From Microbulbifer sp. YPW1 (GTDB taxonomy: Bacteria > Pseudomonadota > Gammaproteobacteria > Pseudomonadales > Cellvibrionaceae), in contig NZ_CP055157.1 in the NCBI RefSeq assembly GCF_013367775.1, forward strand, positions 2,025,001 to 2,089,000: a DNA stretch of 64,000 bases, written 5' to 3'. The notes under the pieces are model-generated. The model was not told the DNA's origin. It searched no databases and was given only the letters and a program-made list of their open reading frames with translations. Numbering within the stretch: position 1 is the stretch's first letter; each line of letters begins with the position of its first letter. The position numbers were made by a program, and so were the translations under genes. Below are positions 1 through 64,000 of the stretch, piece after piece.

Positions 1-1
1 A

Positions 2-115
2 AACGTCACCAACCTGACCGCAGAGCCCACCATCAACACCGGTGCCAACGGCACGGCATTCCAGATTACGGAAACCGATCGTCGCTACGTACTGGGTGTG
101 CGCGCCAAGTTCTAA
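2..115 (+). CDS. TonB-dependent receptor, C-terminal end only (partial)
   Basis: Only the last 37 codons are in the window; the gene enters from the left edge. The peptide ends in RRYVLGVRAKF followed by TAA. A final beta-strand with alternating hydrophobic residues and a terminal Phe is the usual end of an outer-membrane TonB-dependent receptor, and is what the BAM complex recognises. It lies about 180 bp upstream of a secreted alginate lyase on the same strand, so it could be an oligosaccharide importer of an alginate-use locus. That role is inferred from position, since the ligand-binding part of the protein is not visible. Confidence 0.6.
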   Translation, partial: NVTNLTAEPTINTGANGTAFQITETDRRYVLGVRAKF

Positions 116-123
116 TTCGGCAC

Positions 124-156
124 AGTGGCTGTTGGCGCTTCGCCATGGGCCACTTT
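124..156 (+). terminator. Possible terminator after the TonB receptor fragment
   Basis: AGTGGC at 124-129 pairs with GCCACT at 149-154, and an inner TGGCG/CGCCA pairing lies between them. Only three T residues follow, so this is a weak intrinsic terminator or simply a hairpin. Confidence 0.35.
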
Positions 157-296
157 CTGCAAAAGCAGAATCTTCAAAGCAGTAGAGAAAGCTCTCCGAT
201 ATCGCGGCGGCTTCGCTGCGGGTGGCTTTCTGGAAAAAACCGCAGCAGGTAGTTATTGCTGCAATCATCGATACCCCAAAAAATAATGAGGGTCCA

Positions 297-2111
297 ATGA
301 AAATAAAATCCGTGATGATGAAAATCAGTTGCGCAGTGGCGTTGTCGAATTTTATGGCTTCTGCTAGTGCATCCATTCAAAACCCTGGTTTTGAAAGCGA
401 CTGGGCCAGCTGGAATGATAGCGATCCGTCCGCTATTTCTGGTGTTGCCTATAGTGGCAGTAAGTCCGCAAAAATATCTGGTAGCGGCGGGAAAATAGAG
501 CAGCAGGTTACTGTCACCGCCAATACAAATTACCGCCTTAGTGCTTATGTACTTGGTGCCGGTACTGTAGGAGTGCAGGTGGTCGGCAGTACTTTCGATA
601 GCAGTATTGATAGCGCTGACTGGCAGCAGGTCTCTGTGGAATTCAATTCCGGTAGCGCGAGCAGCATTACGGTATTCGGTGCCTACAGCGGTAGTGAGGG
701 GCGGTTCGATAGTTTTGTTCTGGAAGAGCTGGGCGCTGGATCCGGATCCGGGGGCGGCAGCAGTTCGGGTGGTAGTATCTGTACTTCAGGCAGTAACTTG
801 TCCGTGGTATCCGCCTCTGACGATGGCACTAACGATGGGCATGGTCCTGGTAATGTACTGGACGGCAGCCTTGCCGACGAATCCCGCTGGTCTTCCCAAG
901 GGATCAAATGGATCACTCTCGATCTCGGTAGTGTACAGACTGTGGAGGGGGTGGATATCGCCTGGTACAGGGGTGACCTGCGTTCCAGCTTCTTCACCGT
1001 GGAAACCTCGACCGACAACAGCAACTGGACTGCGGTGCTTTCCGGTGGGCAGTCCAGTGGATCCAGTGCCGATCTGGAAAGTTACGACATCATCGACTCC
1101 ACTGCGCGTTATGTGCGTCTCACTGGGAGTGGCAATTCCTCCAATAACTGGAACAGCATTCTGGAAATGGATGTGATCGGGTGTGGAGACGGCAGTGGTT
1201 CTGGAAGCAGTTCCAGTGGAGGCGCCGGTGGAAGCTCAGGTTCAGGATCGAGTTCCGGTGGTTCTCTCGATCCAAATTTACCTCCTTCCAGTAATTTTGA
1301 TCTCGCTGACTGGTACCTGAGTGTACCCAGTGACAATGATGGCAGTGGGACCGCGGACTCAATCAAGGAGGCCGAGTTAAATGGAGGTTACGAAAATAGC
1401 AGCTACTTCTATACCGCCGCTGATGGCGGCATGGTATTCCGGTGCCCGGTGAGCGGTTACAAGACCTCAACCAATACTTCCTACACCCGTACCGAGCTAC
1501 GGGAGATGCTGCGCCGTGGCGATACCAGTATCAGTACCCAAGGCATCAACGGAAACAACTGGGTATTCGGTTCTGCGCCGGCTTCTGCACGCAATGCCGC
1601 GGGTGGTGTTGACGGTGTTTTGCGAGCAACACTGGCGGTTAACCATGTAACTACCACTGGTGACAGTGGTCAGGTGGGGCGGGTGATTGTCGGGCAAATT
1701 CACGCAAATAATGACGAGCCCCTGCGCCTGTACTACCGCAAACTTCCGGGTAACAGCAAAGGCTCTGTGTACATCGCCCACGAGCCCAATGGTGGCAGCG
1801 ACAGCTGGTACGAATTGATTGGTAGCCGTTCCAGTAGTGCTTCTGATCCTGCTGATGGTATTGCTCTGGATGAAATCTGGAGCTACGAGATCAAGGTGGT
1901 GGGGAACACCCTGACTGTCACCATCTCTCGGGACGGGAAGGCCGACGTGGTTCAGGTCGTTGACATGAGCAGCAGTGGTTACGATGTTGCTGATCAGTAC
2001 CAGTATTTCAAGGCCGGTGTATACAACCAGAACAATACTGGTAGCGGAAGCGACTATGTGGAAGCCACTTTCTACTCGCTGGAAAACAGCCACGATGGCT
2101 ATGCTTACTAA
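297..2111 (+). CDS. Secreted modular alginate lyase, PL7 family, with two carbohydrate-binding-like modules
   Basis: Predicted to cleave alginate by beta-elimination outside the cell. The ATG at 297 is chosen over an in-frame start at 222 because it follows a GAGG-type ribosome site and begins a signal peptide (MKIKSVMMK..., cleavage near ASASA). Order of modules in the 604-residue protein: a CBM4/9- or CBM16-like beta-sandwich (about 28-140), a Ser/Gly linker, a CBM32/F5-8C-like discoidin module (about 165-298), a second Ser/Gly linker, and a C-terminal PL7 catalytic domain (about 330-604). All three PL7 signature motifs are visible: RTELR at 398-402, QIH at 467-469 and YFKAGVYNQ at 570-578. 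Poly-serine linkers of this kind are typical of Microbulbifer, Saccharophagus and Cellvibrio enzymes. Substrate preference (polyM or polyG) cannot be read with certainty; PL7 enzymes with QIH often prefer G-containing blocks. Confidence 0.93.
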   Translation: MKIKSVMMKISCAVALSNFMASASASIQNPGFESDWASWNDSDPSAISGVAYSGSKSAKISGSGGKIEQQVTVTANTNYRLSAYVLGAGTVGVQVVGSTFDSSIDSADWQQVSVEFNSGSASSITVFGAYSGSEGRFDSFVLEELGAGSGSGGGSSSGGSICTSGSNLSVVSASDDGTNDGHGPGNVLDGSLADESRWSSQGIKWITLDLGSVQTVEGVDIAWYRGDLRSSFFTVETSTDNSNWTAVLSGGQSSGSSADLESYDIIDSTARYVRLTGSGNSSNNWNSILEMDVIGCGDGSGSGSSSSGGAGGSSGSGSSSGGSLDPNLPPSSNFDLADWYLSVPSDNDGSGTADSIKEAELNGGYENSSYFYTAADGGMVFRCPVSGYKTSTNTSYTRTELREMLRRGDTSISTQGINGNNWVFGSAPASARNAAGGVDGVLRATLAVNHVTTTGDSGQVGRVIVGQIHANNDEPLRLYYRKLPGNSKGSVYIAHEPNGGSDSWYELIGSRSSSASDPADGIALDEIWSYEIKVVGNTLTVTISRDGKADVVQVVDMSSSGYDVADQYQYFKAGVYNQNNTGSGSDYVEATFYSLENSHDGYAY

Positions 2112-2188
2112 AATTTGCGTCAACGCGTGATTTGGGCCCTTTGCACAAAATGGTAGGGGTTGTGTAGTAGGGTGCCCTGCGCATGCTT

Positions 2189-2218
2189 CCCGAAGCGGAT
2201 TCCGCTTCGGGATTCTTT
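2189..2218 (+). terminator. Terminator of the alginate lyase gene
   Basis: A perfect 10-bp stem, CCCGAAGCGG (2189-2198) with CCGCTTCGGG (2202-2211) and a 3-nt loop, followed by the T-rich ATTCTTT. It lies 78 bp after the alginate lyase stop. The remaining bases up to the tRNA (2219-2358) show nothing recognisable. Confidence 0.7.
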
Positions 2219-2358
2219 GCCCCTGCATAGCTAGGTCAAGTTGCTGCCTTTGACGGGGCTCAGCGATTGCCGGCTTCCTCTAATTTCGGAGTGCCACGAC
2301 AAGCAGAGTCGGTCAGGGACGGCTTGGATGTTGGATTGAATGGGTATTGGGCGGAAAA

Positions 2359-2435
2359 TGGTGGGCCCTCCGGGACTTGAACCCAGGACCTGCCGATTAT
2401 GAGTCGGATGCTCTAACCAACTGAGCTAAGGGCCC
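2359..2435 (-). tRNA. ileX: tRNA-Ile2 (anticodon CAU, read as lysidine-AU)
   Basis: A 77-nt cloverleaf on the minus strand with encoded CCA at 2359-2361 and discriminator A. The acceptor stem GGGCCCT/AGGGCCC pairs fully, the D stem is GCTC/GAGC, and the anticodon loop CTCATAA carries CAT. The T stem is CTGGG/CCCGG. A CAU anticodon fits Met or Ile2. C4-G69 and C5-G68 are present, which are known positive determinants for the lysidine synthase TilS, so Ile2 is favoured. Position near rpoD also matches E. coli ileX. The first anticodon-stem pair is a U27-C43 mismatch. Confidence 0.85.
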
Positions 2436-2523
2436 CCACCGGGGCTCGCAGGGACTTGCGAGCGGGTTGGCAAAGTACTCGATTTTTTGTGTCAAATCAA
2501 CGCTTTGCCCTGTTGTGTTGGCC

Positions 2524-4425
2524 TTACCAGGCCCAGTTGAAGCCGAGGCTTGCGTTTGCGCCGGACCAGTCCAGGTCGTCCAGTGAGCGCTGGTAACCCA
2601 CATTGAGGAAAGCGCTGCCCAGTTTGCTCTGCAGCAATACCACGCCCCCGCCGAACTCTCCCCAGGTCGCCCGGCGCTCCAGATTGAGCTGGAGTCTGGT
2701 GTCGAACAGCAGCTGGTCGTTGCCGCCGAGGGTGTGCCACACGTTGCCGAACAGGTAGCCGCGCAGGTTGCCGTCGAGCCACTTACTGTCGGTGTTGTAG
2801 GCGCGCATACCCGCTCGGAAGTTGGCCTCCGGGGTCATGTCCGGTTCCACCCAGGAAATTCCGTCTTCGTAAGCGCTGAGGTTGCTGTAGTTGGCCACTG
2901 CCTGAAGCTGTGGCTCGATATTGAAATGCTCCGATGCCTGCCAGGTAAACCCCTTTTCCACAGAGATGGTGAGCTGGGGGCCGGTTACCGTGGCGCCGAT
3001 ACCGCGGTATGAGCGGCTCTCCAGTTTCAGGTAGGCCACCTTGGCGGTGATATCGAAGTAGCCCATGTCTGGGCGGTAGTCGTTGAAGTAATAGCCGATG
3101 TGGTAGCTGGTAAGGTCATTCTGCCCTGAGCTGTAGTCGCTGAAGCCGCGGGCAAAGCCAGTCACGTCACCACTGGCACGGGTGCTGCCCACAAACAACC
3201 CCATTTCCCGCGCGCCGCCGGTGCAGGTGGGGGCCGACCAGATGTTGGTGCCCACCTGCAGGCCGGTGATGCTGCCGTCAAAGCGGTTGCTGATATCGCC
3301 GTTCCAGTTGTAGTCGGCGCTCATGTGATGCACGCGCAGCCAGTCGTCATTTACGCCGTCGAACCAGCTGCGCTGTTCCCCGCGCCGGCGGTGGTAGCTG
3401 CCAATCTCCTGCAGCGAGGTGAGGCGGGCGAGGGATTTTGCCTGGGCGTAGAGCGGGATCTCCGGGCGGTACAGCGGAATCGGGGCTTCGCCGGCGGCGG
3501 GTGCCGGGCCGACGAGGTTCGCTGCAGCGGTGTTGTTGCCGGTGGTGATGGTGTCGCTGACGCTGCTGAAGGCAAGTCCCTGGGTGCCCGGGGCGATGGA
3601 GGGCGCGTCTCCCGGTTTCAGGTTTGAGCGCAGGTACCAGTTGTCTTCGTTTTCCGGGTCGCCGGTGCCGCGGAACAGGAAATATTCGTAGGGGCCTGCG
3701 GAGATGGGCTCCGGCATATAGAAGGCGCCCGGGGCGCTGCTGCCACCGTTGCGAGCCTGTACTACCAGAATTCCGTCCCGGGTATCTGTGCCCGTTCCCG
3801 CTGCTCTCTCGAACAGCAGCCGGGTGCTGCCGCCGGCGCGGCCGCCGTCGAGGACCAGGCGATCGGCGAGGCTGTCGTCTCCCCCTGCCACCATGTCCAT
3901 GAGAATCACGCTGCCGGTGCTACCCACGTAGTTACCGTGAATCCAAAGCTGGTTGGCAGTGTCACCGCGCATGTCGATGGTGCCGCTATTGGATACGGTC
4001 AGCGCCTGATCGCCGCTGGCGCGGATACCTGCGCTGTAATAGGGCATCAGCACATGACTGTCGACGCCGGTCTGCAGGCGCCCGGGCAGGTAATCGCTGC
4101 CGCCCAGTGTCAGGTATTGGTCCAGGGTGAATCTGCTGCTCTGCTCCAGTGAGATGGTTTCCCAGTGTTTCAGGCGTGTCGGATTGCCGAGGCTGAGCCC
4201 CTCGATGGTGAGGGTGTCATTGCCACCGCCGCCGTCGACAATGGCGCTGCTGTTGCGACCGCTGGGGCTGTTGGCATTGAGGCGGTGGTGATCGTCGCCA
4301 TCGCCGAAGGCGACCTGGGCGTCGGCACTGGTGGGGATCACAGTAGACAAGAGTAGGGGCAGTGCCAGCCTGCACAGCCCGGGGGCGCCGGCGTCAAACG
4401 CACGACCCGCGCGGGGAAACGACAT
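2524..4425 (-). CDS. Autotransporter (type Va secretion) with C-terminal beta-barrel
   Basis: A 633-residue protein with an N-terminal signal sequence ending near SADAQ, a passenger of about 320 residues and a C-terminal autotransporter barrel (about 350-633) that ends in the aromatic strand GFNWAW. The barrel shows typical elements such as SWFDGVNDDWLRV, followed by GLQVGTNIW and a run of alternating amphipathic strands. The passenger has a GDGDD / GGGGNDTL stretch near its start, then TVSNSGTI and VLMDM-type strands usual for beta-helical passengers. No protease or adhesin motif was recognised, so cargo function is unknown. It starts at an ATG preceded by AGGGATGG. Confidence 0.85.
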   Translation of the reverse strand: MSFPRAGRAFDAGAPGLCRLALPLLLSTVIPTSADAQVAFGDGDDHHRLNANSPSGRNSSAIVDGGGGNDTLTIEGLSLGNPTRLKHWETISLEQSSRFTLDQYLTLGGSDYLPGRLQTGVDSHVLMPYYSAGIRASGDQALTVSNSGTIDMRGDTANQLWIHGNYVGSTGSVILMDMVAGGDDSLADRLVLDGGRAGGSTRLLFERAAGTGTDTRDGILVVQARNGGSSAPGAFYMPEPISAGPYEYFLFRGTGDPENEDNWYLRSNLKPGDAPSIAPGTQGLAFSSVSDTITTGNNTAAANLVGPAPAAGEAPIPLYRPEIPLYAQAKSLARLTSLQEIGSYHRRRGEQRSWFDGVNDDWLRVHHMSADYNWNGDISNRFDGSITGLQVGTNIWSAPTCTGGAREMGLFVGSTRASGDVTGFARGFSDYSSGQNDLTSYHIGYYFNDYRPDMGYFDITAKVAYLKLESRSYRGIGATVTGPQLTISVEKGFTWQASEHFNIEPQLQAVANYSNLSAYEDGISWVEPDMTPEANFRAGMRAYNTDSKWLDGNLRGYLFGNVWHTLGGNDQLLFDTRLQLNLERRATWGEFGGGVVLLQSKLGSAFLNVGYQRSLDDLDWSGANASLGFNWAW

Positions 4426-4610
4426 GATTCCATCCCTGGTTCGTTATTGGTCGATTCTGGCCGTTAACCGTTATTACGGCGCGCAGGTCCGTTGCGCGCT
4501 AGTTGGTACTATCGTGCCATTATTTTAGTTGAATCGACCGGGGCTGCCGGAGCTGGCTGCCGGCGGTCACGAATTTTGACGGGCAATCTCGCGCGGGAGG
4601 GATGCGGGGG

Positions 4611-5000
4611 TTAGCCAATCCAGCGCGGCAGCAGGATGCAGGCCCAGGTGGAGACCCACAGCAACAGGGAAATGGATACCGCTGCGGAGCCGGTGTCTTT
4701 GGCGATTTTTGACAGCGGATGTTTTTCCGGGCCGACCCGGTCCACGACCGCTTCTACGGCGCTGTTGAGCAGTTCGACGATCATGACCAGCATGGTCACG
4801 CCGATCAGCAGCGCACGTTCAACGCCGGACTCTCCCAGCCAGATTGCAGCGGGAATCAGGAAAATCGCGAGGGAGACTTCCTGGCGGAAGGCGGCTTCGT
4901 TACGCCAGGTGGCGATAAGTCCCTGGCGGGAGTATTCGGTGGCGTCGATCAGGCGAGAGATACCGGTTTTTCCGGGTTTATTCACAAACTGCTCTTCCAT
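4611..5000 (-). CDS. dgkA: Diacylglycerol kinase (DgkA)
   Basis: A 129-residue integral membrane kinase that phosphorylates diacylglycerol to phosphatidic acid, recycling lipid released by osmoregulated glucan and lipopolysaccharide modification. Family motifs are clear: ATWRNEAAFRQE near the N-terminus, the active-site segment ELLNSAVEAVVDR, and KDTGSAAV. Three hydrophobic helices match the small trimeric DgkA family. It lies downstream of rpoD on the same strand but beyond a strong terminator. Confidence 0.95.
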   Translation of the reverse strand: MEEQFVNKPGKTGISRLIDATEYSRQGLIATWRNEAAFRQEVSLAIFLIPAAIWLGESGVERALLIGVTMLVMIVELLNSAVEAVVDRVGPEKHPLSKIAKDTGSAAVSISLLLWVSTWACILLPRWIG

Positions 5001-5055
5001 TGCTCTGTGTATAACTCCGCTGGTTCATCTGTTTGACATAAAAACGTAACCCACA

Positions 5056-5081
5056 AAAAAGCCCGGCGAGCCGGGCTTTTT
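5056..5081 (-). terminator. rpoD terminator, possibly bidirectional
   Basis: GCCCGG (5061-5066) and CCGGGC (5071-5076) form a stem with loop CGAG, flanked by A6 on the left and T5 on the right. On the minus strand it lies 30 bp beyond the rpoD stop and separates rpoD from dgkA. Confidence 0.9.
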
Positions 5082-5111
5082 CAGTATGGACGATTTCATT
5101 TCCTGGGGAAA

Positions 5112-6983
5112 TTATTCGTCTAGGAAGCTGCGCAGGTGCTCGGAGCGCGAGGGGTGGCGCAGTTTGCGCAACGCCTTGGCTTCGATCTGACGGATACGCT
5201 CGCGGGTAACGTCGAACTGCTTGCCCACTTCCTCGAGGGTGTGGTCAGTGTTCATATCGATACCGAAGCGCATGCGCAGGACCTTGGCTTCCCGCGCGGT
5301 CAGCCCGGACAGCACGGAGCGGGTAGCGTCGTGCAGGCCGGTGGACGTTGCGGTGTCGATCGGGGAAGACTGGTTCTGGTCTTCGATAAAGTCGCCCAGG
5401 TGAGAGTCTTCGTCGTCGCCGATCGGGGTTTCCATGGAGATCGGCTCTTTGGCGATCTTCAGGACCTTGCGTACCTTGTCTTCCGGCATTTCCATACGCT
5501 CACCCAGCTCTTCCGGGGTGGGCTCGCGACCCATTTCCTGCAGCATCTGACGGCTGATACGGTTGAGCTTGTTGATGGTCTCAATCATATGCACCGGAAT
5601 ACGGATGGTGCGTGCCTGGTCTGCAATGGAGCGGGTGATCGCCTGGCGAATCCACCAGGTGGCGTAAGTGGAGAACTTGTAGCCACGGCGGTATTCGAAC
5701 TTGTCTACCGCTTTCATCAGGCCGATGTTGCCTTCCTGGATCAGGTCCAGGAACTGCAGGCCGCGGTTGGTGTACTTCTTGGCAATGGAGATCACCAGGC
5801 GCAGGTTGGCCTCCACCATTTCCTTCTTGGCGCGGCGAGAACGTGCCTCACCGATGGACATGCGACGGTTGATCTCTTTGATCTGGCCGACGTCCAGCTG
5901 GGCTTTGTCCTGGGCCTGCTGCAGTTTGCGCTGGGCGCGCTGGATTTCTTCGGCTACCTGGCGCAGGGCGTCGGAGTAGTCGCGCTTTTTCTTGATGATC
6001 GCTGGGATCCAGTCTTCGTTGGTCTCGTTGCCGGGGAATTCCTTGATAAAGGTCTTGCGCGGCATACGGGCACGCTTGATGCACAGGTTCATCACCAGGC
6101 GCTCTTGCGCGCGAACGTCGTCGAGGATATTGCGCACCGCGTTGTACAGCGGGTCGAACTGGCGCGGCGCCAGTTTGAAGAAGCGGAATACTTCTCCCAC
6201 GGCTTCCATGGCCTCGCCGGCCTCTTTGGAGTCGCGGCCGTGCTTCTTGATGGCAGCATCAGCTTTCTTCTGCGCAGCGATCAGCGCATTCATGCGCTCG
6301 GCGAGTTCTTCCGGATCGATGCCGCCTACGTTCTCTTCTTCTTCCGCAGCGGAGTCGTCGTCATCGTCATCGTCGCTGTCGTCATCGTCTTTGCTGTCAT
6401 CCTTCTTCTGCGCTTCCGCAGCCTGGCCAGCCTGGGCACCCGGGGGTACTTCGTCGGCGGGGTCGAGCCAGCCGGCGATGACGTCGGGAATGCGGCGCTC
6501 TTCTTTCTCGATCAGCGCGTATTCGTCGATGATGTGCTGCACGGCGCCAGGCCAGTAGGCGAGAGCGGCCATGAGCTCGCGCAGGCCTTCTTCAATGCGC
6601 TTGGCGATGGCGATCTCACCTTCGCGGGTGAGCAGCTCTACGGTGCCCATTTCGCGCATGTACATGCGCACCGGGTCGGTCGTACGGCCTACATCGGATT
6701 CAACTGCGGCGAGTGCGGCGGCGGCTTCAGCTGCGGCGATTTCATCGGCGGAGCTGTCGCCTTCGGCCATCAACAGTTCTTCGGCATCGGGTGCCTGTTC
6801 GAACACCTTGATGCCCATGTCGTTGATCATGCCGATGATGTCTTCCACCTGATCGGGATCGGAGATGTCTTCGGGCAGGTGATCGTTCACTTCCGCATAG
6901 GTGAGATAGCCCTGCTCTTTGCCGCGGGCGATCAGTTCTCTGATGCGGGAGGTGGTCTTTTGCTGCTGGGTTTTGTCGGTCAT
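5112..6983 (-). CDS. rpoD: RNA polymerase primary sigma factor (sigma-70, RpoD)
   Basis: The housekeeping sigma factor, 623 residues from the ATG at 6983. A TTG six bases further upstream is open but lacks support, and the ATG follows AGGG at a proper distance. Region 1.1 is seen as [21 protein letters not shown]. Region 1.2 contains [11 protein letters not shown], region 2 contains [44 protein letters not shown] (split by helix boundaries), and region 4.2 contains [22 protein letters not shown] near the C-terminus. The non-conserved insert between regions 1.2 and 2.1 carries an Asp/Glu-rich run (about residues 196-218). It stands next to dnaG, as in the classical macromolecular synthesis cluster. 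Confidence 0.98.
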
Positions 6984-7042
6984 GCACAACCCTGAATTCT
7001 GGGGATTGATAGTCGGGACTTTTGTCTGGACAAAGACGCGGG

Positions 7043-7048
7043 ATTATA
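7043..7048 (-). promoter_or_regulatory. Probable rpoD promoter -10 box
   Basis: A perfect TATAAT on the minus strand lies 60 bp upstream of the rpoD ATG. Its -35 region is weak (GGTTAT at about 17 bp). A perfect TTGACA at 7080-7085 is 31 bp away, too far to pair with it. Confidence 0.45.
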
Positions 7049-7243
7049 GCGTATTTGCGTAAGCAATAACCACTGTGACTGTCAAGGCAGATAGCGTGGT
7101 TCAGGGTATTCGGGCGCGCTTGTCTTCGGGTTTCCCGCCGGCTTTGGCAGGCGGGTCTGTGTATATGGTGATGCTGTCCGGGATTTCAAGGGCAAAAGCT
7201 CGGAATTGAGCGAGTAGCGGCACCAGCACCTTTGCTTCTAAAT

Positions 7244-9286
7244 CTAGTCCTGTTTTCGACGAAACTGTGCCAGCAGTGCCAGCTGCTCGGGGCTCAGCTG
7301 GTTGCCGTTGCTTTTGAGCTGGTCCAGCAGTCCGCGCTTGCGTTGCTTTTCCGCGGCGGTTTCCAGGGTGCGCAGGCAGTCGTTGAATTCGGTCTCCGGG
7401 TCGTATTCCAGCGCCTGCCCGGCACTGCCCACAATGGGGTGGCTCATGGCGAGGTGAGGCAGCAGTTCGCGGGCTTCCTTGCTCTCCAGGTTCAGCAGGC
7501 GGCCGAATAGCTGATTGCTGTTGAGGCCGGGGTTTTTATGCAAAACCTGGAGAATTTCACCGAAAAGCTGCAAATCTGCATCGTTACTGTCGCGAAAACG
7601 TGCCGGGTCAGCGATCAGCTGTGCCAGCTGGGGATGGTGCAGCAGCAGGGCGATCAGCATACGTTCGGCGGGCAGGCGATACTGGCCGCTGTGTCGGCGC
7701 GCGGGTTGCTGCGCTGCAGGCTCGTCCTCGCGCTGGGGTGGCAGGTCCGCCAAATCGTAGTCCGGTGGCGGCTCGTCGTAGCCCGGTGGAGGGGCGTCGC
7801 CGCCCGTATCCGGGTATTCGGTGGTGTGGGGTTGCTGCGGGCGCTCTCCCTCCGCGGACGGTTGCGCAGATGCCTGCTTGGGGGGCGCCTTTGCCGGCGC
7901 AGCAGCGGATGGTGCCTGCTGTGCGAGTTTGGCGGTGCGGGCTTTCTCCGCGGCGATGATCTCTTCCAGCATGTCCTGCTCGAGGCCGGTGCGACGGGCC
8001 AGTTGCTGGAACATCAGCTGGCGGTAGACGCCGGCGGGCAGCAGGTCGAGCAGGGGGGCAGCGGCCTTGGACAGGCGCGCACGGCCGTCCATGGTCTGGA
8101 TATTGATGCCTTCGCCGAGCAGGTCGAACAGGAAGTCCTCCAGGGGGCGCCCCTGTTCGTCGATCAGCTGGTCGAAGCGCTCGCCGCCGATCTGGCGCAC
8201 CAGGGTGTCCGGGTCTTCTCCTTCCGGCAGCAACAGAAAGCGCAGGCTGCGGCCGTCCTGCATATGTGGCAGGCCGGCTTCCAGGGCACGGCGGGCGGCG
8301 GTGCGCCCGGCCTGGTCGCCGTCGAAACAGAACACGATTTCACCGGTGTGGCGGAAAGCCAGCTGGATGTGATCTTCGCCACAGGCGGTGCCGAGGGTGG
8401 CCACGGCGCAGCGGATGCCGTACTGGGCGAGGGCCACCACATCCATGTATCCCTCAACCACGATCAGCCGCTTCAGCTCGCGGTTGGCCTGGCGGGCTTC
8501 CCAGAGGCCGTAGAGTTCGCGGCCCTTGTGGAAGATCGGAGTTTCCGGGGAGTTCAGGTATTTGGGCTTGTCGTCGCCCAGCACCCGGCCGCCAAAAGCG
8601 ATGGTGCGCCCGCGCTGATCGCGGATCGGAAACATGATGCGGTTGCGGAAGCGGTCGTAGTGGTGGCGCTTGCCGGGTTCGGCTTTGCCCGGGTTGCCAT
8701 CGCTGTCCTGGCGGCGGATGGCGAGGCCGGCAAGCTCCAGCTGCTCGGTTTTTTCCGAGCTGGTGCCGAGATGGTTGAGCAGGTTGTCCCAACCGGGCGG
8801 GGCCAGGCCGATCCCGAACTCCTTGGCGACTGCGCCGGAGAGCCCGCGGTTTTTCAGGTAGGTGATGGCGCGGGCGGAGACCTTGTGGTCGCGCAGTTTT
8901 TCGCGATAGAACTCGGCCGCTTTCTCGGTGAGCTGGTAGAGCGACTGGCTCTCCTGCTGGCGCTTGATCTGCGCCGGGGCCAGCTGCTCGCGGGGCACTT
9001 CCAGGCTCAGGCTGGCGGCGAGCTTTTCCACCGCTTCCGGAAAGGGCAGGCGATCGTATTCCATGAGGAAGCCGACCGCGTTGCCGCTGGCACCGCAGCC
9101 AAAGCAGTAGTAGAACTGTTTGTCCGGGCTTACCGTGAAAGACGGTGTTTTTTCATCGTGAAATGGGCAGCAGGCGGAATAGTTTTTCCCGGTTTTGCGC
9201 AGTTTTACCCGGCTATCGACGACCGGAACGATGTCGGCGCGGGCCAACAGGTCGTCGATAAAATACTGCGGGATCTTGCCTGCCAT
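7244..9286 (-). CDS. dnaG: DNA primase (DnaG)
   Basis: Synthesises RNA primers at the replication fork. The 680-residue protein has the N-terminal CHC2 zinc ribbon with C40, H43, C61 and C64 (CCPFHDEKTPSF ... YYCFGCGASG). The catalytic TOPRIM core follows, with VVEGYMDVVALAQYG and FCFDGDQAGRTAARRALE carrying the metal-binding acids. A long low-complexity Pro/Ala/Gln-rich linker (about 450-540) leads to a C-terminal DnaB-binding helical domain. The linker is longer than in the E. coli protein (581 residues). It lies between the yqeY-like gene and rpoD. Confidence 0.97.
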   Translation of the reverse strand: MAGKIPQYFIDDLLARADIVPVVDSRVKLRKTGKNYSACCPFHDEKTPSFTVSPDKQFYYCFGCGASGNAVGFLMEYDRLPFPEAVEKLAASLSLEVPREQLAPAQIKRQQESQSLYQLTEKAAEFYREKLRDHKVSARAITYLKNRGLSGAVAKEFGIGLAPPGWDNLLNHLGTSSEKTEQLELAGLAIRRQDSDGNPGKAEPGKRHHYDRFRNRIMFPIRDQRGRTIAFGGRVLGDDKPKYLNSPETPIFHKGRELYGLWEARQANRELKRLIVVEGYMDVVALAQYGIRCAVATLGTACGEDHIQLAFRHTGEIVFCFDGDQAGRTAARRALEAGLPHMQDGRSLRFLLLPEGEDPDTLVRQIGGERFDQLIDEQGRPLEDFLFDLLGEGINIQTMDGRARLSKAAAPLLDLLPAGVYRQLMFQQLARRTGLEQDMLEEIIAAEKARTAKLAQQAPSAAAPAKAPPKQASAQPSAEGERPQQPHTTEYPDTGGDAPPPGYDEPPPDYDLADLPPQREDEPAAQQPARRHSGQYRLPAERMLIALLLHHPQLAQLIADPARFRDSNDADLQLFGEILQVLHKNPGLNSNQLFGRLLNLESKEARELLPHLAMSHPIVGSAGQALEYDPETEFNDCLRTLETAAEKQRKRGLLDQLKSNGNQLSPEQLALLAQFRRKQD

Positions 9287-9305
9287 AGAGATGCTTCAGG
9301 CGGCC

Positions 9306-9749
9306 TTAAAAGGACGCTTTCACAAACTTGCTGACGGCACCCATATCGGCGCGGCCCTGCACCTGGGGTTTTACCAGTGCCATCACCTTGCCCATATCGG
9401 CCATGCTGCTGGCGCCGGTCTCTTTGACGGCGGCGGCAACGATTTCCTGAATTTCCGCTTCGCTCAGCTGTTCCGGCAGGAACTCCTGGATCACGTCGAT
9501 TTCCTGCTGCTCCACTTCTGCGAGCTCCGGGCGGCCGGCCTTTTCGTACTGGGTGATGGAGTCGCGGCGCTGCTTGGTCATTTTGTCCAGCAGGGCGAGA
9601 ATGCGGGCATCATCCAGCTCGATGCGCTCGTCCACTTCCACGCGTTTGATCTCGGCATTGACCAGTCGCAGGGTGGCAAGACGCGCCTTTTCACGGGCTT
9701 TCATGGCGTCTTTGGTGGCGGCGGCGAGGGTTTCCTTGAGTGTGCTCAT
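9306..9749 (-). CDS. GatB/YqeY-domain protein
   Basis: A 147-residue protein beginning MSTLKETLAAATKDAMKARE; the ATG at 9749 is preferred to an upstream extension because it matches the family N-terminus. Conserved segments LATLRLVNAEIKR, YEKAGRPELAEVEQQEIDVIQEFLPEQL and MGKVMALVKPQVQGRADMGAVSKFV identify the YqeY family, related to the tRNA-binding C-terminal part of GatB. Its role is not firmly known; an association with tRNA or amidotransferase function is usually assumed. It sits between rpsU and dnaG, as in Pseudomonas. Confidence 0.93.
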   Translation of the reverse strand: MSTLKETLAAATKDAMKAREKARLATLRLVNAEIKRVEVDERIELDDARILALLDKMTKQRRDSITQYEKAGRPELAEVEQQEIDVIQEFLPEQLSEAEIQEIVAAAVKETGASSMADMGKVMALVKPQVQGRADMGAVSKFVKASF

Positions 9750-9873
9750 TGGGTCGTCCGGAATTTTTTGGCTATTGGGAGTTATCAGTCGGATGGTCAA
9801 TATTTGGCGCAAAGGGGCAATTTGGCAAGGCTTGCGCGCGCAGGCGGGGGCAGTTGGCCTATCTGCGGGCAAT

Positions 9874-9909
9874 AAAAAACGGCGCGCGAGTAAACTCGGG
9901 CGCCGTTTT
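9874..9909 (-). terminator. Terminator/attenuator between rpsU and yqeY-like gene
   Basis: On the minus strand ACGGCGC pairs with GCGCCGT, extended by CCGAG/CTCGC around loop TTTA, and ends in T6. It follows rpsU by about 55 bp, so most rpsU transcripts should stop here, with read-through into yqeY-like, dnaG and rpoD. That matches the classical need for far more S21 than primase. Confidence 0.85.
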
Positions 9910-9963
9910 GGCCGCGAACCGCATTCGCGTCAGCGTGCTGTGATCGAGAGAGAAAGCTCGAAC

Positions 9964-10179
9964 TCAGTAGAGACGCTGGAACTTGCGGTTTTCGCGCTGC
10001 AGTTTTTTGGCGTGACGCTTAACAGCAGCGGCAGCCTTGCGCTTGCGAACGGCAGTCGGCTTTTCGTAGAACTCGCGGCGACGTACTTCGGAGAGTACAC
10101 CAGCCTTTTCGCAGGAGCGCTTGAAACGGCGCAGGGCGATGTCAAAAGGTTCGTTGTCTTTGATGCGTACTGAGGGCAT
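9964..10179 (-). CDS. rpsU: 30S ribosomal protein S21
   Basis: A 71-residue, strongly basic protein starting [27 protein letters not shown] and ending in a Lys/Arg-rich tail, matching S21 over its full length. S21 acts in translation initiation on the 30S platform. It is the first gene of the minus-strand rpsU - yqeY-like - dnaG - rpoD run. Confidence 0.98.
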
Positions 10180-10209
10180 TAGATTACCTGTAAAATTCGT
10201 TTCTCTCGG

Positions 10210-10236
10210 CCAGATGTATCTACTTTGATCATCTGG
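10210..10236 (-). promoter_or_regulatory. Inverted repeat in the rpsU leader
   Basis: CCAGATG (10210-10216) and CATCTGG (10230-10236) can form a 7-bp stem 30 bp upstream of the rpsU start codon, inside the predicted 5' leader. It could be an mRNA hairpin or an operator; no regulator is known to me. Confidence 0.4.
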
Positions 10237-10310
10237 ATCCTGGCGGCCTTTCCGGCAAATTGCTCTTCTCGCAGATGCAATCCGGAGGCCGGTTCACAGC
10301 GAGGGCGCAA

Positions 10311-10339
10311 ATTCTATACAGATGATCTGGCCTTCGCAA
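10311..10339 (-). promoter_or_regulatory. Probable rpsU promoter
   Basis: Minus-strand -35 TTGCGA (10334-10339) and -10 TAGAAT (10311-10316) are separated by 17 bp. The start site would lie near 10304, giving a leader of about 125 nt. The rest of the 10180-10604 intergenic region holds the opposing tsaD promoter and nothing else recognised. Confidence 0.6.
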
Positions 10340-10488
10340 GCCTGCGAGCGCAATCGTTTCGGGTTTCGTCGCAGTCGACCGGGTGTGATACCGGGCTTGT
10401 AACTATAGTCGCTATAACAGTCGCGACACGGACCTCTGCCGGGGCCGCCACCTGACGGGGCTCGGCGCGCCTCGGGCGGCAATTCTCC

Positions 10489-10518
10489 TTAGGCGGAAAA
10501 GGCTCTAAAGAGTATGAT
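10489..10518 (+). promoter_or_regulatory. Candidate tsaD promoter
   Basis: A -10 of TATGAT (10513-10518) lies 18 bp after a weak -35, TTAGGC (10489-10494), about 85 bp upstream of the tsaD GTG start. Confidence 0.35.
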
Positions 10519-10604
10519 AGCGCCCCTGAAACCCGGTCAGCACCGGTCATTTGTCCTTTTATCGCGCTGACCCGGACACTTCTGTTGAGGACCTTTGAAA
10601 TCCC

Positions 10605-11645
10605 GTGCGAGTACTCGGAATAGAAACTTCCTGTGACGAAACCGGTGTCGCCCTGTACGACAGCGAACAGGGCCTGCTTGGGCACACCCTGTTCAGTCAG
10701 GTGAAGCTGCACGCCGATTACGGTGGCGTGGTACCGGAACTGGCCAGTCGCGACCATGTGCGCAAACTGCTGCCCCTGATCCGCGAAGTCATGGCCCAGA
10801 GTGACACGCTGCCGGCGGACATCGACGGCGTCGCCTACACTGCCGGCCCGGGCCTGATCGGCGCGCTGATGGTGGGCGCCTGCGCTGGTCGCGCCCTGGC
10901 TTACGGTTGGGGTGTGCCCGCCATTGGTGTGCACCATATGGAGGGGCATCTACTGGCGCCAATGCTGGAGGACAAGCCGCCGGCATTCCCGTTCGTGGCC
11001 CTGCTGGTTTCCGGCGGCCACACCCAGCTGGTGGATGTACAGGGGCTCGGCCAGTACGAGCTGCTGGGGGAGTCCCTCGATGACGCCGCCGGCGAAGCCT
11101 TCGACAAGGCGGCCAAGATGCTCGACCTCGACTATCCCGGTGGCCCGCGCCTGGCGGCGCTGGCGGAGCAGGGTGACCCGCTGCGCTTCACCTTCCCGCG
11201 TCCGATGACGGATCGCCCGGGGCTCGATTTCAGTTTTTCCGGTCTCAAGACCTTCACCCTGACCACCGTGCAGAAACATGCACTGGAAGACGGCCTGCCG
11301 GACGAGCAGACCTGCGCGGATATTGCCGCGGCCTTCCAGGAGGCGGTGGTGGATACCCTGGTAATCAAGTGCCGCCGTGCGCTCAAACAGGCAAAGCGCA
11401 AGACCCTGGTGATTGCCGGCGGTGTCTCCGCCAACAAGCTGCTGCGCCAGCGCCTGGAAGCGCGACTGGCCGAGGATGGTTGCAGCGTGTTCTACCCGCG
11501 CCACGAATTCTGTACCGACAATGGTGCCATGATCGCCTATGCCGGCTGCCTGCGCCTGCAGGCCGGTCAGCGTGCAGATCTCGATATAGAAGTCCGCCCG
11601 CGCTGGCCCCTCACTGAATTGACCGGCACTTTGGGCGCGGATTAA
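10605..11645 (+). CDS. tsaD: tRNA threonylcarbamoyladenosine (t6A37) transferase TsaD
   Basis: Transfers the threonylcarbamoyl group to A37 of ANN-decoding tRNAs with TsaB and TsaE. The 346-residue product begins [19 protein letters not shown], the standard N-terminus, from a GTG start. It has the metal-binding motif [10 protein letters not shown] and the ASKHA signatures [13 protein letters not shown] and [16 protein letters not shown]. It is divergent from rpsU, the common gammaproteobacterial arrangement, and is followed by folB. The plsY gene that often sits in this neighbourhood is absent. Confidence 0.97.
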
Positions 11646-11669
11646 GAGACCAATAGAAGGAGACTAGTT

Positions 11670-12047
11670 TTGGATATCGTTTATATCCGCGATCTCAAGG
11701 TCGATACGATTATCGGCATTTACGACTGGGAACGGGAAGTTCGCCAGACCGTAAGCCTGGATATCGAAATGGCATTCGATATCCGCGAGGCGGCGCGCAC
11801 TGACAATATCGAGCACACCCTCAACTACAAGGCGGTAGCCAAGCGCCTGATCGCGTTTATCGAGGGCAGCGAGTTTCTGCTGGTGGAAACCATGGCCGAG
11901 CAGGCCGCAGAAATTGTGCGCAAAGAATTCAATGTAAGCTGGCTGCGCCTGCGTCTGTCGAAACCCGGTGCGGTGCGCGGTGCGCGCGACGTGGGGGTTA
12001 TTATCGAGCGCGGTGTGCGCAGCAATACACAGACCTCGGAGGCCTGA
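11670..12047 (+). CDS. folB: Dihydroneopterin aldolase
   Basis: Converts 7,8-dihydroneopterin to 6-hydroxymethyl-7,8-dihydropterin in folate synthesis. The 125-residue protein starts at TTG, 7 nt after the AGAAGGAGA ribosome site. Family features are DIVYIRDLKVDTIIGIYDWERE at the N-terminus, the catalytic-site Glu in that segment, and SKPGAVRGARDVGVIIER near the end. It ends 3 nt before folK, which supports co-transcription. Confidence 0.95.
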   Translation: MDIVYIRDLKVDTIIGIYDWEREVRQTVSLDIEMAFDIREAARTDNIEHTLNYKAVAKRLIAFIEGSEFLLVETMAEQAAEIVRKEFNVSWLRLRLSKPGAVRGARDVGVIIERGVRSNTQTSEA

Positions 12048-12050
12048 GCA

Positions 12051-12548
12051 ATGGCAACCGTTTACCTGAGTCTCGGCAGCAATATCGATCGCGAGAAACA
12101 CCTGAGTGCCGGACTGGACGCGTTGGTAGCAGCGTTCGGCGATCTGCGCATGTCACAGGTGTATGAGAGCGAAGCGGTGGGCTTCGACGGCGACAATTTC
12201 TACAACCTGGTCGCCGCCATAGAAACCGATTTGTCCGTCGGCGAGCTTGCGCTGCGTTTGCGCCATATCGAAGACGACAACGGTCGCCTGCGCGGTGGGC
12301 CCAAATTCAGCGCGCGCACCCTGGATATCGATATCCTGACCTACGATGATCTCACCGGCGAAGTGGATGGGGTAAAGTTGCCGCGCGGTGAAATCCTCAA
12401 GAACGCATTCGTGTTGTTACCGCTATCTGAACTGGCGCCAGATACCCAGCATCCTGTTGCAGGCAAAACCTATCAACAGCTCTGGGAGGAGTACGATCAG
12501 GCTGCACAAAAATTGTGGCCGGTCACGTTTGATTGGCCGGCCGCCTGA
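12051..12548 (+). CDS. folK: 6-hydroxymethyl-7,8-dihydropterin pyrophosphokinase (HPPK)
   Basis: Next step of folate synthesis after FolB. The 165-residue protein has the N-terminal VYLSLGSNIDREKHL, YESEAVGFDGDNFYNLV, and the family signature RTLDIDILTYDD that carries the Mg-ATP-binding Asp pair. It overlaps no neighbour and closes the tsaD-folB-folK run. A pteridine-reductase-like gene and cca lie 6 kb away; in pseudomonads cca follows directly. Confidence 0.95.
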   Translation: MATVYLSLGSNIDREKHLSAGLDALVAAFGDLRMSQVYESEAVGFDGDNFYNLVAAIETDLSVGELALRLRHIEDDNGRLRGGPKFSARTLDIDILTYDDLTGEVDGVKLPRGEILKNAFVLLPLSELAPDTQHPVAGKTYQQLWEEYDQAAQKLWPVTFDWPAA

Positions 12549-12564
12549 GTAGAGCGGCGTACAC

Positions 12565-13479
12565 CTATAACCGATCAACCAGTGAATCGACGTAATTACC
12601 GGGAAGGATGTGGCTGCCGGTAAAGGTCAGGTGCTCCTTCTTCTTGCTTGCGATCGCGCTGTAGAGAGATTTATTTTCCTCTTGGGATGCGTACTCATCA
12701 TCGCTGGCAGTGATCAGAAGCACCTCGGGGTCCACAATCAGGGGCGCGAGGTTTTTTGGCGCTACCGCCGCTGTCTTGTCGTCTAAATAAGGCGGTACCA
12801 CGGCGAAAATCCGTTTTATCTGTGCGTCGAGCCCCCCGATCAGTAGGGCAACCTGGGCGCCCATGCTGTAGCCCACCAGATTCAGGTTGTTCTCATTCAG
12901 CTCTTTCTGAGTACGAATCCAGTCGATAAGAACCCGGTAGTCCAGGACTGTATTTCGAATCATCGCTTCATAGTCACTCTTGTCTCCGAAAAAGTGGAGG
13001 TTGTTCATGATTGAACTAAGTGGTTTGTTCGGGTCCTTTCTCGTACCGTGATACCTGGCGTCTATAGCTATCACTACATAACCTTTTTCCGTGGCGCTAC
13101 GGCCAATCTCGTTGACCCGGGTAACCGTCGGGCGCCCCTTGTATGCGTCCGTCCACCAACGTTGGTACCCCCTGCCCATGGCGGAAATGCCGATGAGTAC
13201 GGGGTAGGTTTCCTGTTCTATCGACGGGTAGCTGATTTGTCCATTCACCACTGCGCCGTCAAAGCTCTTATAGGAAAATGAGAAATCCCTTTCACCAATC
13301 TCTGTTAGGGTCATTTCGATGTTTTCCGGCGCGGGAAAGGCATAGGAATCCAGGATTTCACCCTGTGGAAGTGGTTGCACTTTCAGCGCGATAAAGGCGT
13401 ACCAGAATAGAATGACAGAGCAGAGCGCCAGGCCTGCAATAGCGCATACCTTGATTGTTTGGGTTAGCTTTTTGTTCAT
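12565..13479 (-). CDS. Alpha/beta hydrolase, membrane-anchored or exported
   Basis: A 304-residue alpha/beta hydrolase with one N-terminal hydrophobic helix (about 10-31) that should anchor or export it. The catalytic triad can be proposed: nucleophile S205 in GYSMG, an Asp at 260 or 261 in TASDDEY, and H290 in GSHILPG. A cap region follows AIDARYHGTRKDPNKP. It resembles dienelactone-hydrolase or prolyl-oligopeptidase-like folds, but no substrate can be assigned. Codon use looks less GC-rich than in the neighbouring folate genes. It lies downstream of the two-component genes on the same strand with a 96-bp gap, so joint control is possible. Confidence 0.8.
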   Translation of the reverse strand: MNKKLTQTIKVCAIAGLALCSVILFWYAFIALKVQPLPQGEILDSYAFPAPENIEMTLTEIGERDFSFSYKSFDGAVVNGQISYPSIEQETYPVLIGISAMGRGYQRWWTDAYKGRPTVTRVNEIGRSATEKGYVVIAIDARYHGTRKDPNKPLSSIMNNLHFFGDKSDYEAMIRNTVLDYRVLIDWIRTQKELNENNLNLVGYSMGAQVALLIGGLDAQIKRIFAVVPPYLDDKTAAVAPKNLAPLIVDPEVLLITASDDEYASQEENKSLYSAIASKKKEHLTFTGSHILPGNYVDSLVDRL

Positions 13480-13575
13480 GTTGAATGCCTCTTAAATGAA
13501 AGGGGGCACTCTACAAAGCAGGTGGTGAAATTCAGGTGAAAATCGCCGGAATAATAGCGCGACTGCTAATCAGGC

Positions 13576-14838
13576 TTAGCTTTGTGCGCCAGGAAAGACA
13601 GATATAGAGAGGGAAAAAGCCTGGTTCTCACAGTGAGCCGAGTAATGCCACTCCTGTGCGGTCAAAATCCTGCTGGCCAGATAAAGGCCCTGCCCAATTC
13701 CTTCACTATTCTCGCCGCGAATACCAGCGTTAAACAGGGGCTTGGTATCAAACGTAGTCTGCACTGGATTTTCAAACACAAGGGCATCGCCATCTTGATA
13801 AATATTCAGTTTGGGTTGCGAGGCGTGCCGGATGGCATTATCCAGCAGGATATCCAGAAGTAACTCCGTGAGGTGCGGATTGCCTGTGACATGAATTGAC
13901 TCTGCGAGGGTAAGGTTTATCTCGAAGCTTTCCTTAATCGATATTTCAGGGCGAGCCAGCAGTCGGTTTTCCAGCAGCGGGCGCAGGTCAAACATTTTGC
14001 GCTCGAACGATTCCGATCTTGCCAGCGCCAACAGGGTGGTTACCGTCCGGTTCATGTTTGCCAGTATTGCACTCAGCTCGTGGGCTTCCGATGCCTTCAG
14101 GCCTCTGTTACCTGACAGGGTTAAAGTGTTGGATGCGACTGCGAGATTAGTGCGGAACTCGTGGCTGACATCGCGGGTGAATTCCACTTCCCTCTGTCGA
14201 GCGTTCTGAAGTTCGCGCACATTCCGTTCCAGAGTGCGTGCGAGAAACCCGATTTCGTCATTGCGATTGCTACTCGTCAGCTTCAGTGGCGGTGTATTGG
14301 CCGCTTGCGATTCGACCTCGCTTGCGAGGGAGAGTATTGGTCGCACGGTACCGGTGATCAGGCGATGGGCCAGACAAAGTGCCAGCGCCGTTGTGCAAAG
14401 GAAAGTGGCGACTAGCATCCAGATCAGTCGTCCCGACTGGCTTGACACTGTAAGCAGGTTGCCGACTTCTGAGGCGAGGATTGCCCCTGTGTCTGGCGTC
14501 AGCTCACGCAGATGGAAATGCTGATGTCCCGCCACAAATAATTCGGCCTTGCGCCGCTCACCGTCCAGTGCAGTGATAAATGCTTGTGGAGTTTCGGCTG
14601 GTGAGGGGTAGAGCGTGAACTGTGGCAGTCTGGGGGATGGCAGTTCACCGTGTTCCCGGAAATGTCGCTCGATATAGTCAACTTCGTTGTTGATCAGGTT
14701 GTCGATCAACTGGTCTTCAATCACATAGGCGGCGATTATCCCGATGCCTGAATAGATCAGGCAAATTAGCAGTGTGAATCCACCGAACAAGGTGAGCACT
14801 TTGCGCTTCAGTCTTCCCTTCGGCCTTTCAGTTTGCAC
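13576..14838 (-). CDS. Sensor histidine kinase
   Basis: A 420-residue inner-membrane kinase. Two transmembrane helices (about 14-40 and 138-160) enclose a periplasmic sensor of about 95 residues, then a HAMP segment, a HisKA domain with phospho-acceptor H226 in FTRDVSHEFRTNLAV, an N box LLDNAIRHAS, and a shortened ATP-lid region with GIGQGLYLASRI. The glycine-rich lid is simpler than in EnvZ or PhoQ. It overlaps the upstream response regulator by 11 nt, so the two are a cognate pair. The signal is unknown. Confidence 0.93.
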   Translation of the reverse strand: MQTERPKGRLKRKVLTLFGGFTLLICLIYSGIGIIAAYVIEDQLIDNLINNEVDYIERHFREHGELPSPRLPQFTLYPSPAETPQAFITALDGERRKAELFVAGHQHFHLRELTPDTGAILASEVGNLLTVSSQSGRLIWMLVATFLCTTALALCLAHRLITGTVRPILSLASEVESQAANTPPLKLTSSNRNDEIGFLARTLERNVRELQNARQREVEFTRDVSHEFRTNLAVASNTLTLSGNRGLKASEAHELSAILANMNRTVTTLLALARSESFERKMFDLRPLLENRLLARPEISIKESFEINLTLAESIHVTGNPHLTELLLDILLDNAIRHASQPKLNIYQDGDALVFENPVQTTFDTKPLFNAGIRGENSEGIGQGLYLASRILTAQEWHYSAHCENQAFSLSISVFPGAQS

Positions 14839-15517
14839 CGGGCTGCTCCAGTTTGAAGCCGATATTGCTGATGGTTTTCAGCATGGGTTCGGGAAATGGC
14901 CGATCGAGTTGGCGCCGAAGGCTGTAGACATGGGATTTCAATGCATCGCTGTCCGGTGGATTGTCCCCCCAAATGCGGTGGCTGAGTTCACTGCGGCTGA
15001 GTGGCTCCGGGTAGGCGCAGGCTAGTTCCCACAGAATATTGAACGCAATTGTGGTGAGTTTAAGCGGTTGTCCGTTTCTCGTGGCTTCGCGACGGCGCCC
15101 GGAAATCTTCAGGGCACCGATACAAACCTCATCACTGCGGTGCAATTCCCGGCGCCGTGCAAGGGCTTCGCAACGCAGGGCCAGCTCGCGCGGGTCGAAG
15201 GGCTTGCAAAGGTAATCGTCTGCACCCGAGTGGAACCCCTGCGCTTTGTCGGTAAAGGCATCACGTGCAGTAAGCATAAGAATAGGGGTGACAACGGGGG
15301 CTCGCTGGCGGAGCTGGCGGCAAACCTCGAGGCCATCGATGTCCGGTAGGTTCAGGTCCAGCAGAATCAGGTCGTAGATCTCTGTCAGGGCCAGTTGCAG
15401 GCCGAGTTGCCCGCAGTTGGCGAAATCTACCTGCCAGTCGTGCTGCTCCAGAAATTCACCGGTCTGGAGTGCGAGCGTAGGATTGTCTTCAATCAGAAGA
15501 ATCTTGAGTCTGTTCAC
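14828..15517 (-). CDS. OmpR/PhoB-family response regulator
   Basis: A receiver domain (1-115) with acidic pocket E10-D11, phospho-acceptor D54 in LILLDLNLPDIDG, T/S in LTARD and K in LCKPFD, then a winged-helix DNA-binding domain ending ISNIGFKLEQPGAN. The GTG at 15517 is favoured as start because MNRLKILLIEDN matches the family. A GTG at 15535 is also open and would add six residues. A perfect inverted repeat lies 12 bp upstream. It partners the histidine kinase that overlaps its 3' end. Confidence 0.93.
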   Translation of the reverse strand: MNRLKILLIEDNPTLALQTGEFLEQHDWQVDFANCGQLGLQLALTEIYDLILLDLNLPDIDGLEVCRQLRQRAPVVTPILMLTARDAFTDKAQGFHSGADDYLCKPFDPRELALRCEALARRRELHRSDEVCIGALKISGRRREATRNGQPLKLTTIAFNILWELACAYPEPLSRSELSHRIWGDNPPDSDALKSHVYSLRRQLDRPFPEPMLKTISNIGFKLEQPGAN

Positions 15518-15528
15518 CGGCAGGTGCC

Positions 15529-15555
15529 TGTCCACTTATGCGAAGTAAGTGGACA
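15529..15555 (-). promoter_or_regulatory. 10-bp perfect inverted repeat upstream of the response regulator
   Basis: TGTCCACTTA (15529-15538) and TAAGTGGACA (15546-15555) are separated by 7 bp, between the OYE stop and the response-regulator start. There is no T tract, so an operator or leader hairpin is likelier than a terminator. Confidence 0.5.
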
Positions 15556-15622
15556 TTGTGACAAGCTGCCAGTGAATTTGAAGTGAAATTTGGACGCGAC
15601 CGGGTTCCGGCCGCGATGCCGA

Positions 15623-16735
15623 TCAGCTCAGGCTTGCCAAAGCTTCCTTGGTGAACGGAACGATTTCTTCCTCGCGACCTTGTTTCACTTTCTGCAGCCA
15701 GTTCGGGTCCTGCAGCAGTGCGCGGCCAACCGCGATCATGTCGAACTCGTTGGTGTCCATGCGGCGCACCAATTCGTCCAGGCCGGTGGGGTTGGCGGTG
15801 CCGCCCATGCCCTGGTTGTTGCCGCCGATAAAATCATCGTCGAGGCCGACACTGCCCACAGAAATAACCGGCTTGCCGGTGAGTTCCTTGGTCCAGCCCG
15901 CCAGGTTCATATCGGAACCTTCGAACTCCGGCACCCAGAAACGACGTGTAGAGGCGTGGAAGATATCCACACCGGCGTCCACCAGCGGGGTCAGGAAACG
16001 CTTCAGCTCTTCCGGGGTATGCGCCAGCTTGGCTTCGTAGTCCTGCTGCTTCCACTGTGAGTAGCGCAGCACGATGGCAAAGTCTTCGCCGACGGCTTCG
16101 CGTACCGCTTTCACAATTTCCACCGCGAAGCGGGTGCGGTTTTCAATAGAGCCGCCGTACTCGTCTTCGCGCACGTTGGTGCCTTCCCAGAAGAACTGGT
16201 CAATCAGGTAACCGTGGGCGCCGTGGATTTCCACCCCGTCAAAGCCCACTTCCTTGGCTGCCTTGGCGGCATCCGCGAACGCGCGTACCACATCCTGGAT
16301 ATCTTCTTTGGTCATGGCGTGGCCGTTGGCCTTGCCGGGCTTGAACAGGCCGGAGGGGGAATAGCCCGGTACGGATTTATCCGGTCCGGTTCCCTCTTTG
16401 CGTACGGAGCCCACATGCCAGAGCTGGGGAATAATCTGGCCACCGGCGGCGTGAACTTCCTCGACCACCTTTTTCCAGCCGGCCAGGGCTTCTTCGCCAT
16501 AGATGGCCGGGACATTCTCGTAGCCGTTGGCCGCCTTGCCATCAACAAAGGTGCCCTCGGTGATGATCAGGCCCACTTCACCTTCCGCGCGGCGGCGGTA
16601 ATAGCCGGCCACCTGGTCGTTGGGAACGTAGCCGGGGGACGCGGTGCGGGTCATGGGGGCCATGGCCACGCGATTGCGCAGCTTCAGGGATTTGTGTTCA
16701 AAAGGACGCAAAAGGCTGTCCAGGTTGCCGCTCAT
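15623..16735 (-). CDS. NADH:flavin oxidoreductase, Old Yellow Enzyme family
   Basis: A 370-residue FMN-dependent ene-reductase-type TIM barrel. It begins LLRPFEHKSLKLRNRVAMAPMTR, has QLWHVGSVRK, and carries the active-site pair in GVEIHGAHGYLIDQFFWEGTN. It ends with the FMN phosphate-binding segments PVISVGSVG and DMIAVGRALLQDPNW. Such enzymes reduce electrophilic alkenes or xenobiotics; the substrate is not predictable. It is divergent from an HxlR-type regulator, a pairing common in electrophile or quinone stress responses, so that regulator probably controls it. Confidence 0.93.
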   Translation of the reverse strand: MSGNLDSLLRPFEHKSLKLRNRVAMAPMTRTASPGYVPNDQVAGYYRRRAEGEVGLIITEGTFVDGKAANGYENVPAIYGEEALAGWKKVVEEVHAAGGQIIPQLWHVGSVRKEGTGPDKSVPGYSPSGLFKPGKANGHAMTKEDIQDVVRAFADAAKAAKEVGFDGVEIHGAHGYLIDQFFWEGTNVREDEYGGSIENRTRFAVEIVKAVREAVGEDFAIVLRYSQWKQQDYEAKLAHTPEELKRFLTPLVDAGVDIFHASTRRFWVPEFEGSDMNLAGWTKELTGKPVISVGSVGLDDDFIGGNNQGMGGTANPTGLDELVRRMDTNEFDMIAVGRALLQDPNWLQKVKQGREEEIVPFTKEALASLS

Positions 16736-16860
16736 AACACTCTCCGAAATCTCGTTTACAGATGCTTCAGTTAGCCCGTGGCGGGGCCGGATTCCGGGGT
16801 GCCCGCCAATTAGGTTGCGTTATGAAACTTCATTTGGTTTTTTAATGCAACCATTTCGCT

Positions 16861-16866
16861 TATACT
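16861..16866 (+). promoter_or_regulatory. -10 box that predicts a leaderless HxlR transcript
   Basis: TATACT lies only 7 nt before the ATG at 16874, so transcription should begin at or next to the start codon. No Shine-Dalgarno sequence is present. A possible -35, TTGGTT, is at 16834-16839 with a long 21-bp spacer. ATAC/GTAT half-sites flank the start and could bind the regulator itself. Confidence 0.45.
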
Positions 16867-16873
16867 GTTTTGT

Positions 16874-17335
16874 ATGACACGTAAACGATTTGATGATCTT
16901 GGCTGCTCGGTGGCCTGCGCCCTGAATGAAGTGGGCGACTGGTGGTCCCTGCTGGTAATCAAGCAGGCGATGCTGGGTACGCGGCGTTATGGGGATTTCC
17001 AGAAAAGCCTGGGAATTGCCAAGAATATCCTGTGTGACCGGCTGTCCCGCCTGGTGGAAAACGGTGTGATGACCCGTGTGGATGTTGGGGAGCACGGTAC
17101 CCGTTACGAGTACCGCCTGACGGAAAAGGGACGCGATCTGTTTGCCGTGGTGGTCGCACTGCGTCAGTGGAGCGAGCGCTGGAACGGCAGCAAGGACTCC
17201 ATGCAGCTGGTGGAGCGCGGTAACGGCGAAGCGATTGCACAGGTAGCGGTACAGAATGTCGCTGGGGAAGCGCTCAGCGTGCGCGATGTGCTGTTTGTGG
17301 ATGAGAATGGGGAGCCGTTGGAGCAGGTCGGCTGA
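16874..17335 (+). CDS. HxlR-family winged-helix transcriptional regulator
   Basis: A 153-residue regulator. The N-terminal HxlR domain (about 5-105) has GCSVACALNEVGDWWSLLVIKQ, FQKSLGIAKNILCDRLSRLVENGVM and YRLTEKGRDLF. Cys11 and Cys15 lie where redox-sensing HxlR/YodB proteins often have a reactive cysteine. A C-terminal extension of about 45 residues (LSVRDVLFVDENGEPLEQ) is common in proteobacterial members. It is divergent from the Old Yellow Enzyme gene, its likely target. Confidence 0.9.
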   Translation: MTRKRFDDLGCSVACALNEVGDWWSLLVIKQAMLGTRRYGDFQKSLGIAKNILCDRLSRLVENGVMTRVDVGEHGTRYEYRLTEKGRDLFAVVVALRQWSERWNGSKDSMQLVERGNGEAIAQVAVQNVAGEALSVRDVLFVDENGEPLEQVG

Positions 17336-17342
17336 CCCCTGC

Positions 17343-17360
17343 GGGCGACCGCGGTCGCCC
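17343..17360. repeat. 18-bp perfect GC palindrome between convergent genes
   Basis: GGGCGACCGCGGTCGCCC reads the same on both strands, just after the HxlR stop and before the end of the convergent phosphoribosyltransferase gene. It can form a hairpin but no T tract follows on either side, so terminator function is doubtful. Confidence 0.4.
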
Positions 17361-17394
17361 TGGTTATGTGTATGTTTTCTCGCCTGCTGCCCGC

Positions 17395-17973
17395 TTATTT
17401 TTCCCGATTCATCACTTTCTTAAGCAGCGCCTGATGTCGGCGCAGTTCCGGTTTGTGCTCCAGAATTTCCGCTTCCGTCAGTCCCTTCAATTCATGGGGA
17501 AATACCAGCCATTCGTCGGTTTTGTGCAGGTAATAATCTGGCTCGCAATCGGTCTGATTGCGATTGGGTTTGAAATAGGGGCAGGCCGTGCGAATTTCCG
17601 GGGTGTTTTTCTTGCACGCCTTGCGCAGGTCGGAAATGGCCTGCTGGATGCTCAGCCCGGTATCGTAGACGTCGTCCACGATCAGCATTTTCTCGTGCGA
17701 CTCTACCTGCTTGATCAGGTAAGTGAGTCCGTGCACTTTTACTTCTTTTTGTCGCTGGTTGACGCCCGTATAGGACGAGGTGCGTATCGCGATATGGTCG
17801 GCGTGAAACCCGAGGAAGTCGAACATCTCCTGCACCGCGATGCCGATGGGGGCGCCACCGCGCCATACCCCGACGATATAGTCCGGCATAAAGCCGCTTT
17901 CCACGACTTTAAGCGCCAGGGTGAAGGAGTCCTCCAGCAATGACTGGGCGGAAATAAACTGCTTTTCGCTCAC
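17395..17973 (-). CDS. Phosphoribosyltransferase (hypoxanthine/guanine type)
   Basis: A 192-residue PRTase with the PRPP-binding loop MLIVDDVYDTGLS (two Asp, then DTG) and the GVWRGGAPIGIAV first loop. The GTG at 17973 is chosen because GAGGAG lies 8 nt upstream, whereas an upstream in-frame GTG at 17988 would place that ribosome site inside the gene. A C-terminal segment (YYLHKTDEWLVFPHEL) matches the family of gpt/hpt-like proteins in gammaproteobacteria. It likely salvages hypoxanthine, guanine or xanthine; exact base specificity is open. Confidence 0.85.
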   Translation of the reverse strand: MSEKQFISAQSLLEDSFTLALKVVESGFMPDYIVGVWRGGAPIGIAVQEMFDFLGFHADHIAIRTSSYTGVNQRQKEVKVHGLTYLIKQVESHEKMLIVDDVYDTGLSIQQAISDLRKACKKNTPEIRTACPYFKPNRNQTDCEPDYYLHKTDEWLVFPHELKGLTEAEILEHKPELRRHQALLKKVMNREK

Positions 17974-18005
17974 GAGGTTGCTCCTCACTCTCTATGTTCG
18001 GGATT

Positions 18006-18731
18006 TCAGATGTTGAGACTGCGTCCGCCGTCTACGGCGATGATCTGGCCGGTGATATAGGGGGCATCAGCGGCGAGAAAGCGCACGGTACGGGCGATGT
18101 CTGACGGGTCACCACTGCGTTGCATGGGGATGCGCGCCAGTATCTGTTCCTTGTTATAGCCTTCACTCTCCTGTTCTGGCCACAGAATCGCACCCGGGGC
18201 CACGGCATTCACCCGCACTTGCGGGGCGAGTTCCCGCGCCAGGCTCTTGGTCAGCATCACCAGCCCGGCCTTGGCGGCACTGTATACAGTGTGGCTGGGC
18301 ATGGGCTTGTCGGCGTGAATATCCGCCAGGTTTACGATGCAGCCGTGTGTGCGCGCCAACGCCGGCGCCAGTGCCTGGCTGAGAAAAAAGGGTGCCTTGA
18401 GGTTGCTGCCCATCAGCTCTTCCCACTGCTGTTCGGTGGCGCTGCCAATGGGGGTGGGGTAGAACGCAGACGCATTGTTGACCAGCAGGTTCAGCTCGCC
18501 GAAGCATTCTTGGGCGGCCTGCGCCAGCTTCTCGCAGTCCGCCGCCGAACACAGCTCGCTCTGTACTGCGGCCGCAGAGCCCGGGCGCCTGGCATTGAGC
18601 GTTTCAACCAGGTTTTGCGCAGCCTCGGCGGAATTCCGGTAGTGAATGACGACCTGGTGGTCCCGGTGCAGCTCTTCGGCGATCGCGCGCCCCAGTCGGG
18701 CGGCAGCGCCAGTAATCAGGGCGGTGGCCAT
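18006..18731 (-). CDS. Short-chain dehydrogenase, probable pteridine reductase
   Basis: A 241-residue Rossmann-fold SDR. It shows the cofactor loop TGAAARLGRAIA, an Arg just after beta-2 (HYRNSAEAA) that favours NADPH, NNASAF, the catalytic YSAAK, and the C-terminal GQIIAVDGGRSL. HYRNS and NNASAFYPTPIG are typical of FolM/PTR1-like pteridine reductases. The family reduces dihydropteridines, and such genes often sit near folate genes in this clade; folB-folK are 6 kb away. Generic SDR function remains possible. Confidence 0.8.
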   Translation of the reverse strand: MATALITGAAARLGRAIAEELHRDHQVVIHYRNSAEAAQNLVETLNARRPGSAAAVQSELCSAADCEKLAQAAQECFGELNLLVNNASAFYPTPIGSATEQQWEELMGSNLKAPFFLSQALAPALARTHGCIVNLADIHADKPMPSHTVYSAAKAGLVMLTKSLARELAPQVRVNAVAPGAILWPEQESEGYNKEQILARIPMQRSGDPSDIARTVRFLAADAPYITGQIIAVDGGRSLNI

Positions 18732-18815
18732 GGTGGTTTTCCAGTCTGGGTGAAATTGTGGCGGACGTCGGCAGCTAAGCCAATGCTACTGCCCGCTTTG
18801 AGTCGGGGCAGGATA

Positions 18816-20048
18816 TCAGTCCTGGTCCGGTGCCCCGAAGGTGCTTTTTACGTGGGTGACGGCCTGCAGGCGCGCGCGGTCCAGGGCTTTGCCCAGTTCT
18901 GCACCCTCAAACCCCTCGGCGATCAGCGCTTGCGGGTCCACACCGGCCGCGGCTTCGCGGGCTGCGCGCAGGTAATCTACCTGGGGGTAATCCCGGTCTT
19001 CGAGTCCTTTGCGCCCGCGGGCGTCCGCTTCGCAGCTCTCGAGAAACTGTTCAAACCGCTCCGGTCGACGCAGGGCATCGAGGGCACGTAGCATTTTCAT
19101 GATGGTCTGCGGGCGCAATTCGAACGCGCGGTGGCAGTGCAGGTGGTACTCGCATACCCCGAGCGACAGTGCGGTAATGGGGTTGGGTACCCGCAGTCGT
19201 TTGCTCACCTCCTTTACCAGCGGCAAGCCGGCCGCTTCGTGCCCGCGGTGACTGGGCAGGACATCGTCGGGGGTAATGCCTTTGCCGAGATCATGTACCA
19301 GCACCGCAAAACGTACAGGCAGCTCCGCCGGCGCCTGACACAGGGCGCGCAGTACGTGGTCGCCGGTGTCGATTTCTGGGTGGTGGAGCGCCGGCTGCGG
19401 TACCCCGAACAGGCTGTCCACTTCTGGCAGTAGCACCTTGAGTGCGCCGCATTCTCGCAACACGCGGATAAATACATCCGGTCGTGGCTCGGTCAGGGCG
19501 CGGCTGACTTCCTTCCACACCCTCTCCGGCACCAGGTGTTCGACTTCCCCTGCATCCACCATGCCTCGCATCAGCGTCATAGTTTCATCGGCGACCTGAA
19601 ATCCCAGGGGCGCATAGCGCGCGGCGAAGCGGGCAACACGCAGAATACGCAGCGGATCCTCGCTGAATGCGGGGGAGACGTGGCGCAGTTTGCGCGCTTC
19701 CAGGTCTGCGCGGCCGCCGTAGGGGTCGACGATCTCGCCGTCTTCGGTCTGCGCCATGGCGTTAACGGTGAGGTCGCGACGCTGCAGATCCTGCTCGAGG
19801 GTGACCTCTGGGCTGGCGTAGACGGTAAAGCCGCCGTAACCGTGGCCGCTTTTACGCTCGGTGCGGGCGAGGGCGTACTCCTCGCCGCTATCGGGGTGCA
19901 GGAATACGGGGAAATCTTTGCCCACCGGGCGAAACCCCTGCGCGAGCATCTCCGTTTCCGTGGCGCCGACAACGACCCAGTCGCGCTCGTGCACCGGTCG
20001 TTGCAGTAGTTGATCGCGCACCGCGCCGCCAACCAGATAGCATTTCAT
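18816..20048 (-). CDS. cca: Multifunctional CCA-adding tRNA nucleotidyltransferase
   Basis: Adds or repairs the 3' CCA of tRNAs. The 410-residue product starts [15 protein letters not shown] (ATG 20048), the standard Cca start, rather than at in-frame starts up to 168 nt earlier. The nucleotidyltransferase loop GGAVRD and its DxD region, the tRNA-binding [10 protein letters not shown], and the later [17 protein letters not shown] are present. A C-terminal HD domain ([13 protein letters not shown]..., SHRGHEAAG) carries the phosphatase/phosphodiesterase activity seen in the long gammaproteobacterial form; length matches E. coli (412). Confidence 0.95.
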
Positions 20049-20192
20049 TGTGTGACTCCCGAGGCGATGCCGGTCGTATCGATAAAAAACGGGAGGGCGA
20101 AGATTGCCATAAATACTGCTGTACCTGACGGGCGCGTCGCCAAAATGGCGCGGGGACAGGTAGATAGTAGGGAATTGGAGGGCAGGGAAGAT

Positions 20193-20223
20193 AAAAAAAA
20201 GGCCCCAAAAGTTCAAGGGGGCC
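20193..20223 (-). terminator. Terminator of the predicted sRNA
   Basis: On the minus strand a six-pair all-GC stem, GGCCCC with GGGGCC, closes an 11-nt loop and is followed by eight T residues. The cca gene lies 150 bp further along in the same direction, so the terminator would block read-through into it. Confidence 0.85.
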
Positions 20224-20371
20224 CAGGGTCTTAGGGTATTCGTAGAGAGAGAATCCCAACAAGCTCGCTTGCGCCAGTTTCAGCCGATCTTTCTGCAGTT
20301 GGCTGCAAAAGCCTGCAGACTCGGCACAGATAGCGCCTGTTACAGAAGGTGCAATGACCCTAGGTAACATA
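20193..20371 (-). ncRNA. Predicted small RNA of about 180 nt, unknown family
   Basis: A complete minus-strand transcription unit lies in the 20049-20545 intergenic region. The promoter TTGACA-16 bp-TAGAAT at 20405-20378 would start RNA near 20371, and a strong intrinsic terminator ends at 20193. The RNA can fold: CTGCA/TGCAG enclosing GGCT/AGCC near 20296-20321, and GGG-ATTC/GAAT-CCC near 20232-20255. An open frame runs through it on the same strand but continues past the terminator and has no ribosome site. It does not look like 6S, RsmY/Z, tmRNA or any RNA I recognise. Confidence 0.6.
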
Positions 20372-20377
20372 CTGTCC

Positions 20378-20405
20378 ATTCTATTTAACCTGTCATAGCT
20401 GTCAA
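20378..20405 (-). promoter_or_regulatory. Strong sigma-70 promoter of the predicted sRNA
   Basis: A perfect TTGACA (20400-20405) and TAGAAT (20378-20383, five of six matches) are 16 bp apart. No good ORF with a ribosome site starts downstream within the unit. Confidence 0.7.
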
Positions 20406-20454
20406 CCATGGCTATCAAACTTTTATTGAGGGAACTGTCCGTTGGTTCGTTAAA

Positions 20455-20464
20455 CCTATATAGG
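20455..20464. promoter_or_regulatory. Palindrome upstream of the HTH-receiver gene
   Basis: CCTATATAGG is a perfect 10-bp palindrome flanked outward by GTTAA and TTAAC. It lies 80 bp before the HTH-receiver gene in AT-rich DNA. It may be an operator or part of a promoter; the exact -35/-10 pair for that gene is unclear. Confidence 0.3.
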
Positions 20465-20545
20465 CATAGAATTAACGCCTGTAAGTTTGGTTTAATTCAG
20501 CATAATAAATAACTAAATGCGCGATTCGTGGGGGATAGTAATAAA

Positions 20546-21109
20546 ATGAGCGAAGTGCATGTTCTTACGACCGGGGAAGCAGCCCGGTATTGTGGAGTAA
20601 ACTTCCGCACGGTAATCCGCTGGATTGAGCGAGGCCAGCTGAAGGCCTACAAGCTTCCCGGGCGCGGTGACCACCGCATCTGTGTGGAAGACTTTGTTGC
20701 TTTCCTGCGGGACAACGCCATGCCGGTGCCGGCCGAACTGGGCTGTGCAACCCGCAAGGTTCTGCTGGTGGCTGACTCTCTGGAGTTGGCTGCTGGCCGT
20801 CAGTTACTGCAACAGGCCGGCGTGGAAGTGGATATCGCCAGCGATAGTTTTACCGCCGGTGCCATGATGGTGACCGGCAAACCGGGGATGCTGGTGCTGG
20901 ATGCAAACCTGGAAGGCGTGAATGGTTTCCAGGTACTGGATTTTGTGCGTTCCCGCAGTGATTTTTCATCCCTGAGCGTGCTGGTAGTGGCGCCAAAGGG
21001 TGAGGCCAACCAGCAGCGCTGGCTGGATGCCGGTGCCGATGCAGTGGTTGCCGCTGGTTGCGATCGCAACGAGCTGGTGGGTCGCATCAATCTGTTGCTG
21101 GACGCCTGA
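20546..21109 (+). CDS. Excisionase-type HTH protein fused to a receiver-like domain
   Basis: A 187-residue protein. Residues 5-55 form a MerR/excisionase-like helix-turn-helix (VLTTGEAARYCGVNFRTVIRWIERGQLKAYKLPGRGDHRI). After a short linker, residues 70-187 look like a response-regulator receiver domain: VLLVADS, MLVLDANLEGVNGFQVLDF with the likely phospho-site Asp, and WLDAGADAVV. The usual Lys-Pro near the end is missing (VAAGCDRNEL), so phosphorylation may be lost or altered. The ATG at 20546 follows a GGGGGA site; an upstream in-frame GTG (20528) is less likely. The DNA-binding domain comes first, opposite to the usual order. It adjoins the prkA-yeaH-spoVR operon convergently; function unknown. 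Confidence 0.8.
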   Translation: MSEVHVLTTGEAARYCGVNFRTVIRWIERGQLKAYKLPGRGDHRICVEDFVAFLRDNAMPVPAELGCATRKVLLVADSLELAAGRQLLQQAGVEVDIASDSFTAGAMMVTGKPGMLVLDANLEGVNGFQVLDFVRSRSDFSSLSVLVVAPKGEANQQRWLDAGADAVVAAGCDRNELVGRINLLLDA

Positions 21110-21201
21110 CCCGCATAACTGCTGGCTGACGCAAGCGCGTCTTTGTCGGTCATCGCCTCGTGTGCGAGGGGGTTAGCTCCCCCTTTGCTGGTCGCCGATC
21201 A

Positions 21202-22764
21202 TCAGATTGGCTTGGGCACCAGCATGGATTCCTCTTCCTCCGATCTGTCTCTGCCCTGTTCGGGGCAGTGGTAGCTCTCGGTAATCTCATCGCCATTGAG
21301 GCTGTGCAGGTGCACGTCAAACCCCCACAGACGATGCAGGTGCCTCAGTACTTCAGTGGTGTCCTTGCCCAGCGGGCGACGCTGGTGCTGGGTATGGTGC
21401 AGGGTAATGGAGCGGTCACCGCGAGTGTCCACGGAGTAAACCTGGATATTTGGCTCGCGGTTGCCCAGGTTGTATTGCCCGGCCAGCTTTGCCCGCAGTT
21501 CCCGGTAGCCCTCTTCATTGTGAATGGCGCCCACCTCAATTTCCTTTTCCCGGTCGTCGTCGGAAATACAGAACAGTTTCATATCGCGCATCACCTTGGG
21601 TGACAGGAACTGCAGGATGAAACTTTCGTCTTTGAAATCCCGCATGGCAAATTGCAGGGTCTCTTTCCAGTTGCTGCCGGCAATGTCCGGAAACCATGCG
21701 CGGTCTTCATCCGTTGGGTTTTCACAGATTCTGCGCAGGTCGGTAAAGATACTGAAGCCCAGCGCGTAGGGGTTGATACCGTTGTAGTAGGGGCTGTCAT
21801 AGGGCGGCTGGTAAATCACGCTAGTGTGGCTGGTGAGGAACTCCATCATGAAGCCGTCTGTCACCTTGCCGCGCGCGTGCAGTTCGTTCAGCAGCGTATA
21901 GTGCCAGAAGGTCGCCCAGCCCTCGTTCATTACCTGGGTCTGGCGCTGTGGATAAAAGTACTGCGCCAGCTTACGAACGATGCGCACCAGCTCCCGCTGC
22001 CAGTTTTCCAGTAGCGGTGCATTTTTTTCAATGAAGTAGAGAATATTTTCCTGCGGCTCTTCCGGGAAGCGGTGTGGTTGCGCGTGCTCTTCTGCTCCAC
22101 CCAGCTTGGGAATGGTTCTCCACAGGTCGTTCAGCTGACGCTGGCGATATTCCTCGCGCTCCTTCTGTCGGCGCTCCTCTTCGTGGGCGGAAATGGGATA
22201 GGGGCGCTTATAGCGATCCACGCCGTAATTCATCAGTGCGTGGCAGCTGTCCAGCAGCGCTTCTACCTCATCCACACCGTGGCGTTCCTCGCAGCGGGTG
22301 ATGTAATTTTTCGCAAACAGCAGGTAATCGATGATGCTGCTGGCGTCGGTCCAGGTTCGGAACAGGTAGTTGCCCTTGAAGAAAGAGTTGTGGCCGTAAC
22401 TGGCGTGGGCGATGACCAGCGCCTGCATGGTCATGGTGTTCTCTTCCATCAGGTACGCGATACACGGATTGGAGTTGATCACAATCTCGTACGCCAGCCC
22501 CATACGTCCGCGCTGGTAGTTGTTCTCGACACTGATGAACTGCTTGCCGAAAGACCAGTGGTTATAGCCCACCGGCATACCCACCGATGAGTAGGCGTCC
22601 ATCATCTGTTCGGAGCTGATGATTTCTATCTGGTTGGGATAGGTGTCGAGGCCAAATTCCTTGGCCAGCAGCGCGATTTCCCGGTCGTACTCCTGGATGA
22701 GCTCGAAAGTCCACTCGGAGGTGGTGGAGATGGGCTGCTTGTTATTGATCGCTGTATCTAGCAT
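21202..22764 (-). CDS. SpoVR/YcgB family protein
   Basis: A 520-residue SpoVR-like protein with the family segments SYGHNSFFKGNYLF, EERHGVDEVEALLDSCHALMNYGVDR, MNEGWATFWHY and NPYALGF. Its biochemical role is unsettled; in bacteria it travels with yeaG and yeaH and is induced in stationary phase or stress. The ATG at 22764 overlaps the yeaH stop as TGATG, so the two are translationally coupled. It is the last gene of the prkA-yeaH-spoVR run. Confidence 0.93.
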   Translation of the reverse strand: MLDTAINNKQPISTTSEWTFELIQEYDREIALLAKEFGLDTYPNQIEIISSEQMMDAYSSVGMPVGYNHWSFGKQFISVENNYQRGRMGLAYEIVINSNPCIAYLMEENTMTMQALVIAHASYGHNSFFKGNYLFRTWTDASSIIDYLLFAKNYITRCEERHGVDEVEALLDSCHALMNYGVDRYKRPYPISAHEEERRQKEREEYRQRQLNDLWRTIPKLGGAEEHAQPHRFPEEPQENILYFIEKNAPLLENWQRELVRIVRKLAQYFYPQRQTQVMNEGWATFWHYTLLNELHARGKVTDGFMMEFLTSHTSVIYQPPYDSPYYNGINPYALGFSIFTDLRRICENPTDEDRAWFPDIAGSNWKETLQFAMRDFKDESFILQFLSPKVMRDMKLFCISDDDREKEIEVGAIHNEEGYRELRAKLAGQYNLGNREPNIQVYSVDTRGDRSITLHHTQHQRRPLGKDTTEVLRHLHRLWGFDVHLHSLNGDEITESYHCPEQGRDRSEEEESMLVPKPI

Positions 22765-24044
22765 CAGGCTGCAACCTTCTGGGTAAATAACTGGCGGAAT
22801 ACCGGGTAGATGTCACCTACATCGATAATCTGCTCCATGGCGAAGTGTTCGGGAAACAGTTGCTCGACACTCCGGTATTCATCCCACAGGGCCTGGTGGT
22901 CTCTGGGGGTGATTTCCACGTAGGAGTAATACTGTACGTGGGGCATGATGTCGTCGATCAGAATTTTGTGGCAGGTGCTGGAGTCGTCGTTCCAGTTGTC
23001 GCCATCGGATGCCTGTGCACCGTAGATATTCCACTCGCTCGCGGGATAGCGCTCGGCCATGATGTCGCGCATCATTTTCAGCGCACTGGATACGATGGTA
23101 CCGCCGGTTTCACGGGAGTAGAAAAATTCCTGCTCATCCACTTCCTTGGCACTGGTGTGGTGACGGATAAAGACCACCTCGGTGTACTCGTAACTGCGCT
23201 GAAGGAACAGGTACAGCAGCAGGAAAAACCGCTTGGCCATATCCTTGGTGGCTTGGTTCATGGAGCCGGATACATCCATCAGGCAGAACATCACCGCCTT
23301 GGAGCTGGGGCGCGGTTGCTTCACCAGCAGGTTGTATTTAAGGTCGAAGTCGTCGAGGAACGGGATGCGTTTGATACGGCTCCGCAGGTCTTCGATCTCG
23401 AGGAGCAACTGATCCACGCGGCGCTGGTCGCGCAGTGCGGCATCCTTGCTCTCCTCTAGTTCGAGTTCCTGTTGTAGTAATTTGAGGTTGCGACGCTTGC
23501 CGCCGCTAAGTGCAATACGGCGGGCGTTGGCGGCGCGCATGGAGCGCACGACATTGAGCCTGCCTGGGGTACCTTCATTACAGATACCAGCGCGGACTAC
23601 ATGGAAAGAGTCATTGCCGGCCAGCTTGCGCTTGACCATGTTCGGCAGCTCTAACCCTTCGAACATGAAGTCGAGAAATTCCTCTTGGGAAATCTGGAAA
23701 ACAAATTCGTCCATTCCCTCGCCACTGTCGCTGGCCCCGCTGCCGCCGCTACCCTGGCCTTGCCCCTGACCCGGGCGGGGAATACGGTCCCCGGTAATGA
23801 ACTCTTTGTTGCCGGGCAATACCTGCTCCATATGACCCCCGCGGCCATTGGAGAAAGTAGGTTCATTGAGATCGCGGGTGGGAATACTGATTTTTTCGCC
23901 GGTACCCATATCGGTGATGGATCGGCTGTTCATGGCTTCGCCGACGGCTTTCTTGATATGTGACTTGTAGCGCCGCAAAAAACGCTGACGATTGACGGTG
24001 CTTTTCTTCTTGCCGTTGAGACGGCGGTCGATGATGTAACTCAT
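22764..24044 (-). CDS. yeaH: YeaH/YhbH family protein (DUF444), VWA-like
   Basis: A 426-residue protein with the family N-terminus [27 protein letters not shown], a Gly/Ser/Gln-rich low-complexity segment (about 90-110), and a C-terminal von Willebrand A-like domain whose metal site is suggested by [24 protein letters not shown]444 proteins partner the PrkA/YeaG kinase. Between it and prkA lie two palindromic repeat elements (24100-24385), an unusual load for an intra-operon gap. Confidence 0.93.
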
Positions 24045-24099
24045 TGCTTTACTGCCTTATGTTGCGGTGCGCTGCAGTGCCACTTGTTTCTTTGGTGGC

Positions 24100-24210
24100 A
24101 GCGCTGCTGCTGGGGGCAGTTTGTGAGACACGCCGTTAACCCATCCCGGGGGCTTGTCTGTCGGGTCCCTCCGACGGACAGTCTCACAAACTGCCCCCAG
24201 CAGCAGCGCT
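24100..24210 (+). repeat. Three-way-junction repeat, copy A
   Basis: Inverted arms 24100-24128 and 24182-24210 match at all 29 positions. Between them stand the constant strand beginning CACGCCGTTAACCC and an inner hairpin TGTCTGTCGG / CCGACGGACA with loop GTCCCT. It fills most of the yeaH side of the prkA-yeaH gap. Orientation is defined by the constant strand reading CACGCC on the plus strand. Confidence 0.85.
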
Positions 24211-24273
24211 TTCGCATAACGTCCGGCAATCTTTCTCAACCCTTTCAGTGCGAAGTCCAGAGGTTGAGCTGTA

Positions 24274-24385
24274 GGCCCTGGTACCGGTAGTGCTCTTCGA
24301 GACTGTCGAAAAGAGGGACCTTTTCGACAAGCCCCCATGGATGGGTTTACGGCGTGTCTCGAAGCGCACTACCGGTGACAGGGCC
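24274..24385 (-). repeat. Three-way-junction repeat, copy B (opposite orientation)
   Basis: Arms 24274-24302 and 24357-24385 match at 26 of 29 positions. The constant strand lies on the minus strand (CACGCCGTAAACCCATCC) and the inner hairpin is TGTCGAAAAG / CTTTTCGACA. Arm sequence differs from copy A, only 63 bp away, although the core is nearly the same. A and B face opposite directions. Confidence 0.85.
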
Positions 24386-24422
24386 GCCACCGTAGGACTT
24401 AAAGGCACTAACCCGTCGCCTC

Positions 24423-26345
24423 TTACTGAGACTTCCGCACCCGCAGATACCACTCGGAAAGCAGTCGTACCTGTTTCTCGGTGTAACCGCGTTCGACCAT
24501 GCGGGCGACGAAGTCGGCGTGCTTCTTCTTATCGTCCGCAGAGGCCTTGGTGTTGAATGAGATTACCGGCAGCAGATCCTCGGTGTTGGAGAACATCTTC
24601 TTCTCGATAACCGCGCGCAGCTTCTCGTAAGATCTCCAATCCGGGTTTTTGCCCTGGTTGCCGGCGCGGGCGCGCAGAACGAAGTTGACGATCTCGTTGC
24701 GGAAATCTTTTGGATTGGAAATGCCCGCAGGTTTCTCGGTTTTTTCGAGCTCCTCGTTCAGCGCTGCGCGGTCGAGAATCTCGCCGGTTTCCGGATCGCG
24801 GTATTCCTGATCCTGAATCCAGAAATCGGCATAGGTCACATAGCGGTCGAACAGGTTCTGTCCATACTCTGCGTAGGACTCTAGATAGGCAGTCTGGATT
24901 TCCTTGCCGATAAAGTCGACGTAGCGCGGCGCCAGGTATTCCTTGATGAAGCCCAGATAGTTTTCGTGTAATTCTGGTGGGAACTGCTCCTGCTCTATCT
25001 GTTGCTCCAGTACATACAGCAGGTGTACCGGGTTGGCGGCCACTTCGGTGGCATCGAAATTGAATACCTTGGACAGAATCTTGAACGCGAAGCGTGTTGA
25101 GAGGCCATTCATGCCCTCGTCTACACCGGCGTTGTCGCGGTATTCCTGGATGGTTTTTGCTTTAGGGTCTGTGTCTTTCAGGTTTTCCCCGTCGTACACC
25201 CGCATTTTCGAAAACACACTGGAATTGTCTGGATTTTTGATGCGTGAAAGCACCGAGAACTGGGCCAGCATGCGCAGGGTGTCCGGTGCACAGGGGGCTT
25301 TCGACAGCGAGCTGTGTTCCAGCAGCTTGTCGTAAATCTTGATTTCTTCCTTAACCCGCAGGCAGTAGGGCACCTTGACGATATAGATGCGGTCGAGGAA
25401 TGCCTCGTTGTTGCGGTTGTTGCGGAAAGACTGCCATTCGGACTCGTTGGAGTGCGCCAGGATCACACCGTTGAATGGAATTGCCCCCAGTCCTTCGGTG
25501 CTGTTGTAGTTGCCTTCCTGGGTTGCCGTCAGCAGTGGGTGCAGCACCTTGATCGGCGCCTTGAACATTTCCACAAATTCCATCAGGCCCTGGTTGGAGC
25601 GACACAGGCTGCCGGAGAAGCTGTAGGCATCCGGATCATTTTGCGGGAAGTCTTCCAGCTTGCGGATATCCACCTTGCCCACGAGCGAAGAAATATCCTG
25701 GTTGTTTTCATCGCCGGGCTCGGTTTTGGCGATGGCCACCTGATCGAGAATCGATGGGCGGATCTTCACAACCTTGAATTTGCTGATGTCGCCCTTGTAC
25801 TCGTGCAGGCGCTTCACTGCCCAGGGAGACATGATGGTATTTACATAGCGGCGCGGAATACCGTAATCCTCTTCCAGAATCTGGCCGTCTTCGGAGGGGG
25901 AAAACAGGGCTAGTGGAGATTCGAATACAGGGGAGCCCTTGATGGCGTAAATGGGGATCTGCTCCATCATGGCCTTTAGGCGCTCCGCCAGCGAGGACTT
26001 GCCGCCGCCTACCGGGCCGAGCAGGTATAGAATCTGCTTCTTCTCTTCGAGGCCCTGGGCCGCGTGCCGGAAAAAGGACACAATTTGTTCAATGGCATCT
26101 TCCATGCCGTAGAACTCGGCAAATGCCTTGTAGCGCTTGATGACTTTGTTGGAAAAAATACGCGAGAGTCGGGGGTCGCGGGAAGTGTCGACCAGCTCGG
26201 CTTCACCGATCGCCATCAGCATGCGCTCTGCGGGAGAGGCATAGGCGCTGCGGTCGTTTTTGCACAGCTCCAGGTACTCCTGGATAGTGAGTTCTTCCTC
26301 CTGAATCGACTCGTAGCGTTCCAGGTAGTGATTGAATATCGACAT
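24423..26345 (-). CDS. prkA: PrkA-type serine protein kinase (YeaG)
   Basis: A 640-residue AAA+-like kinase. It has Walker A LGPVGGGKSSLAERLK (about 109-125), a Walker B-like region, the conserved EFVEMFKAPIKVLHPLLTATQEGNY, and the C-terminal PrkA kinase domain with LRVKEEIKIYDKLL and the DEGMNGLSTRFAFKIL segment. The family phosphorylates serine residues and, with YeaH and SpoVR, forms a stress or stationary-phase module. The ATG at 26345 follows a GGGAG ribosome site. It is first in the operon; a promoter should lie in 26346-26741 but no clear sigma-70 match was found there. Confidence 0.94.
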   Translation of the reverse strand: MSIFNHYLERYESIQEEELTIQEYLELCKNDRSAYASPAERMLMAIGEAELVDTSRDPRLSRIFSNKVIKRYKAFAEFYGMEDAIEQIVSFFRHAAQGLEEKKQILYLLGPVGGGKSSLAERLKAMMEQIPIYAIKGSPVFESPLALFSPSEDGQILEEDYGIPRRYVNTIMSPWAVKRLHEYKGDISKFKVVKIRPSILDQVAIAKTEPGDENNQDISSLVGKVDIRKLEDFPQNDPDAYSFSGSLCRSNQGLMEFVEMFKAPIKVLHPLLTATQEGNYNSTEGLGAIPFNGVILAHSNESEWQSFRNNRNNEAFLDRIYIVKVPYCLRVKEEIKIYDKLLEHSSLSKAPCAPDTLRMLAQFSVLSRIKNPDNSSVFSKMRVYDGENLKDTDPKAKTIQEYRDNAGVDEGMNGLSTRFAFKILSKVFNFDATEVAANPVHLLYVLEQQIEQEQFPPELHENYLGFIKEYLAPRYVDFIGKEIQTAYLESYAEYGQNLFDRYVTYADFWIQDQEYRDPETGEILDRAALNEELEKTEKPAGISNPKDFRNEIVNFVLRARAGNQGKNPDWRSYEKLRAVIEKKMFSNTEDLLPVISFNTKASADDKKKHADFVARMVERGYTEKQVRLLSEWYLRVRKSQ

Positions 26346-26741
26346 GGTGTACGACTCCCTGTAGCGTACCGCGTCAGTAACCGGCCTCCTGCCGTGGAGT
26401 ACCTACTGCGCTGCAGCGTAGTGATGACCGCGAATACATCCCGCAACGAATGCTGAAGAGCGCTGACGCGCGAGAACGCTATCTTTATTACCTATTGGAT
26501 TGCGCGACGATGCTGCTGTCGCAACAGGGGGCCTGCTATCAGGTCCCGCACTTTCAGGATAGTCAGCGCTCCGGGTTCAAAGGGGTAAACCGCACAAGAT
26601 GGGTTGAGAGGCGCGCCATTTTTGCGAAGCTGGTTCGTGGCGTAAAATATGCTGTAAAGTGATGTGTCCTGCTGGGACGGGTGACGATCGCTGCGCCTGG
26701 CATGCATTTCGCGACAGAAAAACGGACAACAAAGGAAGATC
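26346..26741. other. Divergent intergenic region prkA / galE
   Basis: This 396-bp region must hold the opposing promoters of prkA and galE. For galE the site AAAGGAAG lies before the ATG, and AT-rich TAAAAT (26643-26648) and TAAAGT (26655-26660) could be -10 boxes, with weak -35 boxes. No strong prkA promoter is visible, which fits a stress sigma factor, though that is inference. A 70-codon frame at 26450-26662 has no ribosome site and was not accepted as a gene. Confidence 0.4.
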
Positions 26742-27767
26742 ATGAAAGTTCTGGTAACTGGTGGCGCCGGCTATATTGGCAGCCATACCTGTGTCGAGTT
26801 GCTGCAGGCGGGCTACGAGCCCGTGGTGGTAGACAACCTGTGCAACAGCAGCGAAGAGGCTTTGCAGCGGGTAGAAGCCATTACCGGAAAATCCGTGCCC
26901 TTCCACCGTGTGGATATCAAGGATGCCGACGCCCTGCGGGAAGTTTTTCGCCAATATGCGGTGTCTGCAGTAATCCACTTTGCTGGACTCAAGGCCGTTG
27001 GCGAATCTGTTTCCCTTCCTTTGCGGTATTACCAGAACAACGTTGCCGGCACCCTGACCCTTTGTGAGGTGATGGCAGAGTTCGGCGTTCACCAGCTGAT
27101 CTTCAGCTCATCCGCCACCGTTTACGGCGATCCTGAATCGGTTCCCATCCGCGAAGGCTTCCCTACCGGCGCCACAAATCCCTACGGTGCCAGCAAATTG
27201 ATGGTTGAGGATATCCTGCAGGACCTGTGCAAGGCGCCTGGCAATCAGTGGAAGGTCAGCCTGTTACGCTACTTCAACCCCATTGGTGCGCACGAGAGCG
27301 GCACCATTGGTGAAGACCCTGCGGGCATTCCCAATAACCTTTTGCCCTATGTGGCACAGGTTGCGGTAGGGCGTTTGCCCCGCCTGCAGGTATTCGGTGA
27401 CGATTACCCGACGCCCGATGGTACCGGCGTGCGCGACTATATCCACGTGGTGGATCTGGCCCGCGGCCACCTGGCAGCGCTCAACAAGCTGCAAAAAGCG
27501 GAAACCGAAACCGGCTGTTATACATACAACCTGGGCACCGGTCGCGGCAGCTCCGTACTGGAGATCGTGCGCGCGTTTGCCGATGCAGCCGGCCGGGAAA
27601 TTCCCTACAAGATCGTTCCCCGTCGTCCCGGTGATATCGCCGAGTGCTACGCGGATCCAAGTTACGCAGAGCAAGAGCTGGGCTGGAAAGCCGAGCTGGA
27701 CCTGCAGCGGATGGTGGAAGATACCTGGCGCTGGCAATCACAGAACCCGAATGGCTATGTGAAGTGA
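26742..27767 (+). CDS. galE: UDP-glucose 4-epimerase (GalE)
   Basis: Interconverts UDP-glucose and UDP-galactose, feeding LPS and exopolysaccharide. The 341-residue extended SDR has the NAD-binding [15 protein letters not shown] at the N-terminus, the catalytic Ser in [10 protein letters not shown], and Y-x3-K in [14 protein letters not shown]. Substrate-binding segments [20 protein letters not shown] and [14 protein letters not shown] agree with GalE over full length. It is monocistronic, ending at a strong terminator. Confidence 0.96.
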
Positions 27768-27794
27768 TCGCCGCGTATTGAACGCAGTTAGAGA

Positions 27795-27820
27795 AACGGG
27801 CCACAAGGCCCGTTTTTTTT
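27795..27820 (+). terminator. galE terminator
   Basis: ACGGGCC pairs with GGCCCGT around loop ACAA and runs into eight T residues, 28 bp after the galE stop. Confidence 0.93.
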
Positions 27821-27952
27821 GTGCGTGAAATTCACCCGCAGCTGACAGGGGGCGTGTAATGTCGTGTAACCGCAGAACTATTGATCTCCGAGAGAATTCA
27901 CTTAATCATCGGGCGCGAAACGATAACTCACAATAAAACAAGGATATTGAGT

Positions 27953-28747
27953 ATGGAAATAGCTACTGAAGAATCAACGGGGGGAGAGGTGGAGCAGGCC
28001 ACTGGTGCGACGAACATCCAGCCGAACCCCTGGCGCGCGACCGGCTGGTTGGTTGTGTTTGCCCTGTTACACATGCTCGGGGTGTTTTTTTACATAGCCG
28101 GCTACGGTGGTTACCTCGGTGCACAACTCGGCGCCCAGGGCGAGGTCGTGGATCCGGCCGCTGTGCAGATGCAGATCGCCGAGCATGTTACCCAGCCGGG
28201 CGCCATGGCGGGAATGTATCTGGCCCAGTTTGTGCTGATACTGCCGGTGCTGCTGCTGGTATCCCGTTTTAAAGGCCAGACTGCTGCCCAGACACTGGGC
28301 ATTCAGTCATTCTCAATGAAGCAGGTGATGCCATGGCTGGGCGTGCTGGCGATATTTCTGGCCGTGCAGACTGCCGCGGCTCGGTTATTTAATATCGAGC
28401 AAGGCGAGTTCATGGAGATGCTGGCGGGCAGCAAGCACCTGCTACTGGCGCTGGTGCTCGTATTCGCTGCGCCACTATTGGAAGAACTGGTATTCCGCGG
28501 CTATCTGTTCCGCGCTTGGCGCCATACCCGGCTCGGCTTCAGCGGTACCCTGCTGCTGACTTCTGTGTTGTTCACCCTGCTGCACTGGGGGCAGTACAGC
28601 TTGGTTCAGCTGAGCTTTGTATTCACTCTCGCATTGATTTTGGGTTTTGCGCGGGAAAAGAGTGGTTCGGTATTGTTGCCGATGTTGCTGCACTTGGGCA
28701 ACAACCTTGCTGCAGCGGTTTTGGTTCTGTATCTGGGAATCTTGTAA
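27953..28747 (+). CDS. CPBP-family intramembrane glutamic protease, copy 1
   Basis: A 264-residue multi-pass membrane protein. The CPBP/Rce1-type motifs are present: E177-E178-x3-R182 in LLEELVFRGYLFRAW, a first His in LFTLLHWGQ, and a second in LPMLLHLGNN. Members process prenylated or other membrane peptides, or act in bacteriocin immunity; a specific substrate cannot be read. The ATG at 27953 is favoured over one at 27881 because AAGGA lies 9-13 nt upstream. A related copy follows 97 bp downstream. Confidence 0.88.
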   Translation: MEIATEESTGGEVEQATGATNIQPNPWRATGWLVVFALLHMLGVFFYIAGYGGYLGAQLGAQGEVVDPAAVQMQIAEHVTQPGAMAGMYLAQFVLILPVLLLVSRFKGQTAAQTLGIQSFSMKQVMPWLGVLAIFLAVQTAAARLFNIEQGEFMEMLAGSKHLLLALVLVFAAPLLEELVFRGYLFRAWRHTRLGFSGTLLLTSVLFTLLHWGQYSLVQLSFVFTLALILGFAREKSGSVLLPMLLHLGNNLAAAVLVLYLGIL

Positions 28748-28843
28748 CAGCAAGTCATAAAGCGCTTAGCGCAGGTGGCGTAGTACCACCTGCGTTGAAA
28801 CTGATTTTTGGATTCCTGTAATCGCTAGAATGTAAGCCGTTCA

Positions 28844-29629
28844 ATGAAAGAAATTGAAATTCTCCAAGGTTCCTCGGAGGGCTCCACTCCGCCGTCAACT
28901 GTGGATGATCCTATAAGAAACAATGTCCGCGCGGATGAAAGTAGTCCCTGGTTTTCCATTAGCTGGTTGTTTGCATTTCTAATCCTGCATTCTTTAGGCG
29001 TCGGGCTTTACATCGTGGTATTGCGTGTTCAGGGCGTCGTGGATGCACCTCATCAAATTGAGGAGTACTTGATGAGGCCGGAGTCCCTGCCCGGTCTTGT
29101 TTTTTATGGCTGGATATTTGTGATTCCTGCACTGATCTTGGCGGCGCGTTCCAGCCAGCGGTCTTGGCGGCAGGGGTTGGCACTTGTTCGATTCAGTCCA
29201 AGGCAGCTACCGTTCTGGTTGCTCATACTAATGGTTTATCTGCTGTTCGAGACTCTTGCAGTGAAGGTGTTGCAGATCAGTGTTGGGGAATTCATGGAGC
29301 AGATGGTGGGGCAGAAAGGTCCACTGTTGATTCTTAGCATTGTGGTTTTCGCTCCGGTAGCGGAAGAGTTGCTATTCCGAGGATACCTTTTTAATGCGTG
29401 GCGTCATAGTCGTATTGGTTTGTCAGGAACGCTTTTATTAAGTTCGTTTCTGTTTGCGCTGGTGCACTGGGGGCAGTATGGCGTGGTGCCACTATTTTTC
29501 ATATTCGGCGCCGGCCTGTTAATGGGTGTTGCCCGGGAAACAAGTGGCTCTGTGTATCTGCCAATGATTTTGCATGGCTTGGCAAACCTGGTGAGTGTAA
29601 TTATGGTGAATTATCTGGGGCTGGTTTAA
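28844..29629 (+). CDS. CPBP-family intramembrane glutamic protease, copy 2
   Basis: A 261-residue paralogue of the upstream gene with the same layout: a hydrophilic N-terminus, several hydrophobic helices, E174-E175-x3-R179 in AEELLFRGYLFNAWRHSRIG, LFALVHWGQYG and LPMILHGLANL. The block FRGYLFNAWRHSRIGLSGTLLL is nearly the same as in copy 1, so the pair arose by tandem duplication. Codon use is clearly more AT-rich than in copy 1. Its ribosome site is weak. Confidence 0.86.
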   Translation: MKEIEILQGSSEGSTPPSTVDDPIRNNVRADESSPWFSISWLFAFLILHSLGVGLYIVVLRVQGVVDAPHQIEEYLMRPESLPGLVFYGWIFVIPALILAARSSQRSWRQGLALVRFSPRQLPFWLLILMVYLLFETLAVKVLQISVGEFMEQMVGQKGPLLILSIVVFAPVAEELLFRGYLFNAWRHSRIGLSGTLLLSSFLFALVHWGQYGVVPLFFIFGAGLLMGVARETSGSVYLPMILHGLANLVSVIMVNYLGLV

Positions 29630-29672
29630 GGGTTGTTAGTCGGCCGTATTATGGCCCTGGTGCCGATATGTC

Positions 29673-30497
29673 TTAAATTGTGCAGTCCGCGCAGAAAAAA
29701 GCTTCATCCTCCAGCCGCATGGCGGTGAGATATCCACCCCACACACAGCCCGTGTCCAGCGCATATACATTCTTTGTGTTGGCCTCGCCTTCCAGCGCTG
29801 CCCAGTGCCCGAAAATAACCCGGTCGTTTTTGGTTTTGCGGTTCTTGTAGCTGAACCACGGCTTGTAGTCGTGGTGTGCGGCCAGTGGTCCCTGTTTGGT
29901 GACCAGATCCAGGGTGCCGTCTTCCTTGCAGAAGCGCATGCGGGTGAAGTAGTTGGTAATTGAGCGCAGGCGCTCCACTCCGATAAGGTGATCGCTCCAC
30001 AGGTGCGGTTCGTTGCCGTACATGCCGAAGAAATAGGCCTCTGCCATGGCCGGGTCCTGCAGGGTTCTGTGGACCTCTCCCGCCAGTTCCAGAGCCTTGC
30101 TCATGCTCCACATGGGTGGGATGCCCGCGTGCACCATGGAAAAGTATTTATCGTTTACTTTCTTGTGCACCATCAGCGGCTGTTTCTGGAGCCAGCCGAG
30201 CAATTTATCGGCGTCTTTGGCTCGCAGGACTTCGGCTAGATCGTATTCCTTATCGGTCAGGCGTTTGGCGCCGTGGGCGATGGCGAGCAGGTGGAGGTCG
30301 TGGTTGCCGAGTACTGCGGTGACCTGGCTGCGGTGCTCGTAAAGGAAGCGCAGGGTGCCGAGACTGTCCGGACCGCGGTGCACCATGTCTCCGGCCAGCC
30401 ACAGCTTGTCCTTGTCGGCGTTGAAGCGGACTTTCTTCAGTAGTCTTTGAAGCGGTTCCAGGCAACCCTGGATGTCGCCAATTGCGTAGGTGGCCAA
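29673..30497 (-). CDS. apaH: Symmetrical diadenosine tetraphosphatase (ApaH)
   Basis: Hydrolyses Ap4A to two ADP and removes Np4 RNA caps. The 274-residue metallophosphoesterase has YAIGDIQGCLEPLQRLL, WLAGDMVHRGPDSLGTLRFL and VTAVLGNHDLHLLAIAHG, the three phosphoesterase motifs, plus VHAGIPPMWS. It is the last gene of the lptD-surA-pdxA-rsmA-apaH operon. The apaG gene usually found just before it is absent; only 13 bp separate rsmA and apaH. Confidence 0.96.
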   Translation of the reverse strand: MATYAIGDIQGCLEPLQRLLKKVRFNADKDKLWLAGDMVHRGPDSLGTLRFLYEHRSQVTAVLGNHDLHLLAIAHGAKRLTDKEYDLAEVLRAKDADKLLGWLQKQPLMVHKKVNDKYFSMVHAGIPPMWSMSKALELAGEVHRTLQDPAMAEAYFFGMYGNEPHLWSDHLIGVERLRSITNYFTRMRFCKEDGTLDLVTKQGPLAAHHDYKPWFSYKNRKTKNDRVIFGHWAALEGEANTKNVYALDTGCVWGGYLTAMRLEDEAFFCADCTI

Positions 30498-30510
30498 AAG
30501 CTTTCCCCGG

Positions 30511-31332
30511 TTATTCTGTCGCAGACTCTGGCGGTGTCATCTGGCTGCAGTAGTTTGCCAGTTCCACGTACTCTTTCACGCTCAGTGTTTCCGGACGGCG
30601 GCTGGTGTCCACCGGTAGCTGCTCCGGATCGAGGTTCGGGAACAGGGGCTTTAATGCATTGCGCAGGGTTTTTCGGCGCTGCTGGAAGGCGACGCTGACG
30701 ATACGCTCCAACAGCTGCTCATCTTGTGCCGGGTGCGGCAGTGTCTGGTGGGGTACCAGGCGCACAATGGCCGAGTCCACTTTGGGTGCGGGGCGGAAGG
30801 ACTGAGGTGGCACCGGGAACAGGCCCTGCACCCGACAGTAGTACTGCGCCATCACACTCAGGCGGCCAAAGGATTTTACGCCGGGCACCGCGCTCAGGCG
30901 GTCGACCACTTCCTTCTGCAGCATGAAATGCATGTCCTGAATCTTGCCGCGAAAACTCAGCAGGTGGAACAGCAGTGGCGTCGAGATGTTGTAGGGCAGG
31001 TTGCCCACAATGCGCAGCTGATCACCGTCTCCCTCGGCGAGACTGCCAAAATCAAATTTCAGTGCGTCTTTCTCGATGATGGTGAAATCCGGATAGTCGC
31101 GGAACTTGAACTCCAGCATCGGGATCAGGTCCCGGTCCAGTTCGACCGCGGTCAGCGAGGGGCACTTGTCCAGCAGCAGTGCGGTGATCGCGCCCTGGCC
31201 GGGGCCAATCTCCACAAGCTTGTCGGTATCCTTGGGGCCGATGGCGCGCACGATACGTTCGATGATGTTCTCGTCTACAAGAAAATTCTGGCCGAAACGC
31301 TTGCGCGCTTTGTGTTGGAAAAAATTGTCCAT
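30511..31332 (-). CDS. rsmA: 16S rRNA (A1518/A1519-N6)-dimethyltransferase RsmA (KsgA)
   Basis: Dimethylates two adjacent adenosines near the 3' end of 16S rRNA late in 30S assembly. The 273-residue protein starts with HKARKRFGQNFLVDENII, has the SAM site LVEIGPGQGAITALLL, VELDRDLI, and the catalytic NLPYNISTPLLFHLL. The C-terminal FQQRRKTLRNAL is typical of KsgA. It is 43 bp from pdxA in the same operon. Confidence 0.96.
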   Translation of the reverse strand: MDNFFQHKARKRFGQNFLVDENIIERIVRAIGPKDTDKLVEIGPGQGAITALLLDKCPSLTAVELDRDLIPMLEFKFRDYPDFTIIEKDALKFDFGSLAEGDGDQLRIVGNLPYNISTPLLFHLLSFRGKIQDMHFMLQKEVVDRLSAVPGVKSFGRLSVMAQYYCRVQGLFPVPPQSFRPAPKVDSAIVRLVPHQTLPHPAQDEQLLERIVSVAFQQRRKTLRNALKPLFPNLDPEQLPVDTSRRPETLSVKEYVELANYCSQMTPPESATE

Positions 31333-31375
31333 GAAACTTTTCGTATGGGTAATAGGTTGCAGCGCGCCGCAAAGA

Positions 31376-32377
31376 TCACATGGCGCGCAGTCGTACCAGC
31401 TCGACGGCCTGGCTCAGGGCGGCGTTGAGGCTGCCGGTATCGGCAATTCCCGTACCGGCAATATTGAGTGCGGTGCCGTGATCCACGGAGGTGCGGATAA
31501 ACGGCAGTCCCAGGGTGATATTGATGGCGCGCCCGAATCCCTTGAATTTTAACACCGGCAGGCCCTGATCGTGGTACATCGCGAGCACCGCATCACAGCG
31601 CGCCAGTTGTGGCGGGGTAAACAGGGTGTCGGCGGGCAGGGGGCCGATCAGCTCGAGACCCAGGGCGCGCAGGGCGTCCAGTGCCGGCTCGATGACCTCT
31701 ATTTCCTCTCGCCCGAGATGGCCGCCTTCCCCCGCGTGGGGGTTGAGCCCACAGACGCCGATACGGGGGCGCTCGATCCGGAACTGCTGCTGCAGGCTGC
31801 GGTGCAGAATGGTGAGGACCTGCTGCAGCGACTCCCCGTTGATTGCCTGGCTGACATCCTTCAGCGGGATATGCGTGGTGGCCAGGGCTACCCGCAAGTC
31901 ATCTGCGGCCAGCATCATCACTACTTTTTCCACACCCGCCTGTTCCGCGAAGAATTCGGTATGGCCGCTGAACGGCACCCCGGAGTCATTGATCACGCCC
32001 TTGTGTACCGGTCCCGTCACCACGGCATCGAAGGTGCGCTTTATACAGCCTTCTGCAGCGCGACGCAGGGTTTCCAGTACGTAGGGGCCGTTGGCGGCGT
32101 CGAGTCGCCCGGGACTGGCGGGCGCGGCGAGGGATACCGGCAGGATATGCAGGGCGCCCTCGGGGGTGACGGTAGCGGGTTGGGTTGGCTCGAATGGTAT
32201 TAGCTGCAGGGATTTGCCCCGGCGGGCAGCTTCCTGGTGCAACAGCTCCGGATCGGCAATGGCGACGACCTGTGCGCCTGCGATGTCTGGGGTGCGCCCG
32301 GAACTGGCGAGTTTGACTGCCAGCTCCGGGCCGATTCCGGCGGGCTCGCCGGGAGTAAATGCGATACGCGGGATCAT
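31376..32377 (-). CDS. pdxA: 4-hydroxythreonine-4-phosphate dehydrogenase (PdxA)
   Basis: NAD-dependent step of pyridoxal phosphate synthesis in the DXP-dependent route. It shows IAFTPGEPAGIGPELAVKLA at the N-terminus, GPVHKGVINDSGVPFSGHTEFFA with a metal-binding His, GLNPHAGEGGHLGREE, and AMYHDQGLPVLKFKGFG. The ATG at 32377, 4 nt after the surA stop, matches the family start; an in-frame start at 32401 would overlap surA and add eight residues. Confidence 0.95.
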   Translation of the reverse strand: MIPRIAFTPGEPAGIGPELAVKLASSGRTPDIAGAQVVAIADPELLHQEAARRGKSLQLIPFEPTQPATVTPEGALHILPVSLAAPASPGRLDAANGPYVLETLRRAAEGCIKRTFDAVVTGPVHKGVINDSGVPFSGHTEFFAEQAGVEKVVMMLAADDLRVALATTHIPLKDVSQAINGESLQQVLTILHRSLQQQFRIERPRIGVCGLNPHAGEGGHLGREEIEVIEPALDALRALGLELIGPLPADTLFTPPQLARCDAVLAMYHDQGLPVLKFKGFGRAINITLGLPFIRTSVDHGTALNIAGTGIADTGSLNAALSQAVELVRLRAM

Positions 32378-32381
32378 CCGG

Positions 32382-33758
32382 TTACTGGCTTTCGCCCTCA
32401 CCTTCCGCCTTGCTCTCGCCTTCTTTTGGCTCGCCGGAATCCTTCAAATCCGGCAGCTTGATCTCCACATAGGCCTGATCGCGGATTTCCTGGCGCCAGT
32501 TCTGCAGCTCTTCCTCATAGCGGCGATTGCGCAGCAGGTTGGCCGCCTGATTGCGGATGTACTGATCGGTCATGTCCTGTTGGCGGCGGCCTTCCACCTG
32601 CAGCAGGTGCCAGCCGAACTGGCTGCGGAATGGCATGCTCAGCTCTCCCACCGGAGTGTTGTTCATGGCCTGGGTAAATTCGGGTACGAACTGGCCGGGG
32701 TTGGACCAGCCCAGATCACCACCCTGCAACATGGTGCCGATGTCTTCGGAGTTGTCCTTGGCGGCGTCTTCAAACTTCAGGTCGCCGGCGGCAATTTTTT
32801 CCCGCAGGTCCATCAGCAGTTTGTAGGCGGCATCGTCATCGCGGATGGCGGAGGTCTTGACCAGGATATGACGCACCTTGGTCTGCTCCACCACCTGCTC
32901 GGTGGCGCCGCGCTGCTCGTGGATTTTGAGCAGGTGGAAGCCGGCATCACTGCGGAATGGCTTGGTGGTGTCGCCCACACCCAGGCCTTCCAGCGCATCG
33001 GCAAACAGGGTGGGCAGTTCTACGGTTTTACGCCAGCCCAGGTCGCCGCCCTGCAGGGCGTTCTGGCCCGCGGAGTTAGAGATTGCCAGGGCGCGGAAGT
33101 CTTCGCCGGCGTTGGATTTTTCATAGATGGATTCGGCCTTGGCGCGGGCCTGCGCCACTTCTTCAGCGGGCGCGCTGGAGTTGACCGCAATCAGGATATG
33201 TCCCAGCTGGTACTGGGGGGATTTCCAGAACTCGCCCTCTTTGGAGCGCAGGAAGTTGTTGATGTCCTGATCGGTAATCTGGATACGGCGGCTCACGCTG
33301 CCCTGTTCGACCCGGCGGATAATCAGTTCCTGGCGGATCTGTTGGCGGAAGGCATTGTTGGAAATGCCGTCGGCTTCCAGTTTGCGCTGAAACTCTTCCG
33401 GTGACGCGCCCATATTCTGCTGCACCCGGGCAATGGCCTGGTCCAGCTCTTCCTCGGAGATGGTGACGCCGGCGCGGGACCCCATCTGCAGCTGCAGGCG
33501 TTCGACAATCAGCTGTTCCAGTACCTGGCGGCGCAGCACATCGATCGGCGGCGCCTGTACGTTCTGGGCGGCGATCTGCTGGGCGATGGTATTCAGCCGC
33601 TGCTGCAGCTCGCTGGCCATGACGACATCGTCGTCCACCACGGCCACAACCCGGTCGAGTTTCTGCACCTGCGCGACAGCGGGGAGGGCGAGGGCGCACA
33701 GGGCTGCCAGGGTCAGCAGTCCGCGGCGGGAGGAGGTGAACATCTGCATTATTGTCAT
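32382..33758 (-). CDS. surA: Periplasmic chaperone / peptidyl-prolyl isomerase SurA
   Basis: Escorts outer-membrane proteins to the BAM complex. The 458-residue precursor has a signal peptide (LLTLAALCALALPAVAQ), an N-terminal chaperone domain starting LDRVVAVVDDDVVMASELQQR, and two parvulin domains. Parvulin signatures repeat as KVRHILVKTSAIRDDD with GGDLGW... and a preceding QLGHILIAV with GGDLGWRK. The ATG overlaps the lptD stop as TGATG, which indicates coupling to lptD, itself a SurA client. A short acidic tail (EPKEGESKAEGEGES) is present. Confidence 0.95.
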   Translation of the reverse strand: MTIMQMFTSSRRGLLTLAALCALALPAVAQVQKLDRVVAVVDDDVVMASELQQRLNTIAQQIAAQNVQAPPIDVLRRQVLEQLIVERLQLQMGSRAGVTISEEELDQAIARVQQNMGASPEEFQRKLEADGISNNAFRQQIRQELIIRRVEQGSVSRRIQITDQDINNFLRSKEGEFWKSPQYQLGHILIAVNSSAPAEEVAQARAKAESIYEKSNAGEDFRALAISNSAGQNALQGGDLGWRKTVELPTLFADALEGLGVGDTTKPFRSDAGFHLLKIHEQRGATEQVVEQTKVRHILVKTSAIRDDDAAYKLLMDLREKIAAGDLKFEDAAKDNSEDIGTMLQGGDLGWSNPGQFVPEFTQAMNNTPVGELSMPFRSQFGWHLLQVEGRRQQDMTDQYIRNQAANLLRNRRYEEELQNWRQEIRDQAYVEIKLPDLKDSGEPKEGESKAEGEGESQ

Positions 33759-36394
33759 CACTGTTTCAGTACTTCTCTCTGTTCAAAGTTGGCAATGCCC
33801 TGGCTGAGCATGCGGGTGACCGAGCCGCCGAGGCCGGCCAGTCCCTTCAATTGCAATTCAATATAGATGCCTTCGTCGTATTTCAGCTCTTCCGGAGGCA
33901 CCACATCTGCCAGGTCGTTATCCAGCTCGCGCCGCCACAGCACGCGTGTGCGGTAACAGCAGGTGTCATATTCGAGTCCGGCAAGGTACTCCAGTTCCCT
34001 GTCAAAGGTGAAATCGTAGTTGGCCCGGGCAAGGATGGAAAGCCGGTCATTGATGGGCCAGGCAGTGGAAACGTCTGCCTGCCGGACGGGGCCACGGATC
34101 AGGAATGTGTTGGTGGCGTCGAAAACCTCTTCCTTGCGCAGGTAGCGGTAGCCCACGTTGAACAGGCGGAAGTCGTCGTCCAGATAGCGCAGGGTGAAGT
34201 TGCCGCGATTGATGGTGTGGTCGGTGTCGTGGTAGATCACCTCGCTGCTGATACGCAGGGAGTCGGTTGGCCGGCTCTCCAGGCGCGCGGCGAACTCGGA
34301 TCGCGGCACATCTTCAATAAATTCGGCCAGTTCGATGCGGCTGGCCTGGGAATAGAAGATCTGTCCGGCGCTCGCGGCGAACAGGTCGCGACCGCTACGC
34401 GGATCCACAAAGCGGGTGGTCAGGCCGATGGCGGCGCGATCGGCGTCGTCGATACGGTCGTTGCCGTTGAAGCGGCTGCTGCGGAACAGCTGGTCATAAC
34501 TGAAGGTGAACAGCGACGTGTCGTAGAGCAGGTTGTTACTCTTGGGGTCGGTGCCGCGGATATCGCTCACATCAAGAAAGTCGGTCTGGTCTGCTTCGCT
34601 GCTGCCCATCAGGAACAGGCGCGGTTCCAGTGTCTGCACATACTCGCGCTCGAACAGATTGCCGTTGCGCTCGAAGAACAGGCCGCTGTCGATGGTGATC
34701 TGGCCGGCGGAGGTTTCCGGGGTGTCCATGGCGGGGTTCGCGAGGAAAGTGTCCGCCAGTTCATAGCCAAGGTAGATTCCGGTGATCTCCGGGTTGAAGA
34801 ACCCCCACAGCCACTGCTTGTCCCAGCCGAAGCTGTAATCCACGCGGGTGCGTTTCGCGTTGATAAAGTTGCGGGTGCGCTCGATGACACTATCCGGGTC
34901 GTCCACATTATCGATAAAGCGGATGGTCTGGGTGTCGGCGTGATCGAAGCTGGTGATTTCGTGGTCCATCAGCAGCTGCCAGTCACCCCACTTGTAGTTG
35001 CCGTTTACATTCACCCGCGGCAACTGGCTGAACGTGTCATAGCGATCCTTGACCAACTGCTGGTACTCCTGGGCGCGGACACTGGCGCTCCAGTGCTCGC
35101 TGGTCAGGCTGGCTTGTGCCGACTGGCTCAAGCTGGTGAGGGCGCTCGAACTGACATTTTTGGGCGACTGCACGTCGGCGTTGTCGAGGTCGCGGAAATA
35201 GTCCGGGTCGCTGACCTTGGTGTAGTCGATACGGGTGCGCCACAGGCCACCGTCGCCGCCGGCCTGGTCCAGGTTCAGGTACCAGCGATCCTCGCCCTTG
35301 GCCGGCAGCACCAGATCTTCCGGAAAGCCCTCGTTGATCAGGCGGCGGGCGTCTTCATCGTTGCCGCCCTTGTCGTTAGGCAGGCCGGCCATGCGCAACT
35401 CGGTATTGAACTTGCTGCTCAGGTGGCGGGTCTCTAGCTCCAGGCCGGTGCCGCGGTACTGCACGTAGCGCGGCACGATAGTGGCGTCCAGCTGCGGGGC
35501 TATGTTCCAGTAGTAGGGGATGGCGATATCCCAGCCATTTTCCTCGCTGTTACTGATGGCGGGAAACAGCAGCCCCGACATGCGCTCGTCGCCCACGGGA
35601 AAGCGCAGGTAGGGGAAATAGAACACCGGGATATCGGCAATCTCCAGACGCACATTGCGCGCGGTACCCTGACGCTCCACGTTGTCGATGGAGATTTCGC
35701 CGCCAACCATTCGCCAGAAAACGTCGTCCGGTTCACAGCGGGTGTAGTTGCCTTGGGTCAGAATCAGCTCCCCGCTGGCTTCGCGGGATGCAAAGCGGGC
35801 CGAACCGTGCACAAACTCATCGTGGACCACATAAGTGGCATCTTCGATGGAGGCGGCCTTGCTGTCGGTGTGGACCTCCGCGGCCTTGCCGCGCACCAGC
35901 AGACTGGGCTCGCGCATTTCGATGGCGCCGCTCAGGTAGGCGGTGCTCTCTGCGCGGTTGACGTTCACCTCGTCGGCAAACAGCTGGCGGTAGCCCTGGG
36001 TGATGTGCACATTGCCGCGCAGCTGGGCAGTACCGTCTTCCAGCCAGTTGGAGCTGTCAGCGGTGGCGCGTAGGGGGGCGTCTTCCGGCAACTGGTCCGA
36101 ATTGGGGTAGAAGCGCTGCGGTTCGATAAACGCGCCGCCACAAATCGGTGCCAGCGTGCTGCGGGAGGCCGGATCCAGCTGGGATCGGGGAAACCAGTCC
36201 AGATACAGGTAGGCGTTGTCCTGCTGTACGCTGCCAGTGTCCGTAGTGGCCTGGGGCGCAGCGGTCTCTTCTGCGACTGCCGCTGCTGAACACCACAGGG
36301 GTTGGGCAGCGAGCAGGCCGAAAGCGAGGGAGCGCGGGCGTGATAATTGTCCAATGGCTAGCGCAAGGCGGCGCCAGCGGGAAGCTTCCAGCAT
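33758..36394 (-). CDS. lptD: LPS-assembly outer-membrane protein LptD
   Basis: Inserts lipopolysaccharide into the outer leaflet with LptE. The ATG at 36394 (878 residues) gives a signal-peptide-like N-terminus (LAFGLLAAQPLWCSAAAVAEE); an in-frame start 162 nt earlier is poor. An N-terminal OstA/jellyroll domain includes NVHITQGYRQLFADEVNVNR and a long C-terminal beta-barrel follows, with FYFPYLRFPVGDERMSGLLFP. Cysteines usable for the inter-domain disulfides are visible (ICGG, YTRCEPDD, and DTCCYRTRV near the end). It heads the operon. Confidence 0.95.
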   Translation of the reverse strand: MLEASRWRRLALAIGQLSRPRSLAFGLLAAQPLWCSAAAVAEETAAPQATTDTGSVQQDNAYLYLDWFPRSQLDPASRSTLAPICGGAFIEPQRFYPNSDQLPEDAPLRATADSSNWLEDGTAQLRGNVHITQGYRQLFADEVNVNRAESTAYLSGAIEMREPSLLVRGKAAEVHTDSKAASIEDATYVVHDEFVHGSARFASREASGELILTQGNYTRCEPDDVFWRMVGGEISIDNVERQGTARNVRLEIADIPVFYFPYLRFPVGDERMSGLLFPAISNSEENGWDIAIPYYWNIAPQLDATIVPRYVQYRGTGLELETRHLSSKFNTELRMAGLPNDKGGNDEDARRLINEGFPEDLVLPAKGEDRWYLNLDQAGGDGGLWRTRIDYTKVSDPDYFRDLDNADVQSPKNVSSSALTSLSQSAQASLTSEHWSASVRAQEYQQLVKDRYDTFSQLPRVNVNGNYKWGDWQLLMDHEITSFDHADTQTIRFIDNVDDPDSVIERTRNFINAKRTRVDYSFGWDKQWLWGFFNPEITGIYLGYELADTFLANPAMDTPETSAGQITIDSGLFFERNGNLFEREYVQTLEPRLFLMGSSEADQTDFLDVSDIRGTDPKSNNLLYDTSLFTFSYDQLFRSSRFNGNDRIDDADRAAIGLTTRFVDPRSGRDLFAASAGQIFYSQASRIELAEFIEDVPRSEFAARLESRPTDSLRISSEVIYHDTDHTINRGNFTLRYLDDDFRLFNVGYRYLRKEEVFDATNTFLIRGPVRQADVSTAWPINDRLSILARANYDFTFDRELEYLAGLEYDTCCYRTRVLWRRELDNDLADVVPPEELKYDEGIYIELQLKGLAGLGGSVTRMLSQGIANFEQREVLKQ

Positions 36395-36714
36395 CGAGTG
36401 AATGGTTCCAGCTATCTTTAGAGTCTGTTCCGTTGGCGAGATTGCGCGATCAGTGCGCGGTTGCGCTTCCCGAGTTTGCAGGGAACTCCAGCCAGTGAGA
36501 CAGAATCTGCGGTGAAGTCCGCAAAATGTGACGATGCCGAAAAGGCTGGTGCGCAAAAATCAGCGGTCGATTCTACTTGAATGGCCGTACCCATGGAAAC
36601 AATAGCGGGTGATCCGTCGCGCCAGCGCAGTTACAATGCGCAGTTTTTAGGCGGCCGGAGCACCGGGCGGGCCCAACGCCTGTCAAAAATAGTAAAGATG
36701 TATACAGGTGGCGG
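36395..36714. other. Divergent promoter region lptD / amgK
   Basis: A 320-bp region separates the two operons. For lptD a minus-strand -10 TAGAAT (36570-36575) with a weak -35 TTCCAT at 17 bp would give a leader of about 170 nt. For amgK a plus-strand -10 TACAAT (36632-36637) lies 78 bp before the ATG, and the ribosome site AGGTGG is adjacent to the start. No RpoE-type GAACTT/TCTGA pair was found. Confidence 0.4.
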
Positions 36715-37824
36715 ATGAATGAATGTGTAACCCAGGCCCCGGATGAGCGCCGCGAACAATTGCGCCTGTGGGCCGCGCGCGCCTTGCAATCCGGGCACGA
36801 CGCGCTGCAAGTGCCGCCGCTGGAGAACAGTCTGCACCTGTTGCCGCTCTCTGGCGATGCCGGCTTTCGCCGTTATTTCCGCACCGATACCAGCCCGACA
36901 CTGATCGCAGTGGATTCCCCGCCGGAAAAAACCAATGTGAAGCGCTTTGTCGCCCTGGCGGACTACCTGCGTCGCAACGGTATCCACACCCCGCTGGTGA
37001 TCGCTGCGGATATAGAGCAGGGCTACATGCTGCTTGAGGATCTGGGAGACACCCAGCTACTGCGCGAACTGAATGCCGATAGCGTGTCCGGCCTGTACGC
37101 AGAAGTGATGAATGAGCTGCTCGGCCTGCAGCAGATCACGCGCGCCGAAGGCCTGTTCCCTCCCTACAATCGCGAACTCCTGCACATGGAAATGCGCCTG
37201 CTGCCGGAGTGGTTGATCGGTAAGTTACTGAAGCGGGAGCTGAGTGACGCGGAGAACCAGCTGCTGGAACGTACCTTCGCTCTCCTGCTGGACAGTGCCA
37301 GCGCACAGCCGCAGGTGCTGGTGCACCGCGACTATCACAGCCGCAATCTGATGATTCGCGACGGTGAGCGCCCGGGGGTGGTGGATTTCCAGGATGCCGT
37401 GTGGGGGCCGGTCACTTATGACCTGGCATCCCTGTTGCGGGACTGTTACATCCGCTGGCCACAGGACCAGGTGGAAAACTGGGCCCTGGCTTATGCCTCA
37501 TCGGCGATCGATGCCGGCGTCATCCCGCCGGTGGCTGCGGAAACTTTCCTGCGCTGGTTCGACTGGATGGGCCTGCAGCGCCACTTCAAAGTACTCGGCC
37601 TGTTCCCGCGCCTGTACCTGCGCGATGGCAAGCACGGCTACCTGCCGGATCTGCCGCTGGTGATCCGTTACACTCTTGAAGTGTGTGACAAATACGCCGA
37701 ATTGCAGCCCTTCGCGAACTGGTTTCGCGAAGAAATCCTGCCATTGATCGAGCAGCAGGACTGGTACCGCGATTATCTCACCGCCGGCGAACGGCAGGCG
37801 GTGGAAACCGAACTCCCCGAATAA
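36715..37824 (+). CDS. amgK: Anomeric N-acetylmuramate/N-acetylglucosamine kinase AmgK
   Basis: Phosphorylates MurNAc (and GlcNAc) at C1 in the peptidoglycan-recycling bypass that feeds UDP-MurNAc. The 369-residue APH-fold kinase has a Gly-rich loop region (LSGDAGFRRYFR), the Brenner motif LVHRDYHSRNLMI with catalytic Asp, and the Mg site VVDFQDAVWGPVTYDLASLL. It is 8 nt upstream of murU and divergent from lptD, the arrangement known from Pseudomonas. The pathway bypasses de novo UDP-MurNAc synthesis and is linked to intrinsic fosfomycin tolerance in pseudomonads. Confidence 0.93.
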   Translation: MNECVTQAPDERREQLRLWAARALQSGHDALQVPPLENSLHLLPLSGDAGFRRYFRTDTSPTLIAVDSPPEKTNVKRFVALADYLRRNGIHTPLVIAADIEQGYMLLEDLGDTQLLRELNADSVSGLYAEVMNELLGLQQITRAEGLFPPYNRELLHMEMRLLPEWLIGKLLKRELSDAENQLLERTFALLLDSASAQPQVLVHRDYHSRNLMIRDGERPGVVDFQDAVWGPVTYDLASLLRDCYIRWPQDQVENWALAYASSAIDAGVIPPVAAETFLRWFDWMGLQRHFKVLGLFPRLYLRDGKHGYLPDLPLVIRYTLEVCDKYAELQPFANWFREEILPLIEQQDWYRDYLTAGERQAVETELPE

Positions 37825-37832
37825 GCGCGAAG

Positions 37833-38528
37833 ATGACTGCCAGACAAGATAACGTCCCCGCCGCCATGGTGCTCGCCGCCGGATTCGGCAAGCGCATGCG
37901 GCCGCTCACCGATCGCATGCCCAAACCGATGATCCCGGTGCTGGACAAACCGTTGATCGAATACGCCCTCGAGCGTCTCGCTGCCGCCGGCATAAAAAAT
38001 GTGGTGATCAACCTCGCCTATCTCGGCGAGCAGATTCGCGAACATCTGGGTAATGGCGAGCGCTGGGACATCAGTATCCAATACTCACCGGAAGACGAGC
38101 CCCTGGAGACCGCCGGTGGCATCAGCAGAGCCCTGCCGCTGCTGGGCGACGCCCCGTTCCTGGTGGTCAACGGTGATGTCTGGTGTGACTTCGATCTCTC
38201 CCGGTGGGTCGACAACCCCCTGCCTGCGGACTGTCCCGGTCGCCTGTTGATGGTGCCCAACCCGCCGCACAATCCCGAGGGTGACTTTGGTATCGACAGT
38301 GGGTTGCTCTCCGGTAGCACCAAGCCGCGCTACACCTATGCGGGCATCAGCTATCTGCGCCCGGAAATCCTTACGTCTTACCCCCATGCCCGCGAGCGTT
38401 ACGGCCTCGGCGAGGTTTTCGCCCACAACGAAGATTTGATGCAGGCGGAAGTGTACGAGGGGGATTGGTGTGATGTGGGGACACCGGAGAGGCTGAGAAA
38501 GCTGGAAGAGAGATTGACGTCGGAATAG
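37833..38528 (+). CDS. murU: N-acetylmuramate-1-phosphate uridylyltransferase MurU
   Basis: Second step after AmgK: MurNAc-1-P plus UTP gives UDP-MurNAc. The 231-residue nucleotidyltransferase begins with the glycine-rich UTP loop MVLAAGFGKRMRPLTDRMPKP, has FLVVNGDVWCDFD with the metal-binding Asp, and ends EGDWCDVGTPERLRKLEER. It overlaps no gene but follows amgK by 8 nt. A repeat element (copy C) lies just downstream. Confidence 0.94.
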   Translation: MTARQDNVPAAMVLAAGFGKRMRPLTDRMPKPMIPVLDKPLIEYALERLAAAGIKNVVINLAYLGEQIREHLGNGERWDISIQYSPEDEPLETAGGISRALPLLGDAPFLVVNGDVWCDFDLSRWVDNPLPADCPGRLLMVPNPPHNPEGDFGIDSGLLSGSTKPRYTYAGISYLRPEILTSYPHARERYGLGEVFAHNEDLMQAEVYEGDWCDVGTPERLRKLEERLTSE

Positions 38529-38564
38529 CCAAAACGCTAACGAAGCGATAAAGCACAAACTGAA

Positions 38565-38688
38565 GGTCGGGTGCCGGGTGGAGCTTTTCGGGATCGTCGC
38601 AAACAGGATGTTTGCGCCGAAGCGCCCAGTGATGGGTTGAAGGGGGGCGCCTAGCCCGGTCCCGAAAAGCTCCACCCGGTGTCCGGCC
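38565..38688 (-). repeat. Three-way-junction repeat, copy C (divergent subtype)
   Basis: A perfect 20-bp inverted arm (38574-38593 with 38660-38679) extends outward with wobble-type differences to 38565/38688. The inner hairpin is CGCAAACA / TGTTTGCG around TCC. The constant strand is on the minus strand and has diverged, but keeps ACCCATCACTGGG, which forms the same small CCCA/TGGG stem as the other copies. It lies in the 218-bp murU-rpe gap. Confidence 0.72.
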
Positions 38689-38746
38689 GCCACCGGGCCC
38701 AAACAAAGCTCCGGGGCAAAAAACCTCCAAGCACTGAGACGAGAAA

Positions 38747-39415
38747 ATGCCGGACTACAAAATTGCACCCTCCATCCTCTCCGCCGACTTCGCCCGCCTG
38801 GGTGAAGAAGTCGACAACGTCCTCGCCGCTGGCGCCGACTGGGTGCATTTCGACGTGATGGACAACCACTACGTCCCCAACCTCACCATCGGCCCCATGG
38901 TCTGCAAAGCCCTGCGCAACCACGGCGTGGAAGCCCCTATCGACGTGCACCTCATGGTCGAACCCGTCGACGACATGATCCGTATGTTCGCCGATGCCGG
39001 CGCCAGCTACATTACCTTCCACCCGGAAGCCAGCAAGCACGTCGACCGCTCCCTGCAGCTGATCCAATCTCTGGGCTGTAAAGCCGGCCTCGTATTCAAC
39101 CCGGCCAGTAGCCTCGACGCCGCCAAATACGTCATGGACAAGCTAGACATGATTCTGCTCATGTCCGTGAACCCCGGCTTCGGCGGCCAGAAATTCATCC
39201 CCGCCACCCTCGATAAGCTCCGCGAAGCACGCAAGCTGATCGACGACTCCGGCTGCGATATTCGCCTGGAAATCGACGGTGGCGTCACCCGCGACAACAT
39301 CCGCGAAATCGCCCAGGCCGGCGCCGACAGCTTTGTCGCCGGCTCTGCCATCTTCAACCAGGACGACTATGCGGAAGTCATCAAGGCCATGCGCGCGGAG
39401 CTGGCACAGGCCTGA
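38747..39415 (+). CDS. rpe: Ribulose-phosphate 3-epimerase
   Basis: Interconverts ribulose 5-phosphate and xylulose 5-phosphate in the pentose phosphate pathway. The 222-residue TIM barrel shows [17 protein letters not shown], the metal-ligand His in [51 protein letters not shown] and [10 protein letters not shown]. It sits upstream of trpE as in many gammaproteobacteria, but the phosphoglycolate phosphatase gene that normally intervenes is missing. Confidence 0.97.
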
Positions 39416-39454
39416 GCCCCGCGGCCACCACGGACAGCGCCGGAATACCGGCGC

Positions 39455-39483
39455 TTGCCCACCCCACAAGACATTTGTAAACT
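39455..39483 (+). promoter_or_regulatory. Candidate trpE promoter
   Basis: A -35 of TTGCCC (39455-39460) and a -10 of TAAACT (39478-39483) are 17 bp apart, 50 bp before the predicted leader peptide. The spacing to trpL and trpE fits an attenuated operon. Confidence 0.5.
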
Positions 39484-39539
39484 TGCTCGCCGGAATACAG
39501 GGAAGCAACTCGACGCTGCGACCCCAACGCTGCGAGAAA

Positions 39540-39593
39540 GTGACATTGAACTGCACTGCCCACCTCAATAACAGCTGGCGATGGCGCCACTGA
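39540..39593 (+). CDS. trpL: Predicted trp operon leader peptide with two Trp codons
   Basis: A 17-codon frame starting GTG encodes VTLNCTAHLNNSWRWRH, with TGG-CGA-TGG near its end and a TGA 124 nt before the trpE start. Tryptophan is rare, so W-R-W in a short leader directly upstream of trpE is a strong sign of ribosome-mediated attenuation. The ribosome site is weak (CGAGAAA). Downstream GC-rich segments (GCCTGCAGGC, CGGG/CCCG, and repeated GGCGCC) can form alternative hairpins, but no U-rich terminator tail is visible before trpE. The remaining leader sequence holds nothing else recognised. Confidence 0.6.
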   Translation: MTLNCTAHLNNSWRWRH

Positions 39594-39716
39594 TCCGCTA
39601 GAGCCTGCAGGCCATATGGTCTTCCGGGCGCCTTTCCCGCGGGTAGGATTCCACAACAGAAGCGAAATCCAGGCCCCATTACAAAAAATTAAGCATTGCA
39701 TAGACCCGGAGTCGCC

Positions 39717-41198
39717 ATGACCCCCAGCGAATACACCCAGCTTGCGTCTGCAGGATACAACCGCATACCGGTCGTCCGCCGCGTACTGGCAGATATCGAA
39801 ACCCCGCTCACCACCTACATGAAGCTCGCCGCCCGCGACGGTGGCCGCTACAGCTACCTGTTTGAATCGGTACAGGGCGGGGAAAAGTGGGGGCGCTACT
39901 CCATTATCGGGTTGCCCGCGCGCACCGTCTTGAGGGTGACCGGTCATGAGGTAACGGTCGAGCGCGATGGCAAGATTGTCGAGCAGGCCGAGGTTGAGGA
40001 TCCCCTGGCCTTCGTCGAGGAATTCCAGGGGCGCTACAAAGTGCCGGAAATCGAAGGCCTGCCGCGATTTAACGGCGGTCTCGTGGGCTACTTCGGTTAC
40101 GACTGTGTACGCTATATCGAACCCAAGCTGGCCCACAGCTGCCCACCGGATACCCTCGGCAATCCGGATATCCTGTTGATGGTCAGCGACGAAGTGGTGG
40201 TATTCGACAACCTCGCCGGTGCGGTAATTTTTATCGTGCACGCCGACCCGGAGCAGGAAGATGCGTTTGCCGCGGCCCAGCGCCGTCTGGACGAACTGGT
40301 AGGGCAGTTGTCGCAGCCGCTCGCCGCGGTAGAACCCCTGGGAATCGACGGCGACCACACCGCGGAGGAGGAATTCACCTCCCATTTCGGCGAGGAGGCA
40401 TTCAAGCAGGGCGTGCACAAGGTCAAGGATTACATCCTCGCCGGTGACGTGATGCAGGTGGTGCCCTCGCAGCGCCTGTCCGCGCCGTTTACGGTACCGC
40501 CGCTCAACCTCTACCGCGCCCTGCGCAGCCTCAACCCGTCTCCCTACATGTACTTCCTCGATCTCGGTGACCACCAGGTAGTCGGGTCCAGTCCGGAGAT
40601 CCTGGTGCACCTGGAAGACGGCGATATGACCGTGCGCCCGATTGCCGGCACGCGCCGTCGCGGCGCCACCGAGGAACAGGACCAGGCACTGGAAAAAGAT
40701 CTGCTGGCCGACCCGAAAGAGGTGGCCGAGCACCTGATGCTGATCGACCTGGGCCGCAATGACGTGGGCCGGGTGGCGGAAACCGGCAGTGTCCGCGTCA
40801 CCGATAAAATGGTGGTGGAGCGGTACTCCCACGTGATGCACATCGTGTCCAATGTAACCGGCAGGATCCGCCCGGAATTAACCGCCATCGACGCCCTGCG
40901 CGCGGCGCACCCGGCGGGCACCCTGTCCGGCGCGCCGAAAATTCGCGCGATGGAAATCATCGACGAGCTGGAGCCGGAAAAGCGCGGTGTATATGGCGGT
41001 GCCGTGGGCTATCTGGCGTGGAACGGGAATATGGATACCGCGATTGCCATTCGCACGGCGGTCATCAAGAACGAGAAAGTTTATGTACAGGCCGGTGCCG
41101 GCCTGGTGGCGGATTCCGATCCGCAATCCGAGTGGGATGAAACCATGAACAAGGCGCGGGCACTGTTCCGCGCCGTGGCCATCGCCACCGGCAAATAA
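39717..41198 (+). CDS. trpE: Anthranilate synthase component I
   Basis: Converts chorismate to anthranilate with ammonia delivered by TrpG. The 493-residue protein starts at ATG 39717 after CCCGGAG. It has the Trp-feedback-type N-terminal region ([21 protein letters not shown]) and the chorismate-binding core: [60 protein letters not shown] and [23 protein letters not shown]. An ion-channel gene sits between it and trpG. Confidence 0.96.
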
Positions 41199-41234
41199 CC
41201 AAATTGTTTTGAGCCATTGGAAGCAGTTAAACCG

Positions 41235-42092
41235 ATGAGTAGTGAAATTTCAGTAGGACAGAAAAGCAGTTTTGCTGAGCAGTGCCGCCGCCTGGTCGAT
41301 GCGCCGATATTCAATCAGGTCATCATTGCCCTGATCTCGATAAATGCCGTGGTGGTGGGCCTGGAAACCTCCACCTGGGTGCTGGAGCGGTTCAGCGGCG
41401 GCCTGCATGAGATCAACCAGCTGATTCTCGGCGCGTTCATGGTGGAGGCCGCGATCAAGATTATCGCCCACGGCAACCGCCCGTGGCGTTACTTTGCCAA
41501 TGGTTGGAACTGCTTTGATTTCTCCATCATCGTACTTAGCCTGATCCCGGCGGCGGGCCCCATGGCAACGCTGGCGCGACTGGTGCGCGTATTGCGGGTG
41601 CTGCGCCTGGTGTCGGCTTTCCCGGAACTGCGCCTGCTGGTGGATACGCTGCTCAGAAGCCTGCCGAGCATGTTTCATATCAGCTTGCTGATGGGAATTA
41701 TTTTTTACATCTACGGGGTGGCCGGATATTTTCTGTTCCACGAGATTGACCCGACGCACTGGCGTTCTTTGCCCATCGCGCTGTTGAGCCTGTTCCGTAT
41801 CGTCACCTTTGAGGACTGGACGGACATCATGTACACCGCGATGGATGCGATGCCTTACGCGTGGATTTACTTCATCAGCTTTGTGGTGATGGGCGCGTTT
41901 GTGATGATCAACCTGTTTATCGGGGTGGTACTGAACAATCTGGAAGAGGCCAAGCTGCGCCGTCTGGATGAGCTGGCGATGCCGCCGAGCCAGACTGAAA
42001 TTCTGCGCGAACTACGCGCAACCCAGGACTCCCTTGCCCGTCTGCAGAAACGACTGGGTGAGGCGACACAGGATAAAGGAACCGAATCATGA
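41235..42092 (+). CDS. Single-domain voltage-gated-type cation channel (BacNav-like) with TFEDWTD filter
   Basis: A 285-residue six-helix channel. S1 to S3 are clear hydrophobic helices; the S4 sensor has R115, R118, R121 and R124 every third residue ([13 protein letters not shown]). The pore loop holds the selectivity filter TFEDWTD at 191-197, followed by the S6 helix ([24 protein letters not shown]) and a C-terminal coiled-coil-like tail (about 255-280). NaChBac and NavAb have TLESW; three acids in the filter resemble the calcium-selective designed mutant CavAb (TLDDWSD), so calcium conduction is plausible. It overlaps trpG by 4 nt (ATGA) and follows trpE by 36 bp. Confidence 0.87.
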
Positions 42093-42667
42093 TCCTGATG
42101 ATCGATAACTACGACTCTTTTACCTTCAACATCGTGCAGTACCTTGCGGAGTTGGGGGCAGACGTCGTGGTGAAGCGCAACGATGAAATTGCCGTTGCGG
42201 ATATCGAACAGCTGAACCCGGAAAAAATCGTGATTTCTCCGGGTCCCTGTACGCCGAATGAGGCGGGTATTTCCATGGATACCATTCGCGCTTACGCGGG
42301 CAAGGTGCCGATCCTTGGAATCTGTCTCGGCCACCAGAGTATTGGCCAGGTGTTCGGCGGTCGTGTGGTGCGTGCCGGTGAGGTAATGCACGGCAAGACT
42401 TCGCCGATTATTCACAATAACCTGGGGGTGTTTCACGGCCTGTCGAACCCGTTCGAGGCGACCCGTTACCACTCGTTGGTGGTGGACAAGGGCAGTCTGC
42501 CGGATTGTCTGGAAATCACCGCCTGGACCGAAAACGCTGACGGCGAGATCGATGAGATCATGGGGTTGCGTCACCGCGAGTTGCCGGTGGAGGGGGTGCA
42601 GTTCCACCCGGAGTCGATCCTGACTCAGCACGGGCACGATATGTTGCGGAACTTTTTGGAGTCTTGA
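42089..42667 (+). CDS. trpG: Anthranilate/aminodeoxychorismate synthase glutaminase component
   Basis: A class I glutamine amidotransferase that supplies ammonia to TrpE and probably also to PabB. The 192-residue protein starts [19 protein letters not shown], has the nucleophile Cys in [15 protein letters not shown] and the catalytic His-Glu in VQFHPESIL. Its ATG overlaps the channel stop by 4 nt. A repeat element (copy D) separates it from trpD. Confidence 0.96.
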
Positions 42668-42704
42668 GGTTTTAGTTGGTGTGCTCCGTGGATGGTCTGG
42701 TGGC

Positions 42705-42816
42705 GGTGCTGCTACCGGGATCCGTTTGCGAGACACGCCGTGAACCCGTCCATGGGGGCTCTTCTAAAACATCCCTGTTTTAGAAGGTCTCGCAAACGGA
42801 TCCCGGTATCAGCCCC
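42705..42816 (+). repeat. Three-way-junction repeat, copy D
   Basis: Arms 42705-42733 and 42788-42816 match at 27 of 29 positions. The constant strand CACGCCGTGAACCCGTCC follows the left arm. The inner hairpin CTTCTAAAACA / TGTTTTAGAAG has a sequence unrelated to that of copies B and E but pairs perfectly around TCCC. The element lies within the 213-bp trpG-trpD gap. Confidence 0.85.
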
Positions 42817-42880
42817 TTAGCTTTGAGTACCGGAGAAATTGCGAACCCCAGGAAACTAAGCTTAGGGAAGGGGAAGAATA

Positions 42881-43915
42881 ATGAATATCCAGCAGGCCAT
42901 TGCCAAACTGGTCGAAGGTGAACATCTCACCCGCGAAGAAATGCGCGGGGCCATGGGCCAGATCATGCGCGGGGAAGCGGATGATGCGCAGATTGGTGCA
43001 TTTCTGGTAGCGCTGCGTATGGCCGGTGAGTCCGTTGAGGAAATCACCGGTGCGGTGGAAGTGATGCGCGAACTGGCCACCAAGGTCGATGTGGATCTGA
43101 CCAACACGGTGGATATTGTCGGCACTGGCGGTGACGGTGCCAACCTGTTCAATGTCTCCAGTGCATCCAGTTTCGTCGCCGCCGCCGCAGGCGCGCGTGT
43201 GGCCAAGCACGGCAATCGCTCCGTGTCGTCGTCTTCCGGCGCGGCCGACCTGCTGGAGAAGGCCGGTATCTATCTGCCGCTCACCCCGGAGCAGGTTGCC
43301 CGCTGTATCGACGGTGTCGGGGTAGGTTTTATGTTCGCCCCCAGTTATCACAGTGCCATGCGCCACGCCATTGGCCCGCGCAAGGCATTGGGACTGCGCA
43401 CCATATTCAATCTGCTGGGTCCGCTGACCAATCCCGCTGGGGTAAAGCGCCAGGTGATCGGTGTATTCGATCCCCACTACTGCCGTATGCTGGCGGAAGT
43501 GCTGCAGACACTGGGTTCTGAGCATGTGCTTGTACTGCACAGCGACGACGGTCTGGACGAAATCAGTCTCGCCGCGGATACCCGTGGCTGGGAGCTGAAG
43601 AATGGTGAGTTGAAGAAGGTCACCATCGCGCCGGAAGATTTCGGTATCGAGCGCCAGAGCCTCGACGGCCTATGTGTAGAGGGTTCTGACCAGTCTCTGG
43701 CTCTGATCCGCGATGCCCTGGGCAAGCGCGAAACCGCCGCAGGGGACAAGGCAGCTGATATCATTGCCATGAATGCCGGCATGGCCATCTACGTGAGCGG
43801 GGTGGCTGCGAGTCGGGCGGAAGGGGTGAGCATGGCGCAGGACGCCATCTATAGCGGTCTCGCCGGAGAAAAGATCAACGAGCTGGCCGCCTTTACCAGC
43901 GCATTCAAAGAGTGA
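42881..43915 (+). CDS. trpD: Anthranilate phosphoribosyltransferase
   Basis: Transfers the phosphoribosyl group of PRPP to anthranilate. The 344-residue protein has the glycine-rich PRPP motif [76 protein letters not shown] and [10 protein letters not shown]. It has its own AGGGAAGGGG ribosome site, and its stop lies 4 nt before trpC. Confidence 0.97.
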
Positions 43916-43919
43916 AGTA

Positions 43920-44714
43920 ATGAATACGCCAACAATTCTGAAGACCATCGTCGAGCGCAAATGGGAAGAAGTGGCCGAGCGCAAGCAGCTGGTCAGCCAG
44001 GATGAAATGCAGCAGCGCGCCCTGCAGCAGCCTCCCTGCCGCGGTTTTGTAAAGGCCATCGAAGCCAAGCGCGACGCCGGTGAGGCGGCGGTGATTGCCG
44101 AAATCAAGAAGGCATCCCCCAGCAAGGGCGTCATTCGGGAAGATTTTATTCCTGCGGAAATCGCCACCAGTTACGAAAAAGGGGGTGCTGCCTGTCTGTC
44201 GGTGCTGACCGATGTGGATTTTTTCCAGGGTGCCGACGAGTATCTGCAGCAGGCACGCAATTCGGTGCGTCTGCCAGTGATCCGCAAGGATTTTATCGTC
44301 GATCCCTACCAGGTGTACGAAGCGCGCGCCATCGGTGCCGACTGCATCCTGCTGATTGCCGCCTGCCTGGACGATGCGCAGCTCACCAGCCTGAATGACC
44401 TGGCGCTGGAGCTGGGATTGGATGTACTGGTGGAAGTGCACGATCGCCAGGAGCTGGAGCGCGCGCTGAAGCTACCCAACCGTCTGATCGGTATCAACAA
44501 CCGCAACCTGCACAATTTTGAGGTGCAGCTGGAAACCACCTTCAAGTTGCTGGACCTGATTCCCGATGACCGTATCGTGGTCACCGAAAGTGGCATCCAC
44601 ACCACCGACGATGTGGCGGCGATGCGCGGTCACAATGTGGATACTTTCCTGGTGGGAGAGGCGTTTATGCGCGATCAGGAGCCGGGGCGTCGCCTGATGG
44701 AGCTGTTCAACTGA
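43920..44714 (+). CDS. trpC: Indole-3-glycerol-phosphate synthase
   Basis: Ring closure step of tryptophan synthesis. The 264-residue TIM barrel starts [20 protein letters not shown] and shows [19 protein letters not shown] with the catalytic Lys, [41 protein letters not shown] and [19 protein letters not shown]. It is the mono-functional form without a fused TrpF. It ends the trp run ahead of a strong terminator. Confidence 0.97.
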
Positions 44715-44745
44715 GTTGTGCAGTCCAGCGCGATGTTCGCAAATT

Positions 44746-44774
44746 AAAAAAGCCGGGCTTTGCCCGGCTTTTTT
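44746..44774 (+). terminator. trp operon terminator, probably bidirectional
   Basis: AGCCGGGC pairs with GCCCGGCT around loop TTT, with A6 before and T6 after. It lies between trpC and the convergent adhC gene and can serve both. Confidence 0.93.
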
Positions 44775-44816
44775 GTGCGTGCTGGCCCTGGCCAACGTTC
44801 AGCCGTGAGCCTGCAC

Positions 44817-47008
<2,192 letters not shown>

Positions 47009-47235
47009 CAGTGTGCCGGTGTGGATCTTGCACCGGTAGCGGCAGGTCAATGGGATGAGTGGTTGTACCACCGGGATGAACCACAGGTGGGTGAATTCCC
47101 AGTCATCCATGAAATGATATATTGGCGCGTTAGACATCTTAGCTGGTGCCGATATCTGCAGAGGGGGGAGCGCTTGCCCGCAAACCCGGTGCAAACCATT
47201 GGCGCCGATACCAGACACACTCATCGGAGAATGAC

Positions 47236-49419
47236 ATGCGCAAATCCCTGCTCGCGGTAGCCATTGTGGCTGTTGCCGCCTGTTCCGAGGCGCCCAAGCC
47301 GGATTCCAAGTCTGTGCAGGCATCTGAAGTAGAGAAGTCCCAGGTGGCTGGCGATCATACCGCCCCTGCTGCGCAGGAGAATCCGCTGCTTAGCCCCAGC
47401 ACCCTGCAATACCAAGCCCCGGATTTCGGCCAAATCAAGGACGGTCACTTTGCCCCGGCCTTCGAACAGGGAATGCGCGAGCACCTGCAGGAAATCCAGG
47501 CGATCGTAGAAAACCCGGAACCGGCCAGCTTCAACAACACCATTGTGGCTATGGAGCAGTCTGGCGCGTTGCTGACCCGTGTATCGCGCATCTTCTTCAA
47601 CCTGGTTGGCAGCGACAGTAATGAAGCCCGCCGTGAACTGCAGAGCAAGCTGGCCCCGCAGCTGGCGGCGCACTCCGACAGTATTTACCTGAATGCGGAC
47701 CTGTTTGCCCGCGTGGAGAAGCTCTACAACCAGCGTGTTGAGGAAGAGCTGGATGCGGAATCCGCGCGCCTGCTGGAAGACGTCTACGATAACTTCGTCA
47801 AGGCAGGGGCCAAGCTCTCAGCGGAGCAGAAAGTGACCCTGCGCGCGCTGAATGAAGAGCACTCCAAGCTCACAACCCAGTTCAGTCAGAACCTGCTGAA
47901 GCTCAGCAAAGACATCGCCGTGATTGTCGACGACAAGAGCGAGCTGGACGGGCTGTCTGAGAGCAAGATCAAAGCCGCCGCAGAGGCCGCTGCGGATGCG
48001 GGCCACGAAGGCAAATACCTGATCAGCATCACCAATACCACCCGTCAGCCGGTGCTCGCCTCTCTGAAGAATCGCGAACTGCGCCAGCGTATCTGGGAAG
48101 CTTCCGCCTACCGCGGTACCTCCGGCGAGCTGGACAACCGCCCGCTGGTCAAGCGCCTGGTGCAGATTCGTGCACAGAAAGCGGACTTGCTGGGCTTTGA
48201 CAACTGGGCCGAGTACCAGCTGACCGGCACCATGGCAGAAAAGCCGGAAAACGTCCTGAGTATGCTGAACTCCATGGTGCCGGCGGTGGTGAAAAACACC
48301 AAAGCCGAGCAGGCTGATATCCAGGCACTGATCGAGCGCGAAGGGGGTGACTTCGATGTGCAGCCCTGGGACTGGGCCTACTACGCAGAAAAAGTGCGCC
48401 AGGAGAAATACGAGCTGGATGAAAGCGAGGTGCGCGAGTACTTCGAATTTAACCGCGTACTGAACGACGGCCTGTTCTACACCATGAACCGTCTGTACGG
48501 CATCACCTTCAAGCCCCGTCCGGACCTGCCGGTATACCACCCGGATGTTCAGGCATTTGAACTGTTCGATCACGACGGTGAGAGCCTGGCAATTTTCTAC
48601 GCGGACTACTTCGCGCGTGAAGGGAAGCGCGGCGGTGCCTGGATGAGTTCCTTCGTCGGCCAGTCAGAGCTGCTGGAGCAAAAGCCGGTGGTCGTCAACG
48701 TGATGAACATCCCCAAAGGCCCCGAGGGTGAGGCGACCCTGGTCAGCTTCGACCACGTCACCACCATGTTCCACGAACTGGGACACGGCCTGCACGGTAT
48801 GCTCTCCAAGGTGCATTACCCGAGCCTGGCGGGTACCGCCGTATCCCGCGACTTCGTTGAGTTCCCGTCCACGTTTGAAGAGGATTGGGCGAGTCACCCC
48901 GAAGTGCTGGCGAACTACGCGTATCACTACAAAACCGGTGAGGCCATCCCCGACGAGCTGTTGGCAAAAGTGTTGAAGGCAAAGAACTTCAACATGGGCT
49001 TCGACACGCTGGAGTACATGTCTGCCGCTTTGCTGGATATGGAATGGCATTCCCTGCCCGCCGACGCCGAGCAACAGGATGTGGAAAAATTTGAAGCCCA
49101 GGCCCTGGCCAAGCACGGTGTAGATCTGGCCGCGGTACCGCCCCGTTACAAATCCACCTACTTTGCCCACTCCATCGGCGGCGGCTACTCCGCCGGTTAC
49201 TACGCCTATATGTGGAGTGAGATCCTGGCTGCGGATGCTTTTGCCTACCTGCGTGAGCGCGGTGGCCTGACTCGCAAGAACGGCGACCTGTACCGCAAGA
49301 ACATCCTGGAAGTGGGTAACTCCCGCGCGCCCATGGAGTCTTACGTCAAGTTCCGCGGCAAGGAGCCAACCACTGACGCACTGCTGGTCCGTCGCGGACT
49401 AAAGCCGACCGAAGGGTAA
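47236..49419 (+). CDS. M3-family metallopeptidase lipoprotein (Dcp/oligopeptidase-like)
   Basis: A 727-residue exported peptidase. The ATG at 47236 follows GGAGA and opens a lipoprotein signal MRKSLLAVAIVAVAACSEA (lipobox VAAC). The zinc site HELGHGLHG is present with a downstream Glu in the FEEDW region, and the family block YYAEKVRQEKYELDESEVREYF precedes it. A C-terminal Tyr-rich segment (SIGGGYSAGYYAYMWSEILAADAF) is typical of M3 enzymes. It probably trims peptides in the periplasm. Confidence 0.93.
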   Translation: MRKSLLAVAIVAVAACSEAPKPDSKSVQASEVEKSQVAGDHTAPAAQENPLLSPSTLQYQAPDFGQIKDGHFAPAFEQGMREHLQEIQAIVENPEPASFNNTIVAMEQSGALLTRVSRIFFNLVGSDSNEARRELQSKLAPQLAAHSDSIYLNADLFARVEKLYNQRVEEELDAESARLLEDVYDNFVKAGAKLSAEQKVTLRALNEEHSKLTTQFSQNLLKLSKDIAVIVDDKSELDGLSESKIKAAAEAAADAGHEGKYLISITNTTRQPVLASLKNRELRQRIWEASAYRGTSGELDNRPLVKRLVQIRAQKADLLGFDNWAEYQLTGTMAEKPENVLSMLNSMVPAVVKNTKAEQADIQALIEREGGDFDVQPWDWAYYAEKVRQEKYELDESEVREYFEFNRVLNDGLFYTMNRLYGITFKPRPDLPVYHPDVQAFELFDHDGESLAIFYADYFAREGKRGGAWMSSFVGQSELLEQKPVVVNVMNIPKGPEGEATLVSFDHVTTMFHELGHGLHGMLSKVHYPSLAGTAVSRDFVEFPSTFEEDWASHPEVLANYAYHYKTGEAIPDELLAKVLKAKNFNMGFDTLEYMSAALLDMEWHSLPADAEQQDVEKFEAQALAKHGVDLAAVPPRYKSTYFAHSIGGGYSAGYYAYMWSEILAADAFAYLRERGGLTRKNGDLYRKNILEVGNSRAPMESYVKFRGKEPTTDALLVRRGLKPTEG

Positions 49420-49462
49420 CCAGCGCAACGCCGCGCAGGGAAGCGCGGCTGAGCGTCCTGTA

Positions 49463-51631
49463 TCAGTCGTCCGATGGGCTGGGAATAAAACGCAGCAGAT
49501 GCGTGGGCTCGGCACCCGCGACGTGGGTATAGGCGCGGTACAGGTGGCTGATTTTGCGTACATACTGCACGGGTTCCGTGCCGCGCACGTAGCCATAGCG
49601 GGCATTGTTGAAGTATTTCGGCTCTGCCAGTTTCAGCATTGCCACCTCAACATTGCCAAACCATGTGTCTGGATTCAGGCCGAGTTCCTTGGCCAGCCTG
49701 CGGGCATCCAGTAGGTGGCCGTAACCGGCATTGTAGGAAGCGAGGGTGAACCAGAGCCTGTCCACTGCGGGCAGTGTGGGTTCAAGGCGATCGCGAATCC
49801 AGTTGAGGTATTTGACGCCGGCCCGAATATTCCGCTCCGGCTCAAACAGCGGTGGCGGGTATCCCATTTCTTCCCCGGTCATCGGCATGACCTGCATCAG
49901 GCCCTGCGCACCAACCGGCGAGATTGCCTTGGGGTTGAAGTTACTCTCCTGCCACATCTGCGCGACCACCAGCCGCCAGTCGAAGTTGTAAACCAGCGAT
50001 TCCCCTTTTACCAGTTTGTCGTAGGGTGACAGGTCCTGCCCGGGTACGACCCGCGCCGCAACCCGTTGGGTAAAGCGTTTGTTGGGTTCAAAGTAAGCGG
50101 CAATTTTCTGCTGGTACTGTTCGCTCTTGCGGTATTTGACGATGAACTTATCGAGTTTTTTCTTCAGCTCGCGGTTCTGTGGCATCAGCATCCAACCCTG
50201 ACGTCTCGGGTCACTGACCATCGTTCCCGGCAACAGCTCTGGCTGCAGAGAGGCGGCCATCAAGACATCATCGGTATCGACGATGGTGGCATCCAGCTCA
50301 CCGGCGGCAATCTTGTTGATGATTTCCGCCATGGAAACCTCCGGTGCCGCCACCTCCACCGTCACATCAATGCCACTGTTTTTAATCGCATTAGCCGTGG
50401 TAATGAAAGGCGAGAAGGCGCGCAGCGTCAGCTTGCGTCCGGCCAGGTCTTGCACCTGGTTTATTGCGGGTTTCTGCCTGTTGCTCACCACCTGTTCCGG
50501 GGTTTCCCGGTAGGAGGTGGTAAAGGTAATGCCCTGGTCGATGCGCTCCTGGGTAATATTTTTAACCGCCCCGGCAAAATCTCCCCGCCCGGCTTTCAGC
50601 CAATCAATCAAAGTCTCACTGTAGGGAACCACGATAATCTGTAGTTGTAGCCCGTGTTGTTCGGCAAAGGCCATGGCGAGATCGTAGTCAAAACCCATCA
50701 GCACCCCTTTCCAGAGGTAATACACGGAAGGGCGGTTGTAGGTCAGGAAGCGGACCACGCCGGATTCCTTGATGGCGTGCCAGTCGGCAATCCGGTTATC
50801 CGGTGCTTCGACCAGGTTTCGGGTGAGGAAGTTGTTTACCGTGGTGAGTAATTTTTTTGAGTCCTTGCGCACCGCCCAGGCAATATTTTCACTGGGGGAT
50901 ACTTCGGCTCCGATACGCACATCATCCCGGTAGCTATGCATGTTGTCTGCAATATAGTTATCCAGGATCGCGACCCGGTTGTTTTTCTCGTTCAACAGAT
51001 CGACGAGGGCATCGCGGTCCTCGTATACCACGGGTTGCAGGATGCTCAGGTTTGCCTGCGGGTATTCCGCGCGCAGGCGCTCCGCGGTTTCCACATAGTT
51101 TGAACCCGCCTGGGCAAGCAGTTCCACATTTTTCAATTTTGATGGATCGCTGATGTCCGGCCCTTCCACGCTGGTCACCAGTTTGTGGCGGGCCTGCATC
51201 AACGGCACGGTGAAGTCGACAAGGACTCGGCGGGCCTGGTTGTCGGTGAGGGTGTAGGCGGCAATATCCGCCTCACCCGCGTGCACCATTTCTATCGCCT
51301 GCTGGGGCGTGTCCGCGCGCAGCCAGACGGCCTCCAGCCCCAGTTTTTCAGCCAGCTTATTGGCTAGGTCAAGGCTTCGCAGGGTGACGATACTATCCCG
51401 GGGGAGCAGGTCCTGCCTTGGGCCGGAAAGATTTACAAAGCGGATAACACCGTGCTTTCTGATGTTGTCCAGGTCGCCTGTCTCTGTGTAGTTGGAGAAT
51501 GGAGCTGGCTCACGAGGGGTGGCTTCACTGATTGACTCCGGCTTGCTACAGGCGGCGAGCAGCAGAAGTATTGTTATGGCGAATAACGAAATACCACTGA
51601 CGAGTCGAGCAGCTCCCAAATGCTTCTGCAT
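49463..51631 (-). CDS. MltF-like lytic transglycosylase with two substrate-binding-protein domains
   Basis: A 722-residue lipoprotein (LLLLAAC, Cys28). Two tandem SBP_bac_3-type modules lie at about 55-275 (GVIRFVNLSGPR..., ADIAAYTLTDNQARRVLVDF) and 290-515 (VVRFLTYNRPSVYYLWKG, GFDYDLAMAFAEQHGLQ). A C-terminal SLT lysozyme-like domain (545-705) has catalytic E562 in WQESNFNPKAISPVGAQGLMQVMP and YNAGYGHLLDARRLA. MltF is about 520 residues with one such module. The extra one suggests a second ligand, perhaps muropeptide or amino acid sensing. Confidence 0.9.
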   Translation of the reverse strand: MQKHLGAARLVSGISLFAITILLLLAACSKPESISEATPREPAPFSNYTETGDLDNIRKHGVIRFVNLSGPRQDLLPRDSIVTLRSLDLANKLAEKLGLEAVWLRADTPQQAIEMVHAGEADIAAYTLTDNQARRVLVDFTVPLMQARHKLVTSVEGPDISDPSKLKNVELLAQAGSNYVETAERLRAEYPQANLSILQPVVYEDRDALVDLLNEKNNRVAILDNYIADNMHSYRDDVRIGAEVSPSENIAWAVRKDSKKLLTTVNNFLTRNLVEAPDNRIADWHAIKESGVVRFLTYNRPSVYYLWKGVLMGFDYDLAMAFAEQHGLQLQIIVVPYSETLIDWLKAGRGDFAGAVKNITQERIDQGITFTTSYRETPEQVVSNRQKPAINQVQDLAGRKLTLRAFSPFITTANAIKNSGIDVTVEVAAPEVSMAEIINKIAAGELDATIVDTDDVLMAASLQPELLPGTMVSDPRRQGWMLMPQNRELKKKLDKFIVKYRKSEQYQQKIAAYFEPNKRFTQRVAARVVPGQDLSPYDKLVKGESLVYNFDWRLVVAQMWQESNFNPKAISPVGAQGLMQVMPMTGEEMGYPPPLFEPERNIRAGVKYLNWIRDRLEPTLPAVDRLWFTLASYNAGYGHLLDARRLAKELGLNPDTWFGNVEVAMLKLAEPKYFNNARYGYVRGTEPVQYVRKISHLYRAYTHVAGAEPTHLLRFIPSPSDD

Positions 51632-51720
51632 GGAACTACCTCAAGTTGACCCGCCAATTCTAGTGTCGAATTCGGCGGTTCCCTCCATGTCAGCCTCCCG
51701 TTGGAGCGGGGCGGTTCCCG

Positions 51721-53298
51721 CTAGATCATTCCTGCCCGGCTGAATATCTCGATGGCCGGAGCCAGTTCCTTTTCGTATTTTTTCCACCGCTCGACCGCAT
51801 CCCGGTAGATCGGTTGTCTTACCTGAACACTGCTGGCCGTGGAGACCGCATTTTCAGAACGGTAAAAGTTCAGGCAGCCATGCTCCCAGGGAAGGTCGAG
51901 ATATTGCATCATTTCCCGGGATTCCCGTTCCGGATTTTCGGTGAGCCCTTCATAGTTCACGGTGTAAATTCTGTCGCCGAATATCGATTTCCAGTGCGCC
52001 ATTAAATCCTGGTATGCGCAGATATAGCGTGCAGTATCGCTGAGGCTGTAGTGGTAGTGGTAATAGCGGAAATTGAAAGAGAACAGCTGGCGGTAGTTAC
52101 TCAGGCAGACGTCCAGCGGGTGTCGCTCGAGGGTCACTATTTTGGCTCTTGGCAGGCTGCGTAAAATAAACCCGATATAGAGGAAATTCATCGGCAGCTT
52201 GTCAATACTTCGGGCACTGTTTTGTCCCCTTTCCCGGCAGCGTTCTATGTAGTCTTTTGCTATTTCTTCGGGTGCGCTGCGCAATGCTGCGGATACCACT
52301 TCCGGGGAAAGTGCCTGCGGGCTGGAGGTGGCTGAATGTTGCTTGATGATCAGCGGAAACTCGTGCAGTTCTCCCAGTGTCGCCACCTGCGAGTGGCTGG
52401 CAATAATTTGCTCCACCAGTGTGGTTCCGGAGCGGGGCATGCCGAGGATAAAGACAGACTCCGCCCCGAGATCATTCTCTGATTCGCCTGCGGTATCTAC
52501 TGGAAAGGCCGATTTTATGGATGAAAAAAGTTCGGCATCCTGCGCAAAGGTGTAACCCGATTTTTGCCGGTAGCGGCTTTTCGCCTCGGCAAGAACAGAA
52601 AATGCATCGCGGTATAGTCCGCCTTGTTCGTAATGCCTGGCCAGGGCGTGACTCAGGTAGAGCTGGTCCTCGGCACTCAGCCCGGGTTTCTCCAGCGCGC
52701 TCTGCAATGTATCGCGCTTGTCGCTATTGCGCGTGTTTTTTTCCAGCTCCGACAGAGCCCAGCGAGCGCGCGCGAAGTCTGGTTTTAATTCGATGGATTT
52801 CCTGTAGGCGTTGCGAGCGGCCTCCTGGTTGCCGAGGAACTGCTCGGTAGATCCCAGGTTGAACTGAAACTGGGCATTGTCCGGTGACAGCGCAACGGCC
52901 TGTCGCAGCGGGGTAATGGCTTTGTTGTGTTCATCGAATTTGGCGTAGACCACGCCCAGGGTATCGAGAATCAGCGCCCGCTGCGGCTTTTCTGCCATGG
53001 CCGCATCTGCTGCCTGAATTGCTGGCGCGTACCGATTCAGCTGTGCGCAGTAACGCGCTTTCTGGCTCAGGTATTCTTCGTTGCGCGGCGCTTTCTGCAG
53101 GGCACGCTCGATCATTTCCAGAGCTTTGTTTAACTGTCCGGCGGCGGCAGTGGCAATACTGATAAGGAACCAGGCATCGCTGTGCCCGGGCTCCCGCTGC
53201 AAAATCTCGCGGCAGCACTGGTGCAGGCTGCGCATATCGCCGCGGTTGAGCGCTTGCGTTGCGGCAGCATGCAGCTGCTTTATTGTCGGTGTCTGCAT
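51721..53298 (-). CDS. Tetratricopeptide-repeat sulfotransferase
   Basis: A 525-residue protein. The N-terminal half (about 5-215) has five to six TPR helices (AWFLISIATAAAGQLNKALEMIERALQKAP and later NLGSTEQFLGNQEAARNAYRKSIELKPDFARARW-type repeats). The C-terminal half is a sulfotransferase: PAPS loop FILGMPRSGTTLVEQI (about 283-298) and a 3' phosphate site region near VTLERHPLDVCLSNYRQLF. It lies 73 bp downstream of a TonB receptor on the same strand, a frequent pairing in marine proteobacteria. The sulfate acceptor is unknown. A terminator separates the two genes. Confidence 0.9.
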   Translation of the reverse strand: MQTPTIKQLHAAATQALNRGDMRSLHQCCREILQREPGHSDAWFLISIATAAAGQLNKALEMIERALQKAPRNEEYLSQKARYCAQLNRYAPAIQAADAAMAEKPQRALILDTLGVVYAKFDEHNKAITPLRQAVALSPDNAQFQFNLGSTEQFLGNQEAARNAYRKSIELKPDFARARWALSELEKNTRNSDKRDTLQSALEKPGLSAEDQLYLSHALARHYEQGGLYRDAFSVLAEAKSRYRQKSGYTFAQDAELFSSIKSAFPVDTAGESENDLGAESVFILGMPRSGTTLVEQIIASHSQVATLGELHEFPLIIKQHSATSSPQALSPEVVSAALRSAPEEIAKDYIERCRERGQNSARSIDKLPMNFLYIGFILRSLPRAKIVTLERHPLDVCLSNYRQLFSFNFRYYHYHYSLSDTARYICAYQDLMAHWKSIFGDRIYTVNYEGLTENPERESREMMQYLDLPWEHGCLNFYRSENAVSTASSVQVRQPIYRDAVERWKKYEKELAPAIEIFSRAGMI

Positions 53299-53314
53299 AA
53301 ATTCAGGGCCAAAT

Positions 53315-53354
53315 AAAAAAGCCGGTCCGGGACAGTGTATCCCAGACCGGCTTT
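53315..53354 (-). terminator. Terminator between TonB receptor and sulfotransferase
   Basis: On the minus strand AAAGCCGGTC pairs with GACCGGCTTT, with an inner GGGA/TCCC and single bulges, then T6. It follows the TonB receptor stop by about 17 bp and would reduce expression of the sulfotransferase from the same promoter. Confidence 0.88.
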
Positions 53355-53370
53355 GTGTGAGTGCGCCGAA

Positions 53371-55845
53371 TCAGAAGCTGTAGGTGAATCTGGCACCGAT
53401 CGTGCGCGGGGTACCCACGTACTGGCCGTAAGAGCGCTGGGTAAAGCCGTTGCCCCACCCGATGCCCGGACCGTTGTTTTCATCCTCCAGGTTGCGGCGG
53501 CTGGTGCGGGTACCGGTGATGTAGTACTTGTCCCACAGGTTGTCGGCAAAGGCCTGTACCGTCCAGTTGTTCATGGCCAGCGTGGCGGACAGGTGATGTA
53601 CGGCGTATCCCGGGATGGCTTCGCCACCGCGGTCACCTGCGGTGATGCTGCCATCCTCTTCGACGATATAAAGCGGATCTTCCGGTCCGCCCACCATGTT
53701 GTAGACATCACTGGCGAATACCAGGCCGTAATTCAGGTCGAGATCGTAGCCGCCCATCACCGTAGTCGTGTAATTCAGATTAAGCGATCCCTGGTGTTGC
53801 GCATGGCCGGGCAGGCGCGCTCCCGCATAGACGTCGAAGGGGCCGACCAGCCCGGGTGCGTCTTCGGTCAGTTCCGCATCGGTATAGGCGTAGGTGAGGG
53901 CCAGATCCAGATTGTCGGTAATCAACCAGCTACCCTGAAGTTCGAAGCCCTGGCTCACCGCGGCACTGCCGTTACCGGTGATCGGCAGTGAGCCGTTAGC
54001 GGTAGTGGTCGCAACCTGCAGGTCGGTCCAGTCGATATAGTAGAGCGCGGTGCTCACCGACAAGCGATCGCCAACCAGGCCCTTGTAGCCGATTTCGTAG
54101 TTATCGATCTGATCCGGGTTGATCAACACTTCGTCGGGGAGTGCGCATAGCTGCTGGTTGTCACTGGCAATTTGCTCGGCGGTACATTGAGGAACCGAGT
54201 TCACGCCGCCGTTGCGGTAACCCTGTGAGTAGGTGAAATAGACCATGCCGTTATCAACTGCATCCCACGCCACGTTGAACTTGAGCAGGTCACCGTCATC
54301 TTCACCCTGGTTGCGACCGAGATCCACGTTAATGGCGTCCTGCGGTTCGCCAAGGAATACCGTTTCAAATAATGGCAGCCCGAAACCACCGGTAATGTCG
54401 GTTTCAAACTTGTAGCGCCGGTAGCCGCCGGTTACCGCCAGGGTATCGGTGATGTTGTAGGTCAGCTCGCCGTAGAAGGCCGACTCCTTCTCGTCGATAT
54501 CGGTGAGCTGGATATATTCCAGGCTGTCTGGACGCAATTGCACACCGTCCCAGTTGTCCACAACAAACTGGTCAAAGTAGGGGGTGAATTCCTCACTGAT
54601 GGCGTCGGAAACGTACTTGTTCTGGAAGTATCCCGCTACCCACTTGAACGGGCCTTCGTGCTGGGAAGACATGCGCAGTTCAAAGGTATCGGATTGATCC
54701 TTTACTTCCTCCCGGGTATAGGCGGAGAAGGAGGGGAAAGAATCGTAGCCGTAATCCAGGTCCAGCAGCAGGTCGGTCTGGTCGCGCTGGCCCAGCTCTT
54801 CGTACTCGGACTGGCCATACACCATGGTGGCCTGGGCAAAGCCCAGATCGCCGATCAACTCCAGGCTGGTGAGCTTGTTGGTGTAGTGGTTGGGTTCCTC
54901 GTAGCGCATACCCGACTCGTAAGGCCCGGTACCGAAGGAGAGCTGGTGGGCCAACTGACGGCCTTCGGCCTTGGTGTCCTGGTAGTAGTGCCACAGGTTG
55001 GCTTCCAGCCAGTCGTTGGCGAGCCAGCGCACATTGATTCGCGCAGAGGTGGTGTCTTCGCCATTGGCATCTTTGGCGCGGCGCAGGTTTGCGGCGACTT
55101 CCTCGGGATTATTGAAATCTGGTTCCGGGTCGGAGATGCCGGATTCGCGCACCACGTAGTTGTAGTCGATGAAGCCCGGATCCTGGACACTGTCCGCATT
55201 CACCCGAATGGCGAGGGTATCGGTGATGGCGAAGTTCAGGGTGGCGCCGTATTCCTGACCGAGGCCGGAGCTTTCGCTGTTACTGCTGGCGCTACCGCGG
55301 AATTTGGCACTGAACCCGGAGGGATCTGCCTTCGCCGGGATATAGCGGATGGCACCGCCCATGGTGCCCTGGCCGTAAAGGGTACCCTGGGGGCCAATGA
55401 GTACTTCCACGCGCTCGAGGTCGACCGGCTTGAGGTCCACCTGCAGGGGGATATCGCCCAGGTACATGGCAACCGTACTGCTGCTGAAGCCCGGGCCCAG
55501 GCCACCGGTGTTCAGGCCGCGCACCATCATATCCGGTACTTCATCCCGAGGGCCCCGGTCCACCACGGTCAGGCCGGGGGTGTAGTAGGCAATCTTGGAA
55601 ATACTGTCGAGGCGCAGGTCCTCGATTTTTTCACCGCCCACGGCCGAGATGTTAATGGGGATATCCATCACGTTTTCTTCGCGCCGCGAACCGGTGACGA
55701 CCACCTCTTCAAAAACCGGTTTGTTTTCGCTCTCGGCCTTGCCGTCCTCGGCCAGGGCGGACTGCCCCGAGGATATTGCGGCGAGGGAGATGGCGATGGC
55801 GAGATTGGACTGGGTCAGGACTTTGGATCGGCTGCTGTGACGCAT
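53371..55845 (-). CDS. TonB-dependent outer-membrane receptor
   Basis: An 824-residue receptor. The signal peptide (LAIAISLAAISSGQSALA) is followed by a TonB-box-like VFEEVVVTGSR, a plug domain (about 50-165, with VLIGPQGTLYGQGTMGGAIRYIPAKADP), and a 22-strand barrel ending IGARFTYSF. It belongs to the iron-complex/outer-membrane receptor group common in sphingomonads and Cellvibrionales; the ligand is unknown. Co-location with a TPR-sulfotransferase suggests uptake or handling of a sulfated or modified compound, but this is only context. Confidence 0.93.
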   Translation of the reverse strand: MRHSSRSKVLTQSNLAIAISLAAISSGQSALAEDGKAESENKPVFEEVVVTGSRREENVMDIPINISAVGGEKIEDLRLDSISKIAYYTPGLTVVDRGPRDEVPDMMVRGLNTGGLGPGFSSSTVAMYLGDIPLQVDLKPVDLERVEVLIGPQGTLYGQGTMGGAIRYIPAKADPSGFSAKFRGSASSNSESSGLGQEYGATLNFAITDTLAIRVNADSVQDPGFIDYNYVVRESGISDPEPDFNNPEEVAANLRRAKDANGEDTTSARINVRWLANDWLEANLWHYYQDTKAEGRQLAHQLSFGTGPYESGMRYEEPNHYTNKLTSLELIGDLGFAQATMVYGQSEYEELGQRDQTDLLLDLDYGYDSFPSFSAYTREEVKDQSDTFELRMSSQHEGPFKWVAGYFQNKYVSDAISEEFTPYFDQFVVDNWDGVQLRPDSLEYIQLTDIDEKESAFYGELTYNITDTLAVTGGYRRYKFETDITGGFGLPLFETVFLGEPQDAINVDLGRNQGEDDGDLLKFNVAWDAVDNGMVYFTYSQGYRNGGVNSVPQCTAEQIASDNQQLCALPDEVLINPDQIDNYEIGYKGLVGDRLSVSTALYYIDWTDLQVATTTANGSLPITGNGSAAVSQGFELQGSWLITDNLDLALTYAYTDAELTEDAPGLVGPFDVYAGARLPGHAQHQGSLNLNYTTTVMGGYDLDLNYGLVFASDVYNMVGGPEDPLYIVEEDGSITAGDRGGEAIPGYAVHHLSATLAMNNWTVQAFADNLWDKYYITGTRTSRRNLEDENNGPGIGWGNGFTQRSYGQYVGTPRTIGARFTYSF

Positions 55846-56055
55846 GATTGCTCCCTAAGACTGTTTTTTGTTTATTAGTGATATCTGCAATCACGGTACC
55901 AGTGTCGAAGAGAATAAATCGCTAATTAAGGGGTTCAGGCAGGGGATAATTTTGCATGTGCGCCTTCGGTTGGTGCATGCGTCTAAAAGGTGGTGGTTTT
56001 GTGCGTCTTTATGGTGCTGCAGGGGGGCTATTGCGCAGTAGCCGGGAGGGGAAAT

Positions 56056-56084
56056 AAAAAAGGCGATCCAGATGGATCGCCTTT
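56056..56084 (-). terminator. Terminator of the Crp/Vfr gene
   Basis: On the minus strand AGGCGATCC pairs with GGATCGCCT around loop ATCT and ends in a T6 run. It lies 26 bp beyond the stop. Confidence 0.92.
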
Positions 56085-56109
56085 CGGGGAGCGGAATAAA
56101 CGGTGCCGC

Positions 56110-56745
56110 CTAGCGGGTGCCGTAAACAACCATGGTTTTGCCTTTGACGGATACCAGTCCCTGCTCTTCCAGGGTCTTCAGTACCCGGCCAACCATCTCG
56201 CGGGAGCAGCCAACAATACGGCCGATTTCCTGGCGGGTGATCTTGATCTGCATGCCTTCCGGGTGGGTCATGGCATCCGGCTCGTTGCACAGGTCGAGCA
56301 GGGTGCGGGCAACGCGGCCGGTGACGTCCAGGAACGCCAGGTCACCGACTTTACGGGTGGTGTTGCGCAAGCGCACGGCCATCTGGGTGGCCAGGTTGAA
56401 CAGGAATTCCGGATGCTGACGGGTCAGTTCCTGGAATTTGGTGTAGGAGATCTCCGCTACCTCACACTCGGTCTTGGTGCGCACCCAGGCACTGCGGGTG
56501 TCCTGGTCAAACAGGCCCATCTCACCGAAGAAGTCGCCGTCGTTAAGATAGGCGACGATCATTTCACGCCCTTCGTCATCCTCGATTAGCACGGTTACCG
56601 AGCCGCGCATGATGAAGTACAGGGACTCGCAGCGGTCGCCGGCATAGATGATGGTGCTCTTTGCCGGGTAGCGGCGGCGGTGGCAATGGGCGAGGAAGTC
56701 TTCGATGTTGCCAGTAGAAAGGGTTTCTTCGGTAGCGACCGTCAC
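56110..56745 (-). CDS. vfr: cAMP-responsive transcription factor, Crp/Vfr type
   Basis: A 211-residue global regulator. The GTG at 56745 is chosen because AAAAGGAG lies just upstream; earlier in-frame starts lack a ribosome site. The cAMP-binding pocket is conserved: [28 protein letters not shown] (the RSAWVR phosphate contact) and [10 protein letters not shown] at the T127-S128 region. The DNA-recognition helix [29 protein letters not shown] and C-terminal VVYGTR are almost those of E. coli CRP. The divergent OsmC gene matches vfr-PA0653 in Pseudomonas and crp-yhfA in E. coli. Confidence 0.95.
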
Positions 56746-57055
56746 GGATCTACTCCTTTTTCTAGAATTTTTGTGCCTGATCCCGGGTAAGAGGACGATT
56801 ATCCCGCTAAAACACCGGTGCCGACAGGGGCAGAGCGCAGCAATGCTTCGCAATGTGATCTGGGCCACTGTTTGCGAAGGACTCGGATAGGGTGTTGTTT
56901 ATAGCGGTTGTGGACAGCGCTGACAACCGCTGTTAGTGAAGGCTTACTTATTGATGGTTGCGGGCTGGGGCGGATTTGTAAATTTCCCTGCTGCAGATAT
57001 CGCGCTCCCTTGTGATAAGCTCCCGGGCCGCGTCAATTATGAAGGAGAATGTTCC

Positions 57056-57475
57056 ATGGCAGGCGTTATGCAGGGTCAGGTGACCTGGGTCAATGGGGTC
57101 ACGTTTGTGGGCGAATCCGGCAGTGGTAACTCGGTAGTGATGGAGGGAGGCCAGAAGAACAATGGCATCCGTCCGATGGAGATGATCCTGCTGGGTGTGG
57201 GTGGCTGCGCCTCTTACGATGTGGTGGGTATTCTGCAGAAGACCCGTCAGGACGTGGTGAGCTGCCATGTAGAACTCAAGGGTCACCGCCCGGATGCGGT
57301 GCCAGCACCTTTCGAGAAGATCGAGATGGAATTCGTGGTGCGCGGGCGGGACATCAAAGAGAAGCACGTGGCCAAGGCGGTGGAACTGTCGGCTGAGAAG
57401 TACTGTTCGGCTTCTATTATGCTCGGCAAGGCTGGTGTAGAAATCGTGCATACCTACCGGATTGAAGAAGCCTGA
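57056..57475 (+). CDS. OsmC-family (YhfA-like) peroxiredoxin-type protein
   Basis: A 139-residue protein starting MAGVMQGQVTW at an ATG with AAGGAGAAT upstream; an in-frame frame from 56936 is an unlikely extension. It has the OsmC cysteines in LLGVGGCASYDV and AEKYCSASIML, where one Cys attacks hydroperoxides and the other resolves. It is divergent from the Crp/Vfr gene, a partnership kept in E. coli and Pseudomonas. Its exact substrate is unknown. Confidence 0.9.
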   Translation: MAGVMQGQVTWVNGVTFVGESGSGNSVVMEGGQKNNGIRPMEMILLGVGGCASYDVVGILQKTRQDVVSCHVELKGHRPDAVPAPFEKIEMEFVVRGRDIKEKHVAKAVELSAEKYCSASIMLGKAGVEIVHTYRIEEA

Positions 57476-57494
57476 AGGCTTGCGAGCAATTCAT

Positions 57495-57525
57495 AAAAAA
57501 GGGGAGCCAGTGGCTCCCCTTTTTT
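57495..57525. terminator. Bidirectional terminator between osmC and coq7
   Basis: GGGGAGCCA pairs with TGGCTCCCC around a one- to three-base loop, with A6 on the left and T6 on the right. It serves the convergent OsmC and coq7 genes. Confidence 0.92.
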
Positions 57526-57548
57526 ATTCTCTTTACAGAGGCGGCCGC

Positions 57549-58196
57549 TTACAGCCGGTAGCTCACCGAAGTCATCGCTTTCGATACCAGCGTCATCAGC
57601 CCCTTAACCGGGCGCGGGAAGCGCGCACCGCCGGCATCCAGTGCCGCGTGTTGATGTTTCGCTTCATCTACCAGCATCTGCTCCACCACCGCACGGCTCT
57701 TGTCGTCCTGAGCGGGCAGTTTCTGCAAGTGGCTCTCCAGGTGCTTGCACACCTGTTCTTCCGTGGCCGCGACAAAGCCCAGGCTGACCTTGTCGGAGAT
57801 CTTGCCCGCAGTGGCACCGATGCCGAACGAGAGTCCGTACCACAGCGGGTTCAGCAGGCTGGGACGGCTGTCCAGTTCCTGCAGACGCTGTTCGCACCAG
57901 GCCAGATGATCAATCTCCTCATCCGCCGCATGCTCCATCTCTGCACGTACCTGCGGCAGCTTGGCGGTCAGGGCCTGCCCCTGATACAGCGCCTGGGCGC
58001 AGACTTCACCACTGTGATTCACGCGCATCAGCCCCGCCGCGTGGCGGCGCTCTGCGTCCGACAGGTTCGCCTCGTCTGCCGACTTGGCGGGAGACGGGCG
58101 CTCGTGACAGGGTGAGCCCGGGCTCAGGGTACGCAGGGCGCGGTCCGCCTGCAGCAGCAGGCGGTCCAGACCGGATAACTGGCGTTGACTGCTCAT
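57549..58196 (-). CDS. coq7: Demethoxyubiquinone hydroxylase (Coq7/CAT5)
   Basis: Performs the C6 hydroxylation in ubiquinone synthesis. The 215-residue di-iron protein has the ligands in [46 protein letters not shown] and [17 protein letters not shown], matching the ferritin-like two-fold E-x2-H pattern. This is the Coq7 type used by pseudomonads rather than the UbiF flavoprotein of E. coli. In Pseudomonas it neighbours vfr and speD; speD is absent here. Confidence 0.95.
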
Positions 58197-58234
58197 CAGT
58201 GTGCTCCGTATTTAGCCAGACAGGAAAAGGCCAA

Positions 58235-59530
58235 TCAGGCCTCTTCAGACTGCTCCCGCTCCACCGCGCGGTAACCGATATCCTTGCGGAAGAAGACACC
58301 GTCCCAGTGGATCTTGCGGGCGCATTCGTAGGCATTTTCCTTGGCTTCCGCCACCGTGTCACCCAGTGCGGTGGCACAGAGTACGCGGCCGCCGCTGGTG
58401 ACGACGCGCTCGCCGTCCAGCGCGGTGCCGGCGTGGAAGATCTTGGCGTTTTCACTGTCGGCCTTGTCGAGGCCGGAGATGGGATCGCCCTTGCGGTAGC
58501 TGCCCGGGTAGCCGTGTGCGGCGAGCACCACACCCAGCGACGGGCGCGAGTCCCACTCCACTTCGACCTGGTCGAGGCGTTTCTCGACCGCGGCCATGCA
58601 CAGCTCCACCAGGTCGGACTTGAGGCGCATCATGATGGGCTGGGTTTCGGGGTCGCCGAAACGGCAGTTGTACTCGATGACCTTGGGCGCACCTTCTTCA
58701 TTGATCATCAGGCCGGCGTAGAGGAAGCCGGTGTAGGGCATGCCCTCGGAGGCGAGGCCTTTGACGGTGGGCTCGATGACTTCTTTCATCACCCGCTCGT
58801 ACACGTCCGGGGTCACCACCGGTGCCGGGGAATAGGCACCCATGCCGCCGGTGTTGGGGCCGGTGTCGCCATCGCCGACGCGCTTGTGGTCCTGGCTGGT
58901 AGCCATGGGCAGGATGTTTTCGCCGTCCACCATGACGATGAAGCTGGCTTCTTCGCCGGTGAGGAATTCTTCGATGACCACGCGGCAGCCGGCTTCGCCG
59001 AAGGCGTTGCCGCTGAGCATGTCGCGCACGGCCAGTTCTGCCTGCTCTACGGTTTCGGCGACGATGACGCCTTTACCAGCGGCGAGGCCATCGGCCTTGA
59101 CCACGATGGGGGCGCCTTTTTCGCGCAGGTAGGCGATCGCCGGCTCAACTTCGGTGAAGTTCCGGTAGTCGGCGGTGGGGATGGCGTGACGCTCGAGGAA
59201 GTCTTTGGTGAAGGCTTTGGAGCCTTCGAGCTGGGCGGCAGCTTTTTCCGGGCCGAAGATGTTGTGGCCGCGGCTGTTGAAGTAGTCGACGATGCCGTCA
59301 ACCAGCGGGGCTTCCGGGCCGACGATGGTGAGGTCGATACCTTTTTCTTCGACGAGGTCGGAGAGGGCGGAGAAGTTGTCGACGCCGATGTTGACGTTCT
59401 GGAGCTTCGGCTCGCGGGCGGTGCCGGCGTTACCGGGGGCGACGAAGACGGTGTCTACGGCGGGGTTTTGGGCGGCCTTCCAGGCCAGTGCGTGTTCACG
59501 GCCACCAGAGCCGATTACCAGGATATTCAT
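58235..59530 (-). CDS. purD: Phosphoribosylamine-glycine ligase (GAR synthetase)
   Basis: Second step of purine synthesis. The 431-residue ATP-grasp enzyme begins MNILVIGSGGREHALAWKAAQ and shows VGPEAPLVDGIVDYF, VKADGLAAGKGVIVAET, QDHKRVGDGDTGPNTGGMGAYSPAP and EYNCRFGDPETQPIMMRL. It is downstream of purH on the same strand, 262 bp away with a repeat element between. Confidence 0.97.
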   Translation of the reverse strand: MNILVIGSGGREHALAWKAAQNPAVDTVFVAPGNAGTAREPKLQNVNIGVDNFSALSDLVEEKGIDLTIVGPEAPLVDGIVDYFNSRGHNIFGPEKAAAQLEGSKAFTKDFLERHAIPTADYRNFTEVEPAIAYLREKGAPIVVKADGLAAGKGVIVAETVEQAELAVRDMLSGNAFGEAGCRVVIEEFLTGEEASFIVMVDGENILPMATSQDHKRVGDGDTGPNTGGMGAYSPAPVVTPDVYERVMKEVIEPTVKGLASEGMPYTGFLYAGLMINEEGAPKVIEYNCRFGDPETQPIMMRLKSDLVELCMAAVEKRLDQVEVEWDSRPSLGVVLAAHGYPGSYRKGDPISGLDKADSENAKIFHAGTALDGERVVTSGGRVLCATALGDTVAEAKENAYECARKIHWDGVFFRKDIGYRAVEREQSEEA

Positions 59531-59637
59531 TCTTGAGTTTCCCCGTGCCTGTTATTTAGGTGGGCTAGTTTAGCATTCTTAACTTGTCGGGCAGGTGACG
59601 GAGTGATGGCAGGGTAGATATTTGCCAGCTCCGTGGC

Positions 59638-59749
59638 GGGCCAGATACCGGGGTCCATTCGCGAGACACGCCGTAAACCCATCCCTGGGGGCTTGTCGAA
59701 AAGGTCCCTCTTTTCGACAGTCTCGCGAATGGGCCCCGGTATCCGGCCC
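59638..59749 (+). repeat. Three-way-junction repeat, copy E
   Basis: Arms 59638-59666 and 59721-59749 match at 27 of 29 positions, and both differences can pair as G-T. The constant strand CACGCCGTAAACCCATCC and the inner hairpin TGTCGAAAAG / CTTTTCGACA are the same as in copy B, while the arms differ from it. The element lies in the purH-purD gap, antiparallel to transcription there. Confidence 0.87.
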
Positions 59750-59792
59750 TGCGCTTCCGAGTTTAGTGGTACTCGGCGCGCACAGACGTTGA

Positions 59793-61367
59793 TTAGTGAC
59801 GGAAGTGACGCATGCCGGTAAACACCATGGCCATGCCGTGCTCGTCCGCAGCAGCGATGACTTCGTCGTCGCGCATGGAGCCGCCGGGCTGGATCACGGC
59901 GCTGATGCCTACCTTGGCGGCGTTGTCGATGCCGTCGCGGAAGGGGAAGAAAGCATCAGAGGCCATCACTGCGCCTTTCACTTCTAGGCCGGCGTGCTCG
60001 GCCTTGATGGCGGCGATGCGGGCGGAGTTGACGCGGCTCATCTGGCCGGCGCCAACACCGATGGTGCGGCCGTCTTTGGCGTAGATGATGGCGTTGGATT
60101 TGACCATTTTGGCGACTTTCCACGCGAACAGCAGTTCGTCCAGCTGCTCGTCGGATGGCTGAGCCTTGGTGACCACTTTGAGGTCTTCCTTGGCAACCAT
60201 GCCGTTGTCTTTTTCCTGCACCAGCAGGCCGCCGGTGACGCGCTTGTAGTCGAACGCGGCGGGGCGCTCTGCGCTCCATTCACCGCACTCCAGCAGGCGT
60301 ACGTTCTTCTTCGCGGATACGGCTTCTGCCGCGGCGGCGGAGACCTTGGGCGCGATGATGACTTCGGAGAACTGCTTGTCGACGATCAGCTGGGCGGTTT
60401 CGGCATCCAGCTCGCGGTTGAAGGCGATGATGCCGCCGAACGCGGATTCCGGGTCGGTGGCGAAGGCCAGTTCGTAAGCGGTCTTGATGTCTGCAGCAAC
60501 GGCGACGCCACAGGGGTTGGCGTGCTTGACGATGACGCAGGCCGGCTCGTCGAACAGTTTGACGGTTTCCAGTGCGGCGTCGGTGTCGGCAACATTGTTG
60601 AAGGACAGCTCCTTGCCCTGCAGCTGGCGCGCGGTGGAGACGGAGGCCTCTTCGGCGTCGGCTTCAACGTAGAACGCCGCCTGCTGGTGGGGGTTCTCGC
60701 CGTAGCGCATGTCCTGGGCTTTTTCGAACTGCACGTTGAAGGTGTTCGGGAACGCGCGGGCTTCGTTGTTGGTGTTACGTGCGCCGAAGTGGTTGGCGAT
60801 CATGCCGTCGTACTGGGCAGTGTGTTCGAACGCCTGCACCATCAGGTCGTAACGGGTTGCGTAACCCAGCTGACCTTCGTTGGCTTTCATTTCCTCGATC
60901 ACGGTGTCGTAGCTGTGGGTGTTGACCACGATGGCGACGTCTTTGTGATTCTTGGCCGCAGAGCGGACCATGGTGGGGCCGCCGATGTCGATGTTTTCGA
61001 TGGCGGTCGGCAGGTCGCAGTTAGGGTCGGCAACGGTGGCCTTGAACGGGTAAAGGTTGACCACAACCATGTCGATGGGCTTGATGCCGTGCTCATCCAT
61101 AACCGCGTCGTCGGTGCCGCGGCGACCGAGGATACCGCCGTGCACTTTCGGGTGCAGGGTTTTTACCCGTCCGTCCATCATTTCCGGGAAACCGGTGTAG
61201 TCGGAAACTTCGACTACCGGGATGCCGGCTTCGCCGAGCTGGCGGAAGGTACCGCCGGTGGAAAGGATCTCCACGCCCATGGAGGAGAGTTCGCGGGCAA
61301 ATTCCACAATGCCGGTCTTGTCGGAAACGCTGATCAGCGCGCGGCGAACGGCCACCTTGTCAGTCAT
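59793..61367 (-). CDS. purH: Bifunctional AICAR transformylase / IMP cyclohydrolase
   Basis: Last two steps to IMP. The 524-residue protein has the N-terminal cyclohydrolase (MGS-like) domain with [31 protein letters not shown] (read across turns) and [19 protein letters not shown], and the C-terminal transformylase domain with [50 protein letters not shown] and [18 protein letters not shown]. It comes after fis on the same strand, an order shared with Pseudomonas. Confidence 0.97.
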
Positions 61368-61448
61368 ATCGCATCGTCCATTCAGATGTGTAAAGAGCAG
61401 TCATTAAAGCGGCACATGGATGTGCCGCCGCGGCCAGAGGCCGGCGAT

Positions 61449-61480
61449 GATGAAATGGATCAGGGGTGATTCATTTCATC
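61449..61480 (-). promoter_or_regulatory. Inverted repeat upstream of purH
   Basis: GATGAAATG (61449-61457) and CATTTCATC (61472-61480) are perfect inverted arms with a further ATCA/TGAT pairing inside, in the purH leader or promoter. It does not match the E. coli PurR box. It may be an operator or a hairpin ending fis transcripts. Confidence 0.4.
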
Positions 61481-61496
61481 CTAAACAGAAAATAGC

Positions 61497-61527
61497 GAGG
61501 GGGGATAGGCTGAGCCCATCCCCCCTC
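61497..61527 (-). terminator. Terminator of dusB-fis
   Basis: GAGGGGGGAT (61497-61506) pairs perfectly with ATCCCCCCTC (61518-61527). On the minus strand it lies 50 bp after fis, followed by the moderately T-rich GCTATTTTC. Confidence 0.75.
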
Positions 61528-61576
61528 GTCGAATTTTTACCGCCTGGGACGTCACTGTCCGCGGCGGTTGGCCGCC

Positions 61577-61882
61577 TTACAGCAGGCCGTAGCGCTTGAG
61601 CTTCTTGCGCAGGGTACCCCGGTTGAGGCCCAGCAGCTGTGCAGCGCGGGTCTGGTTGTGGCGGGTGTGCTTCATTACCACTTCCAGCATCGGCGCTTCG
61701 ATCTCGGACAGCACCATATCGTACACATCGGTCACCATCTGACCGTCCAGGTGACGGAAGTAGTTTTCCATCGCCTGTTCAACCGCGTCGCGCAGCGACT
61801 GCTGCTGCGGTTGTTGAAGTTGAGTCTGGCCCCCGGTGGATGCCACATCACTGGCATCCGGAATCAGTGCTTCGTTATTCAT
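61577..61882 (-). CDS. fis: DNA-binding protein Fis
   Basis: A nucleoid-associated protein of 101 residues that activates stable-RNA promoters in fast growth. The C-terminal [27 protein letters not shown] is nearly invariant and [25 protein letters not shown] forms the dimer helices. The N-terminus has a Gln-rich segment ([17 protein letters not shown]). Its ATG overlaps the dusB stop by 4 nt, as in enterics and pseudomonads. Confidence 0.97.
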
Positions 61883-62889
61883 GCCGCTTTTGCCCCTCTA
61901 GTTATTCGGCGTTCAAACCACTCACGAACGCTGGCATGTTGTGCTTCTGCGCAATCCAATTGGTTAAAGGTCTTGCGAAAGTTCTCGCTGTCAGCGAGCG
62001 TTTTCACGTACCAACCCACATGTTTACGGGCGATACGTACCCCCATAACCTCACCGTAGAAACGGTGCAATTCACTCAGGTGAGTGATCAATATGTTCCT
62101 GACTTCATCCAGTGAGGGCTCCGGTAACCGCTCCCCTGTTGCCAGGTAGTGGGCGATTTCCCGAAAAATCCATGGACGTCCCTGAGCCGCACGGCCAATC
62201 ATGACAGCAGCAGCGCCGGTGTAGTCCAACACCTTGCGGGCCTTCTCCGCGCCGGTAATGTCGCCGTTGGCAAAGACAGGAATCTTCACTGCAGACGCAA
62301 TCTCGGCAATGGTATCGAATTCGGCCTGACCATGGTAGCCACAGGCGCGGGTGCGTCCGTGAACTGCCAAGGCAGTAATACCGAGATCCTCGGCCATTTT
62401 GGCCACCGTCACACCGTTACGGGAATCCGGACACCAGCCAGTACGAATTTTCAGCGTTACTGGTACTGAGACGGATGAAACCACCGCTTCCAGAATATCG
62501 GCGACCAGTTTTTCGTCGCGCAGCAGGGCAGAGCCCGCCGCTTTCTTGCACACCTTTTTTGCCGGACAGCCCATATTGATGTCGATGATTTGCGCGCCGC
62601 GCTCGACATTCGCGCGCGCGGCATCGGCCATCATCTCCGGGTCGCCACCAGCGATCTGCACCGAAATGGGTCCGGCTTCACCGCTGTGATCAAGCCGCAT
62701 TCTGGATTTTCGGCTGTTCCACAGGCTGGTGTCCGAGGTCACCATTTCAGAAACCACAAGCCCCGCGCCGAGCTCGCGGCACAGTTTGCGGAAAGGGCGA
62801 TCGGTAACGCCGGCCATCGGTGCCAGGATCACTGGCGCCCCGATTTGGTAGGGGCCTATGGCAAAGCTGCTTGGCAATTCCGTGGGCAA
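61879..62889 (-). CDS. dusB: tRNA-dihydrouridine synthase B
   Basis: Reduces uridine to dihydrouridine in the tRNA D-loop (position 17 in E. coli) with FMN. The 336-residue protein shows [45 protein letters not shown] with the catalytic Cys, [17 protein letters not shown], and [38 protein letters not shown]. It is the first gene of the dusB-fis operon. Confidence 0.96.
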
Positions 62890-62943
62890 CTCGCCCTCCC
62901 GCGGGATCAGGTCTTGAATATTGGTGTGTCAAAAGAGCCGCCT

Positions 62944-62949
62944 ATGATA
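62944..62949 (-). promoter_or_regulatory. Candidate dusB-fis promoter -10 box
   Basis: TATCAT on the minus strand lies 55 bp before the dusB ATG, inside an inverted repeat AGCCGC/GCGGCT. The -35 is weak (TTTTCC at 17 bp), as expected for a Fis-regulated or stringently controlled promoter. Confidence 0.4.
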
Positions 62950-63114
62950 GCGGCTGGCTCGCCGCTGGAAAAGCGAAAAAGCGCGCAAATTGTTCGATGG
63001 CTGGCCGTTTAGGGCGAAGTTTGTGCAACAAATTGTAGCAATACGCGCCGCGCGCGCTGGCTGCAGTGCGCGCGGGGAAGTGGTTGGTTGAGGCCGGAGA
63101 AGCGAACGGGATGC

Positions 63115-64000
63115 CTACTGTGTGGCGATCCTAAGCTCGTAGTTCACCGCCTCGGGGCCCGGATCGACGATATCGAGGGCGATATGTACCGGGTTGCCGG
63201 CGGGCATCAAGCGGCGTCCCGACAGCTCGCCCTTCAGGTATTCCTGCGGGGAGAAGTGACGGCTGGCCACCGGGGCATTCTTGAGGTCGGTGAAGCGCAG
63301 CTGCAGGGTCGGGAACGGCTGATCGAAGGGCGCGCGATTGAGCAGCACGGCTTCCACGGCGAGGGCGCCGGGTATCTGCGGATGGCTGCGCACCACCAGA
63401 TTGGAGGTGTGTATAGCATCAATATCAACCTGGGCCGGGAGTTTACACCCCAGTATCGGACAGGCCTGTGCATAGAGAGCCCGCCAGGGCTCCCGCTTGC
63501 TCAGTGTATCGAAGCGGAAATAAGCGGTCTGAGCGGCCAGTGCCAGCAGCATTACCGCGACGCCGAGGCCCCACACCCAGTTGGGGATCAGGTGGTGGCG
63601 TTTGGGCTGCCAGTTGACTTCGATGGGCGCGGGGCCGATGGCGGATATCAGTTGATCCCGCGGCAGCAGCGGTGCCTGGTCGCGCTGGCTCGGGTCGATA
63701 TGGTCGTCCGCGTGGTCGTTGCCTGTGGATAACTTGCGCGGTGGCAGGTCCGGGGTCGCTGATTCGCGGGGGGAGAATTCCTCGGGTGGCTCTGCGGCCA
63801 GCGGAAATTCTTCTTCGTCGCGATCCAGCAGTGGATCGTCGCTGAACAGGTCTTCACTGAACGGCGGTTCGTTGCCTTCACTGTTGCGCATGGTGGGCGC
63901 TGCGCCACCAATCCCGCTGGATTCTTCGCGCGCGATCTCCTCGGCCCAGGGATCGTCGCTGGCGGGGCTGAGGTGGTCGACTTCGAGGTTGAGCTCGCGG
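63115..64000 (-). CDS. DUF3426 zinc-ribbon-type membrane protein (partial, 5' end outside window)
   Basis: The reading frame stays open to the right window edge, so the start lies outside; 294 codons are visible. The visible part is a long acidic, Pro-rich linker (many Asp/Glu, about 110 residues), one transmembrane helix (WGLGVAVMLLALAAQTAYF), and a C-terminal periplasmic DUF3426 domain (REPWRALYAQACPILGCKLPAQVDIDAIHTSNLVVRSHP, with C-x5-C). Full-length members start with an MJ0042 zinc ribbon. Its function is unknown; in Pseudomonas it lies between prmA and dusB, and the same place here supports the call. Confidence 0.8.
   Translation of the reverse strand, partial: RELNLEVDHLSPASDDPWAEEIAREESSGIGGAAPTMRNSEGNEPPFSEDLFSDDPLLDRDEEEFPLAAEPPEEFSPRESATPDLPPRKLSTGNDHADDHIDPSQRDQAPLLPRDQLISAIGPAPIEVNWQPKRHHLIPNWVWGLGVAVMLLALAAQTAYFRFDTLSKREPWRALYAQACPILGCKLPAQVDIDAIHTSNLVVRSHPQIPGALAVEAVLLNRAPFDQPFPTLQLRFTDLKNAPVASRHFSPQEYLKGELSGRRLMPAGNPVHIALDIVDPGPEAVNYELRIATQ

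Follow-up and report, generated by a model that had tools for sequence, protein, structure and literature searches.

A dispersed intergenic repeat of Microbulbifer and other Gammaproteobacteria with a conserved three-way-junction fold, putatively a mobile-derived CsrA/RsmA-binding RNA

The window analysed here is a stretch of 64,000 nucleotides of the Microbulbifer sp. YPW1 genome, in which a preliminary description made from the letters alone had placed five structured elements. All five were present where they had been placed. They lie between co-directional genes (DUF444/yeaH–prkA, NTP_transferase protein–rpe, trpG–trpD and purH–purD) and in both orientations, A, D and E on the plus strand and B and C on the minus strand, also as described. 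In the following list the near-constant strand is called the constant strand and the strand opposite it the GGA strand; P1 denotes the long arms, P2 the small hairpin and P3 the inner hairpin.

24102..24206, plus strand: element A; constant strand on plus, GGA strand on minus (cmsearch 97.2 bits; fold z −12.2)
24278..24383, minus strand: element B; constant strand on minus, GGA strand on plus (cmsearch 100.8 bits)
38575..38680, minus strand: element C, a variant in which a CTAGGCGCCCCCC-type insertion precedes the small stem and the P2 loop no longer has its GGA (cmsearch 33.5 bits, a low score)
42700..42706, plus strand: 5' foot GTGGCGG of element D, common across the own-genome set
42707..42812, plus strand: element D, in the trpG–trpD gap; constant strand on plus, GGA strand on minus (cmsearch 109 bits; orthologues in relatives)
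42733..42760, plus strand: constant strand of D including P2, whose loop TCC at 42749-42751 is GGA on the minus strand (from the sequence and alignment A2)
42761..42786, plus strand: inner hairpin P3 of D, whose loop TCC at 42772-42774 is GGA on the minus strand, ACAGGGAUGU (from the sequence)
59640..59745, plus strand: element E, in the purH–purD gap; constant strand on plus, GGA strand on minus (cmsearch 105.7 bits)

Elements A and B form an inverted pair in the yeaH–prkA gap, with A as the left and B as the right member; in genomes G098, G106 and G110 this gap holds one copy or a pair, and in G119 what appears to be the scar of a deletion. In D the GGA of the P3 loop lies 20 nt from that of the P2 loop. 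The GGA strand of E is the sense strand for both purH and purD, and the purH–purD gap of relatives contains copies of E with compensated arms. The single design with a near-constant strand that had been proposed was confirmed for the elements, except that C is without the exact constant strand; ahead of its small stem it has an additional GGGCTAGGCGCCCCCC-type insertion, and an insertion of the C type was also seen in nine other own-genome copies. When each strand of the five elements was folded as RNA, the z-scores ranged from −6.7 to −12.2 and 0 of 200 shuffles were as good.

A covariance model was built from 66 copies and the own genome was searched with cmsearch, as the preliminary description had suggested. 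At least 114 matches were obtained, far beyond the window. In the 4.58-Mb genome we counted 36 occurrences of the pattern CACGCCGTRAACCC and 0 of its reversed control, so the family is not a product of chance. Exact copies of the core are present in many Gammaproteobacteria; the exact-core set comprises 118 loci in other genomes, Microbulbifer genomes among them. The conserved unit extends beyond the palindrome into two feet, a 5' GTGGCGG (at least 5 of 7 bases in 106 of the 114 own-genome matches) and a 3' CCTTCGCA (at least 5 of 8 bases in 105 of 114), counts that are anchored on the motif itself and therefore inflate the conservation. It had been stated that no named family has this layout, and Rfam release 15 agrees: only a tRNA in the window and 0 matches at eight element-bearing loci were above the gathering threshold, and the 12 low-threshold matches around A and B were far below the gathering score and mostly miRNA hairpins. 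In the open-licence PMC literature no description of this repeat family was found. No viral contig carries the exact core and copy D had no blastn match in plasmids or phages, searches which copies with other arms could escape; these results gave no support to the idea that phages, plasmids or viral contigs carry the element.

The claim that a three-way junction is kept by paired changes was borne out in the own genome, in other genomes and at orthologous sites. All three stems covary. The covariation score was 0.649 in alignment A2 (0.165 when shuffled) and 0.789 in alignment A3 (0.199 when shuffled), in which P2 covaries; two of the five measures in A2 (the number of pairs with double changes and the pair types) and the number of pair types in A3 were not above the shuffles. 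Double changes at orthologous sites numbered 33 where 5.5 were expected and 395 where 112.7 were expected. The changes in the inner stems, which had been called compensatory, are indeed paired, but at orthologous sites much of the change is block replacement and not stepwise. Copies at such fixed sites exchange their inner stems, turn around and, it appears, decay: in the same gaps of relatives we saw block swaps of P3 and of whole bodies, inversions (loci L254 and L265) and apparent deletions (locus L257 and G119). Events of this kind would suit neutral palindromes, whose complementarity came from quasi-palindrome correction or gene conversion with nothing selected. This seems highly improbable to us, since neither the strand-specific mismatch spectrum described below nor conserved loops at a fixed spacing within varied stems would be expected from it.

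The mismatches in P1 point to one strand. Isolated P1 mismatches, deduplicated and read on the constant strand, were A.C 55 : G.T 7 in other genomes and A.C 59 : G.T 2 in the own genome. An A.C on the constant strand is a G.U on the GGA strand, and thus it appears to be the fold of the GGA strand that is selected. Such a spectrum is expected neither from a bidirectional terminator nor from a cruciform, and both were rejected as the main selected function. Counting wobble asymmetry in this way is a cheap means of finding the functional strand of a palindromic repeat. In P2 and P3 no asymmetry in the expected sense was observed (P3, A.C 6 : G.T 8 and 6 : 7; P2, 8 : 11), and at the loop-closing position of P3 it was reversed (A.C 0 : G.T 17); on the GGA strand this position is the A/X of the hexaloop.

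The preliminary description, which read the loops as TCC, had held that a folded nucleic acid rather than a sequence is selected. The shape is kept, but both apical loops, of P2 and of P3, contain GGA when read opposite the near-constant strand, and part of the small-stem strand is conserved in sequence. On the GGA strand CANGGANG was found at 170 sites, which fall in 111 of the 114 own matches, against a mean of 5.2 and a maximum of 11 sites in shuffles; on the other strand it was found in 0 of 114. This count depends on the search, whose model includes the loops; ACARGGAUGU occurs in 43 of the 114. Among 88 distinct P3 sequences, from copies found without using P3, TCC (GGA) lies in the loop of 84 by a simple stem finder and anywhere in P3 in 85; CANGGANG is present in 48 and CAGGANG in 15. 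The P3 loop columns hold 1.73–2.0 bits of information and the stem columns 0.09–1.13, with the exception of the loop-closing T (1.5 bits) and one invariant A (2.0 bits). At least two TCC-loop hairpins were detected in 109 of the 114 own matches by a loose finder. Of 140 collected copies, 129 have their two GGAs at a distance of 19–22 nt and five at other distances, and in six no second loop was found. Some P3 loops depart from ANGGAN, CGGAC for example, and some copies have lost one GGA, as in the P2 of C and in a G106 copy.

The strand asymmetry and the covariation need only an RNA fold, the long duplex arms would suit RNase III, and divergent gaps hold few of the own-genome single copies (62 co-directional, 9 convergent and 3 divergent, in raw numbers uncorrected for how common each gap type is). 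These observations would be in keeping with a strand-specific structured RNA that serves another ligand, RNase III processing or 3'-end protection and not CsrA. We regard this as clearly unlikely, because two CANGGANG GGA loops at a near-fixed gap of 19–22 nt are left unexplained by it.

The GGA loops resemble the published CsrA/RsmA site. The SELEX consensus of CsrA is RUACARGGAUGU, with an ANGGAN hexaloop, and two sites can be bridged over 10–63 nt with an optimum above 18 nt (PMC7652899); binding is of high affinity when ANGGAX sits immediately on a stem (PMC4005645). In the elements both the loop context (ANGGAN/CANGGANG) and a distance bridgeable by a dimer were found. We therefore propose, with a probability of roughly 0.58, that the element is a mobile-derived, dispersed putative CsrA/RsmA-binding RNA. 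The RNA module would be formed from the GGA strand, P1 closing a three-way junction that displays P2 and P3. Each of these would offer an A(N)GGAN-type loop, with the GGAs about 20 nt apart, and one CsrA/RsmA dimer could clamp both. Copies may have spread in the form of a miniature mobile element, or be descended from one, and then been kept at intergenic sites. Those that are transcribed could titrate CsrA/RsmA away or keep it tethered at the mRNA next to them. What we observed is the family itself, with its covariation, loop conservation, spacing and strand-specific mismatches; transcription of the GGA strand, CsrA/RsmA binding and regulatory consequences are what we infer. It is quite possible, though somewhat less likely than not, that some 200 putative CsrA sites per genome, lying between housekeeping genes and held by selection on one RNA strand, act as a distributed sponge or by local tethering, a mobile-derived parallel to CsrB/RsmZ in Gammaproteobacteria.

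Beside the lack of asymmetry in P2 and P3, the covariation measures that were not above the shuffles and the deviating or lost GGA loops, several observations count against the CsrA/RsmA reading. With its 11 bp P3 is, like the long P1, more stable than the majority of SELEX hairpins, which have four or fewer pairs (PMC7652899). RsmZ loops without the N bind at micromolar concentrations, compared with 16 nM for the hexaloop SL2 (accessible part of PMC4005645); loops without the N occur in 15 of the 88 P3 sequences. Nor does the GGA strand show a clear tendency to be the sense strand for neighbouring genes: own co-directional singles gave 38 sense : 24 antisense (one-sided p 0.049), and other genomes 22 sense : 28 antisense. 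On the supporting side, the gene csrA scored above the cut-off in 44 of 47 genomes. The three without such a match are G000, in which no DNA combining the lysC end with csrA was found, G074 and G119; true loss was set aside as masking is suspected, since the csrA of G100 runs into N. No elements were found near the csrA clusters of loci L158, L159, L160 and L167.

Like the element, CsrB/CsrC and RsmX/Y/Z have several A(N)GGA-loop hairpins, and theirs bind CsrA/RsmA dimers (PMC7652899; accessible part of PMC4005645); they are, however, dedicated sRNA genes, whereas the element is a dispersed intergenic repeat with two putative loops on a three-way junction. Alcanivorax dieselolei, another marine gammaproteobacterium, has CsrR1 and CsrR2, which are likewise CsrA-related and contain GGA motifs. 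These two are individual sRNAs, however, one of them coming from a 5'UTR; each has a larger number of GGA motifs, and the accessible part of the paper describes no dispersed repeat (PMC9788540). If confirmed, the CsrA/RsmA reading would add an undescribed dispersed part to the Csr regulatory system. Dispersed palindromic repeats, commonly put down to REP-like DNA parasitism or to transcription terminators, would then include a one-strand RNA family with a known ligand, the question of why such repeats persist would become directly testable, and Csr/Rsm capacity would have to be counted differently in Microbulbifer, Marinobacter, Rheinheimera, Xanthomonas and Stenotrophomonas.

Some copies stand alone and others form inverted pairs; the close pairs in the own genome are 16 '+-' and 3 '-+'. 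The loose comparison with REP/BIME repeats made earlier holds for the layout: like REP/BIME/REPIN with RAYT, the elements are palindromes scattered between genes, have a conserved foot (GTGGCGG in this family) and are in some cases arranged as inverted pairs. REPs are 20–40 bp long and mostly GTAG- or CGTC-tagged (accessible part of PMC3733652), whereas the core here is 106 bp, branched, has strand-specific mismatches and a GTGG foot instead of GTAG. The comparison fails for the transposase. We examined 33 of 52 Y1_Tnp matches in 26 genomes (3 of 3 in the own genome, 30 of 49 in the 25 others), and 0 element matches lay within 1.5 kb of these 33 loci; a classical RAYT–REP system was rejected.

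In the distant genomes G065, G092 and G116 the copies are nearly identical, with defined ends CTACTGGG...CCCTTTTTAG and TA at the insertion site, and have the look of a miniature mobile element flanked by TA. The only empty site that could be resolved is in keeping with a TA duplication, one TA copy being mutated to CA; at a second candidate empty site the alignment is not clean. The inverted pairs with their feet and these near-identical copies would also fit a GGA strand selected as folded single-stranded DNA for a strand-specific transposase (REP/RAYT- or IS200-like), the loops being part of recognition, and a G.T pair in DNA would give the same mismatch asymmetry. This explanation is in our opinion rather unlikely. 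Against it stand the Y1_Tnp loci without a neighbouring copy, the absent replication-strand bias of the own matches (62/114), paired changes at orthologous sites, where mobility need not be selected, and the resemblance of the loop motif to the CsrA site. Moreover, the single resolved empty site fits a TA duplication, which Y1 insertion is not known to produce.

For a mobile origin of the putative CsrA/RsmA-binding RNA, we presume that the closest likeness of the G065, G092 and G116 copies is to MITEs of the IS630/Tc1-mariner type, with which they appear to share near-identity, defined ends and TA at the insertion. They differ from these in that no autonomous partner was seen: across seven genomes the 13-base right end had 14 exact copies, and every one belongs to the element itself. 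Their terminal repeats are short and imperfect. At the gap near 39.4 kb of the window, G110 and G119 have an inverted pair where G000, G106 and G098 have none, but its boundary is not clean. The element ends in the window's own clade differ from those in G065, G092 and G116. As a separate observation, a weak conservation of the CTTCGTA type was seen in the flanks of own-clade copies.

The repeat is a real, widespread structured element with strand-specific arms. It folds into a three-way junction of a long arm (P1), a small stem hairpin (P2) and an inner hairpin (P3). The five elements of the preliminary description were all found in the window and align as one family:

24102-24206, + strand, element A
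24278-24383, - strand, element B
38575-38680, - strand, element C, the outlying variant among the five
42707-42812, + strand, element D
59640-59745, + strand, element E

Folded as RNA, each gave z-scores of -6.7 to -12.2 on either strand, equalled by none of 200 shuffles. As had been proposed, they lie between co-directional genes (DUF444/yeaH and prkA, an NTP_transferase protein gene and rpe, trpG and trpD, purH and purD).

The window's own genome has 36 copies of the core CACGCCGTRAACCC and none of its reversed control. An exact CACGCCGTRAACCCATCC, the longer core, is present in 49 of the 120 family genomes screened and in 4 of 369 sampled from the class as a whole; both counts include the own genome. 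At least 118 stretches of an 84,980-species collection carry the exact core. Among the 80 matches listed were Microbulbifer, Marinobacter, Marinimicrobium, Cellvibrio, Rheinheimera, Arsukibacterium, Alkalimonas, Oceanisphaera, Zobellella, Alcanivorax, Alteromonas, Pseudomonas, Halopseudomonas, Stenotrophomonas, Xanthomonas and other Gammaproteobacteria, together with a 3.2-kb MAG contig labelled Klebsiella. A covariance model (R1) was trained on those 66 of 140 collected copies (29 from the own genome, 111 from others) that have a 54-nt core. Further copies had been expected from such a search, and R1 gave at least 114 matches in the own genome at E ≤ 1, a lower bound because 150 of 1297 candidates were scored; the weakest had E = 0.35 and the others were below 0.001. 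R1 also matched same-genus genomes without exact CACGCCGTRAACCCATCC (G065, 6; G116, 15; G092, 12). Outside the palindrome, 106 of the 114 agree with the 5' foot GTGGCGG at five or more bases and 105 do so with the 3' foot CCTTCGC, counts inflated by anchoring on the motif itself. Feet and arms of the own-genome elements are common to Microbulbifer loci.

Several variants were noticed. A conserved insertion, CTAGGCGCC(C/T)CCC, stands immediately ahead of P2 in one subfamily:

window 38575-38680
own genome, at 131251, 680220, 769340, 1076395 and 1127292
own genome, further copies at 1284141, 2109241, 3135650 and 4458070

Elements at three loci (L050 and L110, both Rheinheimera, and L120) have a different stretch after P3, which in L050 includes a further TCC-loop hairpin, CAAATCCGCTCCCTGCGGATTTG. 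At two loci (L121 near 4446, L145 near 2898) the P3 loop is interrupted at the same position by another repeat, GACCGCCATGGATGGCGGAAGTGC...GCAGGAGCA, in which GGA-loop hairpins can likewise be picked out by eye.

In the gap-free 66-copy alignment, 88.1% of pairing cells were paired vs 61.1% after shuffling, falling to 37.5-47.4% when the partner was shifted by 1-3 columns; covariation scored 0.649 vs 0.165. Both sides had changed in 24 of 26 P1 pairs and 9 of 11 P3 pairs; the plain number of pairs with double changes (33 vs 32.1 shuffled) and of further pair types (114 vs 117.8) showed no excess. P2 is invariant in this set because it was used to collect the copies. Among 130 R1 matches (127 distinct) it covaries, with double changes numbering 57 and 59 at two of its pairs (among them CCCA/TGGG and TACA/TGTA). 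The overall score there was 0.789 vs 0.199, in an alignment fitted to R1 and so biased towards structure, and further pair types were again not above shuffles. The compensatory change first suspected from the window was thus found in all three stems, P1 and P3 in the 66 copies and P2 in the R1 matches.

Change was also followed at orthologous gaps. Of 30 trpG-trpD loci from the genus, own genome included, 13 hold an element with at least 23 of 28 core bases identical (locus L252 stops at a contig edge), and four more loci (L266, L268, L270, L272) hold variant copies by eye. Between relatives P3 is block-swapped here (CTTCTAAAACA vs CTTCCGCGAGG); L254 and L265 carry the element in the opposite orientation, and L257 appears to retain feet but no body. 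Arm pairs changed on both sides numbered 33 vs 5.5 expected under independence (55 same-orientation genome pairs). The purH-purD gap, occupied in 15 of 30 loci, gave 395 vs 112.7 (78 genome pairs, leaving out 27 whose arms differed by more than 35%), and 340 of the 395 were Watson-Crick paired in both genomes. In both counts the genome pairs are non-independent and block replacement adds to the totals. The yeaH-prkA gap holds an inverted pair in the own genome and G098, a single copy in G106 and G110, and an apparent scar in G119.

Without a strand preference, A.C and G.T mismatches in the arms should be roughly equal. We counted P1 mismatches that stand alone between flanks of two Watson-Crick pairs, and those alike in arm cluster, position and type were scored a single time. 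On the constant strand (the one read first, with TCC loops) there were 59 A.C, 2 G.T and 50 others in the own genome (111 of 114 matches in 50 clusters, three dropped for poor arms) and 55, 7 and 52 in other genomes (111 copies, 64 clusters). An A.C here is a G.U wobble on the opposite, GGA strand, and the excess indicates that the arm is kept for that strand. C.T and C.C in P1 (G.A and G.G on the GGA strand) likewise far outnumber the reverse. No such asymmetry was seen in P3 (A.C 6 : G.T 8 and 6 : 7) or P2 (8 : 11). At the loop-closing position of P3, which on the GGA strand corresponds to the A and X of a hexaloop, the constant strand has G.T 17 : A.C 0. On its own, the P1 asymmetry fits either RNA or single-stranded DNA.

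In both P2 and P3 the conserved part is the apical loop, which reads TCC on the constant strand and GGA on the opposite one. The P3 loop carries 1.73-2.0 bits per column in the 66-copy alignment vs 0.09-1.13 in the stem, the exceptions being the T that closes the loop (1.5) and an A present in every copy (2.0). In 129 of the 140 collected copies P3 is 22-30 nt long, giving 88 distinct sequences; a simple finder placed GGA in the loop of 84, and 85 have it anywhere in P3, with 48 matching CANGGANG and 15 CAGGANG. Among the 114 own-genome matches, which come from a model that includes the loops, 109 have at least two TCC-loop hairpins (loose finder), 43 contain ACARGGAUGU, and 111 carry CANGGANG on the GGA strand (170 sites; shuffle mean 5.2, maximum 11) vs none on the other. 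The two GGAs are 19-22 nt apart in 129 of the 140 copies without a length filter (96 at 20 nt), 24-69 nt apart in 5, and lack a detected second loop in 6. When a 5-bp stem was required, 113 stayed in the 19-22 nt range, 7 fell outside it and 20 received no score. In the own genome the gap was 19-21 nt in 103 of 114, 15 nt in one and unscorable in 10.

According to PMC7652899, the CsrA SELEX consensus is RUACARGGAUGU with GGA within hairpin loops, the RsmE loop form is an ANGGAN hexaloop, two sites are bridged 10-63 nt apart (optimum above 18), and very stable hairpins are perhaps disadvantageous. In PMC4005645 the loop form of high affinity is ANGGAX seated directly on a stem, and natural 5-nt loops lacking N were weaker (micromolar vs 16 nM for SL2). 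In their sequence, their type of loop and their spacing, the two loops of the element match the CsrA/RsmA site. The element is a candidate for being transcribed and bound by CsrA/RsmA; as a CsrA-binding RNA it would be a new form, a repeat scattered through the genome and not a dedicated sRNA.

In the same genus we also noticed many csrA matches at E ≤ 1, fragments included (G065, 23; G114, 21; G116, 28; G092, 8; G003, 10). In L160 and L179 csrA adjoins recurrent ORFs, and in L160 it lies near proteins that are Rhs/YD-repeat-like by eye. Two of the 15 G116 elements are less than 200 bp from a csrA paralogue or fragment.

L160, 1907-2077, 8029-8199, 16756-16926, 17669-17848 and 18667-18837, csrA examples
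L179, 1755-1943, csrA example
G116:C1, 2720418-2720523 (L179), element near csrA
G116:C1, 144596-144701 (L175), element near csrA

Gene context was taken from simple codon-model gene calls, and the numbers for gap types are raw counts. Single own-genome copies lay in 62 co-directional, 9 convergent and 3 divergent gaps, with the GGA strand sense in 38 and antisense in 24 (one-sided p 0.049). All own-genome matches gave 82, 23 and 7 (48 sense, 34 antisense) and other genomes 50, 22 and 11 (22 sense, 28 antisense), after 28 further copies from these other genomes had been set aside because they were at an edge, far from genes, overlapping or paired. A clear orientation bias of the GGA strand to neighbouring genes was absent in the own and other genomes. 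Of all the results, this weighs most against the element acting within the transcripts of its neighbours. The options left are transcription from promoters of its own, in antisense or by read-through, or a role as single-stranded DNA.

REP identity was rejected by the features tested; for example, no R1 match lay within 1.5 kb of a Y1 transposase at 33 loci (of 52 Y1 matches in 26 genomes). Locus L033 in the own genome (G000:C1:1249159-1249485) encodes a Y1 transposase-like protein in a 308-aa frame, with LPNMVQIIA in place of the usual HUH motif, which is apparently lost.

Of 21 copies compared from G065, G092 and G116, most differ little from one another and end sharply (CTACTGGG...CCCTTTTTAG, with TA outside). 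Seven genomes were searched for the exact 13-base right end; three contain it, 14 times in all and always at an R1 match. A site that is occupied in G116 but empty in G065 is consistent with a TA duplication, one of whose copies has mutated. Close pairs in the own genome were '+-' in 16 cases and '-+' in 3, and 62 of the 114 matches are on the leading strand. With origin and terminus placed by GC skew (20 samples), matches are sparse near the putative terminus and denser near the putative origin (~1.55 Mb), 85 of 114 lying within 1.15 Mb of it, that is, in half of the genome.
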